Program-made: the position numbers and the translations under genes | Assembly (NCBI GenBank): GCA_018827375.1 | Contig: JAHJYW010000010.1 | Span: 1 to 64,000, forward strand | Origin: Alphaproteobacteria bacterium | GTDB lineage: Bacteria; Pseudomonadota; Alphaproteobacteria; Caulobacterales; Hyphomonadaceae | Direction: 5' to 3' | DNA: 64,000 bases | The notes under the pieces: model-generated | What the model was told of the DNA's origin: nothing | The model's input: only the letters and a program-made list of their open reading frames with translations | The model's database searches: none | Shown here: positions 1 to 64,000 of the stretch, in pieces | Numbering within the stretch: position 1 is the first letter of the stretch | How the letters are laid out: each line of letters begins with the position of its first letter

Positions 1-122
1 GCTGTCGCGCTGCGCCCCGAGGCTTAGAGGAGGAAGTCTTCTTCGGTTGGTTGGGTGTCCGAATTGGACCTCCGTCTGGTCCGGTCACATGGCAATGACC
101 GGATCATTGCGTGTCGATCGGC

Positions 123-1265
123 TCAGCGCCCGAGATGGCTGTTGAAGAAGTCGATCATAACCTCGTAGGCGTCACGTGATTCCGGGACGTCCGGATTGTA
201 GAAGAAGCCGTGGAACATGCCTTCCCAGACGTGCAGGTCAGCCTCAACTCCGAGTTTCACGAGGCGGCTATGAGTGTAGACAGCTGCGCTCATTTCAAAG
301 CCGCGTGTGCCCGTAATGATTTGCGTTGGCGGAAAGCGGGACAAAATCGCATCGGACTCGGTCGGGGCGACAAGGGGATCATAGGGGTCTGCTTCTGACA
401 GGTATGGCATGAGCGAGCGTGCCGGTTTGTCGGACGCTGGCTCATCTGTTGGAGGCGCGATGAAGCGTCCCTCGCCAATGGCAGTGGCGGTATAATTGGC
501 GTCGCCGCCGAAGCCTTTCACTGGCGGGGCGGCGCCGGCGCAATAGATGCCGATAGCGCCGGGCATCGGAAGGTCGTGTGCCTGGAACCAGGCCATGGAC
601 ATGCCAGTCAGCATGCCGCCAGCTGAGCAGCCGTAGATGCCGATATTTTCTGGCGCATAGGTTTTCAGCAGCTCAGTATACACCTTGGCGACATCTTCGC
701 TGGCGGCCGGGAACTTGTATTCAGGAGCCTGGCGATAATCCACAGCAACGACACGGAAGCCGCCAAGCGATGCAAGCGGCACTGATTCCAGTTCAGCGCA
801 GGCGGGCCAGCAGGTCATGAAGCCGCCGCCATGCAGATCAATCAGGACGCGGCCTTGTTGCTCGGCGGAGACGCCACCAACGGGTGTGTAATCATAGACG
901 TGGATGCCGCCGATGCTGGTGTCTATCTTGCTAACCGGGAAGAGCTCCGCCTGCCTGTCCATGTAGGTCTTCAGGAACATGGGCGCGCCGATCTCCTCGA
1001 CGTTCTTCAGGAGTTCCGGATTCTGCATCGTGACCAGGTGATCGGTAAGATAGGCCTTGCCTTCGGGGCTGAGATAGTCGGACACGGGAACAGACATGGC
1101 GGGCACGAGAACAGTGCCGTCAGGCTGGACGACAACTTTGCTGCTAGGGGGCGGCGTCTCGGCTGGCGTGCTGGCGCATGCCGCAATGGCCATCACAGAA
1201 AGCGCCATCGCGCAGGCGACTGCGAGACGGCCGGGTTTTCGTTGCGAGATCGGCATTGTATTCAT
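123..1265 (-). CDS. Exported alpha/beta-hydrolase esterase, lipoprotein
   Basis: This is a 380-aa hydrolase of the hormone-sensitive-lipase type that probably cleaves short acyl esters in the periplasm or at the outer membrane. The N-terminus has a basic, hydrophobic leader ending in a lipobox (AIAAC, Cys30). The oxyanion motif HGGG is at residues 145-148 and the nucleophile elbow GCSAG at 212-216 (Ser214), and a late HGFF supplies a candidate catalytic His. The usual elbow is GDSAG, so Cys at the second position is uncommon. It follows the sugar transporter gene by 38 bp on the same strand and probably shares its LacI-type promoter. The family is clear; the substrate, taken here to be an acylated sugar, is inferred from context only. 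Confidence 0.88.
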   Translation of the reverse strand: MNTMPISQRKPGRLAVACAMALSVMAIAACASTPAETPPPSSKVVVQPDGTVLVPAMSVPVSDYLSPEGKAYLTDHLVTMQNPELLKNVEEIGAPMFLKTYMDRQAELFPVSKIDTSIGGIHVYDYTPVGGVSAEQQGRVLIDLHGGGFMTCWPACAELESVPLASLGGFRVVAVDYRQAPEYKFPAASEDVAKVYTELLKTYAPENIGIYGCSAGGMLTGMSMAWFQAHDLPMPGAIGIYCAGAAPPVKGFGGDANYTATAIGEGRFIAPPTDEPASDKPARSLMPYLSEADPYDPLVAPTESDAILSRFPPTQIITGTRGFEMSAAVYTHSRLVKLGVEADLHVWEGMFHGFFYNPDVPESRDAYEVMIDFFNSHLGR

Positions 1266-1303
1266 TTCTCTACTCCCTGACGTGATTATGAGATTCTCGG
1301 ACT

Positions 1304-2680
1304 TCAGTCTTCGCCTGACATGGCGGCGCCGTCAGCAGTGGCCACTTCAGTCTTGACCCACCAGACGGCCGCCGCAGCGCAGAACATGCAGACGCCGCAC
1401 AGGCGCAGGACATTGCGGGCGTCACCGCCGAGCAGCGATTCGTAATAGAAGGGCAGGGTGGCGGCGAGGAGCAACATCGGGATTACAATCATCATGTTGA
1501 AAATGCCCATGTACACGCCCGTACGGTCTGGCGGGATGGCATTCGCGAGGATAATGTAGGGATTGCCCATGATGGAGGCCCAGCCGATGCCGATGCCGAT
1601 GGCGGGCAGGAACAGCATCCACTTCTCCGAGGCGAAAGGCAGGCTGAACATGCCGATACCTGCCAAGATGAGGCAGAAGGCATGAATGCGATGCGCGCCG
1701 AACCGTTTTGCAAGCGGGACCATGGCGAAGGCGAGGACGAAGCCCAGTCCGTTGTAGAAGGCAGCCATCTCGCCATTGGCAAGAACCGCTGAGCGGAACC
1801 CGTCCGATACGGCATCTGATGTGCTGAACACCGAGCGGCCGATCGAGTAGACGACATAGGCCCAGTAAGCGGCCATCGCATACCACTGGAAGAGGCTCAT
1901 AACAGCCAGTTTCCGCATGGCGATGGGCATCTCAAGGATGGCTTGCCAGATCTCTTTGAAAACCGGGAGGAAGCCTTTCGGCTTGGCGTCTATGGCGGCC
2001 TCTTCCTGAGGAGTCAGCGGCAGTTCCGGTACGCGGATAATGGACCAGAGAATGGTTGTGACGGACAGGAATGCACCTATCATGAAAGCGTAGCGTGTAA
2101 CGTAGGGAATGTTGTGGCTGTCGATGGCGTTCATGTTCATGCCGAGCACGTAGACCATGAAGGACGGTGACAGGAAGGCCAGCATCTGGGCGAGCCCTGT
2201 AAATGCGCTCTGGGTCAGAAAGCCGAGTTGTCGCTGCTCTGGTTCAAGACGATCGCTGACATAGGCCCTGTAAGGCTCCATCGTGATGTTGTTGCCGGCA
2301 TCTAGGATCCAGAGCAGGCTGGCCGCCATCAGGATCGACGAACTGAGAGGCATGAAGAACAGGCCCAGCGAACATAGGATGGCGCCAAAGATGAAATAGG
2401 GGGTGCGCCGGCCCCAGCGCGATTTGGTCTTGTCGCTCAACGCACCGATGATGGGCTGGACGATCAGACCGGTCATGGGTCCAGCCAATGTCAGAATGGG
2501 GAGCGCCGCTTCATTTGCCCCAAGATAGGAATAGATCGGGCTCATGTTGCCCTGCTGCAAGCCAAAGCTGAACTGCAGACCTAGGAAGCCTAGATTCATT
2601 TCCAGGATGCGCAAGACGCTGATGTGCGGTCGCGGAATGACCCTTTCGTATGCGGGCCTGGTGCCTGTAGACTGAACCAT
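1304..2680 (-). CDS. SLC45/GPH-type MFS sugar transporter (sucrose-like)
   Basis: This 458-aa inner-membrane permease has about 12 hydrophobic segments and resembles the SLC45/GPH sucrose-maltoside carriers, such as SuxC of the Xanthomonas sucrose locus. Visible family features are the early LGLQFSFGLQQGNMSPIY helix and the cytoplasmic loop GALSDKTKSRWGRRTPY. The start at 2680 is preferred over open frame further upstream because GGGAGGA sits 5-6 nt before that ATG; an earlier ATG at 2743 has no ribosome binding site. A promoter (-35 TTGTGT, 17 bp, -10 TATAAG) abuts the CAATCGATTG operator. With the divergent fructokinase and downstream GH68 enzyme, sucrose or a fructoside is the likely cargo. 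Confidence 0.88.
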   Translation of the reverse strand: MVQSTGTRPAYERVIPRPHISVLRILEMNLGFLGLQFSFGLQQGNMSPIYSYLGANEAALPILTLAGPMTGLIVQPIIGALSDKTKSRWGRRTPYFIFGAILCSLGLFFMPLSSSILMAASLLWILDAGNNITMEPYRAYVSDRLEPEQRQLGFLTQSAFTGLAQMLAFLSPSFMVYVLGMNMNAIDSHNIPYVTRYAFMIGAFLSVTTILWSIIRVPELPLTPQEEAAIDAKPKGFLPVFKEIWQAILEMPIAMRKLAVMSLFQWYAMAAYWAYVVYSIGRSVFSTSDAVSDGFRSAVLANGEMAAFYNGLGFVLAFAMVPLAKRFGAHRIHAFCLILAGIGMFSLPFASEKWMLFLPAIGIGIGWASIMGNPYIILANAIPPDRTGVYMGIFNMMIVIPMLLLAATLPFYYESLLGGDARNVLRLCGVCMFCAAAAVWWVKTEVATADGAAMSGED

Positions 2681-2729
2681 GGTGTCCTCCCAGCCCTGAA
2701 TTTTTGTGAGATCGTCAGGATCAGACTTG

Positions 2730-2768
2730 CTTATAGGAGCCATATTTGCGTCACACAACAATCGATTG
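2730..2768 (-). promoter_or_regulatory. LacI-type operator and promoter between transporter and fructokinase genes
   Basis: The perfect 10-bp palindrome CAATCGATTG lies at 2759-2768. On the minus strand it is directly followed by TTGTGT (2758-2753), a 17-bp spacer and TATAAG (2735-2730), a credible sigma-70 promoter for the transporter gene. The site is also 45 bp upstream of the fructokinase start on the other strand, so one operator could control both directions. Assignment to the LacI regulator at 6991-8007 is inferred from recurrence of the same palindrome at three other promoters in this locus. Confidence 0.75.
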
Positions 2769-2813
2769 CTTTTTTACGTCGACCATGGGAATTTTAGGTT
2801 CGGGAGTGCGTAG

Positions 2814-3716
2814 ATGTCTAAACAGAATACTTTTTTGGTGGGCGGCGTGGATGGCGGCGGAACCACATTCAAATGCTGCATCTCCACGCCTGAGGGTGAA
2901 ATACTGCGGTCGGAACGCTTTGTCACGGCAGGGCCGGAAGACACGATAGACGCCTGTGCCGATTTCTTTGCGCGCTGTACCGCCAGCGGCCAGCCCGCCC
3001 AAGCTATTGGCATTGCCTGTTTTGGTCCAATCGAGATTGATCCTCAGTCCGCTAACTATGGGTCCATCCTGAATACGCCTAAGCTTGGCTGGAGCGGATT
3101 CAATGTCAGGGATGAGTTGGCCCTGCGGACGGGCCTGCCGGTTTCTGTCGATACGGATGTGAATGGCGCGCTGGCGGCCGAAATGGCCTGGGGCGCAGCG
3201 CGCGAGGCCCGCAGCGCCGTGTATGTAACTGTTGGAACGGGAATTGGTGCGGGTATATACGCCAATGGGGACTTCCTTGGGCGCCCGACACATCCGGAAT
3301 TCGGTCATATCCGTGTGACGCGCCATCGGGATGATATCTATTCCGGTGCTTGCAGCTTTCACGGCGATTGCCTCGAGGGGCTGACGAGTGCGCGGGCGGT
3401 AGAGGCGCGGTTCGGTCCTCCTGAGCTAATGGCGCCGGATCATCCTGGCTGGGACATCGTTGCCTGCTATTTGGCGCAGGCCTGCATCTCGCTGACACTG
3501 ACCGTGCGCCCTGAAAAAATCGTGTTGGGTGGGGGATTGCTCCTGGCGCCAGGCCTGATCGATCGTATCCACGAGCAGTATACCGCCATGATGAATGGCT
3601 ATCTCGACCTGCCGGACTCGGCAGCGGCGCAATTTATCGTTCTCCCGGGCCTCGGCGACAATGCAGGTCTGTTGGGTGGCGCCCAATTGGCGCTGAAGAG
3701 CGTGGCGGGTCAATGA
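2814..3716 (+). CDS. ROK-family fructokinase
   Basis: This 300-aa ROK kinase most likely phosphorylates fructose to fructose-6-phosphate in the cytoplasm. The N-terminal phosphate loop reads GVDGGGTTFK. The central segment has the fructokinase-type signature: THPEFGHI, followed by a zinc-binding cluster with Cys180, His183 and Cys186 in ACSFHGDCLEG. That cluster separates fructokinases from the CGCxGCxE form of glucokinase and NagC proteins. A Shine-Dalgarno-like GGGAG precedes the ATG. The gene overlaps the next one by 4 bp (ATGA), so the two are co-translated. Its place between a sugar permease and a GH68 enzyme supports catabolism of fructose released from a fructoside. Confidence 0.9.
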   Translation: MSKQNTFLVGGVDGGGTTFKCCISTPEGEILRSERFVTAGPEDTIDACADFFARCTASGQPAQAIGIACFGPIEIDPQSANYGSILNTPKLGWSGFNVRDELALRTGLPVSVDTDVNGALAAEMAWGAAREARSAVYVTVGTGIGAGIYANGDFLGRPTHPEFGHIRVTRHRDDIYSGACSFHGDCLEGLTSARAVEARFGPPELMAPDHPGWDIVACYLAQACISLTLTVRPEKIVLGGGLLLAPGLIDRIHEQYTAMMNGYLDLPDSAAAQFIVLPGLGDNAGLLGGAQLALKSVAGQ

Positions 3717-4594
3717 CGCTGACGACGGAGCAGTTGACGCTAGAGGCATGGTCGAAGGGTGAACAGGTGTTCCTTTGGCCGGGTGACCAGCTGGGAGGTG
3801 GGTTTGTTGCGTCTGAGTTGCCGGTCGGATGGCCGGATGCCCAGCTACGTAATATCGTGCAGCCCTATGTGCGTGTTTTCCGACCGGATAATCCGAACGG
3901 ACGCAACCTGCTCGTCATTCCCGGCGGCGCCTATACATTCATTTCCGTAGCCAATGAGGGGCTTGATGTTGCCCGGTCAATGACGGCCAAGGGCTATACG
4001 GTTTTTGTCCTTGTGCACCGACTGCCCGGTGAGGGGTGGGACCAGCGATCCGAGGTCGCGCTTCAGGATGCGCGGCGCGCGCTGGTGCTGATTGGCGAGA
4101 TGGCGACAACGCTCGGTACGGATCCTTCGCAAGTGCATGTTATCGGGTTTTCCGCTGGTGGGCATCTCGCCGCGTCGCTTGCCACGCGGCGGGTGGACCG
4201 AGGAGATGGGCCAGTCCTGCGCTCGCTCGGGCTTATTTACCCCGTAATTTCGCACGAGAAACAGATTGGGCATGCCCTGTCCACGCAAAGCCTGCTGGGC
4301 GACACGCCTTCGGCGGACATGATCGCGCTGCACTCGCCTGCGGAGCATGTTTCGCCAGATACGCCGCCCGGATTTTTCGTGCATGCCCTCGATGATGTTG
4401 ATGTGCCATCCGAGAACAGCCTGCTCATGGTGAGGGCCATGCACGCCGCCGGTCGCCCGATCGCGCTACATCTCTTCGAAGCAGGCGGTCATGGCTTTGG
4501 CCTCGGCGATCCGCACCTGCCGGTGAGGCAGTGGCTGGCGTTTTACTGTGAGTGGCTGGACCGAAGCGATACAAGACCAAAAAGTGCAACGTGA
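3713..4594 (+). CDS. Alpha/beta-hydrolase esterase (cytoplasmic, acetyl-esterase type)
   Basis: This 293-aa alpha/beta hydrolase shows no signal peptide, so it should act in the cytoplasm. The oxyanion region is PGGAY (70-74), the nucleophile elbow GFSAGG (Ser147), the acid probably lies in DDVDVP, and the catalytic His in GGHGFG. This layout matches bacterial acetylxylan/acetyl esterase-like hydrolases. It overlaps the fructokinase gene by 4 bp and is followed after 34 bp by another esterase gene. A cytoplasmic deacylase coupled to a fructokinase suggests that some ester groups are still present when the sugar enters the cell. The substrate is not shown by the sequence. Confidence 0.87.
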   Translation: MTLTTEQLTLEAWSKGEQVFLWPGDQLGGGFVASELPVGWPDAQLRNIVQPYVRVFRPDNPNGRNLLVIPGGAYTFISVANEGLDVARSMTAKGYTVFVLVHRLPGEGWDQRSEVALQDARRALVLIGEMATTLGTDPSQVHVIGFSAGGHLAASLATRRVDRGDGPVLRSLGLIYPVISHEKQIGHALSTQSLLGDTPSADMIALHSPAEHVSPDTPPGFFVHALDDVDVPSENSLLMVRAMHAAGRPIALHLFEAGGHGFGLGDPHLPVRQWLAFYCEWLDRSDTRPKSAT

Positions 4595-4628
4595 TGCGCA
4601 AATATAAAATATAGAGGAGACACAGAGG

Positions 4629-5702
4629 ATGGTCGATTTCAACAGACGGCAGTTCGCCCTGCTGGGCGGCATGACATTGCTTGGCACGCTTGCGGCCGGG
4701 TCGCTCGGGGCATGTGCTTCTGCGCCTGCAGCGGTTTCCGCCCCTGATCTTAGTATGGTCGATCCCGAATTGCGTGAGGCTGCCACGAGGATTCTGGAAA
4801 TGTCCTCCCAGGGTGGCGGATACTCGGATGAAACCCTGCCAGCAATGCGTGAGCGCGGCGCATCCTTTGTGAGGCCTTTCCTGCCAGATGTGCCGGTGCT
4901 TGAGAGGAAAATACCGGGTGCAACTGGCATGCCGGATGTGACTGTTTTCGTGGTCAATGGCGGTGGTGACACGCCGCGACCGGCCATCCTTCACACCCAT
5001 GGCGGCGGACATATCCTCGGGTCGGCAAAAGGCGAGGTGCCTTACCTCCAGGCAATGGCGCGCGAACTCGATTGCGTGGTTGTCACCGTTGCGTACCGCC
5101 TAGCGCCAGAAACACGCTATGCTGGATCGGTAGAGGATAATTATGCGGGTCTGCTCTGGATGTACAAGAATGCCGTAGCGCTCGGCATCGACAGATCGCG
5201 CATTGCCCTTTTAGGCGAAAGTGCCGGGGGCACGCATGCGGCGCTTCTGGCGATTGCGGCGCGTGATCGCGGCGAAGTGCCTGTGATTTTTCAAGCCCTG
5301 ATATACCCGATGCTGGACGACAGAACCGGCAGCACGCGGTCCGTGCCGCCCTTCATCGGCGCGATAGGGTGGGATGCAAAATCCAACCGCTATGGCTGGT
5401 CGTCATTCTTGGGACAGGAAGCTGGCAGCGCCAGTGTGCCTGTTGCTGGTGTGCCTGCGCGCGTGGCCGATCTTGCGGGATTGCCGCCAGCCTTTATCAG
5501 TGTCGGCGCACTCGACCTCTTCGTGTCGGAAGACATCCAGTATGCGAACCGCCTCATAGAGGCCGCTGTTCCGACGGAGTTGCTGGTGGTGCCAGGGGCG
5601 TTCCACGGGTTTGACCGTATCGGTGCAGAGGCTGCCGTTTCCAAGCGCTTTGATGCCGCCAAAATGGCTGCCTTACGGCGAGCCTTTGAGCAGCCTGCCT
5701 GA
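4629..5702 (+). CDS. Tat-type exported alpha/beta-hydrolase lipoprotein esterase
   Basis: This 357-aa hormone-sensitive-lipase-like esterase has a twin-arginine leader (NRRQFALLGG) ending in a lipobox (LGAC, Cys29), so it is probably a folded, lipid-anchored periplasmic enzyme. HGGG is at 124-127 and the nucleophile elbow GESAG has Ser198. The C-terminal DLFVSED and GAFHGFD segments would supply the catalytic acid and His. A purine-rich ribosome binding site (GAGGAGACACAGAGG) precedes the ATG. It is the third gene of the fructokinase operon. Together with the esterase at 123-1265 it gives both arms of the divergent pair an exported esterase. Confidence 0.88.
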   Translation: MVDFNRRQFALLGGMTLLGTLAAGSLGACASAPAAVSAPDLSMVDPELREAATRILEMSSQGGGYSDETLPAMRERGASFVRPFLPDVPVLERKIPGATGMPDVTVFVVNGGGDTPRPAILHTHGGGHILGSAKGEVPYLQAMARELDCVVVTVAYRLAPETRYAGSVEDNYAGLLWMYKNAVALGIDRSRIALLGESAGGTHAALLAIAARDRGEVPVIFQALIYPMLDDRTGSTRSVPPFIGAIGWDAKSNRYGWSSFLGQEAGSASVPVAGVPARVADLAGLPPAFISVGALDLFVSEDIQYANRLIEAAVPTELLVVPGAFHGFDRIGAEAAVSKRFDAAKMAALRRAFEQPA

Positions 5703-5763
5703 CCGAATCAGCGCTCTGAGACATGCTGTTACGTAGGCTGTAAGTTGGTACGAATGAATATAG

Positions 5764-5779
5764 CAATCGATTGTATAAT
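5764..5779 (+). promoter_or_regulatory. LacI-type operator abutting a -10 box before the GH68 gene
   Basis: A second copy of CAATCGATTG (5764-5773) is immediately followed by a consensus -10 hexamer TATAAT (5774-5779), 68 bp upstream of the GH68 start codon. A bound repressor would cover the promoter spacer. No strong -35 element is visible at the expected distance. Confidence 0.75.
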
Positions 5780-5847
5780 ACGGTAAGCACACAATCGAAA
5801 CGCCAAAGCCTGATAGGACTTTTACCAGTCCGGGGACGAAGGATCGT

Positions 5848-6975
5848 ATGAGATCGAAAATAGTAGTAAATGTCCCCGAGGCATCGCCGACGCGCTTTAC
5901 ACAAGGTATCGCGCATCCGGACCTCTGGTTGTGGGACTCGTGGACCTGCAAGTCGGAGGGCAAGGATCACTTGTATTGCCTGGCCTTTGCCCGAAAGGAT
6001 TCGGAGGGGCGTCCGACGTCGCCAGCGCAGAGGAATAATTTTACATTCCACATTCGCCATTTTGAAAGCGAAGATGCGGGCGCGTCTTGGCGGGACTGCG
6101 GTGCGGTCATACAGTCAACGTCGCAGCCGAACGCGACATTAAGTGACAATGTGTGGAGCGGATCGACTCTGAGGGACAGCGATGGTTCGTTCCTGTTTGC
6201 TTATACCGGCCTGCCAAGCGTATCGAAGGACAGGCGGTTTCTTCAGACCATCTGCATCGCTGCCAGTCCCGAACCGGGCCATGTGCCGCGCCTGCCTTTG
6301 GTACCCCTTTCAGACCCGGTGCGCGACTACGATTCCATACGTGCGGCCGGTTATTTCCTTGCCGAACGCGAGACTCTCGGAGAAAATTGCGGTGAATCCG
6401 GCGGGCCGATCCTGGCCTGGCGGGATCCGTTCCTTTTCACACACGGCGACAGAATTCATGCTTTGTGGGCTGCTAAGGCTGGGCCTCTACAGCCGGCTGT
6501 GGCGCATGCGATCCTGCGCCGGGAAGACAATGGGAGCCTGGCCGTTGACCAGTTGCTGCCGCCCATCCTTTTGCCCGATGGTGATACATTTACGCAAGCA
6601 GAGGTTCCCAAGGTCTACTTGGACACGGTCAGGCAGCAATACTGGCTCATCATTTCGGGCTGCAATCGCATTTCCGAAGATCAGCCTGATGATGAAATCG
6701 TGAAGGATCAGCGGTTGTATGTCAGTGAAACCCTGCAGGGGCCCTGGATACCGTATCGAGGGACTACAAGTGTCATACCAGGTATCGAACACCTGTTCGG
6801 CGCCAGTGTCATGGATGCGGACTTTGCTGGAGGGAGGCTTCGTCTGATCGCTCCCTACACAGAAATGGCGGATCCCGCCGTGCAGCTGACATTCGCGCCG
6901 ATTGTGACTGTCACGCTGCCGGATTCTGCACGGGTGGCGGCGCTTCTTGGGAAAAGCCTAGCCGACAGGCCCTAG
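5848..6975 (+). CDS. GH68-type beta-fructofuranosidase (levansucrase/invertase family), cytoplasmic
   Basis: This 375-aa protein carries the GH68 five-bladed propeller signatures in order: WDSW with the nucleophile Asp30, WSGS (103-106), the transition-state-stabilising RDP (Arg192-Asp193-Pro194), and an EVPKV segment with Glu252 in the acid/base position where family members usually have ERP. It should split the fructosyl bond of sucrose or a sucrose derivative. There is no signal peptide, unlike most secreted levansucrases but as in intracellular Zymomonas-type members, so hydrolysis is placed in the cytoplasm. GAAGGA serves as ribosome binding site. The gene converges on the LacI regulator gene. 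Family placement is good; hydrolysis versus transfructosylation cannot be told. Confidence 0.82.
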   Translation: MRSKIVVNVPEASPTRFTQGIAHPDLWLWDSWTCKSEGKDHLYCLAFARKDSEGRPTSPAQRNNFTFHIRHFESEDAGASWRDCGAVIQSTSQPNATLSDNVWSGSTLRDSDGSFLFAYTGLPSVSKDRRFLQTICIAASPEPGHVPRLPLVPLSDPVRDYDSIRAAGYFLAERETLGENCGESGGPILAWRDPFLFTHGDRIHALWAAKAGPLQPAVAHAILRREDNGSLAVDQLLPPILLPDGDTFTQAEVPKVYLDTVRQQYWLIISGCNRISEDQPDDEIVKDQRLYVSETLQGPWIPYRGTTSVIPGIEHLFGASVMDADFAGGRLRLIAPYTEMADPAVQLTFAPIVTVTLPDSARVAALLGKSLADRP

Positions 6976-6990
6976 CCAAGCGTGTAATTG

Positions 6991-8007
6991 CTAGCGATTA
7001 GGAACGCTGGATTGCCGGACAACGAGTTCGGTATTTGTCAAACGTGACCTAACTCGCTCTCCATTGATCTTTTTCAGGAGCAGGGAGACCAGCAGTTCAC
7101 CGCCTTGCGCAATGTTCTGGTTAATTGTTGTCAGGGCAGGGGTCGAGAGGGCGGACTGGCCGATATTGTCATAACCCACGACACTGACATCATTGGGCAC
7201 ACTCAGCTTGACGGAATGGAGGGCATGGATAGCGGCCATGGCCAGCACGTCCGAGGCCGCAAAGATCGCGTCGAATTCGACGCCGGATTTTGCAAAATCG
7301 ATCACGGCCTTATAAGCTTTGCGGCCACCAAAGTTGACAGGAAGGATGAGGCGCTTGTCATGGGACCGTCTGGCTTTGGTGTGTACCGCGGCAAAGCCAT
7401 CATAGCGCAGCTGCACTTCCGGCAGGGACACATCGCCCAGAAACAGGATCCGTCGTCGACCGACCGAAAAAAGGTGTTCGGCTGCGAGACGACCACCCTT
7501 TTCGTTGTCACTGCCGACAAAGGTGTAACGGTTGTGCGCAAACCGTCCGCCCCAGACCACGACATTCTTGCGCAGGTCACTGGCCTCGTTCAGGCGTTCC
7601 GAGCGGCCGGCCTGCCCGATCACGATCAGGCCATCGGCGCGGCCGGTTTGGAGGAGACGACGTTCAGCAATCTGGCTTTCGGACTGGGGCAGGCTGATCA
7701 CGAGATCATAGCCAGCCCGGGCAGCGGCGTTGGACACGGCGCCTACCATTTCCAGATAGAATGGGTCCGAAATCGTCTGCTCTGATTTGGCGTCGATCGG
7801 GATAACGATCCCGAGCATGTTGCTGGACTGGCGCCGCAGGCTTTGAGCAGAAGCGTTCACGACATAACCGAGTTCATCGGCCAGTTTCATGATGTGGTCC
7901 TTGGTCTTCTGTTTGACCAGGGGGCTATCGGCCAGCGCGCGCGAAACGGTTGAAATATCAACCTCGGCCTGCTTCGCCAGCTCGCTCATGGTTACGCGCT
8001 TGTTCAT
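6991..8007 (-). CDS. LacI-family transcriptional regulator
   Basis: This 338-aa repressor has an N-terminal helix-turn-helix and hinge (MSELAKQAEVDISTVSRALADS) followed by a periplasmic-binding-protein-like effector domain. Its C-terminal half contains typical LacI motifs such as AASDVLAMAAIHAL, VSVVGYDNI and TPALTTI. It is the only local regulator inside the sugar-ester region and the natural candidate to bind the four CAATCGATTG palindromes. No copy of the palindrome is visible in its own upstream region, so it may not be self-regulated. The inducer is probably a sugar of the pathway, such as sucrose or fructose; this is inference. Confidence 0.9.
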   Translation of the reverse strand: MNKRVTMSELAKQAEVDISTVSRALADSPLVKQKTKDHIMKLADELGYVVNASAQSLRRQSSNMLGIVIPIDAKSEQTISDPFYLEMVGAVSNAAARAGYDLVISLPQSESQIAERRLLQTGRADGLIVIGQAGRSERLNEASDLRKNVVVWGGRFAHNRYTFVGSDNEKGGRLAAEHLFSVGRRRILFLGDVSLPEVQLRYDGFAAVHTKARRSHDKRLILPVNFGGRKAYKAVIDFAKSGVEFDAIFAASDVLAMAAIHALHSVKLSVPNDVSVVGYDNIGQSALSTPALTTINQNIAQGGELLVSLLLKKINGERVRSRLTNTELVVRQSSVPNR

Positions 8008-8309
8008 TGATTTTTCTCCAAACTCGCGCCTGCCTACGCTGCGTATTTCTTATCGACCGTCCGAAGAAATACAAGAATATTGTAAAACATATTGGGCATT
8101 TCCCGCGATGCAAGCAAGCGTGACGCCGCAGACTATAAATCGCGTGGAACAAGAGGGCTCGTTTAAGTGCTGAGAGGACCAAACTGGCCTGTCTTTTATA
8201 GCTCGAACTCATGGCGCCGCTAAACACGCAGTCCCATGGGTTGCGCGGCTCCTCAGTCCCTACATTATATCAGTAGGAGGATATTCGGCCTATCAATCAG
8301 GCTGGCACT
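8008..8309. other. Intergenic region upstream of the LacI gene
   Basis: About 300 bp lie between the regulator start and the stop of the SGNH esterase gene, both read on the minus strand. The stretch should contain the regulator promoter. I see no CAATCGATTG, no clear hairpin with a T-tract and no conserved small open frame. Confidence 0.5.
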
Positions 8310-9587
8310 TTACCGGAACAAGTCGAGATCAATGGCCTCTGCCATGGCGCGGTAGCCGGCATCCGAGGGGTGAATAGAGTCGCCTGAATTGTATGCCTCA
8401 GCCAGGCGGCCTTCATCGTGAGGATCCCGGATTGCGGCGTCGAAGTCGATGACTGCATCGAAGGCGCCCTCGTTGCGAATCCAGTCATTGACCTCTTGCC
8501 TGATCACTTCCTTTTCATCCGTGGCGTAGCCGGGAAGGAAAGAGCCGAGATCGGGCGTGAGTGTTGCGCCGATGATTGTCACGCCGCGTGCGTGTGCCCG
8601 GTCGATTAGTTGGGAATAGGCTGCGATGATGTCGCTTGTGCCGAGCGTGCGGTATGACCGGGTCATGCCGTTTAGGGTGAGCCCGCTGAGGCCGATATCA
8701 TTTATGCCCTCCATCAGGATGATGTGGGTTACGCCGGGAACGGACAAGGCGTCGCGATCAAATCGGGTGAGGGCACTTTCGCCGAGCACGCCTTCCTCGA
8801 GCAGGCGGTTGCCGCCGATGCCCTGGTTGGAAATCGCGACATTCTCCAGGCCTTCTGTCCGGAAACGGGCTGCCAGATAGTCGGGCCAACCGCGCATAAG
8901 GGGATCGTTGCTTCCATTCCCGTCTGTAATGGAATCACCGAACGCAACGATGACGCGGTCCGCGTCCGGATTGTCGACAAGGACGGCCGTAACGAGGGGG
9001 CGCGCCGCAATGGTTGTCGCGCCTTCAAAGGCCAGGCTGGTTGTTCTGTCATCGCCCGGTAGCATGCTGACCACAAGCTGATTGTCCGCCTGCGGCGGGC
9101 TGACTGGATCGACCAGGTGCAGGGTGATTGCGACAACATCGCCGGCTGCGACGGAAAGGGCCACAGGGTCGCTCCACACCGTTCCTCCGGAGAGCACCGA
9201 GACGCCTGCCTGATCGTTGAAGGCGAGCTTTTGCATCGTGTCAGGCTTGATACCCGTTGCATCACTTAGCGCGATGGTCGCGCCATCTATGGCGAGATAC
9301 GGCACGCTAGGGCCACCCGACATTGTAATGCGGACTGAGTCGCCACCGGCACTGACTCGCATGAGGTAACGCAGGTTGCCCTCAAGTTGCGGCGTGGTCG
9401 CGCCCGGAGGCAGGATTTCAGGCGGGATCGGCGTGGAAGGACTACTTGTCCAGGAGGCAACCCAATGGGCACCGCTGGCAGCAGTTGTCGCGGTGTCCGG
9501 CGCGGCAGTGCAGGCGGCGGCGGCGACAAGCAAGCCGCCTGCGAGCAGTGTTCTCAGGGCTGTGGCGCGAATGGCGACAATGCGCAT
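8310..9587 (-). CDS. SGNH/GDSL esterase, lipoprotein (XynE-like)
   Basis: This 425-aa protein begins with a hydrophobic leader and lipobox (VAAAAC, Cys26), then a domain of about 190 residues of probable beta structure, then an SGNH hydrolase domain. Block I is FGDSITDG (Ser219), the Asn block is MEGINDI, and the catalytic pair is DSIHPSDAGY near the C-terminus. The two-part layout resembles XynE-like carbohydrate esterases. ATG at 9587 was chosen because AAAGGA lies 8 nt upstream; in-frame codons further upstream lack a site. It follows the other SGNH gene by 54 bp and probably shares its promoter. A periplasmic deacetylase of sugar esters is the likely role. Confidence 0.86.
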   Translation of the reverse strand: MRIVAIRATALRTLLAGGLLVAAAACTAAPDTATTAASGAHWVASWTSSPSTPIPPEILPPGATTPQLEGNLRYLMRVSAGGDSVRITMSGGPSVPYLAIDGATIALSDATGIKPDTMQKLAFNDQAGVSVLSGGTVWSDPVALSVAAGDVVAITLHLVDPVSPPQADNQLVVSMLPGDDRTTSLAFEGATTIAARPLVTAVLVDNPDADRVIVAFGDSITDGNGSNDPLMRGWPDYLAARFRTEGLENVAISNQGIGGNRLLEEGVLGESALTRFDRDALSVPGVTHIILMEGINDIGLSGLTLNGMTRSYRTLGTSDIIAAYSQLIDRAHARGVTIIGATLTPDLGSFLPGYATDEKEVIRQEVNDWIRNEGAFDAVIDFDAAIRDPHDEGRLAEAYNSGDSIHPSDAGYRAMAEAIDLDLFR

Positions 9588-9641
9588 GATGGGCATCCTT
9601 TGAAATCCGCGATGCTGTGGCACGGCGGGAATGGGGAGGGG

Positions 9642-10523
9642 CTAGTTGTCCGCCTTCGCGACTGCCTTCTGAATGGCAGCGACGGCATTATCATGCATGG
9701 CGGCATAACCGAGGCGTTGGGGGTGGACGCCGTCATGCGTGTAACCAGTTTGCAACTCTCCCTCTTCGCCGACCAGATCAGCGTAATAGTCGACATAGAT
9801 GCCGCCGATCTCTTCAGCATAGTCCTTGAGCCACTGATTGAGAGCAACGATACGTTCGACAGGCTTGATATCTGCGCGCCAGCCAAAGGATTTCGCAGGT
9901 GGGATGCTAGCCAGGATAACAATGATGTCCTGATTTTGCGCCATGGCTGCCATGGCGCGAATATTGTTCTTGTAGTCCTCGTCGCGCACATAGCCCGTGT
10001 TCTCGGCAAGATCGTTCGTGCCGGCCATGATGTGGACAGCTGTTGGTTGCAGGGCGACTACGTCCTGCCAGAAGCGCGCCACCATCTGCGTGCTCGTTTG
10101 ACCACTAATGCCGCGTCCAATGACGCCATCCGTGAAAAGATCGGCGTCGCCAACAGTCCAGAACTCGGTTATCGAATCGCCCAAGAAGACGACTTTCGGG
10201 CTCGGTTCACCTGAAAGACCCGCATTGGCATTCTTGTATTTACAGACATAGGCCCAGTCGTTTTTCTGGCGATACTTTTCGCCTTCCTGCAGGGTCGCCA
10301 ATTCAGGCGCGCCCATAATGGACTGATGGGTGAAGTTGCTCTCGGGATCGAGCAGATCATAAGCGACACCGGCCATGAAGGTCGTTACAGCAGGATCCTC
10401 GGCTTGGCAGGGTGGCGCGGCGTCTGCCGATTCGGCCTGCGCTTTCGCACCAAAGGGAAGTGCGATGCAGGCGACTGACAGGGCCAGGGTTCTGGGCCAG
10501 CGGATGAACAGATCATTCTTCAC
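9642..10523 (-). CDS. Secreted SGNH/GDSL esterase
   Basis: This 293-aa protein has a cleavable signal peptide (basic start, hydrophobic core, AKA-type cleavage near residue 28) and a single SGNH hydrolase domain. Block I is FLGDSITEFW (Ser117), followed by the Gly block GRGISGQT, the Asn block MAGTNDL and the DGVHP Asp-His pair. An N-terminal segment with two cysteines (39 and 94) could form a disulfide in the periplasm. It is the promoter-proximal gene of a two-esterase operon whose promoter overlaps a LacI-type operator (10639-10648), tying it to the sugar-ester regulon. Confidence 0.87.
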   Translation of the reverse strand: MKNDLFIRWPRTLALSVACIALPFGAKAQAESADAAPPCQAEDPAVTTFMAGVAYDLLDPESNFTHQSIMGAPELATLQEGEKYRQKNDWAYVCKYKNANAGLSGEPSPKVVFLGDSITEFWTVGDADLFTDGVIGRGISGQTSTQMVARFWQDVVALQPTAVHIMAGTNDLAENTGYVRDEDYKNNIRAMAAMAQNQDIIVILASIPPAKSFGWRADIKPVERIVALNQWLKDYAEEIGGIYVDYYADLVGEEGELQTGYTHDGVHPQRLGYAAMHDNAVAAIQKAVAKADN

Positions 10524-10638
10524 TTCGAATTGCCTCCAATGCGTATTTTGTTTTCAGGTGGGCATGACGATGCCGAATACGCAATGGCCGTCATCAGAGC
10601 TTTATACTGGTGAGCGCTTCAGTCTTCGCTGACGCGAG

Positions 10639-10673
10639 CAATCGATTGTATTCCGAGGGAGTAATCAGTTCAA
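10639..10673 (-). promoter_or_regulatory. Promoter with embedded LacI-type operator for the SGNH esterase operon
   Basis: On the minus strand TTGAAC (10673-10668), a 17-bp spacer and TACAAT (10650-10645) form a good sigma-70 promoter. The last bases of the -10 box are the first bases of CAATCGATTG (10639-10648), so repressor binding would occlude RNA polymerase. It fires towards the two SGNH esterase genes. Confidence 0.78.
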
Positions 10674-10769
10674 GCATGAAGTCTGATGAGCATGTTGTCC
10701 GAATGGCAACAGTTCCCAAATATTTAGATTTGTGGATTGCGATGCCCAAGGCGCGGTGATAAAGACGGA

Positions 10770-10781
10770 TACAATCGATTG
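10770..10781 (+). promoter_or_regulatory. LacI-type operator overlapping a -10-like box before the TonB receptor gene
   Basis: The fourth CAATCGATTG copy (10772-10781) overlaps a TACAAT hexamer (10770-10775), 36 bp upstream of the receptor start codon. It mirrors the operator 133 bp away in the same divergent region, so two repressor dimers could cooperate or loop. A matching -35 is not obvious. Confidence 0.72.
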
Positions 10782-10816
10782 GATTAATGGTCGAGCTTAA
10801 GGGAGAGGAACAGGCT

Positions 10817-13033
10817 ATGGGCAATGATCGTGTTTGCCGGGATCATCCGGCATCGTCTAAAGATTCATTTCAGAAATCCGCGCGAGTCGCAGGCTTGAAA
10901 TACGCGAGTAGTGCAATTGTGCTGTCGACCGTGGCGGCCATTGCCGTAGCGCCAGCATATGCGCAGGGCGAGACCGCCCCTGCCGCGGATGACAGCGTGC
11001 GCCGCGAGGCCACAATCGTCGTTACCGCCACCAAGACCGGCGCGCAGGCTCTGGAAGACGTGCCATTCGCGATCCAGGCATTCAGTGGTGAATCCCTGAC
11101 AAACCGGAACATTCGTGAAGGCGCAGACCTGATCGAGCTGATTCCAGGCGCATCGCAGGTGCAGCAAATTGGCGCCGGCTATCGTATCTTCGCATTCCGC
11201 GGAACGGGCGCAGGTGGTCCAGTCGGTGACGGCATGGTCGGCTATTACCTGGATGACACACCGTTCGGCGTGCCAAACAACCAGACCGCGCCGCCGCTTC
11301 AGTATTTTGACATCGAGCGCGTCGAGGTCCTTCGCGGTCCGCAGGGCACGCTTTACGGGCAAGGCTCCATGGGGGGCGCCATTATCTATCGCACCAAGAA
11401 CCCTGACCTTCGCGCGTTCACGACCGAAGGCGAAGCGGCCCTGTCGTCGACCGCTGATGCGAGCGATCCAAACTACAGGGTGTCAGCCGCAGTTTCAGTG
11501 CCCTTGATCAAGGACAAGCTGGGCCTGCGCCTCAGCGGCGGTTATGATTTCCAGGCTGGCTACGTGGATGTTTATTCGGACGGCCCGGTCGGCGCGCCGC
11601 GCCTGACCGATGCCAACGATATTGAAGCCAAGAACCTCCAGGCCGTGTTGCTCTGGCAGCCAACTGATGACCTGTCGGTCCGTCTGCGCGCATGGGAATT
11701 CTCAACGGATCAGGACTTCCTGTCTGTCTTCGCCTCCGTCGACCCGCCATATGCGTCGAACCAGGGCGATGTGAACGGGTATGACAAGCGCAAGGCGCGG
11801 TTCTACTCCAACACGATCGACTATGATTTCGGCAATTTTACGCTGACCAACGCGACCAGCTATCAGGAATCGCTGCCCGGCGGGTTCAGCACCGGTCTTG
11901 GACTGGGCCCACCACTCGGAACCGGCGTTCTGAAAAATGGCGGCAATTCCGACAGCTTTGTGAACGAATTCCGCCTTGCGACCAATGGCGACGGACCGTT
12001 CCACTGGGTGGGCGGTCTGTATTACCAGAAGGCCGAGGGCCTTTACACGTTCAACCTCGACTTTCCTTCACTTTCCCTCGACGGCACGACCCTCACTAAA
12101 ACAGAGAACAGTTCGGTCTTTTCCGAAATCAGCTATGACCTGTTTGGCGGAAAACTCGTCCCGCTCGTAGGCCTTCGTTATTATCAGGACACGCGTAGCT
12201 CTGAATCTGTGTCCAACGGTGTCCCCGCTGGCAGTAAGGCAGACCTCGACGCGACGACCTGGCGTGTGAACCTTGCCTATTATCCGACCGAAGACTGGAC
12301 GTTGTTCTTCAATGCCGGCACAGGCTTCCGCAGCGGTATCCTGCAGTCGCAGGCACAGGCCGATGCTGTCATTGCAGACGGGGTCCCAACTGATATCTCT
12401 CTACGTCCGGATGAGCTTCGCAATATTGAAGTCGGTGTGAAGGGATCACTCCTGAACGGCGCACTGAATGTTGCTGCAAGTGTTTATGATGTGAAGTTCA
12501 CCGACTTGCAGGCTGCATTCAATACGTCGATCGGCCTTGCTGCTTTCGCCAACCAGGGTGACGGCAAGACGCAAGGTCTGGACGTTGAGGTCAGGTGGGA
12601 AACGCCTGTTGAAGGGCTCAGCCTGGCGGCAATTGCCAACGTCAACAAGTCGGAATTCACGAACATCGTTCCGGAATTTGCAGCGGCCGACCCACGCGCC
12701 GGGAACGGGCAAACGCTTTACAATACACCACCGCATAATGCGCGGCTTGATCTCGACTATTATCGTCCCCTTGCCGGCAAGTGGGAGCTGAACGCCAACG
12801 CATCAGCCACCTTCAACAATACCGGGAAGAACCAAGACGCAGCTGTGGAACTCATCGGCAACTATGAGCTGTTCGATGCGAGTGTGGGTTTCCGCCGTGA
12901 CAATTACGAGATCAGGCTGTTTGGCGACAACCTGTCTGATGAGCGCGGGCCGACGACCGGAAACGGCGTCACCTTGCTGGCGGGTCCTCGCCCCCGCACC
13001 ATTGGTGTGCAGCTGAGACTACTGACGAATTAA
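10817..13033 (+). CDS. TonB-dependent outer-membrane receptor of the sugar-ester locus
   Basis: This 738-aa receptor has a long signal region ending near APAYAQ, a TonB-box-like ATIVVTATK segment, a plug domain (VPFAIQAF, RGTGAGG, VEVLRGPQGTLYG, GGAIIYRT) and a 22-strand-type barrel. ATG at 10817 was chosen because GGGAGAGGA lies 7 nt upstream. The C-terminus reads QLRLLTN, without the usual terminal aromatic residue. Its promoter carries a LacI-type operator and it lies opposite two secreted esterases, so it probably imports the intact or partly deacylated sugar ester across the outer membrane, as SuxA does for sucrose in Xanthomonas. Confidence 0.9.
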   Translation: MGNDRVCRDHPASSKDSFQKSARVAGLKYASSAIVLSTVAAIAVAPAYAQGETAPAADDSVRREATIVVTATKTGAQALEDVPFAIQAFSGESLTNRNIREGADLIELIPGASQVQQIGAGYRIFAFRGTGAGGPVGDGMVGYYLDDTPFGVPNNQTAPPLQYFDIERVEVLRGPQGTLYGQGSMGGAIIYRTKNPDLRAFTTEGEAALSSTADASDPNYRVSAAVSVPLIKDKLGLRLSGGYDFQAGYVDVYSDGPVGAPRLTDANDIEAKNLQAVLLWQPTDDLSVRLRAWEFSTDQDFLSVFASVDPPYASNQGDVNGYDKRKARFYSNTIDYDFGNFTLTNATSYQESLPGGFSTGLGLGPPLGTGVLKNGGNSDSFVNEFRLATNGDGPFHWVGGLYYQKAEGLYTFNLDFPSLSLDGTTLTKTENSSVFSEISYDLFGGKLVPLVGLRYYQDTRSSESVSNGVPAGSKADLDATTWRVNLAYYPTEDWTLFFNAGTGFRSGILQSQAQADAVIADGVPTDISLRPDELRNIEVGVKGSLLNGALNVAASVYDVKFTDLQAAFNTSIGLAAFANQGDGKTQGLDVEVRWETPVEGLSLAAIANVNKSEFTNIVPEFAAADPRAGNGQTLYNTPPHNARLDLDYYRPLAGKWELNANASATFNNTGKNQDAAVELIGNYELFDASVGFRRDNYEIRLFGDNLSDERGPTTGNGVTLLAGPRPRTIGVQLRLLTN

Positions 13034-13059
13034 GTCGTCGAAGTCTGATCTGCGCTGGA

Positions 13060-13088
13060 GGGAGCGATCTTGATACGGGATCGCTCCC
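13060..13088 (+). terminator. Strong hairpin after the TonB receptor gene
   Basis: GGGAGCGATC (13060-13069) pairs perfectly with GATCGCTCCC (13079-13088) around a 9-nt loop. No T-tract follows, so it may be a partial terminator or an mRNA-stabilising 3' structure that lowers expression of the esterase and symporter genes relative to the receptor. Confidence 0.6.
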
Positions 13089-13131
13089 GTCTGGCGGCAT
13101 ATTTTCTATGCTCGCTTGAGGGAGACCGCCT

Positions 13132-14868
13132 ATGGCGACCAAGAACAATACGGATGCTGAAGCGGCTGGTTTGGGTATTGCGCGTCGCGCGGTACTCAAG
13201 GGATCAGCACTGCTGGCTGGGAGTCTCGCGACAGCCTGCGCAACAGGCGGCGGGGCCTCTGCAGACCTGGCGCAGACTTCCCCTTCGAAAGAAGAAGAGG
13301 GGCCATCGGTGAGAGCAGGAAAAGATACCGCCATCGTCAATACGCAATCCGGCAAAGTCGCCGGGTTCGTCCGGAATGGCATCTTTGGCTTCAAAGGCAT
13401 ACCATATGGCGCGCCGACCGGCGCGGAGAACCGCTTCCTTCCACCGAAGCCGCCCATAGGATGGGCAGGCGTGCGAAGTTCACGCCAGTACGGACCTGTT
13501 TGCCCGCAGGACAAAGGCATGGGCCGTTTCAATGACGAAGAAGCCTTCATTTTCCAATGGAACGATAGCGTTGAATCTGAAGACTGCCTTCGTCTGAATG
13601 TCTGGACGCCCGGACCCGGGAATACGGCGAAGCGCCCGGTGATGGTCTGGCTTCATGGTGGCGCTTTTGCAGCCGGCTCAGGGCATGACCTGCCGGCCTT
13701 TGATGGCGAGAACCTGTCGCGGCGCGGTGATGTGGTTGTGGTTACGCTCAATCACCGCCTCAATCTGCTTGGCTATCTCGATCTCTCGGCCCATGGCGAC
13801 AAGTACGCGGCGTCCGGCAATGTCGGGATGCTCGACATCGTCGCCGCTCTGCAATGGGTGCGGGACAATATTGAAGGCTTTGGGGGCGACCCAGGGCGCG
13901 TAATGATTTTCGGACAGTCAGGCGGTGGCGCAAAGGTTACGACCTTGATGGGAATGCCAGCCGCGAAGGGACTGTTCCATAGTGCCGCCGTGATGAGCGG
14001 CTCATTCGGAATGGTCAATACGACCGAAAATTCCCACCGGCTGACTGACTTGTTCCTGAAGGAGCTTGGCCTTGACGATGCATCTGTCGAGCAGCTTCAC
14101 ACTTTGCCTTACGACACGCTGCGACGGGCTGGCGATGCCGTGATGCAGCGTGAAAATGCCCCCTTTGACGGCTTTGTCGACATCCGCAAAATTCGCAACA
14201 ATCTCAGTTTTGCGCCGGTTGTTGACGGGGCGGTTCTGCCGGAATGGCCGTTCAGAAAAACGGCTCCGGAGATGTCGGCTGATGTGCCGATGATCATCGG
14301 GACCACGCAGAATGAGTTCGTGACTGGCATCAACAATCCGGATGCGATGTCCATGACGCAAGTGGAGCTGCGCGAACGTGTCGAGCGCGCTTATCCGGGG
14401 CGTACTGAGGCAATCATTGCGGCGTTTCAAGCGACGGCCCCTCAGGCCAAACCATTCGAGCTGTGGTCGCGCATTGCGACTGGCCCCATTCGCGCCGCTG
14501 CCATCCGGCAGGCGGCGGTGAAAGCAGACCTTAACCGCGCGCCAGCTTATCTCTACGAGTTCACATGGCAGACGCCAATCCTGGATGGTCGGCCGATGGC
14601 CTTCCATTGTGCCGATATCCCGTTTGCCTTTTTCAATACCGACCGTTGTGACACGATGTCTGGCGGCGGCGCCGAGGCGCGCAGCCTGAGTGGCAGTATC
14701 GCCGATGCGTTTATCAATCTCGCACGTTCGGGCGATCCCAATCATGCCGGGATAGATGATTGGCCCGTTTATAAGTCTGCAACGTCCTCCACGATGATCT
14801 TCGATCAGGATGTTCGCGTGTCGCTGAATGGCGATGAGGAAGCATTGGCGACGTTGGGCGATCTTTAG
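13132..14868 (+). CDS. Exported type-B carboxylesterase with Tat-like leader
   Basis: This 578-aa carboxylesterase/lipase family protein starts with a twin-arginine-like leader (ARRAVLKGSALLAG) and a weak lipobox at ATAC. The fold markers are present: FKGIPYGAP near the start, EDCLRLNVW, the oxyanion motif HGGAF (His175) and the nucleophile elbow GQSGGG with Ser263. The elbow is usually GESAGG. A late HCADIPFAF segment should contain the catalytic His. A good ribosome binding site (GAGGGAGA) precedes the ATG. It lies 98 bp after the TonB receptor gene and 58 bp before a carboxylate symporter pair, which suggests that it releases small acids that are then imported. Confidence 0.88.
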   Translation: MATKNNTDAEAAGLGIARRAVLKGSALLAGSLATACATGGGASADLAQTSPSKEEEGPSVRAGKDTAIVNTQSGKVAGFVRNGIFGFKGIPYGAPTGAENRFLPPKPPIGWAGVRSSRQYGPVCPQDKGMGRFNDEEAFIFQWNDSVESEDCLRLNVWTPGPGNTAKRPVMVWLHGGAFAAGSGHDLPAFDGENLSRRGDVVVVTLNHRLNLLGYLDLSAHGDKYAASGNVGMLDIVAALQWVRDNIEGFGGDPGRVMIFGQSGGGAKVTTLMGMPAAKGLFHSAAVMSGSFGMVNTTENSHRLTDLFLKELGLDDASVEQLHTLPYDTLRRAGDAVMQRENAPFDGFVDIRKIRNNLSFAPVVDGAVLPEWPFRKTAPEMSADVPMIIGTTQNEFVTGINNPDAMSMTQVELRERVERAYPGRTEAIIAAFQATAPQAKPFELWSRIATGPIRAAAIRQAAVKADLNRAPAYLYEFTWQTPILDGRPMAFHCADIPFAFFNTDRCDTMSGGGAEARSLSGSIADAFINLARSGDPNHAGIDDWPVYKSATSSTMIFDQDVRVSLNGDEEALATLGDL

Positions 14869-14926
14869 GCGTTTCCAAGTCCGAGGAAGCCATGCCATAT
14901 TCAGCAGAACATCGGGGAGATGGGCT

Positions 14927-15190
14927 ATGCAAGAGAAGACCGAAATCGACGGTAAGGGCTATTGGCGCGCGGTGTTGCGTCTGACCCTGTCATTACTCGT
15001 GATCTGGTTTCTGGTCTCCTACGGCGCAGGTATTCTGTTCCGCGACTTTCTCGATCAGGTGAGAATCGGCGGAGCCCCGCTTGGGTTCTGGTTTGCCCAG
15101 AATGGCGCGATCTATGTCTTCGTGGCGCTCATTTTCTACTATTGCTGGGCCATGGGTCGCCTGGAGCGCAAGTTTGGTCTGAAGGGCTGA
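14927..15190 (+). CDS. DUF4212 small subunit of a solute:sodium symporter
   Basis: This 87-aa membrane protein has two predicted transmembrane helices (LTLSLLVIWFLVSYGAGILF and an AIYVFVALIFYYCWAMG segment) and ends in a basic tail. It matches the DUF4212 proteins encoded just before a VC_2705-type sodium:solute symporter, a pairing analogous to YjcH (DUF485) with ActP. The start at 14927 is chosen for the spacing from GGGGAGA; an upstream in-frame extension would overlap the esterase gene. The next gene starts 1 bp after its stop. Confidence 0.87.
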   Translation: MQEKTEIDGKGYWRAVLRLTLSLLVIWFLVSYGAGILFRDFLDQVRIGGAPLGFWFAQNGAIYVFVALIFYYCWAMGRLERKFGLKG

Positions 15191-15191
15191 G

Positions 15192-16970
15192 ATGATGGAT
15201 CAGGACTTCTGGACTTACTTTTTCGTCGTTCTCACGTTTGGCCTCTATATCGGGATCGCGATCTGGGCACGCGCGGGATCGACACAGGATTTCTATGTCG
15301 CCGGACATGATGTGCATCCGACGGTCAACGGCATGGCGACGGCGGCTGACTGGATGTCTGCGGCGTCTTTCCTGTCGATGGCGGGGCTGATTGCTTTTCT
15401 TGGGTATGGCGGCTCAGTATACCTGATGGGCTGGACGGGCGGGTTTGTCCTGTTGGCGCTGTTGCTTGCGCCATTCCTGCGAGAATTTGGGAAGTTTACG
15501 GTGCCTGACTTTGTTGGCGACCGATACTATTCCACGACGGCGCGCGTCATTGCCGTGGTCTGCACCTTGTTCATTTCGTTTACGTATATCGCCGGCCAAA
15601 TGAAGGGCGTCGGTGTCGCGTTTTCCGGCTTCCTGGGCGTGCCGTTTGAGTGGGGAATCGGGATCGGCATGGTGATCGTTTTTATCTATGCCGTGCTCGG
15701 CGGGATGAAGGGCGTCACCTATACGCAAGTGGCACAATATGTCGTGATGATATTTGCCTACACCGTGCCGGCGATCTTCATATCACTGATCATTACGGGT
15801 AATGCGATCCCGCAACTCGGGTTTATATCCAATGTGCGCGGTGACGAGATTTCCATGCTCGACAAGCTGAACAATGTCGTCACGGGGCTCGGCTTTGGTG
15901 CCTATACCGAGACGAGCAAGTCCAAGCTGGATGTGTTTGCCATCACGGGCGCTCTGATGTTTGGCACAGCAGGTCTGCCGCACGTTATTGTGCGTTTCTT
16001 CACTGTGCGCAGCGCCAAGGCGGCGCGCTACTCAGCCGGGTGGGCGCTTGTCTTCATTGCGCTGCTCTATACGACGGCGCCTGCCGTCGGCGCCTTCGCA
16101 CGCCTCAACTTCATCGATACAGTCAATGAGGCGACCTATATCGAGGATGGCGAAAACTATGAGGAATCCGCAGCGGCAATTGTCGCCGACGGCGGTAAGC
16201 CGGTGCCGCTCTGGTACAAGGACTGGGAGAAAACGGGACTTCTGTCTTATGAAGACCTGAACGGCGACGGCATCATGCAGTATCGCGGGCCGAATGCGCC
16301 TGATGGTCTGGAGAACGAGTTAAGTCCCAGCAATGACATCTTCGTGCTGGCTAATCCGCAGATTGCGCAACTGCCTGGTTGGGTGGTCGGGTTGATGGTC
16401 GCCGGTGGTCTTGCCGCGGCACTTTCGACAGCGGCCGGCCTCCTGATGGTGATCTCCTCTGCGGTCAGTCATGACCTGTGCCGGAAGACCCTGTTCAAGG
16501 ACATGAATGACAAGACCGAGCTGAGGGTGGCGCGCGGCGCGGCGGCCTCGGCGGTGTTCGCAGCTGGCCTGCTCGGGATATTCTCGTCCCAGCTCGGGTT
16601 TGTCGCGCAAGTCGTTGCGTTTGCCTTTGGCCTTGCCGCCGCTTCGCTGTTCCCGACCATTTTCCTTGGTATCTTCTGGAAACGAATGAACCGGGAAGGG
16701 GCGATCGCCTCCATGCTTTTCGGACTCGTCTCGACCTTTTCCTACATCGTGTATTTTAAGTTTCTGGACATGGATCCGACGCACTGGTTCCTTGGCGTCT
16801 CGCCCGAAGGGATCGGCTTTGTGTTCATGCTCGGCTCCATCGCCGTCGGCATGGCTGTATCCATGATGAGCCCCGCGCCCCCACAGGAGATCCTGGACAT
16901 CGTTGAGGATATTCGCGTGCCCGGCCTGCGTCAGGCCTTGTCAGCAGAACCGGACGGCGCCGCTCACTAA
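15192..16970 (+). CDS. Sodium:solute symporter (ActP-like short-chain carboxylate permease)
   Basis: This 592-aa SSS-family permease has about 13 transmembrane segments and the family hallmark FYVAGHDVHPTVNGMATAADWMS near the N-terminus. It belongs with the two-component symporters that carry a DUF4212 partner and are related to the acetate permease ActP. A soluble insertion around residues 320-375 contains an EF-hand-like loop (Asp355, Asn357, Asp359, Gly360 in DLNGDG). ATGATG gives two possible starts 3 bp apart. Downstream of an exported esterase, uptake of acetate or another short acid released by deacylation is the likely role; the actual substrate is unproven. Confidence 0.87.
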   Translation: MMDQDFWTYFFVVLTFGLYIGIAIWARAGSTQDFYVAGHDVHPTVNGMATAADWMSAASFLSMAGLIAFLGYGGSVYLMGWTGGFVLLALLLAPFLREFGKFTVPDFVGDRYYSTTARVIAVVCTLFISFTYIAGQMKGVGVAFSGFLGVPFEWGIGIGMVIVFIYAVLGGMKGVTYTQVAQYVVMIFAYTVPAIFISLIITGNAIPQLGFISNVRGDEISMLDKLNNVVTGLGFGAYTETSKSKLDVFAITGALMFGTAGLPHVIVRFFTVRSAKAARYSAGWALVFIALLYTTAPAVGAFARLNFIDTVNEATYIEDGENYEESAAAIVADGGKPVPLWYKDWEKTGLLSYEDLNGDGIMQYRGPNAPDGLENELSPSNDIFVLANPQIAQLPGWVVGLMVAGGLAAALSTAAGLLMVISSAVSHDLCRKTLFKDMNDKTELRVARGAAASAVFAAGLLGIFSSQLGFVAQVVAFAFGLAAASLFPTIFLGIFWKRMNREGAIASMLFGLVSTFSYIVYFKFLDMDPTHWFLGVSPEGIGFVFMLGSIAVGMAVSMMSPAPPQEILDIVEDIRVPGLRQALSAEPDGAAH

Positions 16971-17068
16971 GGGCAGGGGCGTCAGTCCGGTGCGTAGCCT
17001 TGCTGCTTTGATACCTGACAGGACGCAGTGCTTTTGGTTCATCAAGGCAAGCGCCTGTCCGGTCTGGA

Positions 17069-18715
17069 CTAGCTGTCCGCCTCAGCAACGGGCGTGTGGG
17101 TATCCATGGCCTTCATGGCATTCCACTCATCGCACATCCCGATGTAGAGACTGAGACAGCATGCAAGCAGGATGATCGTGAATGGAAGCGCGGCTGTTAT
17201 TGTTCCGGCCTGAAGCGATCTGAGCACGTCCGTGCCGCCGCCATAGAGCAAGGCTGAGGCCGTCAGACCAAGCATGCACGCCCAGAAAACGCGTTGGGTA
17301 ACAGGCGAATCCGTCTTTCCTCCGCTTGTGATTGTATCGATGACAAGCGCGCCGGAGTCTGCCGATGTCACGATGAAGACAATCAGCAGGAGAATGGCGA
17401 TTCCTGATGTCACTTCGGGAAAGGGCATATCATGCAGCATCTCGAACAATGTGATCGAGGCGCTCGTCATGTCGCCCGCCAGTTCTCCCACGCCGGACTT
17501 GTGCTGTGCGATAGCGGTCTCGCCGAATGCCGAGAACCAGATGACGCAGATCGTGAAGGGTGCCAGCAACACGACCGAGAAATACTCACGTACGGTGCGT
17601 CCGCGCGAGATGCGCGCAATGAACATGCCCACGAAGGGCGACCAGGATATCCACCACGCCCAGTAGAAGATGGTCCAGTCATGGAACCAGACGATGTCCT
17701 GGCGTCCGACCCAAGTGGTAAGGGCAGGTGTGTCGAGAATATAGTCCAGAAAATTGGTGCCGATGCCGGTGAATATGAGCACTGTCGGGCCAGCGATTAT
17801 GACGAACATGAGCAAGGCGAAAGCCACGCCCATATTGATATTGCTCAGCAGTTTCACACCGCCGTCGAGGCCCCGAAGCACAGAGAGGACGGCTAGTCCT
17901 GTCATGGCAAGGATGAGCAGAATCTGGATCAACCGGGTCGGCTCAAATCCAAACAGGTAAGAGAGACCGCTCGTCGCCTGCGTCGCGCCGATACCGATGG
18001 TCGTCGCAAGACCGAAGACGGTGGAAACAACGGCAAACAGGTCAATGACGTGACCTGGCCAGCCCCATACACGCTCGCCAAGGATCGGGTAAAAGGCCGA
18101 TCTGATGCTGAGTGGCAGGCCTTTATTGTGCGCGAAAAAACCCAGGGACAGGCCAACGATTGCGTAAATTGCCCAAGGCGCCAGGCCCCAGTGAAAGATC
18201 GTTGCGCTAAAGGCGAGGCGCTCAGCAGCCGGCGTTGCGGGCTCGGCACCCAGCGGCGTGCCAGCCCAATCCGTGTAATAGGCGAGGGGCTCGGCCGCGC
18301 CGTAGAACATGAAGCCGATTCCCACGCCCGCAGCGAACAGCATGGCTATCCATGAGTGGATCTTGAAATCAGGTACGGCCGATGGTCCGCCCAGCCGGAT
18401 GCGACCGAGCGGGCTGACAGCCAGTGAGAGCGAGAACAAAAGGACAATGACCGGCGTGATGGCAAACAACCAGTCGGCGCTCTGCAAGGTCCACGTCTTG
18501 GCGTTGGCCATCGCCAGGCTCGATGCCTCAGGAAAGATCAGGGAGACCGCTGAAAACAGGATCACCAATGCCGCGCTCGTGAAAAAGACCGGGTTATGAA
18601 CATCCAGGCCCATGACCTCGACATTGTCCTGACCAATCTCGTAGTCCGTCTCGTATGCGTTGCTTGCAGGGACGTCCGGTGCGTCGGTGGGTGGTGTAGG
18701 GGGGATTGCAGTCAT
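17069..18715 (-). CDS. BCCT-family quaternary-amine transporter
   Basis: This 548-aa permease of the betaine/choline/carnitine family has 12 transmembrane segments and family landmarks: GVGIGFMFYGAAEPLAYY, HWGLAPWAIYAIVGLSLGFFAHNKG, FYWAWWISWSPFVGMFIARISRGRTVREY, and TSADSGALV. Aromatic residues of the WAWWISW helix line the substrate site in characterised members. It converges on the symporter gene and diverges from a TonB receptor gene. The carnitine-type genes at 24467-25800 make carnitine or a related betaine the likely cargo, but substrate specificity cannot be read reliably from the sequence. Confidence 0.9.
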   Translation of the reverse strand: MTAIPPTPPTDAPDVPASNAYETDYEIGQDNVEVMGLDVHNPVFFTSAALVILFSAVSLIFPEASSLAMANAKTWTLQSADWLFAITPVIVLLFSLSLAVSPLGRIRLGGPSAVPDFKIHSWIAMLFAAGVGIGFMFYGAAEPLAYYTDWAGTPLGAEPATPAAERLAFSATIFHWGLAPWAIYAIVGLSLGFFAHNKGLPLSIRSAFYPILGERVWGWPGHVIDLFAVVSTVFGLATTIGIGATQATSGLSYLFGFEPTRLIQILLILAMTGLAVLSVLRGLDGGVKLLSNINMGVAFALLMFVIIAGPTVLIFTGIGTNFLDYILDTPALTTWVGRQDIVWFHDWTIFYWAWWISWSPFVGMFIARISRGRTVREYFSVVLLAPFTICVIWFSAFGETAIAQHKSGVGELAGDMTSASITLFEMLHDMPFPEVTSGIAILLLIVFIVTSADSGALVIDTITSGGKTDSPVTQRVFWACMLGLTASALLYGGGTDVLRSLQAGTITAALPFTIILLACCLSLYIGMCDEWNAMKAMDTHTPVAEADS

Positions 18716-18977
18716 GATCGCCTATTGCAGAATTTTTTCAATTATCAAAGTAATGATCTAGCGCGCCTGCGCAGATGCTCAAATTAATGCGCAATTTCCT
18801 CAACAAATGCGGACTTTCAGTCACACCTTGCGTCTTCTCGGAGAAAAATACCTCCAATAACCTTTCTATTATCGAAATAAAGCGCTAGCCGGGGGCCTGA
18901 CGAGCAACCGTGATTCTTCGAGCTGCGCTCATGGGCGCATACGCCGACCGGTTGGAACAGACTAAAAGGGGTATTCT
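18716..18977. promoter_or_regulatory. Divergent promoter region of BCCT and TonB receptor genes
   Basis: This AT-rich stretch separates two divergent genes. It contains TTTC-N7-GAAA at 18863-18877, with ATCGAAATAA on its right side. A very similar element lies directly upstream of the BKACE gene (24445-24459), so both may be read by the same regulator, possibly the MarR protein at 23661-24143. The match is short and unproven. Confidence 0.35.
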
Positions 18978-21572
18978 ATGAAGACACTTATGTATGGCGC
19001 ATCGCTGGCGGCGCTTGCGAGCCTGTCGGCACCTGTGGCTCTGGCGCAGGACGGGGCTGCGGCCGCCACTGCGGCGAAACCTCAAACCAAAACGAGGCGC
19101 TTGAAGGCCGTAACAGTAACCGCAACGAAACGGACCGAAAGTGCACAGTCGATCCCCGTCAGCGTGACGGCACTTGGTCAGACCGAGCTGGATGACCTAG
19201 GGGTCAAGAATTTCACCGATTATCTCGTGCAACTCCCAGGCGTGACCGCCGGCGGTTCCGGCCCTGGCCAAAGCACGATCTACATTCGCGGTATTGCTTC
19301 TACGACCCCGAACCTGACGACGGCCGGCGTTGCAGGACTTGCGCCCAACGTCGCGCTCTATCTCGACGAACAGCCGGTGTCGCAACCTGGTCGAAACCTT
19401 GACGTCTATGCTGCTGACCTTGAGCGCGTGGAAGTCCTGTCAGGACCACAAGGCACGCTTTTCGGTGCCAGTTCGCAGGCGGGTACCGTTCGCCTGATCA
19501 CGAACAAGCCCAAGCTTGGCCGTTTCGAGGCCAACGTAAAGGCATCGACCTCGTTCACTGAGGGCGGCGAGATGAGCAACAGTGTTGAGGCCGTCATCAA
19601 CCTGCCGGTCACGGACAAGTTTGCGCTGCGGGGTGTTGTCTATACCGATAACCAAGGCGGCTATATCGACAATATCGGCGGCACGCTCGACATCACCGAT
19701 TCAGCGCGTTTCCGCCCTGCGGGAACAGTGCGTGCAAACGGGACGGTTGTTCAGCCGAACCGCGCGGGCTTCCAGGCTGGCGCTGACCTGTCTGGCGTGA
19801 ATATCATCGAGGCTAACAATGCCTCGATTGCCGAGAACGATATCAACGATACCAGCTATCAGGGCTTCCGCCTCAGTGGCTTGTACGAGTTTGATGCGGA
19901 CTGGCGCCTCAGCCTGTCACATTCCCAGCAGAACCTAGATTCAGATGGCGTTTTCTTCGCGGATCCGGAACTTGACGATTACGACATTGTGCGGTTCACC
20001 GACGACACAATCGAGGACAGCTATCACAACACGGCCTGGACACTCGAGGGCAAGATTGGCGCGCTCGAGGCGCTTTACACCGGCGCCTATACCGAGCGAA
20101 CAACTGACCAGACTGTCGACTATTCCGACTATCTCTTCGTCGCGCAGTATCTGCCCTATTATATCTGCGACTATAATGTGAGCTATCCGGCTGGGGGCGC
20201 TGCGCCTGCGGGCAATTGCTACGCGCCTAACCTTTACGTGAATTCGAGCACCGAAACGGAAATCCAGACTCACGAGCTGCGCTTCAACACGCCTGACGAG
20301 TATCGTATCCGGGCCACGTTCGGCGGCTTCTACAGCGACCTCGAGCTGCGCGAGCTCAACGACTTCACCTATCCCGGTTCGACGAGCGTCGCGTATTCTG
20401 ATGGTTCGATTGGCTTTGCGCCAAACTATCCGCTCACAAACACGGATGTGACGGGAATGATCGGCAATGCGTCGCCAGGCTATTTCAGCCAGCCGGGACC
20501 GTTTCCGGCGGGCGTGATTTTCCGTAATGATGTGAAGCGCACGGACAAGCAGATAGGGATATTCGGCGAAACAACGTTCGATATTACCGACCAGTTCGCA
20601 CTAACGCTCGGCGCGCGCTGGTACGACATCGAAGTTGACCTTGAAGGTAGCGCGAACTCATCCTTCTTCAACTTCTATCAAGACTCGGACCTGCAGCTTG
20701 CCGGTACGAACATCTCGGCCCAGTTCGCCCCAAACAATGCTGTTGGTGCGCCGGACAAGGCGGCGACCGACGGATTTATCTACAAAGTTACAGGGAACTG
20801 GACGCCAACCGAAGACCTCCTGTTCTTCGCGACTTACTCGGAAGGCTTCCGGCCGGGTCTGCTAAACCGTCCAGGCGGTGCGTCTGGTCCGAATGGCTTC
20901 TCTGTGCCGTACGCTCTTGATACAGATGAAGTGAAGAATTACGAAATCGGCTGGAAGACCGAACTGTTCGATAATTCGCTGCGGCTGAACGGTTCTGCCT
21001 TCTTCGTGAAGATCGATAATTTGCAAACGACAATCTTCGATCCTTCCATCGTCAACCTGTTCTTCTCCGACAATGCAGCAAATGCGGAAATCACAGGTCT
21101 TGAGGGCGAGTTCACATGGGCTCCCGCTTCAGTCGATGGTTTGACCCTGGCTGGCGCCTTCTCCCTGCTGGACTCCGAAGTCACCGAAGTTCTGACGCCG
21201 ACGGACGATGTTCTGCTTGGGTCCGAGCTGGCTTATGCGCCAGCTTATCAGGGCAACCTTCGCGCACGATATGAGTGGAATCTCGAGCGCCGGATCGCTG
21301 GATCATCCCTGCGTGCCCACGTCATGCCCCAGATTGTCTTCTCCGATAGCGCCGTCAGCGACATCATCGAGATTAACAAGGCTGAGATTGATGGTTGGGT
21401 GACACTCGGCGCGACCCTCGGCGTATCGGCCGACAAATGGACGGCGGAGCTGTTCGGTAGCAACCTCACGAATGAGTATGCCGAACTCTCCAACAACTTT
21501 GTCTTTGACCGTGAGCGCGTGACCCCCATGCGCCCGCGCACGGTTGGCGTGCGGGTGTCGTTCTCTTACTAG
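18978..21572 (+). CDS. TonB-dependent receptor (paralogue of the receptor at 28196-30502)
   Basis: This 864-aa receptor has a classic signal peptide (cleavage near LALAQ), a TonB-box-like AVTVTATKR, and a plug domain with YIRGIAS, LYLDEQPVSQPGR, RVEVLSGPQGTLFGASSQAGTVRLITNKP. The barrel ends in the aromatic C-terminus VRVSFSY. A conserved ASSQAGT variant in the plug and the DEQPV motif place it with the receptor at 28196-30502. AAGGGG precedes the start codon. It is followed 85 bp later by a TPR-sulfotransferase gene. With BCCT and BKACE genes nearby, uptake of a carnitine-like compound or its conjugate is possible but not shown. Confidence 0.92.
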   Translation: MKTLMYGASLAALASLSAPVALAQDGAAAATAAKPQTKTRRLKAVTVTATKRTESAQSIPVSVTALGQTELDDLGVKNFTDYLVQLPGVTAGGSGPGQSTIYIRGIASTTPNLTTAGVAGLAPNVALYLDEQPVSQPGRNLDVYAADLERVEVLSGPQGTLFGASSQAGTVRLITNKPKLGRFEANVKASTSFTEGGEMSNSVEAVINLPVTDKFALRGVVYTDNQGGYIDNIGGTLDITDSARFRPAGTVRANGTVVQPNRAGFQAGADLSGVNIIEANNASIAENDINDTSYQGFRLSGLYEFDADWRLSLSHSQQNLDSDGVFFADPELDDYDIVRFTDDTIEDSYHNTAWTLEGKIGALEALYTGAYTERTTDQTVDYSDYLFVAQYLPYYICDYNVSYPAGGAAPAGNCYAPNLYVNSSTETEIQTHELRFNTPDEYRIRATFGGFYSDLELRELNDFTYPGSTSVAYSDGSIGFAPNYPLTNTDVTGMIGNASPGYFSQPGPFPAGVIFRNDVKRTDKQIGIFGETTFDITDQFALTLGARWYDIEVDLEGSANSSFFNFYQDSDLQLAGTNISAQFAPNNAVGAPDKAATDGFIYKVTGNWTPTEDLLFFATYSEGFRPGLLNRPGGASGPNGFSVPYALDTDEVKNYEIGWKTELFDNSLRLNGSAFFVKIDNLQTTIFDPSIVNLFFSDNAANAEITGLEGEFTWAPASVDGLTLAGAFSLLDSEVTEVLTPTDDVLLGSELAYAPAYQGNLRARYEWNLERRIAGSSLRAHVMPQIVFSDSAVSDIIEINKAEIDGWVTLGATLGVSADKWTAELFGSNLTNEYAELSNNFVFDRERVTPMRPRTVGVRVSFSY

Positions 21573-21597
21573 AACGTGGCATCAACCAATTGATATG

Positions 21598-21626
21598 GCA
21601 GCGCCCTGGCAGGATCAGTGCGCTGC
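21598..21626 (+). terminator. Hairpin after the TonB receptor gene
   Basis: GCAGCGC (21598-21604) pairs with GCGCTGC (21620-21626) around a 15-nt loop, followed only by ATTTCG. It is a weak terminator or 3' stabiliser between the receptor and sulfotransferase genes. Confidence 0.45.
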
Positions 21627-21657
21627 ATTTCGTTGAGACGAGGGTATAACGGGTCCC

Positions 21658-23649
21658 ATGACATATCAGGAAAAGTCCCAAGCGACGCTGAAAGATGCTC
21701 AAAAGGTCATGCAAGCGGGCGACTTCGCGAGCGCCGCCGGTATGGCTCAGGCCATTCTTGACCACCAGCCAGATGATCAGGATGCACTGTACATCGCAGC
21801 GGTCTGCGCCCGCTATGAGGGGCGCCATGCTGACGCCGCAGATCGGCTGGCCGAACTGAAGGCGGCGGCTCCCGACTTTGGGCGCGCATTCCAGGAAGAA
21901 GGGCATTTGAAGCGCAAGCTTGGCGACGCGTCAGGCGCCATCCGGGCCTATGAGCTGGCGACGCGGTTCAACCCGGCTTTGGCCGCCAGCTGGACGGCCC
22001 AGGCGGACCTGTATGCAACGCTCGGGAACCGGGAAGCTGCTGCCAATGCCCGCGATCAGGCCGAGCGCTTGAAGCTGTTGCCGCGCGAGTTGCTGGCTGT
22101 AACGAATTACGTTCATGAGGGGCGCATTTTCCGTGCAGAAGAAATTGCCCGCGCCTTCCTTCAACGCCACCCGACACATGTTGAGGGCATGCGCCTTCTC
22201 GCCGATATCGGCACACGGCTTGGAGTTCATGAAGATGCCGATTTCCTGCTGGAGAGCGCCATTGAACTCGAACCGGACAATATCCAGCTGCGCCTTGATT
22301 TCATCAAGGTGCTGAGGAAACGACAGAAGTTCGACGAGGCTCTGAAGCAAGCGCGCGCCCTAGTCGAGCGTGAGCCGGGCAACCCTCTTTTTCAGTCCTA
22401 TTTTGCCATTGAGAGTATGCAGGCCGGCGATTTTGACACCGCCTTTACTTATTTTGACAGGGTGCTGGAAACGCTGCCGGGCGATCCGGCTACGCTGGTG
22501 TCGCGGGGGCATGCCCTCAAAACATATGGTCGAAGCGATGAGGCTGTCGCGTCCTATCAGGCCGCAACGCGTTCTGCGCCTGGTCAGGGAGACGCGTGGT
22601 ATGGCCTGGCAAATCTCAAGACTTATCGTTTCACCGATCAGGAACTTTCGGCCCTGAAGGCGCAGTCAATCGACCCCAATCTTGACCGCATGGCCCGCAT
22701 TCATGTCGCGTTCGCGCTTGGTAAAGCGTACGAGGACCGCGGTGCACATGATGCGGCATTTGAGGCATACGGGCTCGGCAACAAGCTGAAGCATCAGACC
22801 GTACGTTATTCGACAGACCAGATGCATGCAGAGTTCGACGCCCAGAAGGCAGTCTGTACAGCCGAGCTTTTTGCAGCCCAGGCCGGCAAGGGCTTTCATG
22901 CGCGGGACCCGATCTTCATTGTCGGGTTGCCAAGGGCTGGCTCGACGTTGATCGAGCAGATCCTTGCTTCGCATCCTGATGTCGATGGGACGCTGGAACT
23001 CCCAAATATCCTCTCCATGGCGCACAGGCTCCGTGGCCGAAAGCAGCTGACGGATCGGGAGCGCTATCCGCGTATCCTTCATGAGATGTCAGCCGAAGAG
23101 CTCGCGTCTCTCGGGGAGGACTATATCGAAAGTACGCGTATACACCGGGAAGGTGCGCCATTCTTTACAGATAAAATGCCGAATAATTTCAGGCATATAG
23201 GTCTCATTCATCTCATCCTGCCCAACGCCAAGATCATTGATGCGCGGCGCAATCCGATCGACTGCTGCTGGTCGGGCTTCAAGCAGTTGTTCGCTGAGGG
23301 CCAGGAGTTCACATACAGTCTCGACGATATCGGCAATTACTACCGTGGCTATGTCGATCTGATGGATCATTGGAATTCTGTGCTGCCCGACGGACGTATT
23401 CTCAAGGTCCAGCATGAAGACGTGCTTGATGATCTTGAGGGTCAGGTGCGGCGGCTGCTCGACTATTGCAGTTTGCCGTTTGATGCGCGCTGTGTGGACT
23501 TCCACAATACTGAGCGCGCCGTGCGCACAGCGAGTTCTGAACAGGTGCGCCAGCCGATTAACAAAGCCGGGCTTGAACAATGGCGCCCATATGAGGCACA
23601 TATGGGGCCTCTGAAAGCTGCGCTTGGGCCCGACCTGGCGCCTGACTAA
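21658..23649 (+). CDS. TPR-repeat sulfotransferase
   Basis: This 663-aa cytoplasmic protein has about 400 N-terminal residues of tetratricopeptide-like helical repeats and a C-terminal sulfotransferase domain. The PAPS 5'-phosphosulfate loop GLPRAGSTLIEQIL is near residues 423-436, and the 3'-phosphate-binding Arg/Ser region follows in DARRNPIDCCWSGFKQLF. The domain resembles protein-tyrosine and related sulfotransferases rather than carbohydrate ones. It is 85 bp downstream of a TonB receptor gene and 11 bp upstream of a MarR gene. A paralogue lies next to the second receptor (30780-32411), so the association is repeated. The acceptor is unknown. Confidence 0.85.
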   Translation: MTYQEKSQATLKDAQKVMQAGDFASAAGMAQAILDHQPDDQDALYIAAVCARYEGRHADAADRLAELKAAAPDFGRAFQEEGHLKRKLGDASGAIRAYELATRFNPALAASWTAQADLYATLGNREAAANARDQAERLKLLPRELLAVTNYVHEGRIFRAEEIARAFLQRHPTHVEGMRLLADIGTRLGVHEDADFLLESAIELEPDNIQLRLDFIKVLRKRQKFDEALKQARALVEREPGNPLFQSYFAIESMQAGDFDTAFTYFDRVLETLPGDPATLVSRGHALKTYGRSDEAVASYQAATRSAPGQGDAWYGLANLKTYRFTDQELSALKAQSIDPNLDRMARIHVAFALGKAYEDRGAHDAAFEAYGLGNKLKHQTVRYSTDQMHAEFDAQKAVCTAELFAAQAGKGFHARDPIFIVGLPRAGSTLIEQILASHPDVDGTLELPNILSMAHRLRGRKQLTDRERYPRILHEMSAEELASLGEDYIESTRIHREGAPFFTDKMPNNFRHIGLIHLILPNAKIIDARRNPIDCCWSGFKQLFAEGQEFTYSLDDIGNYYRGYVDLMDHWNSVLPDGRILKVQHEDVLDDLEGQVRRLLDYCSLPFDARCVDFHNTERAVRTASSEQVRQPINKAGLEQWRPYEAHMGPLKAALGPDLAPD

Positions 23650-23660
23650 GGTCGACGACA

Positions 23661-24143
23661 TTGAGCATACGATCTGAGGACGCCCTTATTGCCTTGCGCA
23701 AGATACAGCGCGTAACGGAAATGGGTTCCAGACGCCTCGCCGTAACGGCAGGCATGACCCCTTCACAAATGAGCGTGCTGCGCCTGCTGTCGGAATCCGG
23801 TGAGGTTTCGGCTGGTAAAGTCGCTGAAGCAACGCATCTCAAACATGCCACTCTCACCAGTCTCGCAGACAAGCTTGAGGCGCGTGGTTACATTTCGCGG
23901 CGGCGCTGTGAGGAAGATCGTCGCCGTGTCTGGATCCAGCTTCTGCCGGCCGGCAAGGCCGCGCTCCGGTCTTCGCCAGACCCGCTTCATAAGATGTTTT
24001 CAGACCGCTTCGATGATCTTCCGGACTGGCAACAATCCATGCTTGTTTCGGCTTTGGAAACCGTCACAACTCTGTTGAATGCAGAGAACCTGGAAGCGGC
24101 TTCATTCCTCGATATCGGTGAGCTTGACCCTCACACGCTCTGA
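23661..24143 (+). CDS. MarR-family transcriptional regulator
   Basis: This 160-aa winged-helix regulator has the MarR core: TPSQMSVLRLLSESGEVSAGKVAEATHLKHATLTSLADKLEARGYISRRRCEEDRRRVWIQLLPAGKA, with the wing centred on EEDRRRV. The frame opens with TTG at 23661; a GTG or ATG with better context is not seen upstream, and the internal ATG for MGSRRL would remove part of helix 1. It lies 11 bp after the sulfotransferase gene and before the BKACE-thioesterase pair, so it is the likely local regulator of those genes. Its ligand is unknown. Confidence 0.85.
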   Translation: MSIRSEDALIALRKIQRVTEMGSRRLAVTAGMTPSQMSVLRLLSESGEVSAGKVAEATHLKHATLTSLADKLEARGYISRRRCEEDRRRVWIQLLPAGKAALRSSPDPLHKMFSDRFDDLPDWQQSMLVSALETVTTLLNAENLEAASFLDIGELDPHTL

Positions 24144-24466
24144 CGCTGAACACACCCGAAAAATCATCATGAACGCTGGTTGCCCGGGAAATGTGCAAGG
24201 CGATAATTGCGGCATTTCCCATGTGGTATCTGCTTGATTTAAGTAGGAAATTATTTCTATAATTGAACCATCACAAAAAGGCCGCTTGCCGGGATTGCGG
24301 GCTCTGCTGATTTGCTAAATCGGTTGCGCCATGCGCGCGCACGACATTAATTACGGCGTACAATTGGTGCGAGTAGGGATTCTTTACGCGTCTCCACTCA
24401 GCATCTTTTGCGCAAGATCGTTAGCGGCGAAACAAAGGCGATCGTTTCGGCGATCGAAATGAATTT
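24144..24466. promoter_or_regulatory. Intergenic region upstream of the BKACE operon with dyad symmetry
   Basis: The 323-bp gap contains a perfect inverted repeat AATTAT-ttct-ATAATT (24249-24264) in an AT-rich setting, the type of symmetric site MarR dimers use. Close to the BKACE start there is TTTC-N7-GAAA (24445-24459) flanked by repeated CGATCG, like the element at 18863-18877. No small gene is apparent. Operator function is inference. Confidence 0.4.
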
Positions 24467-25384
24467 ATGAATCGTAATATCATCATTACCTGCGCCGTTA
24501 CGGGGTCGGGTGATACAGCAGATCGCTCACCCCACGTTCCTGTCACACCCAAAGAGATTGCGCATGCGTCCATCGAAGCCGCAAAGGCGGGCGCGGCTAT
24601 CGCGCACATTCACGTACGCGACCCGGAGACAGGCGCACCGAGCCGAGACGTTTCGCTCTACAGGGAAGTCGTTGATCGTATTCGGGACGCCGACACGGAT
24701 GTCATCATCAACCTGACGACCGGCATGGGCGGTGACCTTTACCTCGGCCCCGATGAAGACCCGCTTGTCCTGAAGGATGAGACGGATCTCGTTGGACAGA
24801 CAGAGCGTATGGAACACGTTGAAGCGCTCTTGCCGGAAATCTGCTCGCTGGATTGCGGCTCCTTCAATTATCCAGGCGGAAACTATGTGTATGTGTCGAC
24901 ACCGGACATGCTGCGTCTCGGGGCGAAGCGTCTTCAAAAAGTTGGCGTGAAGCCTGAGCTGGAAGTTTTCGAGCTTGGCCACATCTGGTTTGCCAAGCAG
25001 TTGCAAAAGGAAGGGCTGCTGGATTCGCCACCACTCTTTCAGGTTTGCATGGGCGTGCGGTGGGCGGCTGAGGCGACCCCGCGCAATTTCATGAACATGG
25101 TGGACAATCTTCCGGAAGGCGCGAACTGGGCTGGTTTTGGTCTGGGCTCCGATGAAATGCCGATGGTCGCTCAGGCCGCTCTGCTTGGTGGACATGTCCG
25201 GATCGGCCTTGAGGACAATTTGTACCTGCAGAAGGGAACGTTTGCATCGAATGCGCAGCTCGTCGAGCGCGCCCGGTCGATTCTGGAGAACATGGGGGCG
25301 ACGCTTCAGTCACCGTCCGAAGCCCGCAAGACCTTGAGCTTGAAGAAACAGGCGACGCCAGCCTTGGCCCGAAAAATCGCATGA
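24467..25384 (+). CDS. BKACE (DUF849) beta-keto acid cleavage enzyme, probably dehydrocarnitine type
   Basis: This 305-aa TIM-barrel enzyme of the BKACE family condenses a beta-keto acid with acetyl-CoA and splits it to acetoacetate plus a new CoA ester. Hallmarks are the N-terminal [12 protein letters not shown] strand, the zinc ligands in HIHVRDP (His47, His49), [11 protein letters not shown], and the C-terminal [14 protein letters not shown]. The following gene overlaps it by 4 bp and is a hotdog thioesterase like those acting on betainyl-CoA. That pairing indicates cleavage of 3-dehydrocarnitine to betainyl-CoA and acetoacetate. No strong ribosome binding site is visible. The family is secure; the carnitine assignment is context-based. 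Confidence 0.88.
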
Positions 25385-25800
25385 ATCCGGTTTATAAAGG
25401 CGTCGCGCATCCGTGGCTTTGCGATGTGATGGGGCACATGACGACGCGTCACTACGTGGCGATGTTCGATGATGCGTCCTATCACTTCCTGAACGAAGTC
25501 TTTGGCTGGACACCCGGATCTTCAGATGGTCCGGGCTGGGTGGATGTGAAGCATACAATCACGTATGAGGATGAAGTGGCGGCCGGCGACCTTCTGGAGG
25601 TCCGCGGGTTGCTTGCCAAGATCGGCGGAAAGTCGATTACCGTGATCTATGAAATGCACAATCTTACCAAAGGCGGGATTGCGGCAAATCTGGAGAGCAT
25701 CTCGGTCTATTTTGACCTCACGGATCGTAAGGCAATCCCGATTCCAGATGAGTTACGGACGGCGGCACAATCCTTCTTGACCCCTGGCGAGGGGGCTTAG
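25381..25800 (+). CDS. Hotdog-fold acyl-CoA thioesterase (betainyl-CoA type)
   Basis: This 139-aa 4-hydroxybenzoyl-CoA-type hotdog thioesterase contains the segment [21 protein letters not shown], which replaces the usual DxDxxGHVNN active-site region and is typical of BKACE-linked thioesterases. It should release glycine betaine from betainyl-CoA. The start codon overlaps the BKACE stop (ATGA), indicating translational coupling. In characterised carnitine loci the third partner is a 3-hydroxyacyl-CoA-dehydrogenase-like carnitine dehydrogenase; none is encoded next to this pair. Confidence 0.85.
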
Positions 25801-25859
25801 TTTCTAAGCCTCTGCCGGCGTGATAATCCATAAAGGAAGTAGTCGGGATTTAATTCCGA

Positions 25860-26321
25860 CTACTGCGCAAATGGATTGATTGCGAAGACGCGATATTCGA
25901 CCCCTGTCCGGGTTTCGCGCCCCTCGCCAATTGCAAGGGTTTCGTTCAGCCAGGCGTATTTTGAGTGACTTGTCTCGAATTGCATTTGGGAAAGAAAGAG
26001 CGTCTCGCCGAATTCGCAATCTTGACCGGCAGCGAGCCTGGCATCCACCTCATCGTTGAATTTGTAGAGGCCGGTGTAACTGACATGAATGAAGGCATCG
26101 TCGTCGGTTGCGAATGTCTTGCGAACATCGAGTTTCGCAAGACCATTGGCTCCCTTTACCATCCAGTCTCCGCCACCTGGCAGGATACGCCCGCGGAGGC
26201 GTTCGCCTTCGAACCGCCCCTCGCCGATTATGTACGTAATCCGATGTCCAAAGGGTGTGTCACCGATGGTCTGGACTGCCGCCAGCTCATTTCGAAATGT
26301 GAGAAGCGGGACCAGTTGCAC
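25860..26321 (-). CDS. DUF3237 family protein
   Basis: This 153-aa protein matches the DUF3237 beta-barrel family, seen in the pattern of GDTPFGHRITYIIGEGRFEGERLRGRILPGGGDW followed by VSYTGLYKF and a C-terminal EYRVFAI. The frame begins with GTG at 26321, 13 bp after the upstream alcohol dehydrogenase gene. The family has no firm activity; members are frequent in catabolic operons for hydrophobic or cyclic compounds. Here it is the last gene of a TonB receptor-SDR-MDR-DUF3237 transcription unit, so a role in binding or converting a pathway intermediate is plausible. Confidence 0.8.
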   Translation of the reverse strand: MQLVPLLTFRNELAAVQTIGDTPFGHRITYIIGEGRFEGERLRGRILPGGGDWMVKGANGLAKLDVRKTFATDDDAFIHVSYTGLYKFNDEVDARLAAGQDCEFGETLFLSQMQFETSHSKYAWLNETLAIGEGRETRTGVEYRVFAINPFAQ

Positions 26322-26333
26322 GAGTGATCTATC

Positions 26334-27320
26334 CTATATGTCGATAACGATGTTGCCCATTTCGCTCGCCGCCTCGACGATCTCATGTGCCTTTGCGGTG
26401 TCTTTCAGCGGGATGCGTTTGGCGATTGCATGCGAAATCTTGCCGCTTGCGAGCGCTGCGTTGAGGCCTTCAACGGTTTGCTTTCGTGCGGCGTCGCTGA
26501 GCAGGTAGACGAGATACATCTTGAGCGTGATGTTCTTGAACATGAGGTCATAGAAGGGAAGGGAGGGCTTGGGGTCAGCCATGGATCCATAAGTCGCGAT
26601 CACTGCGCCAGCTTTCAGCACTGGCGCGACGTCTGACAGATTGCCGCCGAATTCGACTTCAATGACGCGGTCTACGCCTGCACCACTGGTCAGGTCATTG
26701 ATCTGCTCGATAACGGATTCAGATTTGTAGTTGATTATGTGATCCGCGCCAGCGCTCTTGGCATGGGCGGCTTTTGCGTCGCCGCTGACCGTGGTGATAA
26801 CCTGTGCGCCGCCATATTTGGCGAGCTGGATGGCGTAATGTCCGACAGCGCCTGCGCCGCCCGTGACAAGGATTGTCTGGCCTTCGACCGAACCGTCGGA
26901 AAAAACGCCGTGATAAGCAGTGCTGGCTGGAATGCCGAGACAAGCGCCTGCATCAAAGCCTGTATTGTCTGGCAAAGGGACGGCCTGTGCGCTCGGAATT
27001 GCCAGAAGCTCGGAGCATGTTCCGAAAGCGCGGCGCCAAGCAGCATTCCATATCCAGACACGCTGGCCCATCCGGGAGGAATCAATGCCTTCTCCGACTG
27101 CTTCGATTATGCCTGCGCCATCAGAGTGCGGAATGACACGCGGAAAAGGGATCGGGCCTCGCATGCCTGCGCGTGATTTGACATCGGATGGGTTCACACC
27201 AGATGTCTTCATCCGGACGAGCACTTCACCAGCACCGACATCAGGAGATGACATCTCTCCGAATTGCAGGACATCCTCAGCGGTGCCCGTTGCTTCATAC
27301 CAGACAGCTTTCATCGTCAT
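26334..27320 (-). CDS. MDR-type NADPH:quinone oxidoreductase / zinc-independent alcohol dehydrogenase
   Basis: This 328-aa medium-chain dehydrogenase/reductase resembles quinone oxidoreductases. It has the N-terminal GroES-like domain (SGVNPSDVKSRAG, PHSDGAGIIEAVG) and a Rossmann domain with VTGGAGAVGHYAIQLAKYGGA. The structural and catalytic zinc cysteines of classical alcohol dehydrogenases are absent. NADPH-dependent reduction of an enone or quinone-like substrate is expected. ATG codons at 27320 and 27314 compete; the second has better spacing from CAGGAA. It is 10 bp downstream of the SDR gene and 12 bp upstream of the DUF3237 gene. Confidence 0.87.
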   Translation of the reverse strand: MTMKAVWYEATGTAEDVLQFGEMSSPDVGAGEVLVRMKTSGVNPSDVKSRAGMRGPIPFPRVIPHSDGAGIIEAVGEGIDSSRMGQRVWIWNAAWRRAFGTCSELLAIPSAQAVPLPDNTGFDAGACLGIPASTAYHGVFSDGSVEGQTILVTGGAGAVGHYAIQLAKYGGAQVITTVSGDAKAAHAKSAGADHIINYKSESVIEQINDLTSGAGVDRVIEVEFGGNLSDVAPVLKAGAVIATYGSMADPKPSLPFYDLMFKNITLKMYLVYLLSDAARKQTVEGLNAALASGKISHAIAKRIPLKDTAKAHEIVEAASEMGNIVIDI

Positions 27321-27330
27321 TTCCTGTAAT

Positions 27331-28134
27331 TCAAAGTTGAGCTAGCGATTCCGTATGGCCATCCACGCCAATGGCCTGGCCGGATATTTTTGCGCCGAGG
27401 CCGGAGACCAGGAACAAGGCCATCGCGGCAACATCATCAGCGCGAACAAAGGTTCTGAGAGAACTCTGCCTTTGATAGTCTTCCCGTATTTTCTCGGCGG
27501 ATACGCCGCGTTTGGCCGCTTCGCGCTCGATGACTCCATCAATCCTCGGGCCTTCGACACTGCAGGGGCAAAGAGCGTTGACCCGAATCCCGTAGGGACC
27601 AAGCTCCATGGCCAACGTTTTGGTCAGGCCGATAAGCGCCCATTTAGCTGCCGTATAGGGGGACCGCATCGGGAAGCCGAAGAGAGCGGCGTTTGAGGCC
27701 ATCATGACAATCGAGCCGCCGCCCGCTGCTTTCAGCAGGGGGATTGCGTATTTGGCACAATAGAACTGGGCGTTGAGGTCTACATTGATGGTGCGCTGCC
27801 AGTCTTCAATCTCGACGTCTTCGCAAAGCGCGGTTGGACCGGCAATGCCGGCGTTGTTCACGAGGATATCCAGACCGCCCATTGTTTCTTCCGCGGCCTT
27901 GAAGAAACCTTGGACGGCGGATGGATCAGCCACGTCGACTTCAAAGCCATGAAGCTTTTCATGGCTGCCACTGATCGTCTTCACGGCGGCACCGTCCAGG
28001 TCACAGACGCAAACCGTTGCGCCCTCTTGGAGAAAGTGGCGCGCCATTGCGAGGCCTATGCCATTTGCGCCAGCCGTAATGACAATGCGCTTGTCCTGAA
28101 GGACCGAAGAGGAACCGGAAAACATGTCGTGCAC
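27331..28134 (-). CDS. Short-chain dehydrogenase/reductase
   Basis: This 267-aa classical SDR has the cofactor motif TAGANGIG (in place of TGxxxGxG), Asp-Leu-Asp after beta2 pointing to NAD preference, NNAG, and the catalytic Ser-Tyr-Lys with YTAAK. The ending GQAIGVDGH is usual for 3-oxoacyl reductase-like SDRs. GTG (28134) or ATG (28125) may be the start; neither has a strong ribosome binding site. It sits between the TonB receptor and MDR genes in one operon. It oxidises or reduces a hydroxyl group of the imported compound. It could also stand in for the missing carnitine dehydrogenase, but nothing in the sequence shows that. Confidence 0.88.
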   Translation of the reverse strand: MHDMFSGSSSVLQDKRIVITAGANGIGLAMARHFLQEGATVCVCDLDGAAVKTISGSHEKLHGFEVDVADPSAVQGFFKAAEETMGGLDILVNNAGIAGPTALCEDVEIEDWQRTINVDLNAQFYCAKYAIPLLKAAGGGSIVMMASNAALFGFPMRSPYTAAKWALIGLTKTLAMELGPYGIRVNALCPCSVEGPRIDGVIEREAAKRGVSAEKIREDYQRQSSLRTFVRADDVAAMALFLVSGLGAKISGQAIGVDGHTESLAQL

Positions 28135-28150
28135 TTTGTCGTTTGAGTAT

Positions 28151-28180
28151 CGCCGCTCGTCCCAGAGGGCGCGAGCGGCG
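28151..28180 (-). terminator. Strong hairpin between the TonB receptor and SDR genes
   Basis: CGCCGCTCG (28151-28159) pairs perfectly with CGAGCGGCG (28172-28180) around a 12-nt loop. It lies between two co-oriented genes and has no T-tract on the minus strand. Partial termination or 3' protection of the receptor message is more likely than full termination. Confidence 0.55.
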
Positions 28181-28195
28181 ACGGGTGGGGGAACA

Positions 28196-30502
28196 CTAGA
28201 AGCGCTGGTAGAAGCTTACGCCAATCGTTCTTGGGCGATTGGTTGTAATGCGCTCATCATAAGTCGCTGCGTTGCGATTGAGCTCTGCTCTCTCGTTACC
28301 AACGTTGGTTACATAGAGGCTGGCGCCCCATGCATCCCGGTCAATTCCGGTCGAGATGTTGACGATGGAATAGGCATCCTGTTCCTGGCGCGCTGCAATG
28401 AACAGATCATTGTAGCGCTTTCCGACATAGCGGAAGCTGCCCTGAGCAAAGGCATCCATACCCATGAGGTCGAACTCATATCGACCTGTCAGGGCCAGCT
28501 TGAGTTTCGGGATGTCCGGCAGTTCTGTTCCGGCAGGGGCGTCGACACTCTGGGTCGACAGGTTGCGGATGTAATCCTCGGTCAGTTCGGCTTCGATCCA
28601 TGATGCGGCGCCGTTCACTTGAAAGCCTCCTGCCAAGAGCAGGGAGAAGTCTGTCTCGATGCCGCGCGACCGGGCTGTGCCAACATTGGCTGTCAGGCCC
28701 AAAAAGGATTCTGCGGGATCGAAGCGCGTGATCTGGATGTCATCCCAGTCCATGTTGAAGATGGCGCCGTTCCAGCGCGCGCGCCCATCCCAGAATGTCG
28801 TCTTCCAGCCCGCTTCATAGTTTGTGATGAGGTCGGATTTGTAGACAGCAGGAATGTTGGATGTCGATGCGCGGTTGTTGCCACCGGGACGGAAGCCTTC
28901 GGAATACGTTACATATACAAGCGCATCTGGCGTGAAATTGTAGCTGAGATTGCCTTTGAAGACATCGCCGCTTTCGCCGGAGGAGAGATCAATAAGCGGG
29001 CTGCCGGAGAACAGCGTTCCGACGGCGCCTTTCAGATCACTTTCGGTCTCGAAGAAGCGAGCGCCGAACGTGCCCGTCAGCTTTTCGGTGAAGTCGAAGG
29101 AAACTTCGCCGAAAAGCGCCGTTTCCTTTTCATCCCGAGCCTGGTCGGTGATGAAGTAGGCATCATCCGGGTAGCCGCTGAGCTGCGGGTTTGCATTCAC
29201 GCTGCGATCAGCAGGAATGGTCGGGATATGCCAGACGTTAAGATAGTCGTGCTCGGCATCCTGGTAGAACAGGCCAGCAATAAAGCGCAGGCGTTCGGAC
29301 TCGTCATTCTGGATGCGCATTTCATGCGTCATCGTCTTGTACTTGTCGTCGCTGTCATACTGGATACGCGGGTCGGTGCAGGTCGACTCGTCCAGAGTGC
29401 CGGAGCTGTAACAGGTGTAATAAGGGATGTAGGCAGAGTATTCAGCATAAGCGGAATAGTCGACATTATAGTCGACTTCGCGGTCGAGATAAGAGCCGGC
29501 ATAGGTGAACTGAAGTCCGCCGATCTTGCCTTCAACTGACAGGCCGGCCTGAGTGAACGTGTCCTTACCGCTATCGTCAAAGAAGCGGGCAACTTCGAGA
29601 TCGCCTATATCTTCCGGGTCATGGTCCCAAACGCCATTGGTCTTCTGGCGCTGGTGCATGACCTTTGCCGTCGCGGTCCAGTTTTCGTTAAGATCAATCT
29701 TGAGGGCAGCGCGCGCGCCGGTGTTTTCCTCGGTATTGAAATCATCCTCTACGAATGGCGCGTTATCGACGGTAATGTTGCCGTAGCTGAAGGTCTGGGT
29801 TGCCGGGACATTGTCGATGTAGCCGCCATCTTTTGAATGCCAGCCGACAATCCGCAGTGCAGCCTTTTCGCCGAGGGGCAGGTTCGCGAAGCCTTCAGCT
29901 GAATAGCTCTCGCTGCCACCTTCAGTCGTTCCGACAGACAGGTCGTAACCGGATTCAAACCCGGCGCTGCTCGGGGCGTTGGTGATGATCCGGAGCGTGC
30001 CTGCCTGTGATCCAGCACCGTAGAGCGTGCCTTGAGGCCCGGCGACGGCTTCCACCCTTGAGATATCGTACATGTGGACATCGAGGATACGGCCAATCGT
30101 GGTGACTGGCTGGTCGTCAAGATAGACTGCGACGCTTGGGCTCGAGCCGGATTTGTTGCCGTCTCCGCCGGACGAAATACCGCGCATGAAGACCTGCGAG
30201 TTACCAGGGCCCTGACCGGAGAATGAGACGCTTGGGAGCAGCGCAACATAGTCTTCGAAATTTGTAACGCCTTGCGACGCGAGCTCTGATCCACCCAGCA
30301 CCTGAAGGCTGGCGGGAACGTCCTGAAGGTTTTCAGTCCGCTTCTGCGCTGTCACGGTGACCGTTTGAAGCTTCATGGTTGAAGATTTCTCGGGCGTGCT
30401 CTCCTGTGCGTAGCTTTGGCCGGCGACGACGACGCTGGCGAGCGCGAATGCTGACGCTTGTGCAAGCAGGCCCTGCCGACTTGTCCACTTTTGGTATGAC
30501 AT
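28196..30502 (-). CDS. TonB-dependent receptor
   Basis: This 768-aa receptor has a signal peptide (cleavage near GQSYAQ), a TonB-box-like QTVTVTAQKR, a plug (VFMRGISSG, VYLDDQPVTTIGR, RVEAVAGPQGTLYGAGSQAGTLRIITN) and a barrel ending in VSFYQRF. ATG at 30502 is preferred because GGGAGGA precedes it; frame upstream of it is untranslated leader. It is a paralogue of the receptor at 18978-21572, sharing the SQAGT plug variant. It heads a unit with SDR, MDR and DUF3237 genes and is preceded by a TPR-sulfotransferase gene on the same strand. The ligand is unknown; a small hydrophobic or sulfated compound is one option. Confidence 0.92.
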   Translation of the reverse strand: MSYQKWTSRQGLLAQASAFALASVVVAGQSYAQESTPEKSSTMKLQTVTVTAQKRTENLQDVPASLQVLGGSELASQGVTNFEDYVALLPSVSFSGQGPGNSQVFMRGISSGGDGNKSGSSPSVAVYLDDQPVTTIGRILDVHMYDISRVEAVAGPQGTLYGAGSQAGTLRIITNAPSSAGFESGYDLSVGTTEGGSESYSAEGFANLPLGEKAALRIVGWHSKDGGYIDNVPATQTFSYGNITVDNAPFVEDDFNTEENTGARAALKIDLNENWTATAKVMHQRQKTNGVWDHDPEDIGDLEVARFFDDSGKDTFTQAGLSVEGKIGGLQFTYAGSYLDREVDYNVDYSAYAEYSAYIPYYTCYSSGTLDESTCTDPRIQYDSDDKYKTMTHEMRIQNDESERLRFIAGLFYQDAEHDYLNVWHIPTIPADRSVNANPQLSGYPDDAYFITDQARDEKETALFGEVSFDFTEKLTGTFGARFFETESDLKGAVGTLFSGSPLIDLSSGESGDVFKGNLSYNFTPDALVYVTYSEGFRPGGNNRASTSNIPAVYKSDLITNYEAGWKTTFWDGRARWNGAIFNMDWDDIQITRFDPAESFLGLTANVGTARSRGIETDFSLLLAGGFQVNGAASWIEAELTEDYIRNLSTQSVDAPAGTELPDIPKLKLALTGRYEFDLMGMDAFAQGSFRYVGKRYNDLFIAARQEQDAYSIVNISTGIDRDAWGASLYVTNVGNERAELNRNAATYDERITTNRPRTIGVSFYQRF

Positions 30503-30779
30503 TTTTTTATCCTCCCTGCAGCAGCTCTCCCGATATTTCGGTAGGGAAACTGCCTGATAATTTTCCACGGCTCGTATGGGCGCCTTCGCACAAGAAGCTA
30601 GCGCGGCTCTCCCATCATCAATCGCTAGTCGCGGGTCGCGGTGGTGACAAAAGATGATTTGTAACGAATGAATGAATATAATTCATGGCGCCGACGGGCG
30701 CGACGGCAGGCAAGGAGGGCAAACTGCTTTATCTGTGGGGAATTTGACGTTTCCGCGCGCGGCGGAAGGTCAACAATTT
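30503..30779. promoter_or_regulatory. Leader of the TonB receptor operon with ATGAAT-ata-ATTCAT dyad
   Basis: Between the sulfotransferase stop and the receptor start lies a perfect inverted repeat ATGAAT-ATA-ATTCAT (30672-30686) in an AT-rich patch about 170 bp upstream of the receptor start. It is a candidate operator or promoter site. No gene is visible in the stretch. Confidence 0.35.
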
Positions 30780-32411
30780 CTATTGCTTGTAGGTTTGCAG
30801 TGCTTCGCCGAGCGCCGTTTCCAGTGGTCCCAGCCACGGCTCATAGTTTTCCCACTGATCAAGCCCTGACGTAAAGATCGGCTGGCGCACCTGTTCGGAG
30901 CTCGCTGTTTTTACAGCGCGGCGATTTTCGTAGAAGCGAAGACAGGCTTCCTCGAACGGCAGCCCGCAATGGGCCAGCAATCGCCGCACTTGCGTTTCCG
31001 TATCGGCCACGACATCTTCATATTGCACATGCAGGACGTGAGATGGCAGCACGTTTTGCCAATGCCGCATCAGGCCGACATAGTCAGCATAGTAGCGTCC
31101 AATATCCGTCAGGTTGTAAGTGAAATGCTGGCCCTTGGCGAAGAGTTGCTTGTACCCGCTGAAGCAGCAGGCGAGGGGGTGGCGCCTGGCGTCAATGATT
31201 GTCGCTTTGGGCAAGATCAATTTGATCAGACCGACATGGGCAAAGTTATTCGGCATCTTGTCGATGAAGAAAGGCGCATCGGTCCTGTGGATGCGGGTGC
31301 GCTCGATATACTCCTCACCGAGCGCGGTGAGTTCCGAATCTGTGAGGTCCCTTATGCCGAGGGGGTAGTTGGACGGGTCTCCTGCGCGCTTCTTGTCAGC
31401 GATGCGGCGCGCGAGAGATATGATGTCAGGGAGTTCCTGAGTGCCTTCGACCTGACTATGGCTGGCCAGTATCTGCTCCAGCAGGGTCGAGCCTGCCCGG
31501 GGCAGGCCAATGATGAAAATCGGCGCGCGGCTCTGGCAGCCGGCATTTTGTCTTGAAGCAAAGATATCCGCTGTAAAATAGTCGGAGAGCTTTGCCATGT
31601 CGGCCTGGTTCTCGTCGGCATTGTAGGCAACGAGGCGCCGCTTGATGGCATTGCCGCGCCGGTACCAGGTGAAAGACTCTCCGTATTCGCCGCGGTCTTC
31701 GAGGGCTTTGCCAAGGGCAAAGGCGAGATGGTAATAATCTTCCCGATCTATAGTCTCGCGTGCTGCGGCGCGGCGCATCGTGTCGATGTCATCATCCGAG
31801 AAGCGAAAGGTCTTGAGGTTGGCAAGGCTCCAATAAGCATCGCCGAGATCGTCCCGCATGGCGCGTGCTGCATTGTACGCAGCGATGGCCTCATCTTGCT
31901 GCCCGACCGTCTTGAGGCTGTGCCCAAGGCTCATCTGAACGCCTGCCGTCGCGGCATTGCGAGCGAGTACGTCGCGGTAAATGGCGATTGCGTCTTCATG
32001 ATTGCCGATCCTTACCAGCGTGTTTGCTTTCAGGATCAGGTAGCCAGGATGCCTGCTGTCTTGGGCAAGCAGCGTATCAAGTTCGGTAAGTGCCGCTTCG
32101 AATTTGCCCCGGCGGCCGAGCACATTGGCATAGCTACCACGTGCCAGACGAAAATCAGGGGCAAGTTCTAGTGCGCGCACAAGCAGGGCCTCTGCGTCTT
32201 CGAGCCGGCCCACCTCCATGCCTATCTCTGCAAGGAGGCGCATGGCGTTCACATCCAGAGGATCGCGCTTGAGCACAATACGGCAGAGGGGTTCCGCCTT
32301 GCCAAACGCGCCTACCAACAGGTGGTTGGCCGCCTCAATCAGTTCAGGATGGCCTGCGGCTCGCAAGGCGTCAGCCTCCGCCACGCGCACATCTGAGGAT
32401 TTGTCTATCAT
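30780..32411 (-). CDS. TPR-repeat sulfotransferase (paralogue)
   Basis: This 543-aa protein combines about 280 residues of TPR-like helices with a C-terminal sulfotransferase domain. The PAPS loop GLPRAGSTLLEQIL is near residue 300, followed by DARRHPLACCFSGYKQLF. The C-terminus (SSEQVRQPIFTSGLDQWENYEPWLGPLETALG) aligns closely with the end of the 21658-23649 protein, so the two are paralogues. It lies upstream of the second SQAGT-type TonB receptor, on the same strand, repeating the receptor-sulfotransferase association. The acceptor of the sulfuryl group is unknown. Confidence 0.85.
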   Translation of the reverse strand: MIDKSSDVRVAEADALRAAGHPELIEAANHLLVGAFGKAEPLCRIVLKRDPLDVNAMRLLAEIGMEVGRLEDAEALLVRALELAPDFRLARGSYANVLGRRGKFEAALTELDTLLAQDSRHPGYLILKANTLVRIGNHEDAIAIYRDVLARNAATAGVQMSLGHSLKTVGQQDEAIAAYNAARAMRDDLGDAYWSLANLKTFRFSDDDIDTMRRAAARETIDREDYYHLAFALGKALEDRGEYGESFTWYRRGNAIKRRLVAYNADENQADMAKLSDYFTADIFASRQNAGCQSRAPIFIIGLPRAGSTLLEQILASHSQVEGTQELPDIISLARRIADKKRAGDPSNYPLGIRDLTDSELTALGEEYIERTRIHRTDAPFFIDKMPNNFAHVGLIKLILPKATIIDARRHPLACCFSGYKQLFAKGQHFTYNLTDIGRYYADYVGLMRHWQNVLPSHVLHVQYEDVVADTETQVRRLLAHCGLPFEEACLRFYENRRAVKTASSEQVRQPIFTSGLDQWENYEPWLGPLETALGEALQTYKQ

Positions 32412-32497
32412 GCGGGCAGACTGGCCGAGATGAGGCTGACTGACAAAGGCAAAATTGCATCTGGCCCTTGAAAAAATCTCATGTCACATAGACTTTC

Positions 32498-33460
32498 ATG
32501 AAACGTACCCTTCCCCCCCTTACCGCCCTCAAGGCCTTCGAGGCAGCCGCAAGGCTTGGATCATTCCGGCAAGCAGCCGAGGAGTTGAGCGTATCGCAGT
32601 CGGCAATATCGCATCAGGTCAAGCATCTGGAAGAGCAACTGGGCATTGAACTCTTTGTGCGCACGCCGCGGGCGGTCGAGATGAGTGCCGCTGGCGCATC
32701 CTATTTTCCGATCGTGCGGGAAGCCTTTGACCGGATTGCCGATGGAACCAAGCAACTGCTGAGCCCGCAGGAAGAAAACATCCTTACCGTTCAGATGTAC
32801 TCGACCTTCGCTGTCCGCTGGCTGATGCCGCGACTTCATCTGTTCCAGCAGGAACATGCAGACATAAAGGTGAGGGTGAATTCCTCACAGGTGGATGCCG
32901 ATTTTTCGGAACATGGGATCGATCTCGCCCTGATGATTGGGCAGCGTCGGCGTGATGCTATTCATTACGAGTATCTGTTTTCTCCGACAATGCTTGCGGT
33001 GTGCAGTCCGCGCTACAAGGAGAAATCTGAATTGGATGGCCGTTCCCTGGAATGGCCTTCCGACCTGTCACGGCATCCCATCCTGCAGGTCTACCCATCA
33101 GCCAATGACTGGCCGATCTGGCTGGAGGCGAACAAGGTTCATGATGTTGATCCGGATGCCGGGCTGCGCTTTGACAGCTATGATCACGCCCTGAAAATGG
33201 CTTCGCGAGGCATGGGCGTGGCTTTGGCCATGCAGCCATATGTAGCTGAGGATATCGAGGCCGGCCATCTGGTCGATATCTTCCCTGAGCGACGTGTACG
33301 CGCGATGGGGCACTGGTTTGTAACTTACCCAAAGGAGCGCTCAAGCGTTCGCAAAATTCGCTTGTTCCAGGAGTGGCTCAAGCGTCAGATTGCTGAAGAC
33401 GAGACTCTCGCCCCCTTGATTGATGGGGCCATGACGGCACCCGGTGCGTCTGATCCGTGA
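32498..33460 (+). CDS. LysR-family regulator (GcvA-like)
   Basis: This 320-aa LysR-type regulator begins LPPLTALKAFEAAARLGSFRQAAEELSVSQSAISHQVKHLEEQLG, the GcvA-like form of the winged helix-turn-helix, followed by a substrate-binding domain (VQMYSTFAVRWLMPRLHLFQ). It is divergent from the sulfotransferase gene and co-oriented with the carboxylesterase-BCCT pair that starts 113 bp later. It probably controls that pair, sensing a choline- or carnitine-like compound. No T-N11-A motif stands out. Confidence 0.88.
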   Translation: MKRTLPPLTALKAFEAAARLGSFRQAAEELSVSQSAISHQVKHLEEQLGIELFVRTPRAVEMSAAGASYFPIVREAFDRIADGTKQLLSPQEENILTVQMYSTFAVRWLMPRLHLFQQEHADIKVRVNSSQVDADFSEHGIDLALMIGQRRRDAIHYEYLFSPTMLAVCSPRYKEKSELDGRSLEWPSDLSRHPILQVYPSANDWPIWLEANKVHDVDPDAGLRFDSYDHALKMASRGMGVALAMQPYVAEDIEAGHLVDIFPERRVRAMGHWFVTYPKERSSVRKIRLFQEWLKRQIAEDETLAPLIDGAMTAPGASDP

Positions 33461-33572
33461 GTGAAATTCATCTATAGGCGATGTTTATTCGTTTGCCGGC
33501 ATGTTTGGTGCACGCCTAAACACGAGTCTGGACGAGTCCACCCAAGTGACTTGCCGATGGGGAGGCTTGCAA

Positions 33573-35132
33573 ATGTGGCACAGTGCGCAGTTGATTAAGG
33601 TCCTGGCTTTCGGCGCCATCGCATGCCTTTCAGGTTGCGTCGCATCGCCGTCGGCAGGTCCCGCAAAAGCGCCGCCGACCGTCATCGCAGGCGGAGAGAC
33701 GCTGGTCGGCGTGGATCTGGGATCCGGTGTATCCGCGTTCCTTGGCGTTCCGTATGCCGCTGCTCCGGTAGGCGACTTGCGCTGGCATCGGGCGAAGCCG
33801 CATACAGCGCGGCCCGGCCCTGTAGATGCCTCGCGTTATGGGCCGGCTTGCCCGCAGAGCCAAGGTAATCCTGAATGGTATCGAATGGTGGCGGAAGGCT
33901 TTGGGAATGACCCGTCGGCGATCCCTGATCTCACGCATATGGACGAGGATTGTCTCTACCTGAATGTTTGGGCCCCCGAGGAGGCGGGTTCAGGTCCGCT
34001 GCCTGTGATGATCTGGTTGCACGGCGGCAGCAATGTGAACGGCTGGGCGTATGAGCCCAATTATGTTGGAGCCGAGCTGGCAACGCATGGAGTGATCGTC
34101 GTCTCCCTGAATTATCGGATGGGTGCACTGGGCTTCCTGCCGATCCCGTTTGACGACAATTCCGATCTTCCTTCCGGAAATTACGGGATTTCAGACCTAA
34201 TTGTCGCGACTCAATGGGTGCGCGATAACGCGGAAGCATTTGGCGGGGATGCCGAAAATATCACGCTATTCGGCGAGTCCGCTGGTGGAGCGAATATCTC
34301 TGCTCTGATGAAAAGTCCGCAGGCGGATGGACTGTTTCGGCGCGCCATTCTGGAAAGCGGTGCGCTGGGGCCAACCGACATGCCAACCTTCGAAGTGGCA
34401 AAGGCCAAGGCAGAGGAGATGTTCGCAAAGGCCGGGATCGAAAGCATGGACACTGCGAGAGCCCTACCGTGGCAAGATCTTGTCGACCTCCATGACGCAA
34501 CAGGTGTGAATTATTATCACGGGCCCGTTCTGGACGGGTATTGGGTGAGCAACACGCAAGCCCCGGGTGGCGGCGTTGATGTTATGGCCGGCAGCAATCT
34601 CAATGAAATGTTGATGTACATTGATGGATCTGATGCAGAGGTCCTTGCCGAAGGCCTGGCAGACTTTCCGGATGAGGTTCGCGCCTCGTTGCTGGCGCTT
34701 CCGATGTTTGAAAACCGCTCAGCGCGTGAGATCGCGGACGTCTTGTCGACAGCGTCGCAATTCCACTGTCCCTCCCGGCATATCGTGGACATGACGGCTG
34801 CGCAGAATGATTCAGCTTACCTTTATCGTTTTACACGCAAGCGCGAGGGCGCCGAGGCGTATGGCGTCTATCATGGCGCGGAGATTCCTTATGTGTTCAA
34901 CACACACGATGACTGGCTGCCGACCAATTCAGATGATCTCAAACTGACTGCGACGATGATGGCTTACTGGACCAATTTTGCGAAGACCGGCAATCCGAAC
35001 GCGAACGGTTTGCCAGACTGGCCGCAGTATGAACGTGGTGACGGCGTGGTTCAGGAACTTGGTGACCGCGTTGGCGCAACAGATGATTTCATGGCGCCGC
35101 TTTGTGATGCGCTCAACAGGAGCGCGCAATGA
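33573..35132 (+). CDS. Type-B carboxylesterase (cholinesterase family), lipoprotein
   Basis: This 519-aa exported esterase has a signal peptide with lipobox LSGC and the full carboxylesterase/cholinesterase layout: FLGVPYAAAPVGDLRW, EDCLYLNVW, the oxyanion motif HGGSN and the nucleophile elbow GESAGG (Ser236). A YHGAEIPYVF segment holds the candidate catalytic His. ATG at 33573 was chosen for GGGGAGG upstream, which puts the lipoprotein leader at the N-terminus. Its stop overlaps the start of a BCCT transporter gene (ATGA). The coupling suggests that it hydrolyses an ester of choline or carnitine in the periplasm and hands the quaternary amine to the transporter. Confidence 0.9.
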   Translation: MWHSAQLIKVLAFGAIACLSGCVASPSAGPAKAPPTVIAGGETLVGVDLGSGVSAFLGVPYAAAPVGDLRWHRAKPHTARPGPVDASRYGPACPQSQGNPEWYRMVAEGFGNDPSAIPDLTHMDEDCLYLNVWAPEEAGSGPLPVMIWLHGGSNVNGWAYEPNYVGAELATHGVIVVSLNYRMGALGFLPIPFDDNSDLPSGNYGISDLIVATQWVRDNAEAFGGDAENITLFGESAGGANISALMKSPQADGLFRRAILESGALGPTDMPTFEVAKAKAEEMFAKAGIESMDTARALPWQDLVDLHDATGVNYYHGPVLDGYWVSNTQAPGGGVDVMAGSNLNEMLMYIDGSDAEVLAEGLADFPDEVRASLLALPMFENRSAREIADVLSTASQFHCPSRHIVDMTAAQNDSAYLYRFTRKREGAEAYGVYHGAEIPYVFNTHDDWLPTNSDDLKLTATMMAYWTNFAKTGNPNANGLPDWPQYERGDGVVQELGDRVGATDDFMAPLCDALNRSAQ

Positions 35133-36637
35133 CCGGCAAGCCTATCGACAAAACCGTCTTTGCGCTCGCAGTTGCGACGTCCCTACTTGTATCAGTTCCT
35201 TTGATCCTGTTCAGCGAGTCAATCGGCCCGGGGATTGTCACGATCTATGACTGGACCGCGCTCAACCTTGGCATCATTTATCAATGGGCTGCCATTGGTG
35301 CGATGGTTGTCGCCGCATATCTCGCCTTTGGTCCCTATGGCAGGATCAAGCTCGGTGCGAAGGATGACACGCCCGACTTTTCGACGCTCAGCTGGGTCGC
35401 CATGCTCTTCTCCGCAGGGGTTGGCGGCGGGCTTCTGTACTGGGCCGGGATAGAGTGGACCTATTATTATGAGGCGCCGCCCTTTGGTGTGGAGCCAAGA
35501 TCAAGCGAAGCCATTCGCTGGGCGACAAGCTATGGTCTCTTCCACTGGGGCATCAGCGCCTGGTGCATTTATGGGCTTCCTTCTGTCGCGCTGGCCTATG
35601 CCTTTTACAACAAGGGCGTTCCTTATCTGCGCTTCAGCGCCGCGATACTTGGAGACAAGTGCACGACCTCGCCATGGGGAAAGCCAATTGACCTGATCTT
35701 CATGATCGGCCTGATCGGCGGGGCGGGTACATCACTGGCGCTGACCGTGCCGGTCATCTCGGCCGGCGTGGCAGAACTTTTCGGCATTGCGCGCTCAACG
35801 GTCATGGATCTGATCGTGATTGCTGTCTGCGTCGGTCTGTTCGGGGTGTCCGTCTATCTCGGCCTTGAAAAGGGTATCAAGCGACTTTCCGACACCAATT
35901 TGTGGCTGGCATTGATCTTCCTGGCTTTCATCCTTGTCGTAGGTCCGACCGGGTTCATCCTTACGATGGGAACCGAAAGCCTGGGGCACATGATGTCCAA
36001 CATGTTCACCATGATCACTTATACAGACCCAGTCGATAAAACGGGTTTTGTGCAGGACTGGACCGTTTTCTACTGGGCCTGGTGGATTGCGTTCGCGCCT
36101 TTCGTCGGCATTTTCGTGACGCGCATCTCCAAGGGGCGCACGATAAGACAAGTCCTGCTCGGTATGTCCGTCTTGGGAAGCCTGGGTGTGTGGACGTTCT
36201 ATATTATCTTCGGAAACTACGCCCTCCATCTCGAACTCACTGGCGCGCTGCCGGTTGTCGATATGGTTCACGACGATGCGCCTGCAGCGATCGCGGCGAT
36301 TATCGCCCATCTTCCACTCGGTAAGGTGGCTCTGGCGATTTTCGTGGCGGTTACGACTGTCTTCGTGGCGACGACGTATGATTCTGCGAGCTACACACTT
36401 GCTTCCGCCGCGACGCAGGCATTGCATGCGGGTGAAGACCCCGCGCGCTGGCACCGTCTGTTCTGGGCGGGCGTGCTCGGACTACTTCCCGTCGGGCTGA
36501 TGTTTATCGGTGGCTTGAAGGTGGTTCAGTCAGCCGTGCTTCTGGCAGGGCTGCCCATCGCCATCGCCGGCATTTTCATGGTCCGGTCGCTTTTGAAGTG
36601 GCTGAAGGAAGACGCTGCGAAAGCAGTGTCAGAATAA
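35129..36637 (+). CDS. BCCT-family transporter coupled to a carboxylesterase
   Basis: This 502-aa permease has about 12 transmembrane helices and BCCT landmarks: SAGVGGGLLYWAGIEWTYYY, HWGISAWCIYGLPSVALAYAFYNKG, FYWAWWIAFAPFVGIFVTRISKGRTI, and VATTYDSASYTLA. The GGGLLYW variant differs from the GIGFMFYG of the other BCCT protein in this window and resembles CaiT/BetS-like branches only loosely. It shares a 4-bp overlap with the carboxylesterase gene. Import of choline, carnitine or betaine freed by that esterase is the likely function. Confidence 0.9.
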   Translation: MTGKPIDKTVFALAVATSLLVSVPLILFSESIGPGIVTIYDWTALNLGIIYQWAAIGAMVVAAYLAFGPYGRIKLGAKDDTPDFSTLSWVAMLFSAGVGGGLLYWAGIEWTYYYEAPPFGVEPRSSEAIRWATSYGLFHWGISAWCIYGLPSVALAYAFYNKGVPYLRFSAAILGDKCTTSPWGKPIDLIFMIGLIGGAGTSLALTVPVISAGVAELFGIARSTVMDLIVIAVCVGLFGVSVYLGLEKGIKRLSDTNLWLALIFLAFILVVGPTGFILTMGTESLGHMMSNMFTMITYTDPVDKTGFVQDWTVFYWAWWIAFAPFVGIFVTRISKGRTIRQVLLGMSVLGSLGVWTFYIIFGNYALHLELTGALPVVDMVHDDAPAAIAAIIAHLPLGKVALAIFVAVTTVFVATTYDSASYTLASAATQALHAGEDPARWHRLFWAGVLGLLPVGLMFIGGLKVVQSAVLLAGLPIAIAGIFMVRSLLKWLKEDAAKAVSE

Positions 36638-36675
36638 GGCGATCAATCGCGGCTGAGCGCCATGATCGATCGCCT
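36637..36675. terminator. Inverted repeat between convergent BCCT and SDR genes
   Basis: AGGCGATC (36637-36644) pairs with GATCGCCT (36668-36675) around a 23-nt loop that contains smaller pairing segments. Its place between two convergent genes suggests a bidirectional terminator, although no clear T-tract follows. Confidence 0.4.
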
Positions 36676-36701
36676 CAGGACAGGTCAGATTGGTGCCTCT
36701 C

Positions 36702-37442
36702 CTAGAGGGAGAGGCCGCCGTCGACGATAATTGTCTGGCCACAGACATAGGCGGCGAGTGGGCTTGCGAGGAAGATCGCAGCGCCTGCCATGTCACTGGG
36801 CTCGCCCATGCGGCCCACAGGAATGGCGCGCAAGGCGCCCTCAAGGCGTTTGGGATTTTCGGTCGTCACCTTGGTCAGTTTCGTGTCGACGAGGCCCGGT
36901 GCGAGACCGTTCACGCGGATCCCGTCAGGTGCCCAGGCCTGGCCCAGAGTCTTGGTGAGGCTGATGGCGCCCGCTTTGGATGCGGCGTACGCTGGATTGC
37001 CGACATTGGCCGACAGGCCGGAAATCGAACTGACGATGATGACCGAGCCTTTGGCTTTCGCGAGCATTGGCTTGCATCGCCGCGAACAGTGCATGAGGCT
37101 GTCGAGATTGACGGCCATTACCTTGTCCCAGCCGGGGTTTTCAAACTCACCGCGCTTGTAGACAACGATGCCCTGGCTCAGCACGAGGCAATCGAGGCTG
37201 TCGAAGTCGAGCTTGGCTGCTTCGATTGCGTCGGGACTGCCGACATCAACCTGCTGATAGATCAGACCTTCGAGATCGCTACCGTCTGCGGGATCATAGT
37301 CAGACGCTTTGGCGCGCGTGCCCCATACGTGCACTTCTGCGCCGCGGTCGCGGAAGCCATGCGCGATGCCGTTGCCTATGCCGCTGGACCCGCCAACGAC
37401 GAGCACACGTTTTCCGGTGAAGTCTGTATCATCAAGGCTCAA
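36702..37442 (-). CDS. Short-chain dehydrogenase/reductase
   Basis: This SDR of about 246 aa has VVGGSSGIGNGIA (cofactor loop), a Ser-Tyr-Lys triad with YAASKAGA, and the C-terminal GQTIIVDGG. A TTG start at 37442 is preferred because GGAGG lies 7 nt upstream; frame further upstream (to 37502) would swallow that site. The usual TG at the start of the cofactor loop is VG here, and NNAG is replaced by LSQG. It follows the flavin-dependent oxidoreductase gene on the same strand. Oxidation of a hydroxy-acid or sugar-type substrate is possible; the substrate cannot be read. Confidence 0.85.
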   Translation of the reverse strand: MSLDDTDFTGKRVLVVGGSSGIGNGIAHGFRDRGAEVHVWGTRAKASDYDPADGSDLEGLIYQQVDVGSPDAIEAAKLDFDSLDCLVLSQGIVVYKRGEFENPGWDKVMAVNLDSLMHCSRRCKPMLAKAKGSVIIVSSISGLSANVGNPAYAASKAGAISLTKTLGQAWAPDGIRVNGLAPGLVDTKLTKVTTENPKRLEGALRAIPVGRMGEPSDMAGAAIFLASPLAAYVCGQTIIVDGGLSL

Positions 37443-37520
37443 TGTATTTCCTCCGATTTTATGTTCTGCAGCAACATCGCCTATCTTGGCGCTGTTGTGC
37501 AATCCCGGAGACGTGGCCGA

Positions 37521-38501
37521 TCAATTCTGGGTGCTGGCGATCAGCTCGAAGGACCGCAGACGCGCACCGTGATCATAGACATCCGAGACGATAATGAGCT
37601 CGTCGGCGCCGGTCTCCGAGACGAGTGCGTCGATGCCTTTGCGAACCGTATTCGGCGCGCCGACGATGGACCGGGCCAGCATGTTCTGAGCCTGGGCTTT
37701 CTCAGCCGGAGTCCAATAGTCTTCAATATCGTCGATGGGTGGCTGACTGAACGAGCGCGTGCCGCGCAACAGGTTGGCGAATGACATCTTTTGCGTCGTG
37801 GAAAGGCGCTGGGCTTCCGCATCTGTTTCGGCAGCAATGATGTTCACGCCGACCATGGCATATGGCTTGTCCAGCTGATCCGATGGCTTGAAACGGCTGC
37901 GATAGATCTCAAGCGCGCCCATCAAATGTGCCGGAGCAAAATGAGAGGCAAATGCGTAAGGCAGGCCCAGCTCTGCGGCCAGCATTGCGCCAAAATGGCT
38001 TGAGCCAAGAATCCAGAGGGGCACATTTGTGCCGGCAGCGGGGACGGCCTGAACCCGTTGGCCCGGCTGTACGGCCTGAAAGAAAGCTTTCAGCTCCATC
38101 ACGTCCTGTGGGAAACGTTCGGCGTCTTCGTGAGTCGTACGGAGGGCGCGGACCGTAATCTGGTCGGTGCCAGGGGCGCGGCCGAGGCCGAGATCGATGC
38201 GGCCGGGATAGAGCCGCTCAAGCGTGCCGAACTGTTCGGCGATAACGATCGGGGCGTGGTTTGGCAGCATGATGCCGCCCGCGCCGACGCGGATCTTCTT
38301 CGAACCGGCGGCGATGTGCGATACGACGAGCGAAGTGGCGGCGCTGGCAATACCCGCCATGTTGTGGTGCTCGGCTATCCAGATGCGGTTATAGTCCCAA
38401 TTCTCGGCATGCGCCGCGAGGTCGCGCGCATTGTCCATAGCGGTGCGCGCATCAGTGCCCTCGGTAACGCGGACAAGGTCGAGGATGGAAAGTTTTGGCA
38501 T
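37521..38501 (-). CDS. LLM-class flavin-dependent oxidoreductase
   Basis: This 326-aa luciferase-like TIM-barrel protein shows [30 protein letters not shown] at the start, then [49 protein letters not shown] and a C-terminal segment [13 protein letters not shown]. These place it in the group typified by YhbW. It should use reduced FMN and oxygen or act as an F420-independent oxidoreductase; no partner reductase is adjacent. It is the first gene of a two-gene unit with an SDR and diverges from the CoA-transferase gene. Confidence 0.9.
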
Positions 38502-38730
38502 CTATCATGGCTCCGGACTGGCGCCAGGCATACGGCGGCGGTGTTCTTCAGGTTACTTGGGGATGCGTCGAGCTGAAGTCAAAAAACTCACTGTGTGCCG
38601 CTGGGGAAGGGCATGCGTGGACCCCTATGCGGCATTGAAAAACCATCCCTAAACCCGTACCAAAACCACGAAAAACCCGTCGGAATGCCGTCTGAAACGG
38701 CCGAAAGCCGTCGATAAAACCGTCGAGGAA

Positions 38731-39924
38731 ATGCCTATGCCCGGGACCAATGTGCTCTCTGATATCCGCATCGCTGACATGACCACGGTCATTTTCGGAC
38801 CCTATTGCACGCAAACTCTGGCCGATATGGGCGCCGAAGTTGTGAAGGTCGAGCCAGCGAGCGGGGATGACTTCCGGAATGTCGGCAAGCCGGTGATCAC
38901 AAAATCCATGGGGCCGTGTCACCTGACCATCAATCGAGGCAAGCGTTCGGTGGTGTGGGACCTGAAATCTGACGCGGGCAAGGCGGCGATCACCAAATTG
39001 ATCCAGCAGAGCGATGTGTTCATCCACAATGTCCGTGAGGACGCCGTCGCCCGGATCGGGCTGACATATGAAGACGTTAAGGCAATCAAGCCGGATATTG
39101 TCTATGTTCACTGCACAGGCTTCGGATCGAGCGGCCCCTATGCAGGTCGTCCGGCTTATGATGACCTGATCCAGGGCCTGTCAGGTACTGCCAGCCTGTT
39201 GCCGCGGGTGGACGGCAATCCCGCACCACGTTTCCTGCCTACGGCGATAGCAGACAAGGTTTCTGGCCTGCATGCTGTGTATGCCACGCTTGCCGCCCTG
39301 CGAAAGCGCGACCGGACAGGCGAAGCGGTGCATGTCGAGGTGCCGATGTTCGAATGCGTGACGCACTTCCTGCTGGAGGAGCACCTGTATGGCGAGACGT
39401 TCGACCCGCCGAATGGACCGGCCTGTTACCAGCGTCAGGTCGACCCCTCGCGCCAGCCCCTTGAAACCTCCGATGGCTGGATAACGATCGCGCCTTATGT
39501 GGACGCGCGCTGGGTGCGCCTCTTTGATGTGCTGGGTGCCCCGGGCGAGTTGATGGACGAACGCCTTAATGATCGGCGGGGCCGGTATCATAACATGCCC
39601 TATATGATGGAGCGGGTTCAGGCCTATTTGACGGCGCAGCCCACACAGCATTGGCTTGATGCTTTTTCGGCAGCCGACATTCCGGCTGCGCGCGTCAATG
39701 ACATTACCGAACTGAGGGACGACCCCCACCTGCAGGCGGTCGGATTCTTCCAGAAACGGGCCCACCCGACCGAAGGGGACTACTGGGAAACCCAGCCTCC
39801 GGTGATTTTCCGTGATGAGTCGTCCCGCACGATACGTCCAGCTCCATTGATTGGAGAGCACACAGACGAGGTTCTTGCTGAAATTGGCCTCAGTGCTGCT
39901 GTAAAAACGGATAGCGAGACCTGA
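38731..39924 (+). CDS. CaiB/BaiF-type (class III) CoA-transferase
   Basis: This 397-aa enzyme matches family III CoA-transferases: LADMGAEVVKVEPASGDDFRN near the N-terminus, NRGKRSVVWDLK, DVFIHNVREDAVARIGL, and the catalytic aspartate in AYDDLIQGLSG (Asp144). It moves CoA from a donor thioester to a carboxylic acid. Two ATG codons 6 bp apart (38731 and 38737) follow GAGGAA. It stands alone, divergent from the LLM gene. Given the carnitine-type genes nearby it could activate carnitine or a breakdown acid, but the family is broad. Confidence 0.9.
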   Translation: MPMPGTNVLSDIRIADMTTVIFGPYCTQTLADMGAEVVKVEPASGDDFRNVGKPVITKSMGPCHLTINRGKRSVVWDLKSDAGKAAITKLIQQSDVFIHNVREDAVARIGLTYEDVKAIKPDIVYVHCTGFGSSGPYAGRPAYDDLIQGLSGTASLLPRVDGNPAPRFLPTAIADKVSGLHAVYATLAALRKRDRTGEAVHVEVPMFECVTHFLLEEHLYGETFDPPNGPACYQRQVDPSRQPLETSDGWITIAPYVDARWVRLFDVLGAPGELMDERLNDRRGRYHNMPYMMERVQAYLTAQPTQHWLDAFSAADIPAARVNDITELRDDPHLQAVGFFQKRAHPTEGDYWETQPPVIFRDESSRTIRPAPLIGEHTDEVLAEIGLSAAVKTDSET

Positions 39925-40126
39925 AATCAGGTCTGAACCGATAAATTTCTCGTTACCATTGGGAAAACGTTCGGTTTTCGGTGCTAGAGCGGGCATCCAG
40001 CATGGTATTGGTTTTCGCGGCTCGTGAACTATTTCCCGGAACGCAGAACCAAGCTGTGTGAAAGCCTGTTTCCGGACATATTTGCGGGAATGAGCCCTGT
40101 TGTAGAAAACACCAAAAGGCACCTCA

Positions 40127-41236
40127 ATGGCAAACCCTGGCCGTATTTGGAGTAAGTTCGCTCCGCCCCGCTTCGTCGGTACAGTATTAGCGGCTGTATT
40201 GCTGGTATCAGGACCTGTCGCCGCCCAAGCGCGCGGACCGGCCAGTGTCTTCGTGGCCGCCGTCGGCAAACAGGATTTTGCGGTGCGCATTGAGGCGCTC
40301 GGCACATTGATGCCGAACGAGCGCGTCGACCTGACTCTTAACGTCGCCGATCGCGTAACTGCCATCTATTTCGATGATGGTGAGCGCGTAACGGCTGGAA
40401 AGACCCTGCTTTCCCTTGCGCAGCGTGAGCAGGTGGCTCTGGTTGAATCTGCCGAAGCAACGGCTGAAGAGGCTCGCCGACAGTATGAACGGGCTCAGCA
40501 ACTCGCAAGCCAGGACGCTATCGCCCAGACATCTCTTGATGCTGCTCGCCGCGATCTCGACAGTGCGACGGCGCAACTTCGGGCTGTTCAGGTTCGTCAG
40601 AAAGACCGCGTGCTCGTTGCGCCATTCGATGGCGTACTGGGTTTCCGCATGGTGAGCGTCGGTTCGTATGTACGGCCTGGGGATGTCGTGGCCACCCTCG
40701 TCGACGATAGCGAGATGAACCTTGATTTTGCTGTGCCCTCTAATTTTATCCAGGCCCTGAAGACTGGTGTCACGGTGACAGCCACGACGGACGATCTGCC
40801 GGGCATGGAATTTGCCGGAGAGATCGACAGTGTTGATAATGCTATCGACGTTGTCACGCGCTCGGTGCGCGTCCGTGCCGTCCTGCCAAATCCAGATCGT
40901 GACCTGAAATCCGGCATGTTCATGCGGGTGACCATTCTTGCCGATTCGCGTTCTGCGCTATCTGTTCCCGAAGGCGCAATCCAGCCGCTTGGTCCCGACA
41001 ATTTTGTCTTCCTGGTAGCTCAGGAAGACGGGAAAGAAGTCGCTCGGAGACGCAAGATCCAGATTGGCATCCGACAGGGCGGCAATGTCGAAGTCCTGTC
41101 TGGCCTGTCGGAAGGCGACCGGATCGTGACAGATGGAGCGATCAGGGTGCGAGAAGGTGGCGAATTGAAAGTTCGTGACCGTTCAGCCGTGCTGCCAAGT
41201 GCCTCAGGCAATGGCGCCGCCCTGAATGAACAATAA
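40127..41236 (+). CDS. RND efflux periplasmic adaptor subunit
   Basis: This 369-aa membrane-fusion protein has a hydrophobic leader (VGTVLAAVLLVSGPVAAQA), a lipoyl/barrel-sandwich half (RVTAIYFDDGERVTAGKTLLSL), a short alpha-helical hairpin around AEEARRQYERAQQLASQDAIAQTSLDAARRDL, the second lipoyl half (DRVLVAPFDGVLGFRMVSVGSYVRPGD) and a beta-barrel plus proximal domain. It resembles MexH/VexE-type adaptors. AAAGG precedes the start. The pump gene begins 5 bp after its stop. No outer-membrane channel gene is adjacent, so a shared TolC-like protein is probably used. Confidence 0.92.
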   Translation: MANPGRIWSKFAPPRFVGTVLAAVLLVSGPVAAQARGPASVFVAAVGKQDFAVRIEALGTLMPNERVDLTLNVADRVTAIYFDDGERVTAGKTLLSLAQREQVALVESAEATAEEARRQYERAQQLASQDAIAQTSLDAARRDLDSATAQLRAVQVRQKDRVLVAPFDGVLGFRMVSVGSYVRPGDVVATLVDDSEMNLDFAVPSNFIQALKTGVTVTATTDDLPGMEFAGEIDSVDNAIDVVTRSVRVRAVLPNPDRDLKSGMFMRVTILADSRSALSVPEGAIQPLGPDNFVFLVAQEDGKEVARRRKIQIGIRQGGNVEVLSGLSEGDRIVTDGAIRVREGGELKVRDRSAVLPSASGNGAALNEQ

Positions 41237-41241
41237 CCCGG

Positions 41242-44200
41242 ATGTTGATTTCTGATATCTCCGTCAAGCGCCCGGTATTTGCATCGGTCATATCCCTGAT
41301 CCTGATCATTTTCGGATTGGTTGCGTACAATCGGCTACCGCTGCGCGAATATCCGGATATCGACGCCCCGATCGTCTCGATCGACACGCGTTATCCCGGC
41401 GCTTCGGCGAACGTGATCGAAACCCGCATTACGCGTGTGATCGAGGACCGTATTGCCGGCGTTTCGGGCATCCGGTTCATCAACTCCAATTCCATTGATG
41501 GACGATCGCGCATTAGCGTTGAGTTCAGCATTGACCAGGACATTGACGCGGCTGCCAATGACATACGTGACCGCGTGTCCGGCGTGCTCGACCAGTTGCC
41601 GCCAGAGGCGGACCCGCCGGAGATCGAGAAAGCTGACGCGAACGACGATGTCATCATCTGGCTGAACCTTGCCAGTGACAACATGACGACGCCGGAACTG
41701 TCGGACTATGCCGACCGCTATCTTGTGGACCGCTTTTCTGCGCTGGACGGTGTTGCGCGTGTGCAGGTGGGCGGATCGCGCGAATATGCACTCCGCATCT
41801 GGATCGACCGACGTGCGCTGGCATCGCGCAATCTGGCCGTCAGCGACATCGAACGAGCCCTTCGCAGCGAGAATATTGAGGCGCCTGCGGGCAGCCTTGA
41901 GTCCGATTCCCGCACGTTCACTGTGCGTATTGAGCGTGCCTTCAAGACGCCGCAGGACTTTGCGAGCCTTGTTATTGCGCAGGGCGATGATGGCTATCTC
42001 GTGCGACTGGGGGATGTGGCCCGTGTCGAAAAGGGCACAGCAGAAGATCGCAGGACGTTCCGCGGCAATGGCATTCCCATGGTGGGTCTGGGAATCATCA
42101 AGCAATCGACCGCCAACACGGTCGAGGTTGCGGGGGCAGCGCGTGAACTCGCAGAGCAGCTCAATCAAACACTGCCGGAAGGCATGGTGATCGCGCGCAG
42201 TTTCGATTCATCGGTCTTCATCGATGCCTCGATCAGCGAAGTCTACAACACGCTCTTTATTGCCGTGGGCCTGGTGACGCTGGTCATCTTCATGTTCCTT
42301 GGCAGCCTGCGGTCGACGATCGTTCCGGCGATCACCGTGCCGATCTCGATCATCTCGACCTTTATTGTTCTTTTGGCGCTTGGCTTGTCGATCAACCTGC
42401 TGACGCTGCTGGCGCTGGTTCTCGCTATCGGCCTCGTGGTGGATGATGCAATCGTGGTGCTGGAGAACATTCACCGCCGTATGGATGAGTATGGCGAGTC
42501 ACCGCTGGTCGCATCTTATCGTGGCGCCCGGCAAGTCGGCTTTGCGGTTATCGCCACGACGATGGTGCTGATTGCCGTGTTCGTGCCAATCACGTTCTTG
42601 CAGGGCAATGTCGGACGCCTGTTTACCGAGTTTGCGCTGACCATGGCGGCAGCCGTGTTTTTCTCCAGCATATTATCGCTGACGCTCGTGCCGATGATGT
42701 CGTCAAAGTTGCTGAAGCCCAAGGCGACGACCGGCATTTTGCGCTATATCCCGATGGGCATCGACGCGGTTTTCTCCCGTCTCAAAGGCGGTTATGGCTG
42801 GATCCTGAACCGGCTCATATATCGCCCGATCGTCGTGTCACTGGTTCTGGTCGGCATCTTTGCTGGCGCGGTCTGGACGTACCAGCACATTGATGAGGAA
42901 TATGTGCCCCGCGAAGACCGTGGGACATTCTTCATCAGTATTCGCGGTGAAGAAGGCGCGTCTTTCGACTATATGCAGACCTATCTCAACGAGATCGAGC
43001 AGCGCCTTCTCCCTTACGCAGACTCGGGTGAGGCGACGCGCCTCTTGCTGCGGGCACCCGGTTTCGGCGGCGCGGGCTTCAACGAAGGCTTTGTTGTTGT
43101 GGTGCTGGACGACTGGGCCAATCGCCGGCCAGCCGAAGAGATTATTCAGGAAATCAATGGCAAGCTGTCGGACCTGCCAGGCATTCGCGCGTTTGCAATC
43201 ATGCGGCAAGGTCTGGGCGGCGGGAGTGGCAAGCCTGTCCAGTTCGTGATCGGTGGTCCATCATATGAGCAGCTGACTGAGTGGCGTGATACATTTGTTG
43301 CCGCGCTGGAGGCCGACAATCCGGGGCTGGTCGATATAGACTGGGACTATAAGGAGACCCAGCCGCAGTTCCGCATTTCGATTGACTATGACCGGGCGGC
43401 AGACCTTGGGGTCACCGTGTCGGATGTCGGGAACACACTGCAGACCATGCTCGGATCCCGGCGTGTCACAACGTACACGGACCAGGGGGAGGAGTATGAT
43501 GTTATTCTGGAGGGCCTGCGGTCTGACCAGAATACCCCTATGGACGTCCAGAACATCTATGTGCGCTCGTCACGCTCTGGCCAGCTCATTCCACTGTCCA
43601 GCCTGACTAGTATCCAGTCGATTGCAGATAGTCCTAGTCTCAATCGCTATAATCGTGTGCGGTCGATCACAATTGAAGCGGGGCTTGCGCCAGGTGTTTC
43701 GCTCGGTACGGCGCTTACCGGTATGGAGCGGGTGGCTAAAGACGTCCTGCCGACCGAAGCAACGATTGATTTCAAGGGGCAGTCGCTCGACTTCAAGACA
43801 TCTGGCAGCTCGATCATGTTTGTCTTCGCGATCGGCCTTGTGATCGTGTTCCTCGTGCTCGCAGCTCAATTCGAAAGCTATCGCCACCCGATCATCATCA
43901 TGCTCTGCGTGCCGGCGACCATTGCAGGCGGATTGCTTGGGCTTTGGCTCACAGGAAATACGCTCAATATCTATACACAGATCGGGCTGATCATGCTGGT
44001 CGGACTTGCGGCGAAGAACGGCATCCTGATCGTCGAGTTCGCAAACCAGCTGCGCGATGAAGGTCAAGAGTTCGATGCGGCATTACGCGAAGCCGCACTG
44101 GCGCGTTTCCGGCCCATTGTCATGACCAGTCTGACGACGGCAGCGGGCGCTGTGCCGCTGATCCTCTCGACGGGGGCAGGTGCTGAAACCCGCCAGGCGA

Positions 44201-44370
44201 TCGGCGTGGTGATCCTGTTCGGCGTGATCACGGCTGCCTTCATAACCGTCCTGTTCGTGCCAACCGCTTATGCGCTTATTGCCCGCAAATCCGGCTCACC
44301 GAATGACGTGGCGCGTCGGCTCGCGCGTGAGGAAAAGGAAGCGGATCTGACGCCCGCGCCAGCGGAATAA
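41242..44370 (+). CDS. RND multidrug efflux transporter (HAE1 family)
   Basis: This 1042-aa inner-membrane pump has the RND 12-helix layout with two large periplasmic loops. Proton-relay aspartates are visible as VDDAIVV (Asp401-Asp402) in TM4, with the matching Lys region in TM10 at LVGLAAKNGILIVEFANQLRDEG. The N-terminal SVKRPVFASVISLILIIFGLVAYNRLPLREYPDID is typical of the MexF/VexF-like branch of AcrB homologues. It is transcribed with its adaptor. Extrusion of hydrophobic drugs or metabolites is expected; it need not be related to the catabolic genes upstream. Confidence 0.93.
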   Translation: MLISDISVKRPVFASVISLILIIFGLVAYNRLPLREYPDIDAPIVSIDTRYPGASANVIETRITRVIEDRIAGVSGIRFINSNSIDGRSRISVEFSIDQDIDAAANDIRDRVSGVLDQLPPEADPPEIEKADANDDVIIWLNLASDNMTTPELSDYADRYLVDRFSALDGVARVQVGGSREYALRIWIDRRALASRNLAVSDIERALRSENIEAPAGSLESDSRTFTVRIERAFKTPQDFASLVIAQGDDGYLVRLGDVARVEKGTAEDRRTFRGNGIPMVGLGIIKQSTANTVEVAGAARELAEQLNQTLPEGMVIARSFDSSVFIDASISEVYNTLFIAVGLVTLVIFMFLGSLRSTIVPAITVPISIISTFIVLLALGLSINLLTLLALVLAIGLVVDDAIVVLENIHRRMDEYGESPLVASYRGARQVGFAVIATTMVLIAVFVPITFLQGNVGRLFTEFALTMAAAVFFSSILSLTLVPMMSSKLLKPKATTGILRYIPMGIDAVFSRLKGGYGWILNRLIYRPIVVSLVLVGIFAGAVWTYQHIDEEYVPREDRGTFFISIRGEEGASFDYMQTYLNEIEQRLLPYADSGEATRLLLRAPGFGGAGFNEGFVVVVLDDWANRRPAEEIIQEINGKLSDLPGIRAFAIMRQGLGGGSGKPVQFVIGGPSYEQLTEWRDTFVAALEADNPGLVDIDWDYKETQPQFRISIDYDRAADLGVTVSDVGNTLQTMLGSRRVTTYTDQGEEYDVILEGLRSDQNTPMDVQNIYVRSSRSGQLIPLSSLTSIQSIADSPSLNRYNRVRSITIEAGLAPGVSLGTALTGMERVAKDVLPTEATIDFKGQSLDFKTSGSSIMFVFAIGLVIVFLVLAAQFESYRHPIIIMLCVPATIAGGLLGLWLTGNTLNIYTQIGLIMLVGLAAKNGILIVEFANQLRDEGQEFDAALREAALARFRPIVMTSLTTAAGAVPLILSTGAGAETRQAIGVVILFGVITAAFITVLFVPTAYALIARKSGSPNDVARRLAREEKEADLTPAPAE

Positions 44371-44680
44371 GGCTTTCAACCACGCTCAGCGTGTTGGTGT
44401 CGGGATACCCAAAACTGCCACCTTGTGAGCAGAAACCCTAGAAGTGTGCCCAACCTTGCATCTGGCACCCTATCGGGGTGCGCAGTTGGACGATTCGCCT
44501 TGAATTCGCGGCTGGACGACCCAGAAGATTGCTCAAATCGAGCAATATCAGGGGTCCAGTAATATTCAGCTTCATGGCGATACGTGAGACACAATCGATA
44601 CAATCTGAGCACGGCAGGCCGTCCCTGACCGTCGCACTTGCGCAATTTCAGAAGCGGCAGCTTGCGCCGCAGGCATCTGG
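44371..44680. other. Intergenic region upstream of the ANTAR regulator gene
   Basis: This 310-bp gap holds several short inverted repeats: CACGCT-c-AGCGTG just after the pump gene, a GCACC/GGTGC hairpin near 44465-44480, and ATTGCTC-aaatc-GAGCAAT (44528-44546). A partial match to the LacI palindrome (CAATCGATAC near 44592) breaks the symmetry and is not taken as an operator. One or more hairpins may terminate the pump operon. Confidence 0.4.
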
Positions 44681-45298
44681 ATGCACACCATGAATGTGCC
44701 TCAGTGCGATCCTCCTGTGATGCCACTGGAAATCCTGCTCATTGAAGATGATTTGGCCAGAGCGGCGATTTTTGATGAGGGGCTCGGGAAAACATCCAAT
44801 GTGCGCCGCATTGGCGAACTATCGACAGTATCGGTGATTGCGGCAACCGATACACACAAGGCCGATATGTTGATTATCAGCCGTCAGGTGCCTGATGGCG
44901 AGATGATCCGTATCGTCGAAGAGCTCTCAGGCAAACGTCCTATGCCCATCGTCGTCTTTGTTGAGGCGGACCAGGGCGACCTTGCCCGCCGTGCGATCAG
45001 GGCCGGGGCCAGCGGTTATATCGTGAGCGGCTTGTCTGCTGCGCGGGTGGGTCCTGTTCTTGATGTTGCAATGGAGCGCTATCGACTGATGGATGCGCTG
45101 CACAAGGAGTTGTCGCGGTCAAAGAGCGACCTTGAGGCCCGCAAGCTCATAGAGCGTGCCAAAGGCTTGCTCATGGAGCAGCGGGGCGTCTCTGAGCATG
45201 CGGCCTACGAAGCTCTGCGAAAGATGGCCATGTCGCGGGGAAAACCCGTTCGCGAGATTGCAGAGACAATTGTTGCAATATCGAACATGCTTCCCTGA
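44681..45298 (+). CDS. ANTAR-domain antitermination regulator with pseudo-receiver (NasT-like)
   Basis: This 205-aa protein has a receiver-like domain (LEILLIEDDLARAAIF, then GASGYIVSGL) followed by a C-terminal ANTAR RNA-binding domain (RKLIERAKGLLMEQRGVSEHAAYEALRKMAMSRGKPVREIAETIV). The expected phosphoacceptor Asp is replaced: the strand reads ADMLIISRQVP, with Ser in that place, so it is probably not switched by phosphorylation. ANTAR proteins bind tandem hexaloop hairpins in leader RNAs and prevent termination. No NasS-type partner is next to it. The leader of the following TonB receptor gene contains a candidate target. Starts at 44681 and 44690 are both possible. Confidence 0.88.
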   Translation: MHTMNVPQCDPPVMPLEILLIEDDLARAAIFDEGLGKTSNVRRIGELSTVSVIAATDTHKADMLIISRQVPDGEMIRIVEELSGKRPMPIVVFVEADQGDLARRAIRAGASGYIVSGLSAARVGPVLDVAMERYRLMDALHKELSRSKSDLEARKLIERAKGLLMEQRGVSEHAAYEALRKMAMSRGKPVREIAETIVAISNMLP

Positions 45299-45723
45299 CC
45301 CTTTTGCCTACTAAGGCTGGCAGGCTTCACGTCGGTCAGTTCTGGTCGTTTGCGTATCCTTATCCTTTTGGCATAGCGGCTGCTCTTACATTGAGCTTCC
45401 TTCATGTTGCGGTGCATCATTACTGTGCGCCCGGCACTACAAGGACCTGCAAGGTAGAGATTTCTGTTTGAGCGGCGCCCGCCAGCAGGTCTGCTGAAGC
45501 TGGTTCGATGATGAACCGTACGAGCGACCCAAAGCCGGGTCAGCACTGTCAGTCGCCCAGATATGGCGGCTTTACGACAAAACATGAGGTCCAGTGGGAT
45601 CTTTATTCGACTTTTCCGGTGCGCCTCTACGCGACGCATACGGAGAAGGGGTTCAGTTAATCCGCTCTGCGGATGGGGTGGCGCTGCCCGACAAGCAGCG
45701 CAACAAAAACGGGGTAGTAAAAA
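45299..45723. other. Long leader region between the ANTAR gene and TonB receptor gene
   Basis: The 425 bp contain the candidate ANTAR RNA (45483-45573) and a purine-rich segment with GGGGTAG shortly before the receptor start. No convincing gene is seen. The length is unusual compared with the other intergenic gaps of this window and fits leader-mediated control. Confidence 0.5.
45483..45573 (+). ncRNA. Candidate ANTAR-target leader RNA of the TonB receptor gene
   Basis: The 425-bp leader contains two adjacent 5-bp hairpins with six-nucleotide loops: GGTTC-GATGAT-GAACC (45502-45517) and GACCC-AAAGCC-GGGTC (45526-45541). The second loop has A at position 1 and G at position 4, the known ANTAR-target signature; the first keeps G4 but has G at position 1. 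AAAGCCG (45531-45537), made of the second loop and one stem base, is fully complementary to CGGCTTT (45567-45573), giving a mutually exclusive alternative fold. A small hairpin CAGCA-ggtc-TGCTG (45483-45496) precedes them. The alternative stem has only a short T-run, so terminator activity is uncertain. Confidence 0.5.
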
Positions 45724-48348
45724 ATGAAAATTTCTTTTCGAACATATCTGATGTCCGGTGTGTTTCTTGCGGCAGGTAGCCTTACAGCAACCGCGCAAGA
45801 GATTGCCGTCGCGCAGGAACTAGCCGTGACAGATTCGGTCTCGGTACAGCAGACCATTACCGTTACAGGCTCACGCGGCAAACCGCGTACAGTCGCGGAC
45901 TCGGCCGTGCCGATTGACGTTCTCGACGAAGCAACCATCAAGGACGTCTCGTTCACGGACACCAATGACGTACTCAAGACGCTCGTGCCTTCCTACACAA
46001 TTGGCCGCGAGCCGATCTCCGATGGGTCGACCTTTGTTCGTCCAGCCGCTCTGCGCGGTCTGTCTTCGGACAAAACACTCGTCCTCGTAAACTCCAAGCG
46101 CCGTCACCGCGCTGCGCTTGTGTCCATCGGTGGTTCGGGTACGCAAGGTCCCGACGTCGCAACGATCCCAGCCTCTGCACTGAAAACAGTTGAAATTCTG
46201 CGCGATGGTGCCGCTGCCCAATACGGTTCCGACGCTATTGCCGGCGTTATAAACTTTATTCTGAAGGATTCGGCGGAGGGCGCCGAAATCACCGTTCAGG
46301 GCGGCCAGTATTTTGAAGGCGACGGCGAAGACCTCCTGATTGCCGGCAATATCGGTCTTCCGCTGGGCGAGAACGGCTTTATCAATATCAGCCTTGAGGG
46401 CACGAGCGCGCAGCCGACAAGCCGCGGCAAGCAATGGGATGAAACGACATCGTTCGATGTCGATGCCTACGTCGCGGCAAATCCGGACAAGGCCTATCTC
46501 TACGGCCCCGGCGGCGATTATGACTCAAGCAACGTACAGATCTGGGGACAGCCTGAATCGGAAGCCTTCCGTTCGTTCGTGAACATGGGCTACACGCTGC
46601 CAGGCGGCCAAGAGCTCTATGCTTTCGCCAACTACTCGAACTCGTCGGCAGATGGGGACTTCAACTATCGCTTCCCGGGTAACTCCGTGAACGGTCCGCT
46701 GATCCGTCTTCAAAACGGTTCGACCTACAAGTTCGACAGCCTGTTCCCAGCCGGCTTTACGCCACGCTTCTTCGGTAACGTAGTGGACTATTCGACGACC
46801 GGCGGTATCCGCGGTGAATTCACACCTGACTTTACCTATGATTTCTCGGCGCGCTACGGCAAGAACCAGATCAACTATAAGCTTGCTAATACGGTCAACC
46901 CGTCGCTCGGGGACAGCTCCCCAACCGTCTTCCACCCGGGCGACCTGATTTCGGACGAAGTCGCGGTTGCTGCTGACTTTGTTTATTCCTACGAAATGGG
47001 CGGCTTCGCCAGCCCGGTCGATTTCAGCTTCGGTGCTGAATGGCGGGACGAGGGTTATGAGGCTGTTGCAGGCGATGAGGCCTCCTACATAGCCGGACCA
47101 TATGCCTTTTCGGATCCATGGGGTTTCTGTGATGGAGCCGCTCCGACCGCCGCGGGTGTTGCGGTTATTGCCGACGGTTCATCGCTTGACTGTGCAAATA
47201 CTTCCGACCCTGTCTATACACTCAACGGTGTTGGCTCCAACGGCTTCCCTGGCTATTCGCCTGACTATTCGGGTTCGCTCAACCGCGACAGCTACGGCAT
47301 TTATGGAGGCGCTTCGGCGGACCTGACCGATGCCCTGTTCGTTGAAGTCGCTGGCCGCTTCGAAAACTACTCGGACTTCGGAGAAACGACGAACGGCAAG
47401 ATTGCCGCACGTTGGTCTGTCACACCGAACATCAACATCCGTGGCTCTGTGGGTACCGGCTTCCGGGCGCCAACACCGGGCCAGCTTGCCACAACGAACG
47501 TGTCGACGCGCTTCCCTGCAGGTGAACCGGTCGCATCCGGTCTCTTCCCTGCTTCAAACCCTGTGTCGCAATTCCTCGGCGCAGAGGAGTTGAAGCCAGA
47601 GAAATCGACGAACTACTCACTCGGTGCAACAGGCTCGTTTGGTCCATTGAGTGTGACGCTTGATCTCTACAAGATTGACATCAGCGACCAGTTCTACGCA
47701 TCGCGCTCGATTACCGTGACGTCGGAAATTCGCGATCAGTTGATTGCTGCAGGCGTTCCTGGAGCTGATACGATCGGTGCTGTTCAGTTCTTCCAGAACG
47801 CATTCGACTCTTCGACAGAAGGCGTCGATCTGGTCGTCACTTATCTGGCAGACTGGGGAGCAACTGGAACCACGGCTTTCACGCTAAGCTCGAACTTCAA
47901 CACATTCTCGGTTGAGCAGGTCAACATTGATGGTCTGTTCCTCGAAGAAGATGTCTACGACTTCGAGAACGGCACACCTAATTTCCGCACAACCTTCACG
48001 GTATCGCACTCGATCGGGGCCTACACGTTCCTCGGCCGGGCGAACTATTACGGTGAGTACAGCCCGTCGCAGTGTTTCACCGGTGCTGCAGCCGATGGTT
48101 ACAGCTGCCCAGGCGGCTTGATCACGGAAGATTCAGGTAGTGAGATCTTGTTCGATCTCGAGGCGAGCTATGCCTACGACGACACAACCAAGTTCACGAT
48201 CGGTGCGCGTAACATCACGAATGAATACCCCTATGAGCCTGACTACAACAATCTGCGGGAAACGGGAAACGGCCGGATCTACCGCTCCGACTCGATCGTC
48301 GATTGGCAAGGTGGTTTTGTCTATTTGAAGGCAACCAAGAGCTTCTGA
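45724..48348 (+). CDS. TonB-dependent receptor under possible ANTAR control
   Basis: This 874-aa receptor has a signal peptide (cleavage near LTATAQ), a TonB-box-like QTITVTGSR, and a plug with RPAALRGLSSDKTLVLVNSKRRHRAAL and VEILRDGAAAQYGSDAIAGVINFIL. The plug matches the group whose first plug helix follows DVLKTLVPSYTIGREPI, distinct from the other three receptors here. The barrel ends in LKATKSF. It is preceded by a long structured leader and an ANTAR regulator gene, and followed by TauE/SafE and exported aminotransferase genes. Its ligand is unknown; an amino compound or sulfonate would fit the downstream genes. Confidence 0.92.
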   Translation: MKISFRTYLMSGVFLAAGSLTATAQEIAVAQELAVTDSVSVQQTITVTGSRGKPRTVADSAVPIDVLDEATIKDVSFTDTNDVLKTLVPSYTIGREPISDGSTFVRPAALRGLSSDKTLVLVNSKRRHRAALVSIGGSGTQGPDVATIPASALKTVEILRDGAAAQYGSDAIAGVINFILKDSAEGAEITVQGGQYFEGDGEDLLIAGNIGLPLGENGFINISLEGTSAQPTSRGKQWDETTSFDVDAYVAANPDKAYLYGPGGDYDSSNVQIWGQPESEAFRSFVNMGYTLPGGQELYAFANYSNSSADGDFNYRFPGNSVNGPLIRLQNGSTYKFDSLFPAGFTPRFFGNVVDYSTTGGIRGEFTPDFTYDFSARYGKNQINYKLANTVNPSLGDSSPTVFHPGDLISDEVAVAADFVYSYEMGGFASPVDFSFGAEWRDEGYEAVAGDEASYIAGPYAFSDPWGFCDGAAPTAAGVAVIADGSSLDCANTSDPVYTLNGVGSNGFPGYSPDYSGSLNRDSYGIYGGASADLTDALFVEVAGRFENYSDFGETTNGKIAARWSVTPNINIRGSVGTGFRAPTPGQLATTNVSTRFPAGEPVASGLFPASNPVSQFLGAEELKPEKSTNYSLGATGSFGPLSVTLDLYKIDISDQFYASRSITVTSEIRDQLIAAGVPGADTIGAVQFFQNAFDSSTEGVDLVVTYLADWGATGTTAFTLSSNFNTFSVEQVNIDGLFLEEDVYDFENGTPNFRTTFTVSHSIGAYTFLGRANYYGEYSPSQCFTGAAADGYSCPGGLITEDSGSEILFDLEASYAYDDTTKFTIGARNITNEYPYEPDYNNLRETGNGRIYRSDSIVDWQGGFVYLKATKSF

Positions 48349-48396
48349 TGCTTCTGAGCACAATCTGACCGTCCTTTAGGCAGATGACTAAAAATA

Positions 48397-48422
48397 CAGG
48401 GAGCGAGGCAACTCGCTCCCTG
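48397..48422 (+). terminator. Perfect hairpin after the TonB receptor gene
   Basis: CAGGGAGCGAG (48397-48407) pairs with CTCGCTCCCTG (48412-48422) around the tetraloop GCAA. Only CTTCGGTTT follows, so it is either a modest terminator or a 3' stabiliser. Its position argues that translation of the permease gene starts after it, at 48489. Confidence 0.65.
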
Positions 48423-48488
48423 CTTCGGTTTAAGGACTGTGCTTATCGTCCTCTCGAGCCCCATCATCAAACAGAAGCACTCAATTAC

Positions 48489-49331
48489 ATGTCATTATCA
48501 AATCTCGATCTGGCTCATATCAGCCAGCTAGTCGCCGTTTTGCTTGCTGCAGGACTTGTTGCAGGTTTCGTCGCTGGGCTGTTCGGTATCGGGGGCGGTT
48601 TTGTTGTCGTCCCGGCCCTCCTTCTCACCTTCGCGGTGTTTAATGTCGAAAGCGATGTCATCACGCACCTCGCCATTGGTACCTCACTCGCCACCATTAT
48701 CGTCACCTCGTCTCGCTCGCTGCACGCACACAACAAGCGTGGTGCCGTCGACTTCAAGATCATTCGTGACTGGACGCTGTGGCTCGTGGTTGGCGCGGTC
48801 CTTGGTATTCTGATTGCGCGCTACATGGATGGCCGTTCGTTGAAGTGGATATTCTCCGTGGGCGTATTTCTTATGGGGGTGCATTTCATTGCACCGGTCA
48901 TGCAGCCGAAAAAGGCCATAACGACCGACATGCCTCAAGGACCACTGCTCGCGGGTATTGCGACATTCCTGGGGGGCTTTTCGGCGCTGCTCGGCATTGG
49001 GGGCGGCACGATTGCTGTGCTCGTCATGACGGCATGCGGCCGTCCCATTCACCAGGCTGTGGCCACGGCGGCGGGTTTCGGCGTGATAATTGCTATCCCC
49101 GGGGCAATCGGATTTGCGATCCTCGGGCTGGGTGAGCCGGGCTTGCCTTTTGGTTCAATCGGCTATGTCAACGTGATTGCCGTTCTTGCAATTACTGCTA
49201 TGTCTTTCATTACCGCGCCTCTTGGAGCGCGCGCCGCGCACAGTCTCAACGCCGTAGCACTGAAGCGTATATTCGGGATTTATCTTGTCGCAACGTCTGC
49301 GCTCGTCCTGTACAATTCGTTTACTTCCTGA
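48489..49331 (+). CDS. TauE/SafE-family membrane permease
   Basis: This 280-aa protein has about eight transmembrane helices and the duplicated family motif GLFGIGGGFVVVPAL / ALLGIGGGTIAVLVM that marks TauE/SafE transporters of sulfite, sulfoacetate and other small anions. ATG at 48489 is preferred because frame upstream of it would run through a strong hairpin; the ribosome binding site is weak. It lies between a TonB receptor gene and an exported aminotransferase gene on the same strand. Export of a small sulfur-containing or carboxylate anion is a family-level guess. Confidence 0.87.
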   Translation: MSLSNLDLAHISQLVAVLLAAGLVAGFVAGLFGIGGGFVVVPALLLTFAVFNVESDVITHLAIGTSLATIIVTSSRSLHAHNKRGAVDFKIIRDWTLWLVVGAVLGILIARYMDGRSLKWIFSVGVFLMGVHFIAPVMQPKKAITTDMPQGPLLAGIATFLGGFSALLGIGGGTIAVLVMTACGRPIHQAVATAAGFGVIIAIPGAIGFAILGLGEPGLPFGSIGYVNVIAVLAITAMSFITAPLGARAAHSLNAVALKRIFGIYLVATSALVLYNSFTS

Positions 49332-49406
49332 TCTCTTTTTGGGAGCCTCGGTTTGCCTGCCGTGGAAAATCCCGTTTCATACCAACCAACGACTGGGGAA
49401 ATAAAA

Positions 49407-50567
49407 ATGGCATTTGATATTTCACGACGCTTAGTCTTGACGGGAGCTGTCGGTGCTACCGTCGCGTGCGCAACGGCGTGCACGACAGCACAAACGGCAA
49501 CCGCCGAGGCCGCATTTCCTGCCAATGCTCCGTCCGCTGATCCCGATCCGGAACTGCTTGGACCCCGTGGCGGCGTTGCGCTGCTTTCGCGGAACGAAAA
49601 CCCTTATGGTCCAGCGCCATCGGCCCTGAAAATGATCGAATATGCTGGCAAGAAGGGCGCTTACTATCCTGATATCGCCGGTGCAAAACTGGCTGAGATG
49701 ATCGCTGAACGCCACGGTGTGACGCCAGACATGATTGCCATCACGACGGGTTCCGGCGAAGCGCTTAGCGCCATCGCCCTGATCTATGGCAAGAACGGCC
49801 CCATAGTTGCCCCGCGCTTGTTCTGGGATACGACGGCACTTTACGCCGTCAATCTCGGCATGGCCGAAATTGATCGTGTTGCACTTGCGCCTGACATGAG
49901 CACAGACCTGGCAGCGATCGAAGCAAAGGTCACAACCGGCACGGGCCTCGTGCAGCTTTGTAACCCGAACAACCCGACCGGCCTGGTTGCGGAACCTGCT
50001 GAGCTGAAAGCGGCCGTTGTGCGCATGTCCAAGCTTACGACAGTGCTCGTTGACGAAGCCTATATGGAACTCGCCGACGACCCTGAAGGCAACACCTGCA
50101 TCGGTCTCGTGAAGGAAGGACACAATGTAATCGTGTCGCGTACCTTCTCAAAGATTTACGGCATGGCTGGCATTCGCGTTGGCTACACGATCTCGTCGCC
50201 AGAAATTGCCGCCAAGATTCAGTCAACTGCGATGTCGTGGATTTCGGGCGTGGGGCTTGCTGCCGCCATCGGCAGCTATGACGACACCGCATTCATCGAC
50301 TTCTCGAAGGGCAAGATCGTGGAAGGCCGCAAGATGGTCCTCACCACGCTGGATACGCTCGACCTGGAATACCTGCCGTCGCAGACGAACTTTGTCTACT
50401 TCAAGTCAGGCAAGCCGGCGAACGACGTGGCCAAGGCCATGAAGGAGCGCGGCATCTACATTCGCGGTCAGTACATGGACTACACGGACTGGACGCGCGT
50501 TTCGATGGGCAAAATCGAAGACATCGAGCGTTTCTGCAAGGCGCTACCGGAAGTCGTCGGCGCCTGA
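49407..50567 (+). CDS. Tat-exported PLP-dependent aminotransferase (HisC-like fold)
   Basis: This 386-aa class I/II aminotransferase resembles histidinol-phosphate aminotransferases: LSRNENPYGPAPSAL, TTGSGEALSAIA, NPNNPTG, VDEAYMEL, and SRTFSKIYGMAGIRVGY with the PLP lysine Lys249. Unlike HisC it starts with a twin-arginine leader (ISRRLVLTGAVGATVACATAC), so the folded PLP enzyme should be exported; a weak lipobox lies at ATAC. ATG at 49407 follows GGGGAAATAAAA. It is the last gene of the TonB receptor-TauE group. A periplasmic transaminase needs an amino donor and keto acceptor outside the cytoplasm, which is unusual and unexplained. Confidence 0.86.
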   Translation: MAFDISRRLVLTGAVGATVACATACTTAQTATAEAAFPANAPSADPDPELLGPRGGVALLSRNENPYGPAPSALKMIEYAGKKGAYYPDIAGAKLAEMIAERHGVTPDMIAITTGSGEALSAIALIYGKNGPIVAPRLFWDTTALYAVNLGMAEIDRVALAPDMSTDLAAIEAKVTTGTGLVQLCNPNNPTGLVAEPAELKAAVVRMSKLTTVLVDEAYMELADDPEGNTCIGLVKEGHNVIVSRTFSKIYGMAGIRVGYTISSPEIAAKIQSTAMSWISGVGLAAAIGSYDDTAFIDFSKGKIVEGRKMVLTTLDTLDLEYLPSQTNFVYFKSGKPANDVAKAMKERGIYIRGQYMDYTDWTRVSMGKIEDIERFCKALPEVVGA

Positions 50568-50594
50568 TCGCTAGCGACCATGAAACAATCGAAA

Positions 50595-50624
50595 GGCCGG
50601 GGCGAAAGCTCCGGTCTTTTATTT
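50595..50624 (+). terminator. Rho-independent terminator after the aminotransferase gene
   Basis: GGCCGGGGC (50595-50603) pairs with GCTCCGGTC (50608-50616), with two G-U pairs, around a GAAA tetraloop and is followed by TTTTATTTT. This is a textbook intrinsic terminator closing the TonB receptor-TauE-aminotransferase region. Confidence 0.88.
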
Positions 50625-50663
50625 TGTGTGTATGGAAGGCGTTTATGTAAGACACCGAATCAG

Positions 50664-50740
50664 TGGTGACCCCTGCAGGACTTGAACCTGCAACCGTCGG
50701 ATTAGAAGTCCGGTGCTCTATCCAGTTGAGCTAAGGGGCC
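50664..50740 (-). tRNA. tRNA-Arg (anticodon TCT)
   Basis: The minus strand gives a complete cloverleaf: acceptor GGCCCCT paired to AGGGGTC, D-arm AGCTCAACTGGATAGAGC, anticodon stem-loop CCGGACTTCTAATCCGG with TCT, T-arm with GGTTCAAGTCC, discriminator A and an encoded CCA. Confidence 0.95.
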
Positions 50741-50756
50741 ACGCTGGTGACGCGCC

Positions 50757-51065
50757 TTAGTGCGTCCAGGGCTGCTTGCGGTCAAACGCGAAATTCTCGC
50801 TGTACGACTTTACCAATCGCTTGCGTTCGCGTGATTCTTCAACTCGGAAAGTCATGCCTTCGCGCTGGGCGTATTCGACGGCTTCGTCCTGGGTGTCGAA
50901 TTCGAGACGAACCTGACCCGATGTATCGTCGATGCTTGTCCAGCCCATAACGGGGTCAGCGCTGCGGCGCGCGCCGGGTTTGACGAATTCAAGGATCCAG
51001 GATTTGGTTTTGCCTCGACCGGATGTCATGGCGCTTTTGGTGGGTCTGTAGATCCGCGCTTCCAT
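50757..51065 (-). CDS. ETC complex I accessory subunit, NDUFS4-like
   Basis: This 102-aa protein matches the alphaproteobacterial homologue of the mitochondrial 18-kDa complex I subunit NDUFS4. It begins MEARIYRPTKSAMTSGRGKTKSWILEF, has GWTSIDDTSGQVRLEFDTQDEAVEYAQREG in the centre and ends with YSENFAFDRKQPWTH. It stabilises NADH:ubiquinone oxidoreductase on the cytoplasmic side. The start at 51065 follows GAGG; open frame further upstream runs through the tRNA-Pro gene and is not coding. It lies between two tRNA genes, as is common for stand-alone housekeeping genes. Confidence 0.92.
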   Translation of the reverse strand: MEARIYRPTKSAMTSGRGKTKSWILEFVKPGARRSADPVMGWTSIDDTSGQVRLEFDTQDEAVEYAQREGMTFRVEESRERKRLVKSYSENFAFDRKQPWTH

Positions 51066-51093
51066 CAGCCGCCTCGTCTCATCAAGAAGTTCT

Positions 51094-51170
<77 letters not shown>

Positions 51171-51298
51171 GAGTCCCGTAATAATGGCCGCAGGCGCGCG
51201 CGCAAGCCCTTTTCCGCTGTAAAACACAACAGTTTTTATAAGCCGCAGAAAATGACCTTAAAACAGGGCTTTATAGTCGGTGGCGCAGCTGAAAAACC

Positions 51299-52171
51299 TC
51301 AGTTCTTCGGCTTTTTCTGACGCATCAGGCCTTCCTGGGCCACGCTGGCGACCAGCTTCCCATCGCGGTTGTATATACTACCCCGGTTAAAACTGCGTCC
51401 GCCGCCCGCAAACGGGCTGTCCATGGCGTAAAGATGCCAGTCGGAGAACTTGACCGGCGCGTGAAACCAGATGGCATGATCGAGGCTCGCCGACATGAGT
51501 TTTGGATCAAACCACGTCAGACCATGCGGCCGGTTGCCAGTGCCGAGGAGGCTCATGTCGGATGCATAGGCCAGCAGGCATTGGTGCAGCGCCTGATCTC
51601 CGCCGACATCCCTGGCGACTCGCATCCAGACCTGGTGCACGTCGCTTGCCGGCTCGGGCTTGAGCAAATCGAGTGGGGAAACGTCGCGCATTTCGATGTC
51701 GCGTTCCCGGGTGAACTCCTCCCGTAGACGCTCGGGCATTCTTTCTGCGATCTCCACTCGACGCTCACGCAGACCTTTCAAGCTTTCCGGGTCTGGCGCG
51801 TCCGGCATGTCGTGCTGGTGCTCCCAGCTCTCTTCAGGCACCTGGAAACTGGCCGCCAGGTTGAAGATCTGCTTGCCGTGCTGGATGGCAACGACACGCC
51901 GTGTCGTGAAGCTGCCGCCATCGCGGGCGTGATCAACCTGATAGATGATCGGCACTTTTGGATCGCCGGGCCGAATGAAATAGGCGTGCAGCGAGTGGCA
52001 TACCCGGTCTTCTGAAACAGTGCGCTGAGCGGCTACGAGCGCTTGGGCGATAACCTGGCCGCCGAAAACACGCTGATTGGCGCGCTCATCAGGGCTCTGG
52101 CCACGAAACAGGTCGTGTTCCAGGCGCTCGATATCTAGCAAGACCAATAGATTTCCAACAGGATCAGACAT
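51299..52171 (-). CDS. tesB: Acyl-CoA thioesterase II
   Basis: This 290-aa double-hotdog thioesterase matches TesB: LLDIERLEHDLFRGQSPDERANQRVFGGQVIAQAL at the start, HSLHAYFIRPGDPKVPIIYQVD, GGSFTTRRVVAIQHG, and the second-domain segment LDHAIWFHAPVKFSDWHLYAMDSPFAGGGRSFNRGSIY. It hydrolyses medium- and long-chain acyl-CoA in the cytoplasm. ATG at 52171 follows GGAGGG. It diverges from an acyl-CoA synthetase gene, so opposing acyl-CoA activities share one promoter region. Confidence 0.93.
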   Translation of the reverse strand: MSDPVGNLLVLLDIERLEHDLFRGQSPDERANQRVFGGQVIAQALVAAQRTVSEDRVCHSLHAYFIRPGDPKVPIIYQVDHARDGGSFTTRRVVAIQHGKQIFNLAASFQVPEESWEHQHDMPDAPDPESLKGLRERRVEIAERMPERLREEFTRERDIEMRDVSPLDLLKPEPASDVHQVWMRVARDVGGDQALHQCLLAYASDMSLLGTGNRPHGLTWFDPKLMSASLDHAIWFHAPVKFSDWHLYAMDSPFAGGGRSFNRGSIYNRDGKLVASVAQEGLMRQKKPKN

Positions 52172-52341
52172 GGCGCACCCTCCGCTTCGCATCGGCAGCA
52201 ACTACCAGAGACATTCACGCGTGCAAACCCGTCATGAAGAGCGTGCCCCTTTGACAACATGGCCGTCCCGCGCTCAGCTTGTCAGATGAGACTATCCGTG
52301 GGCAATAAAGAGCCTTAGCTGCAACGAGGACGATCCATTTC

Positions 52342-54129
52342 ATGAATTTCCTATCCATTCTGGCCCGCGAGGCGCAGTTTTATCGTTCCATTCGCGGCCT
52401 GACCAAGTGGACAGCCTATATCAGCCCTGATTCCGAGCGACTGGTGGCTGACGATGTCGAGGATGTTGTCGACCGCCACGGCGCCAATGTCGCTTTCAGG
52501 TTTGAAGGCACGCTGACAACGTATGACGAGTTCGAGGCGCGTGCCAATCAGTTTGCCAACTGGGCTTTGGAGCAGGGGCTTACGACTGGCGATTGTGTGG
52601 CCTTGTTTATGGAAAACCGGCCTGACTATGTGGCGTTCTGGTATGGGATGTCGAAGATCGGGATTGTCACCGCACTCATCAACTCAAACCTCGAAGGCGA
52701 TGCACTCGCGCACTGTATCAACATTGCCGACGCCAAACGCATCATTATCGGCACGGAACAGGACAGTGCGATCCGCAGCTCTGCCGGCTTGTTCACGTCT
52801 GCGCCAGCGGTCTGGTCGTTGGGAGGTTCCGAGGGACTCGATCTGGAAGCGGCCCTTAAGGGTACGCCAGCGACACGGCCTTCGCGCGAGCACCGCGCTG
52901 CGCTGCGCGGCCGGGATCTCTGTCTCTATGTCTATACATCGGGAACAACCGGCCTGCCCAAGGCAGCGAAGCTGACACAGGCGCGCACGCAAGGGATGAT
53001 GCGGACGTTTATCTCACCTTGCCATATTACAGAGCGAGACCGGATCTACCTTACCCTGCCGCTCTATCACGGAACGGGCGGCCTTTGCGCTGTGGGGCAG
53101 GCACTCATGACGGGGGCCTGCATCATTCTGCGCCGAAAGTTTTCTGCGAGCGCATTCTGGGATGACGCAACAGACGAAGGCGCGACGTCCATTGTCTATA
53201 TCGGAGAGCTTTGCCGTTACCTGCTGAACCAGCCACCCCATCCGAAGGAGCGCGCCCACAAGATACGAACTGGTTTTGGGAATGGCTTGCGCGCCGAGGT
53301 TTGGGCTGAGTTTCAGGATCGGTTCAACATCAACCATCTGTGTGAGTTTTATGGCTCCACGGAAGGCAATGTCAGCTTTCTCAATTTCGATGGCAAGATC
53401 GGTGCAGTCGGTCGCATTCCGGGCTGGCTGGAGAAGCAGTTCGCTCACATCGCATTTGTAAAATTCGATATCGAGACAGAAGAGCCTATTCGGGACGCCG
53501 AGGGATTTTGCGTTCGTACGGATGTGGACGAAGCCGGCGAAGCGCTGGGCCGTATCGGCGAGGACATTCGAAATCGCTTCGAGGGCTATAATGATGAGCA
53601 AGCGACGAAGAAGAAGATCCTGCGCGATGTTTTCGAGAAAGACGATATGTGGTTCCGGACCGGCGACCTGATGCGCAAGGACAAGGACGGCTATATTTAT
53701 TTTGTCGACCGTATCGGGGACACCTTCCGCTGGAAGGGCGAAAATGTCTCTACCAATGAAGTTGGCGAGGCCCTCTCCGGTATCCAGGGTGTGGCGACGG
53801 CAAATGTCTATGGCATCCCGTTGCCGGGATATGACGGCAAGGCGGGCATGGCGGCAATTACGACGGATGACGATGTCGACTTCGACGGAATGTACGCGGC
53901 GCTGGGGCAGAAGCTGCCAAGCTATGCTATTCCGATTTTCATCCGTGTGCAACGCGATGCCGAAACAACCGGCACGTTCAAGTATCGAAAGGTCGAGCTG
54001 GTCAAGGACGGGTTCAATATTGACGAAGTTAACGATCCGATCTGGATGTATCATCCCGAGCGTAAGACCTACGTGCCATTCACGCAGGACCGGTATGAGT
54101 CCCTGCGTTCGGGCGCCTTCAAGTTCTGA
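52342..54129 (+). CDS. FATP-type long-chain acyl-CoA synthetase
   Basis: This 595-aa AMP-forming ligase belongs to the fatty-acid-transport-protein branch. The P-loop-like motif YTSGTTGLPKAAK is near residue 198, followed by LYHGTGGL, the FATP-type CEFYGSTEGNVSF, WFRTGDLMRKDKDGYIYFVDRIGDTFRWKGENVSTNEV, and a C-terminal TGTFKYRKVELVKDGF. The N-terminal RGLTKWTAYI stretch is typical of bacterial members. It activates fatty acids, possibly during uptake. It diverges from tesB and converges on the rimK-like gene. Confidence 0.92.
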   Translation: MNFLSILAREAQFYRSIRGLTKWTAYISPDSERLVADDVEDVVDRHGANVAFRFEGTLTTYDEFEARANQFANWALEQGLTTGDCVALFMENRPDYVAFWYGMSKIGIVTALINSNLEGDALAHCINIADAKRIIIGTEQDSAIRSSAGLFTSAPAVWSLGGSEGLDLEAALKGTPATRPSREHRAALRGRDLCLYVYTSGTTGLPKAAKLTQARTQGMMRTFISPCHITERDRIYLTLPLYHGTGGLCAVGQALMTGACIILRRKFSASAFWDDATDEGATSIVYIGELCRYLLNQPPHPKERAHKIRTGFGNGLRAEVWAEFQDRFNINHLCEFYGSTEGNVSFLNFDGKIGAVGRIPGWLEKQFAHIAFVKFDIETEEPIRDAEGFCVRTDVDEAGEALGRIGEDIRNRFEGYNDEQATKKKILRDVFEKDDMWFRTGDLMRKDKDGYIYFVDRIGDTFRWKGENVSTNEVGEALSGIQGVATANVYGIPLPGYDGKAGMAAITTDDDVDFDGMYAALGQKLPSYAIPIFIRVQRDAETTGTFKYRKVELVKDGFNIDEVNDPIWMYHPERKTYVPFTQDRYESLRSGAFKF

Positions 54130-54135
54130 GCGTGA

Positions 54136-55605
54136 TTAGTTGACGCGGCCCATGCGCTGTTCCAGGCGCGTGGAGAACCATGAGATGATACGCCGCCAGA
54201 TCTCGTCTTTCATGACGGCACCCTCGACGTCATGGTCAATGCTGGGATTGTCATTGATCTCGATGATCACGACGCCATTGTCGGTCTCTTTCAGGTCGAC
54301 ACCATAGAGGCCCTCGCCGATCAGGCGCGCTGCGCGCACGGCCGCATCGACGACTTCGGGCGGTGCATCCTCGATGGGCAGTGTGGTGAAACCGCCTTCA
54401 CTCGTTTTACCGCCCGGACCATGCTTGATGATCTGCCAGTGGCCGCGCGCCATGCGGTACTGGCAAGCATACATGGGCTCGCCGTTCAGTACCCCTATAC
54501 GCCAGTCGAACTTGGTGGGGATGAATTCCTGCGCGATCACAAGAGCCGTATCGTCGAACATCCCCTTAACTGCAGTCTTCAACTCTTCGAGCGTTGTTGC
54601 CTTGACCATGTGATTGCCGAAGGAGCCATCAGGTGTTTTCAGGATAACCGGGGATCCAAGCCGCGCGAACGCTGCGGTGAGGTCTGACTTCTCATCGAGG
54701 ATTTCCGTGCGCGGGATGGGCAGGCCCGCTTTTTCAAGGATTTCCTTCAGATAGACCTTGTTCGTGCAGCGGATCATCGAATGCGTATCGTCGATGACCG
54801 GCATGCCCTCCTGCTCGGCGCGCCGGGCGAACCGATAAGTGAAATTGTCGATCGAGGTCGTCGCGCGAATGAACAGCGCATCGAATTCCGCGAGGCTTGT
54901 CAGGTCCGATGGTTCGATCAGTTCGACTTCAACGCCCATTTTGGCGGCAACGTCTGCCAGACGTTTGATGGATGACGGCTTGGAGGGCGCATGCTGTTCC
55001 TTCGGATCAACCAGAACGGCAAGAGACCACTTGGCGGGCGCCTTCGTTTTCGGGGCGCTGACACGGCCGCTCGTATAGGTCGCCATCGCTTCGAGAAAGA
55101 AGGCCCGGCGGGCATCCTTCAGTTTATGAGGCGATACGATGCGGACCCGCGCGATTCCGCTTGGCGTGGTGTCGTCAAACTCTACTTCCAGAGCAGGCGT
55201 GCGGAACCAGTCAGACACTTCACGCGCCAGTTTTTCATAGCCGGGCACTTCCGATTTCGAGAAGGCGACAAAAAGGCTGTCAATTTCCGGCGCGCCTTTC
55301 GCACGGGCTTCGCGCAGGCGTTCGCCAAGGTCGGGCAGGGCATGCGTATAGAGACCCTTGGCTGACAACTCGACCATGGTTTGCACGCTTGGACTTACCC
55401 TGTGCCCCCGCGCCTCTGCCAGAAGTGAGGCGTAATAGCCTTCCGACTGGTAGGCGTAGGACCTCGATAGATTCAGGATATAGGGGCGCCTGCCAGCAAA
55501 CAGCGCAGGCTTGGAGATATAGTCACTGACCCGAAGCACCTTGTGAGGCGTCTCGGCCTGTGAGATGTCGCTCGCCGTTTCGACAAGAATAACCCAGTCG
55601 GTCAT
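54136..55605 (-). CDS. RimK-family ATP-grasp ligase with RLAN N-terminal domain
   Basis: This 489-aa protein joins an N-terminal RimK-like ATP-grasp-associated (RLAN) domain (LSRSYAYQSEGYYASLLAEARGHRVSPS) to a C-terminal ATP-grasp ligase domain (VIDDTHSMIRCTNKVYLKEILEKAGLPIPRTEI, VILKTPDGSFGNHMVK, GVDLKETDNGVVIIEINDNPSIDHDVEG). Such enzymes link an amino acid, often glutamate, to a carboxylate or protein through an acyl-phosphate. It is longer than ribosomal-S6-modifying RimK because of the RLAN part. Its start overlaps the GNAT stop by 4 bp. The product, perhaps a small peptide or a modified protein, is unknown. Confidence 0.87.
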   Translation of the reverse strand: MTDWVILVETASDISQAETPHKVLRVSDYISKPALFAGRRPYILNLSRSYAYQSEGYYASLLAEARGHRVSPSVQTMVELSAKGLYTHALPDLGERLREARAKGAPEIDSLFVAFSKSEVPGYEKLAREVSDWFRTPALEVEFDDTTPSGIARVRIVSPHKLKDARRAFFLEAMATYTSGRVSAPKTKAPAKWSLAVLVDPKEQHAPSKPSSIKRLADVAAKMGVEVELIEPSDLTSLAEFDALFIRATTSIDNFTYRFARRAEQEGMPVIDDTHSMIRCTNKVYLKEILEKAGLPIPRTEILDEKSDLTAAFARLGSPVILKTPDGSFGNHMVKATTLEELKTAVKGMFDDTALVIAQEFIPTKFDWRIGVLNGEPMYACQYRMARGHWQIIKHGPGGKTSEGGFTTLPIEDAPPEVVDAAVRAARLIGEGLYGVDLKETDNGVVIIEINDNPSIDHDVEGAVMKDEIWRRIISWFSTRLEQRMGRVN

Positions 55606-56081
55606 CGTTTTTCACCCAAGGACATGCCGAGGGGCTTTTCCATCCGCACTGCGGTCTCTCCATTCGGGTAGTAGTCTGCAACGCGCGCAATTACGCGATA
55701 TCCGCTGCGCTCGTAAAGCAGAATAGCAGTATGATTTGATTCGCGTGCTTCAAGTCGCATCCTGTCACATCCTTTCTCCTTGGCAGAATTTTCACCCGCC
55801 AGCATCAGCTGACTCGCCAAGCCTTTACCGCGCATTTCGGGGCAGACTGATAGCGTATAGAGGCGGGCGATCCGACTGCCATAACGCAGGAGCAACACGG
55901 CGGCCCCTGCGAGGGTTCCGTTGTACTCAGCGACATGGGCAATAGTGTTCCCAGCCAGCAGACGGCGCCAGGTGCGGCGGTTGAAACGGTCTTCCTCTGG
56001 GAAGGCCTCTTCGAGGCGAACAAGAGCGTCCAGGTCGCCGCGCGTGGCCAGCCGGAAAATCGGCTCACCGACCTGGCTCAT
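55602..56081 (-). CDS. GNAT acetyltransferase coupled to the RimK-like ligase
   Basis: This 159-aa GNAT-fold protein has the acetyl-CoA motif MRGKGLASQLMLAGENSAKEKGCDRMRLEA and a C-terminal YERSGYRVIARVADYYPNGETAVRMEK, close to RimI-like ribosomal or peptide N-acetyltransferases. It overlaps proB upstream and the RimK-like gene downstream by 4 bp each, so all three are translationally coupled. A pathway in which the ligase makes a peptide bond and this enzyme acetylates the amine is plausible, but the acceptor is not known. Confidence 0.88.
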   Translation of the reverse strand: MSQVGEPIFRLATRGDLDALVRLEEAFPEEDRFNRRTWRRLLAGNTIAHVAEYNGTLAGAAVLLLRYGSRIARLYTLSVCPEMRGKGLASQLMLAGENSAKEKGCDRMRLEARESNHTAILLYERSGYRVIARVADYYPNGETAVRMEKPLGMSLGEKR

Positions 56082-57193
56082 ACCCGCACCATGTCGTCCC
56101 GGTGAATGATCGCAGGGCGCCCGCGATACCCGAGTGTTGCCTCAACTTCGTCGCTCTGGAGGCCAATGACACGAAGGATGTCTGCAGAACTGTATGAGGT
56201 GACGCCTTTAGCAATTAACGGGCTATTCTCGGACTTGATGGCGACGGCAGCGCCGCGTTCGAAAGCGCCGACGACCCCGGTAATGCCCACAGCGAGCAAG
56301 CTCGCGCCGCCCTGCAGGGCCTTTGCCGCGCCCGCATCAACCAGGATTGTGCCTTCGGGTTTCAGGTGGCCTTTCAGCCAGGCTTCGCGCGCGCGTGCGG
56401 GTGTGGTGTTTGCGACGATCAGGGTTGAGAGCGCGCCGTCCTCGATCGCGCGCAGCGGGTGTTCGCGGTTGCCGCGCGTGATAATGGTGGAGCAGCCCGC
56501 CGCATGGGCGATGCGCGCGGCTGCGAGTTTGGTCACCATGCCACCTGAGCCGACACCCGCAGCTGCATTGGCGCCGGTTGCCATGGCATCATGGTCGGAT
56601 GAAAGTTCTTTTAATACAGGGATGTGGATGGCGTGCGGATCTGTGTTCGGGTCGGCGGTATAGAGGCCGTCAATATCTGAAAGGAGTACGAGCAGGTCCG
56701 CGCCCATCATCTGTGCGACCCGGGCCGCCAGCCTGTCATTGTCGCCATAGCGAATTTCGTCAGTCGCGACCGTGTCGTTTTCGTTGATGACCGGAACGAT
56801 GCCCGCATCCAGCAGGGTCTCCAGTGTCGCGCGCGCATTCAGCCAGCGCCGGCGCGTTTCGGTATCGCTGAGCGTGAGCAAAGCCTGTCCAACGGTAATG
56901 TCGTGATGGGCAAAAGCATTGGCGAGCGCGGCCATGAGTCGTGGCTGGCCGATTGCTGCAGCTGCCTGTTTCTGGTCCAGCCGGGCAGGCGTGGGCGAGC
57001 CGAGGTCCACACGCCCGAGGGCCACGGCGCCCGACGAGACGAGAATGACATCCTTTCCCCGCGCGCGAAGGTCCGAGATGTCGGCAGCAAGGCGCGCAAG
57101 CCAATCGCTACGGGCCTTGCCATGCTCGGCAATCAGGGCAGACCCCGTTTTGACCACGATCCGTTTCGCCTCCCTGAAACTGTCGCCTGTCAT
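56078..57193 (-). CDS. proB: Glutamate 5-kinase
   Basis: This 371-aa enzyme carries out the first step of proline synthesis, phosphorylating glutamate at the gamma-carboxyl. The amino-acid-kinase domain shows VVKTGSALI, VILVSSGAVALG, GIVPVINENDTVATDEIRYGDNDRLAARVAQ, LLSDIDGLYTADP and GSGGMVTKLAAARIAH. A C-terminal PUA domain follows, ending near GRPAIIHRDDMVRV. No clear ribosome binding site precedes the ATG; a GTG at codon 13 after GGGAGG is an alternative but would trim beta-strand 1. Downstream it overlaps a GNAT gene. A ProA gene is not in this window. Confidence 0.94.
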   Translation of the reverse strand: MTGDSFREAKRIVVKTGSALIAEHGKARSDWLARLAADISDLRARGKDVILVSSGAVALGRVDLGSPTPARLDQKQAAAAIGQPRLMAALANAFAHHDITVGQALLTLSDTETRRRWLNARATLETLLDAGIVPVINENDTVATDEIRYGDNDRLAARVAQMMGADLLVLLSDIDGLYTADPNTDPHAIHIPVLKELSSDHDAMATGANAAAGVGSGGMVTKLAAARIAHAAGCSTIITRGNREHPLRAIEDGALSTLIVANTTPARAREAWLKGHLKPEGTILVDAGAAKALQGGASLLAVGITGVVGAFERGAAVAIKSENSPLIAKGVTSYSSADILRVIGLQSDEVEATLGYRGRPAIIHRDDMVRV

Positions 57194-57288
57194 GCTACGC
57201 AGCCAATCAGGATCAGAGACTGGCGTTTTTGTCCGCCCTGTGCTGTCTGGGAAATCAGATTTATCCCGTTCCTTACAAGGCCGACACG

Positions 57289-57522
57289 ATGCCCCAATTC
57301 GACATGATTCTTATTTCGCCTGATGCTGCGGCGCTGGCCGATGTGCTTGAACACACTGCTGGAACGCCGGTGCGCGAAGGCGGCGGTGACGAAACGTATC
57401 GCTGCGGGGCCTGCAAGACCAAGCTTATGGTCAATGTGGCTCATCACGATGCACACGGCGTGGTCGTAAAATGCGGCAAGTGCGGGAAGATCAATACGGA
57501 ACCCCACCATCATCATCACTAG
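57289..57522 (+). CDS. Small CxxC/CxxC zinc-ribbon protein with His-rich tail
   Basis: This 77-aa protein has two CxxC pairs (Cys39/Cys42 and Cys62/Cys65) spaced like a zinc ribbon, a His cluster between them (His52, 53, 56) and a natural run of five histidines at the C-terminus (73-77). ATG at 57289 is preferred; frame upstream of it would extend into the proB promoter region. It is convergent with obg and divergent from proB. I do not recognise a named family. The composition suggests metal binding, perhaps zinc or nickel, or a small nucleic-acid-binding protein. Confidence 0.7.
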   Translation: MPQFDMILISPDAAALADVLEHTAGTPVREGGGDETYRCGACKTKLMVNVAHHDAHGVVVKCGKCGKINTEPHHHHH

Positions 57523-57539
57523 CCGGCGCAGTCTGGCGG

Positions 57540-58589
<1,050 letters not shown>

Positions 58590-59114
58590 TTACGCGTTTC
58601 GCGCAAGGCGCGCCATGTCGAAGTGTTCGACGGATTCGCCTCGGCCAAGTGAAAACAGTTTTCTGCGGCCGGCACGCATGAAGCCCAGCTTGTGAAGAAC
58701 GCGTCCTGAAGCAGGATTATCCACGAAGTGCCCGGACAGGAAGGCGGTTTCGCCCCGGCCTTCGAGCCATGAGAGCAGGCCCCTGGCTGCCTCAGTCGTC
58801 AAGCCTTTGCCCCATACTTTAGGGGCGAGCCAGTAGCCAATCGTGAAAGGCAGGCCAGTCGCCGCCCGCTTTGCGCCGATCACACCGACAAGATCGCCGT
58901 CGAGAATCATCGCTCTCACATGTTCGCTGTCTGCCATTGCGGCTGCGCTATGGCTCGTAATCCATCCCAATGTCTGGGCCTTGGGCTGGTTTGGTGCCAC
59001 GCTGGAAAGCATTCGATAGACTTTGGGATCCTGGACAATCTGTGTGATTGCGTCCGCGTCCGCGGGCCCTATGGACCGCAGCAAAAGCCGTTCCGTCTGC
59101 AACTCTTCACTCAT
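58590..59114 (-). CDS. RimJ/RimL-like GNAT acetyltransferase
   Basis: This 174-aa acetyltransferase begins LQTERLLLRSIGPADADAITQIVQDPKVYRML, the RimJ/RimL form, and has the acetyl-CoA segment GYWLAPKVWGKGLTTEAARGLLSW followed by SGHFVDNPASGRVLHKLGFMRAGRR. Such proteins acetylate N-termini of ribosomal proteins or small amines. It sits between rpmA and obg, 9 bp before the obg start, an arrangement often seen in Alphaproteobacteria. Confidence 0.9.
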   Translation of the reverse strand: MSEELQTERLLLRSIGPADADAITQIVQDPKVYRMLSSVAPNQPKAQTLGWITSHSAAAMADSEHVRAMILDGDLVGVIGAKRAATGLPFTIGYWLAPKVWGKGLTTEAARGLLSWLEGRGETAFLSGHFVDNPASGRVLHKLGFMRAGRRKLFSLGRGESVEHFDMARLARNA

Positions 59115-59149
59115 CGTCGCCTCCTACGGGCAGGACAAGGGCAGGGGAG

Positions 59150-59186
59150 GGCAAAGAAAAAGGGGAAGCAGTGGCCTGCCTCCCCT
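59150..59186 (-). terminator. Rho-independent terminator of the rplU-rpmA operon
   Basis: On the minus strand an 11-bp stem with one mismatch (59176-59186 with 59161-59171) closes a 4-nt loop and is followed by TTTTTCTTT. It ends the ribosomal protein transcript before the GNAT gene. Confidence 0.9.
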
Positions 59187-59241
59187 CGGAATGATCGACT
59201 TTTGCGATCCGGCCACGTTCCCGCGGCCGCGCTGTCAGCCG

Positions 59242-59511
59242 CTATTCTGCTGCGTTCGCGAGCGGTACAATATTCACGTACATGCGGCCACCGGCCTTTT
59301 TGGCAAACTCAATGTTGCCCTCGACAAGCGCGAACAGGGTGTGATCCTTGCCCATACCGACGCCTTTGCCAGGCCATTTCTGGGTGCCGCGCTGACGCAC
59401 GATGATATTGCCCGGAATGACATGCTCGCCGCCATATTTCTTGACGCCAAGGTATTTCGGGTTCGAGTCGCGACCGTTACGTGACGAGCCGCCTGATTTT
59501 TTGTGAGCCAT
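59242..59511 (-). CDS. rpmA: 50S ribosomal protein L27
   Basis: This 89-aa protein is a clear L27: [29 protein letters not shown] at the N-terminus, [29 protein letters not shown] in the core. The flexible N-terminal tail reaches the peptidyl-transferase centre. AAGGAG precedes the start. It lies 39 bp after rplU on the same strand. Confidence 0.97.
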
Positions 59512-59550
59512 TGTGCGCTCCTTGTCCTAATCTGAGGGCTTATATCGCCC

Positions 59551-60192
59551 TTATGCGTCCTTGGCGAGTTCAGCGGCCTGTGCGACCCAACCGTCTTTTT
59601 CAAAACGGCCCGTGAGGCTCAGCTGCTCTTCGAGTTCGGCAATCTGGGTCTCGGAAAGAGCCGCGATCTGCGCGAAGGTCGTGATGCCTGCGCCGTTCAG
59701 CTTCTTCTCGAGTGCCGGGCCGACGCCCGTCATCTTCTTCAGATTGTCAGCGCCGGCTGTTGCGACAGCAGCAGCTGGGGCTTCAGGAGCCGGAGCAGCC
59801 TTGGGCGCTTCTGCGGGTGCGGCTTCTGCTTTAGGCGCTGCTTCCTTCTTCGGAGCAGCCTTTTTGGCAGGGGCCTTGCCGTCAGCGTTGATCGACGTGA
59901 TCGTCACGGTCGTCAGGTGCTGCTTGTGGCCGATCGTACGACGATATGTCTGACGTTGGCGCTTCTTGCGTGTGATCAGTTTGGGACCGCGCATATGCTC
60001 GGCGATTTCTCCCGAAACAGTCGCGCCAGCCACAAGGGGCGCGCCAACCGTCACGGAATCACCGCTTCCAAGCATGAGGACGCTATCGAACGTCACGTCT
60101 TTACCGGCTTCAGTATCCAGTTTTTCGATGACGATCGTATCGCCTTCGGCAACTTTGTACTGCTTGCCACCTGTCTTGATGACCGCGAACAT
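59551..60192 (-). CDS. rplU: 50S ribosomal protein L21 with C-terminal helix-hairpin-helix extension
   Basis: The first 105 residues of this 213-aa protein are canonical L21 (MFAVIKTGGKQYKVAEGDTI, GPKLITRKKRQRQTYRRTIGHKQHLT). A low-complexity Ala/Pro/Lys linker follows, then a helix-hairpin-helix-like domain (NLKKMTGVGPALEKKLNGAGITTFAQIAALSETQIAELE). This extension is known in many alphaproteobacterial L21 proteins. ATG at 60192 is preferred over one 9 bp upstream because AGGA is then correctly spaced. It is the first gene of the rplU-rpmA unit. Confidence 0.96.
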   Translation of the reverse strand: MFAVIKTGGKQYKVAEGDTIVIEKLDTEAGKDVTFDSVLMLGSGDSVTVGAPLVAGATVSGEIAEHMRGPKLITRKKRQRQTYRRTIGHKQHLTTVTITSINADGKAPAKKAAPKKEAAPKAEAAPAEAPKAAPAPEAPAAAVATAGADNLKKMTGVGPALEKKLNGAGITTFAQIAALSETQIAELEEQLSLTGRFEKDGWVAQAAELAKDA

Positions 60193-60373
60193 GGGTCTCA
60201 TCCTTCCGGCATGAAATCAAAATGAAATACGCGCGAAACCGTCGCCGGTCCGCGCCTGAATGGGGGGGTAAACACCAAACCGGACCTGCTGTCAAATGTG
60301 ATCTTCAGACGATTTCAGGGAGTTGAAATCCTCGCGAAGCCAGTATAGGTCAGCACGCTTCCCACCAGGGCGC

Positions 60374-60463
60374 GGAGAGGTGCTAGAGTGGTTGAATAGG
60401 CTAGTCTCGAAAACTAGTGAGCTCGCAAGGGTTCCCAGGGTTCGAATCCCTGTCTCTCCGCCA
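60374..60463 (+). tRNA. tRNA-Ser (anticodon CGA)
   Basis: This 90-nt class II tRNA has acceptor GGAGAGG paired to TCTCTCC, D-arm GCTAGAGTGGTTGAATAGGC, anticodon stem-loop CTAGTCTCGAAAACTAG with CGA, a long variable arm, T-arm GGGTTCGAATCCC, discriminator G and an encoded CCA. Confidence 0.95.
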
Positions 60464-60660
60464 GCCTTGGCCCGGCATCTCTCGTAATTACAGGGACGGT
60501 GCGGATGCAGGTATATTATTCCCCGAATTTCTTCCAGCCCTTTACGGTTTAGGCCCTCGGGGCCCACGGAAGTGTCAACGCAAACGACCGTGAGGCGAAG
60601 GGCGGTGGCGCTTAGCCATCATAAGGTGGCCGAGAGGACGTTTCGCTAGTTCAATACGTC

Positions 60661-61150
60661 CCACGAAATCATCCAGCTTGGCCCGCTAAGTGCATCTGAT
60701 TTCCGCTGTCCCTGCGCAATATCGATGATCTTCTTCACATACGGGGCATGGATATCGGCCATGAGAGTGCCCGTCTCTGGGTGGGCCGGTTCGGTGCATA
60801 CTTCATTCATACGATCCGAAAGCGGCGCTCGAAGGCGAAGTTCTGGAATCCTATGTCACGACGAAGTGTGACAGGATTCGACATGGAAATTCAGAAAGAA
60901 AGAAATCAGGCGACATGGGAAACCTGAAGTCGTTGTGACGGACAGATGTCCCTCATACCATGCAGCCATGAAAAGTGATTGGGCGCGAGGGGCGCCTTAA
61001 AACTGGACACCATCTGAAACATACAGACGATTAATCACACTTACCGTTCCGACGGCGTGAGTGAGCCATGTCGCGGTTCAGCCGATGGGAAGGCGTCAAA
61101 ATTCGTGACGACTTATTCGTCAGTATGCAGCTAATTTAACTTCGAAAAAC
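60661..61150 (+). pseudogene. Decayed IS6-family transposase
   Basis: Several short segments in different frames match an IS6-family DDE transposase in the right order: EIIQL (about 60670), FPLSLRNIDDLLHIRGMDIG with ESARLWVGRFGAYFIHTIRKRR (60700-60828), LEGEVLESYVTTK (60828-60866), KPEVVVTDRCPSYHAAMKSDW (60920-60982, including the second catalytic Asp), and FRRRE-stop-AMSRF (61047 on). Between the HTH-like part and GEVLESYVT the stretch with the first catalytic Asp is deleted, and frames shift repeatedly. Terminal inverted repeats are not obvious. The element is dead. It fills most of the gene-free interval after tRNA-Ser. Confidence 0.82.
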
Positions 61151-61186
61151 ACATCAGCATTAGAATCTTGCTACATCAGAACGTCG

Positions 61187-61909
61187 CTACCTCTGGGGAA
61201 TGTAATGCGTGATTGCCTCTGCTAGCGGCGCTGCAATGACTTTTACACCCTCCGCCGTCGGATGTAGTCCATCCTGCAACAGCAGTTCGGGGCGGTCCTG
61301 AATTTTGTCGACCAGGCCTTCATAAAGGCCAACGTCATAGGTCGTTGCAAGTTCGCGAAATATCGCTGCAAACTCGGCGGCTTTTGGATCATCTTCTGCG
61401 CTGGAGCGCGGAGACACACTGACGAGCAGGATATCGATACGGCTGGACTGGGCCCGCTCGATAATTGCCGCGATATTGGTCCTGGTCCGTTCAGGGTCAA
61501 CGCCGTTGAGATAGTCATTTGCGCCAAGAACGATGACAAGGAGGTCGGGCTTCGCTGATCCGACGCTCCAGTCATACCTGGCCAGACCGCCGGCGCTGGT
61601 GTCACCGGAAACGCCAGCATTGATTACGTCTATTTCTGGCGACGCTTCGAGCAACAGCGCCTCGACTTGCTCCGGTAAGGCATCTGCCGGCGCGAGCCCG
61701 AACCCGGCCGTCAGGCTGTCGCCAAGCATGACAACTACGTATTGCGGACTGTCGCTGGCCTGACTGTCGCCGGTTGGCGCCGGAGTTTCATGCGCGGGGC
61801 TCGCGCTTGGCAAGGCCGCCGCTGGGGAATCGGCAGGCTCGTTGCGTCCCCCGCCATCACACCCGGAGACAAGGATAGCCATGATCACGAAGAGTTTTCC
61901 AAATCGCAT
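61187..61909 (-). CDS. TesA-like SGNH arylesterase/lysophospholipase, lipoprotein
   Basis: This 240-aa lipoprotein has a short leader with lipobox LVSGC (Cys17), a Ser/Pro/Ala-rich linker of about 40 residues, and a TesA-type SGNH domain: MLGDSLTAGFGLAPADALPEQ, INAGVSGDTSAGGLARYDW, IVLGANDYLNG and DGLHPTAEGVKVIA. It hydrolyses thioesters, lysophospholipids or aryl esters in the periplasm. TesA-like genes are often divergent from a YbbA/YbbP-type ABC exporter, as here. It is not obviously part of the sugar-ester locus. Confidence 0.92.
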   Translation of the reverse strand: MRFGKLFVIMAILVSGCDGGGRNEPADSPAAALPSASPAHETPAPTGDSQASDSPQYVVVMLGDSLTAGFGLAPADALPEQVEALLLEASPEIDVINAGVSGDTSAGGLARYDWSVGSAKPDLLVIVLGANDYLNGVDPERTRTNIAAIIERAQSSRIDILLVSVSPRSSAEDDPKAAEFAAIFRELATTYDVGLYEGLVDKIQDRPELLLQDGLHPTAEGVKVIAAPLAEAITHYIPQR

Positions 61910-61993
61910 ACTTGTTCGCTTTCGAGTTACAGATAGGTCTTAGGGATGGGCTGTTCGACCAGCAACTCACAATGCAGAAAGCAGACAAGCACA

Positions 61994-62659
61994 ATGACCG
62001 ATCCTCTTCGTATGACGCAGGTTTGTCTGACATTACCCTCTGCATCAGGCGCCGTAGATATATTACGGGGCGTCGACTTTCGCTGTAGTAGGGGGGAGTC
62101 GGTTGCGATCGTCGGACCATCGGGTTCAGGGAAGTCCTCCTTGATATCTGTTGGTGCCGGGCTTGAACGGGCAACATCAGGCCGGGTTGAACTGCTCGGC
62201 ACTGATCTTGCCGGCATGAGCGAGGATGCACTTGCCCGGTTGCGCCGGGGCCGTGTGAGCATGGTTTTTCAGTCCTTCCACCTGCTGCCGACCATGACCG
62301 CGCTCGATAACGTTCGCGTTGCGCTTGAAATCGCCGGCATGGATGACGCCCTTGCACGGGCAACGGAGACCCTAGCGGCCGTCAATCTGACGTCCCGGCT
62401 CACGCATTATCCGGGCCAGCTGTCTGGCGGCGAGCGTCAGCGTGTAGCGGTTGCCCGGGCGCTTGCCTGCGGCCCCGACCTTGTCTTTGCTGATGAGCCA
62501 ACCGGCAATCTTGATACCAAGACGGGCGCCGCCGTTGCTGATCTCCTGTTCCGTATAGCCAGTGATCGCGGGGCAACCCTGGTCCTGGTCACGCATGATA
62601 CGGCCCTCGCAGCGCGCGCCGACAGGACGGTGAACATGCTCGACGGTCAGCTGGTATGA
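61994..62659 (+). CDS. YbbA/LolD-type ABC transporter ATP-binding protein
   Basis: This 221-aa ATPase has Walker A GPSGSGKSS, Q-loop VFQSFHLLPTMTALDNV, signature LSGGERQRVAVARAL, Walker B LVFADEPTGNLD and H-loop VTHD, the MacB/LolD/YbbA subtype. ATG at 61994 gives the usual N-terminus; upstream in-frame ATGs would lie over the divergent promoter. Its stop overlaps the permease start (ATGA). With the TesA-like neighbour this is the ybbAP-type locus, thought to extrude hydrophobic compounds from the inner membrane. Confidence 0.92.
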   Translation: MTDPLRMTQVCLTLPSASGAVDILRGVDFRCSRGESVAIVGPSGSGKSSLISVGAGLERATSGRVELLGTDLAGMSEDALARLRRGRVSMVFQSFHLLPTMTALDNVRVALEIAGMDDALARATETLAAVNLTSRLTHYPGQLSGGERQRVAVARALACGPDLVFADEPTGNLDTKTGAAVADLLFRIASDRGATLVLVTHDTALAARADRTVNMLDGQLV

Positions 62660-64000
62660 ACAGGCTGGCCCTGACCATTGCAGCGCGCGAACTTGCCGGG
62701 GGGCTGCGCGGCTTTGCAATCTACCTTGCCTGCATTGCGCTTGGTGTTTTTGCGATTGCCGCGGCCGGATCAGTCACCGAGGGATTTAGCCGGGGGCTGG
62801 TGTCTGAAGCGCGCACAATGCTTGGCGGAGACGCCATGTTTACAGCGGCCCAGCGCCGCGCGACCCCTGAAGAAAAGGCCTGGATGGACGCCCGCGCCAA
62901 GGTGTCTGAGCTCATCAGCCTGAATGTCATGGGAGAGGTCGGAGAGCTGCGCCGCCAGGTTGATGTCCGGGCCGTCGATGCGAACCATCCGCTGATCGGC
63001 GCAGATACGGTCTCCGGCGCTCGGGATCTTGATGAAGCGCTGGCCTTTCAAGACGGGCGTTGGGGTGTTGCCGTCACGCCATCCCTCCTTGATGAATTCA
63101 ATGTCAAGATTGGTGACGAGATCCAGCTGGGAAGTATTACGGCCATCATTCGCGCGAGACTTGATGGTGTGGCGGATGGGATTGGCAGGCCTGGAGCATT
63201 TGGCCCAGAAGCAACGATCCGCATTGCCGCGCTGGAAGAGGCGGGGCGCCTGACTGATGGCCAGCTCTTTAGATCGCGTTACCGGCTATTGCTTCCGGCA
63301 GGCGTGACGGGCGATGAAATCTCTAAAGCGGCAGAGGAAGACTGGGGCACAAGCGGTCTTCGTTATCGCGGGCCCGAAGATGCGATTGATGGGCTGCAGC
63401 GCCTGCTTGAAATGTTGAATACATTCCTTTCCGTGATCGGCATCGCCGCCCTCGTCGCGGGCGGTGTGGGAATTGCGCAGGCCAGCACGGCATTCCTGCA
63501 AAGCCGGGTTCCGTCAATTGCCGCTTTCAAGGCGCTCGGCGCACAGGCATCGACAATTCGCATGGCTTACCTGATCCAGCTCGGATCGCTTGCACTGCTC
63601 GGCGCGCTAATTGGTGTGGCTCTTGGCGCGGCGATGCCATTTATGCTGGCGCTGTTTGTCGGCGACAGGATTCCCTTGCCGACGATATTGACGATCTATC
63701 CATGGCCTCTTTTACAAGCAGTTTTGCTTGGCCTCCTGGCCGCTGCAATGTTTGCCTTTCCTCCGCTCGGGCGGGCGCGGGCGACCCGTCCGGCGGCGCT
63801 GTTTCGAACCCTTGGCGCCGAAGACCAGGCAAGGGTTCCCAAGTTCGAAATGATCGCGTCGATTTGCGCGGGAGTTGGTTTGTTCGCCCTTGCGGTTCTG
63901 ACAAGTGCAACGCCGTTAATCACGGTGCTCCTGCTCGTCGGGGCCGCTATTGCCTGGTTCTTCTTTCTGGGTCTTGCGCGGCTCATTCGGTTCAGCGCCC
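62656..64000 (+). CDS. YbbP-type FtsX-like ABC permease (partial, runs off window)
   Basis: The first 448 residues are present and the frame stays open at the window edge. An N-terminal transmembrane helix (FAIYLACIALGVFAIAAAGSV) is followed by a periplasmic domain of about 220 residues, then an FtsX core with three helices (TFLSVIGIAALVAGGVGIAQAS, LGSLALLGALIGVALGAAM, LLQAVLLGLLAAAMFAF) and the conserved SRVPSIAAFKALGAQASTI coupling segment. Family members are about 800 residues with two FtsX cores, so roughly half is missing. It overlaps the ATPase gene by 4 bp. Confidence 0.9.
   Translation, partial: MNRLALTIAARELAGGLRGFAIYLACIALGVFAIAAAGSVTEGFSRGLVSEARTMLGGDAMFTAAQRRATPEEKAWMDARAKVSELISLNVMGEVGELRRQVDVRAVDANHPLIGADTVSGARDLDEALAFQDGRWGVAVTPSLLDEFNVKIGDEIQLGSITAIIRARLDGVADGIGRPGAFGPEATIRIAALEEAGRLTDGQLFRSRYRLLLPAGVTGDEISKAAEEDWGTSGLRYRGPEDAIDGLQRLLEMLNTFLSVIGIAALVAGGVGIAQASTAFLQSRVPSIAAFKALGAQASTIRMAYLIQLGSLALLGALIGVALGAAMPFMLALFVGDRIPLPTILTIYPWPLLQAVLLGLLAAAMFAFPPLGRARATRPAALFRTLGAEDQARVPKFEMIASICAGVGLFALAVLTSATPLITVLLLVGAAIAWFFFLGLARLIRFSA

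What the first reader, a model, noticed from the sequence alone, without database searches (positions are those of the whole stretch)
123..16970. Candidate locus for utilisation of acylated sucrose or another acylated fructoside
A sucrose-type permease, fructokinase, GH68 enzyme, LacI regulator and TonB receptor form a sucrose-like module comparable in logic to the Xanthomonas sux locus. Here it is interleaved with six esterases from at least three folds: three alpha/beta hydrolases, two SGNH enzymes and one type-B carboxylesterase. Five have export signals and one is cytoplasmic, and a carboxylate symporter is included. Plain sucrose would not need esterases. A substrate with several acyl groups, such as plant acylsugars or hydroxycinnamoyl or acetyl sucrose esters, explains the whole set. 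I know of no described bacterial system of this composition.
Basis: inference. Interest (0 to 1): 0.87.

Follow-up and report, generated by a model that had tools for sequence, protein, structure and literature searches.

The report
Gene set for eating acylated sucrose
A marine bacterium seems to carry one co-regulated gene set that takes up sucrose (or a close fructose-containing sugar) with acyl groups attached, strips the acyl groups off and then eats the sugar; relatives of the set occur in algal, freshwater, soil and tomato-root bacteria, but the actual substrate is untested.

Summary
The genes are real and the esterases do belong with the sucrose genes. The window starts at base 1 of a Hyphomonas contig, so the locus is cut at its left edge. 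A LacI-type operator (CAATCGATTG) occurs four times in the 64 kb, 0.17 expected, each time at a promoter of this locus; by gene order all six esterases lie behind these sites. Of 39 loci with the GH68-like gene, 8 carry these acyl-hydrolases and 31 none in the stretches fetched. The outer-membrane receptor switches with them, while repressor, sucrase and mostly the kinase stay: this fits deacylation before the inner membrane. In Novosphingobium the same esterases and receptor accompany a non-orthologous, canonical GH68; Sphingobium loci pair GH68 with a tannase/feruloyl esterase, or with acyl-CoA genes. A ceramidase-like hydrolase and a second receptor, on another contig end, also belong. Corrections: two folds, not three; the enzyme is GH68-like, below Pfam's cut-off; the carboxylate symporter is a common Hyphomonas gene outside the regulon. 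The substrate (acylated sucrose or another fructoside; which acyl groups) is inferred. Ten text searches listed no description of such a system.

The parts
123..1265 (-). E1: GCSAG-type HSL-family esterase (PF07859), lipobox lipoprotein
   Evidence: in 7 of 8 esterase-type GH68L loci and in Novosphingobium EMRT-2 (60%)
1304..2680 (-). MFS permease, SLC45/SUC sucrose-transporter type (listed ORF begins at 2761 TTG; orthologues align from ATG 2680)
   Evidence: 70-73% identical proteins beside canonical GH68 in L120/L121
2759..2768 (.). operator CAATCGATTG between MFS-E1 and ROK-E2-E3
2814..3716 (+). ROK fructokinase
3713..4594 (+). E2: GFSAG esterase of PaeX/BD-FAE type, no export signal here; overlaps ROK stop by 4 bases
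   Evidence: homologues in L030, L116, L123-L125 have twin-arginine N-termini
4629..5702 (+). E3: GESAG HSL-family esterase, twin-arginine + lipobox N-terminus; in all 8 esterase-type loci
5764..5773 (.). operator CAATCGATTG upstream of the GH68-like gene
5848..6975 (+). GH68L: GH68-like beta-fructosidase candidate without export signal; Asp30, Asp193, Glu252 invariant
6991..8007 (-). LacI-family repressor, presumed binder of the operator
   Evidence: 98.8% identical in the two nearest loci
8310..9623 (-). SGNH1: GDSL esterase with a long N-terminal part, lipobox; nearest solved relatives are acetylxylan esterases of the FjoAcXE-like group (7TOG-7TOJ) and 9KR0
9642..10523 (-). SGNH2: secreted GDSL esterase
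10639..10648 (.). operator CAATCGATTG upstream of SGNH2-SGNH1
10772..10781 (.). operator CAATCGATTG upstream of TonB receptor-CE
10817..13033 (+). TonB-dependent receptor, 'esterase-locus' type B (ORF from 10787; nearest orthologues align from about ATG 10817)
13132..14868 (+). CE: type-B carboxylesterase (PF00135), twin-arginine + lipobox N-terminus

Best explanation
A LacI-controlled regulon for using an O-acylated sucrose (or another acylated fructoside) as food. Inferred flow: one or two TonB receptors bring the acylated sugar across the outer membrane. The lipoprotein and periplasmic acyl-hydrolases (E1, E3, SGNH1, SGNH2, CE, and the ceramidase-like enzyme on contig C7) take the acyl groups off. 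The SUC-type permease imports the freed disaccharide. E2, cytoplasmic in this clade but apparently exported in relatives, removes remaining acyl groups; the GH68-like enzyme splits the sugar and fructokinase traps fructose. Free sugar or substrate releases the repressor from its operators. Shown here: gene content, operator-like sites, co-occurrence and the receptor switch. Inferred: every catalytic step, repressor binding, the substrate and the inducer. My guess at the acyl groups in Hyphomonas is acetyl or other short chains, since no acyl-CoA or aromatic genes lie behind the operators; some relatives seem to handle longer or aromatic groups.
For: Operator: 4 exact copies in the window, 0.17 expected; 9 in the 3.63-Mb genome, the other 5 all inside long ORFs; matrix score 19-27 against 12.6 for the next window site; one hit at 15 or more in 1.37 Mb of reversed sequence (the matrix was trained partly on these sites). 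Sites also precede the SGNH, E3, ceramidase-like and receptor units in the four H. beringensis/polymorpha-type loci and both operons of Pseudokordiimonas. Co-occurrence: 8 of 39 GH68L loci have acyl-hydrolases; E3 and the ceramidase-like gene are in 8 of 8, and 0 of 31 others has any of the seven in the stretch fetched. Receptor type B in 8 of 8 against 0 of 31 (one with weak partial hits); type A in 0 of 8 against 26 of 31. The tree needs at least 3 changes. The ceramidase-like gene is in 7 of 61 and, at high identity, 7 of 398 genomes, each time these seven. Non-orthologous sucrase: Novosphingobium EMRT-2 and THN1 carry E1, E2, E3, CE and receptor (46-66%, some in pieces in THN1) with canonical GH68 (Pfam 4e-48 in EMRT-2; THN1's is 71% identical to it). 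Sphingobium RAC03: GH68-ROK-tannase-SGNH1 in a row. Sphingobium RC1: GH68, fructokinase, LacI, esterases, acyl-CoA genes, receptor. GH68L fold and residues; permease and kinase types.
Against: No experiment. The esterase families are promiscuous and their names do not fix a substrate. The 8 esterase-type loci are not 8 independent events (three places on the tree; one origin not excluded). In soil Novosphingobium (L123, L124) and RAC03 (L118) the esterases occur without a clear orthologue of receptor type B, so the receptor switch is not universal. E2 has a twin-arginine N-terminus in five relatives but none in the window's clade, so not every acyl-hydrolase here acts before the inner membrane. 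The GH68-like enzyme is below Pfam's cut-off and has Q-x-E-V where canonical GH68 has E-x-E-R. Ceramidase-like relatives sit beside an esterase in the two Agrobacterium plasmids I opened (of 21), with no sucrose gene listed. No marine source of acylated sucrose showed in my one text search for it (listing).
Confidence: 0.72

Rival explanations
1. Ordinary sucrose regulon plus general-purpose esterases: free sucrose from algae serves as a signal that other esters (lipids, acetylated polysaccharide pieces) are around, and the esterases act on those.
For: The esterase families are broad. Sucrose is a known osmolyte of bacteria and was measured in a cyanobacterial consortium (PMC5507952, passages).
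Against: The outer-membrane receptor switches with the esterases in 39 GH68L loci; non-orthologous sucrases sit with the same esterases; 31 loci with the same core do without any.
Confidence: 0.12
2. The substrate is an acylated fructo-oligosaccharide or small piece of an acetylated fructan, trimmed inside the cell by the GH68-like enzyme.
Against: No fructanase with an export signal in the locus and no export signal on GH68L; the permease is of the SUC type and its relatives sit beside alpha-galactosidase or GH13 genes in sucrose/raffinose-like loci.
Confidence: 0.09
3. Mainly detoxification: the system strips antimicrobial or surfactant sugar esters, with the sugar a side benefit.
For: Plant acylsugars are called defensive in an abstract listed (PMC7386920); the number of esterases exceeds simple need.
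Against: A TonB importer, permease, kinase and sucrase behind the same operators point to feeding; no efflux gene lies behind them.
Confidence: 0.05

Closest known systems
Xanthomonas sux locus (suxA TonB receptor, suxB amylosucrase, suxC permease, suxR repressor; PMC1790865, passages)
   Same: Receptor, inner-membrane permease, sucrose-splitting enzyme and repressor in one locus
   Different: GH68-like enzyme instead of the amylosucrase-type one; added fructokinase; six to seven acyl-hydrolases and another receptor type. The paper's three 'esterase' passages concern pectin and a general count, not sux
LacI/ScrR/SuxR-type sucrose regulons reconstructed in PMC4052901 (passages)
   Same: LacI regulator with even CG-centred palindrome; permease, hydrolase, fructokinase, outer-membrane protein
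   Different: No esterase: the word does not occur in that paper's main text
Plain GH68L loci of Hyphomonadales and SAR92-type gammaproteobacteria (e.g. L018, L035, Hirschia plasmid L127)
   Same: Orthologous GH68L, ROK and LacI, in many a shared MFS family, and the operator
   Different: No acyl-hydrolase; receptor type A; in some a tryptophan-halogenase-like gene
FjoAcXE-like acetylxylan esterases (PbeAcXE, CspAcXE; PMC9105624, passages)
   Same: They are among SGNH1's nearest solved relatives; SGNH domain after a long N-terminal part
   Different: SGNH1 has GDSI, not the GNSI signature, and sits with sucrose genes

Membership tests
LacI-controlled sucrose (sux/scr-type) utilisation regulon | LacI regulator, sucrose-type permease, fructokinase and outer-membrane transporter in one locus | tested here: met
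LacI-controlled sucrose (sux/scr-type) utilisation regulon | Shared even palindromic operator at the promoters | tested here: met
   (sequence only; binding not tested)
LacI-controlled sucrose (sux/scr-type) utilisation regulon | Intracellular enzyme proven to cleave sucrose | not testable with these tools
   GH68-like by fold and residues only
LacI-controlled sucrose (sux/scr-type) utilisation regulon | Induction by sucrose | not testable with these tools
   needs expression data
GH68 | Pfam PF02435 at or above the gathering score | tested here: not met
   19.3 bits against 27; so called GH68-like. Some listed homologues do carry a precomputed PF02435
GH68 | Propeller fold and three catalytic acids (nucleophile Asp, stabiliser Asp, acid/base Glu) | tested here: met
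GH68 | E-x-E-R motif around the acid/base | tested here: not met
   here Q-x-E-V-P; E-x-E-R-P seen in the canonical GH68 of L116 and L118; motif recalled
FjoAcXE-like acetylxylan esterases (for SGNH1) | GNSI signature in block I | tested here: not met
   SGNH1 has GDSI; signature from PMC9105624
Neutral/alkaline ceramidase (for the gene on C7) | PF04734 above cut-off | tested here: met
   73.9, 79.7 and 36.3 bits against 32.1 for the H. chukchiensis, H. beringensis and Pseudokordiimonas orthologues, N-terminal part only; the window genome's own protein carries a precomputed PF04734 (P0121)
Neutral/alkaline ceramidase (for the gene on C7) | Ceramide amidase activity | not testable with these tools
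   substrate unknown

The most novel reading that the evidence does not exclude
Acyl-sucrose catabolism is a distinct and widespread bacterial trait, built repeatedly by adding a mobile 'acyl-hydrolase + receptor' cassette to different sucrose regulons in Hyphomonadales, Kordiimonadales and Sphingomonadales. Its marine version implies an unrecognised pool of acylated sucrose in the sea, a counterpart of plant acylsugars and phenylpropanoid sucrose esters.
Probability: 0.4. Interest if true: 0.87.

Novelty: new variant of a known kind. Interest (0 to 1): 0.73.

Why it matters
It turns scattered 'esterase' annotations into a testable pathway with a natural control: loci with the same core that differ in the esterases and the outer-membrane receptor. 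If right, bacteria in the sea, in fresh water and at plant roots share a dedicated way to use acylated sucrose, a compound class that I know mainly from plant defence. The operator-defined gene list says which enzymes to test and which receptor to delete.

Tried and rejected
Carboxylate symporter as part of the system: rejected (in 22 of 37 genomes, no operator). Esterases as neighbours by chance: rejected by operator and co-occurrence data. Three folds: rejected (two). Class-wide samples for GH68L and for the ceramidase-like gene gave only the window's own genome (1 of 385 each), so the wider spread was found through plasmids. SGNH1 also has weaker relatives (36-40%) in 3 of 61 genomes without a GH68L match. 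The ceramidase-like gene has many homologues, several named as Sphingomonas (only 8000 candidates scored, 120 of 4525 listed); I could not see their neighbourhoods. It also has a weak relative (36%) in G132, on another contig than that genome's GH68L. Literature: ten searches listed no bacterial acyl-sucrose locus; I saw listings of 4 to 20 titles each, and the library lacks most subscription journals. The paper on Sphingobium RC1, PMC10653915, confirms that RC1 came from tomato roots (passages) and does not contain the words sucrose, esterase, acyl-CoA or TonB in its main text.

Five of the 31 (L032, L040, L041, L107, L112) showed no type-A receptor; L032, L040 and L112 are contigs under 12 kb. 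L106 has weak partial hits (27-31%) to type-B receptors. The kinase is found in 29 of 31 plain and 8 of 8 esterase-type loci (only 36-40% identical in four of these). The tree also has 39 rows but includes L039 and not L041. Of the 59 plasmid records with a GH68, 11 are Novosphingobium, Sphingobium or Sphingomonas; I opened 9 of these, holding 10 GH68 loci: 6 with esterases (L116, L118, L119, L123, L124, L125), 4 without (L120, L121, L122, L126). Of these four, L120 has two GDSL genes about 8 kb away, L122 a short alpha/beta-hydrolase piece 3.6 kb away, and L126 is unannotated, so only homologues of the query set were sought there. Species names of G handles (H. chukchiensis, oceanitis, beringensis, polymorpha) are inferred from matching contig lengths.

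Full report
Where it is. The window is bases 1-64000 of a 248-kb contig (C46) of a 3.63-Mb genome. The contig begins at the window's first base, so the locus is cut on the left. In H. chukchiensis E1 is followed by a ceramidase-like gene and a second TonB receptor. The window's genome has both at the end of contig C7, 11,371 bases long (88% to the H. chukchiensis ceramidase-like protein, 90% to the H. oceanitis receptor).

What is there. From left to right: E1 and SUC-type permease (minus); fructokinase, E2 and E3 (plus); GH68-like enzyme (plus); LacI (minus); SGNH1 and SGNH2 (minus); TonB receptor and type-B carboxylesterase (plus). The permease's best solved relative is the plant sucrose transporter SUC1 (E 1e-17). 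The kinase's are fructokinases (E 1e-65, against 3e-16 for the first glucokinase). The active-site motifs (GCSAG, GFSAG, GESAG, GQSGG, GDS) are kept in the orthologues collected. Export signals were judged from lipobox, twin-arginine and Sec-like N-termini only. E2 has none in the window, H. chukchiensis and H. oceanitis, but its homologues in Pseudokordiimonas and four Novosphingobium plasmids have a twin-arginine N-terminus.

One regulon. The palindrome CAATCGATTG is present four times in the window (0.17 expected; 0 of 100 shuffles reach 4): between permease and kinase, before the GH68-like gene, before SGNH2 and before the receptor. The genome has nine copies; the other five lie inside long open frames. 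Gene order puts all six esterases downstream of these sites: permease-E1, kinase-E2-E3, SGNH2-SGNH1, receptor-CE. Two further sites of the wider form CAAWCGWTTG lie at the second receptor and ceramidase-like gene on C7. The same motif precedes corresponding units in most relatives; 3 of the 19 stretches (L096, L106, L112) had no site at 15 or more. The motif matrix was trained partly on these sites; its control was reversed sequence (1 hit at 15 or more in 1,374,887 bases). No site was found at the symporter.

Natural comparison. I compared 39 distinct loci that carry the GH68-like gene (counting rules in Tried and rejected). Eight carry acyl-hydrolases: seven Hyphomonas and Pseudokordiimonas caeni. 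In these eight, E3 is in 8, the ceramidase-like gene in 8 (on C7 for the window's genome), E1, SGNH1 and SGNH2 in 7 each, E2 in 4 and CE in 3 (H. oceanitis is cut by its contig end). None of the other 31 has any of the seven in the stretch fetched. The receptor follows: type B in 8 of 8 against 0 of 31 (L106 with weak partial hits), type A in 0 of 8 against 26 of 31. LacI is in all 39, the kinase in 37; the permease family MFS_A occurs in both groups, while the window's own clade has the SUC-type one, also seen in two plain loci (L040, L104). If mainly the steps outside the inner membrane change, the substrate differs from plain sucrose only until it has been deacylated. On the GH68-like tree the label needs at least three changes (0 of 500 shuffles as low; a single origin is not excluded). 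The window's locus looks like the union of two cassettes: receptor + CE + E2 (shared with Pseudokordiimonas) and E1 + SGNH1 + SGNH2 + second receptor (shared with the H. beringensis/polymorpha-type loci), with E3 and the ceramidase-like gene in both.

Independent assemblies. Sphingomonadaceae plasmids show the same logic with a canonical GH68 that is not an orthologue of the window's enzyme (best blastp 28%, E 8e-8). Novosphingobium EMRT-2 has E1 60%, two E3 copies 52-53%, E2 50%, receptor 66%, CE 51%, LacI and GH68, and elsewhere on the same plasmid a plain GH68-ROK-LacI-receptor locus. THN1 is similar, with E1, CE and the receptor in pieces or partial. Two soil Novosphingobium plasmids have GH68, LacI, E2, E3 and a relative of the RAC03 tannase, with CAAACGTTTG at or near the start of the GH68 frame and before E3. 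Sphingobium RAC03, from an algal phycosphere, has GH68-ROK-tannase/feruloyl esterase-SGNH1 in a row behind two CAAACGTTTG sites. Sphingobium RC1, from tomato root (PMC10653915, passages), has GH68, fructokinase, LacI, two esterases, several acyl-CoA genes and a receptor 52% identical to the second receptor. The last two suggest aromatic and aliphatic acyl groups respectively (inference). The tannase-bearing loci, RAC03 included, lack a clear receptor-B orthologue.

Mechanism and confidence. I commit to acylated sucrose, or a close fructoside, used as food, with deacylation mainly before the inner membrane (0.72). The acyl group in Hyphomonas is less certain; acetyl or another short chain is my guess. 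Rivals are listed with their refuting tests.

Known or new. The core is a LacI-run sucrose regulon like Xanthomonas sux (PMC1790865, passages) and those in PMC4052901 (passages). The former's three 'esterase' passages do not concern sux and the latter's main text lacks the word. The ten text searches named in Tried and rejected listed no esterase-bearing sucrose locus. I rate it a new variant of a known kind.

Noticed in passing
window 15192-16970: VC_2705-family sodium/carboxylate symporter is common in the genus (20 of 23 same-genus genomes, 22 of 37 in all) and lies just outside the regulon.
   Followed up: yes
window 17069-25384: BCCT transporter, then TonB receptor followed by a TPR-sulfotransferase protein, MarR and a BKACE (beta-keto acid cleavage) enzyme; a possible separate uptake locus.
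   Followed up: no
L089:2161-7075 (own genome C7): GH3 enzyme, SMP-30/gluconolactonase and GntP permease next to the second receptor; no operator site before them.
   Followed up: partly
L018:13060-14619, L120:16922-18427, L121:4524-6041, L127:14273-15796: Tryptophan-halogenase-like genes sit in several plain GH68/GH68L loci near the receptor; role unclear.
   Followed up: no
L119:8135-37501 (Sphingobium RC1 plasmid pTomRC1a): GH68, fructokinase, LacI, LipH, a beta-lactamase-family esterase, acyl-CoA ligases and dehydrogenases and a receptor cluster in a tomato-root strain: a candidate for plant acylsugar use.
   Followed up: partly
L114:8095-11326 and L115:7781-10416: Agrobacterium pAt plasmids carry a ceramidase-like relative beside an esterase; no sucrose gene is listed in the stretches shown.
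   Followed up: partly
L103 and L104 (genome G218): One genome holds two GH68-like loci, one with an MFS 73% identical to the window's permease.
   Followed up: no
L040:9164-10795: A GH13 enzyme follows an 82% identical relative of the window's permease in a plain GH68L locus, in line with a sucrose-like substrate for that permease.
   Followed up: partly
window 3713-4594 versus L030, L116, L123-L125: E2 lacks an export signal in the window's clade but its homologues have twin-arginine N-termini: a change of compartment.
   Followed up: partly
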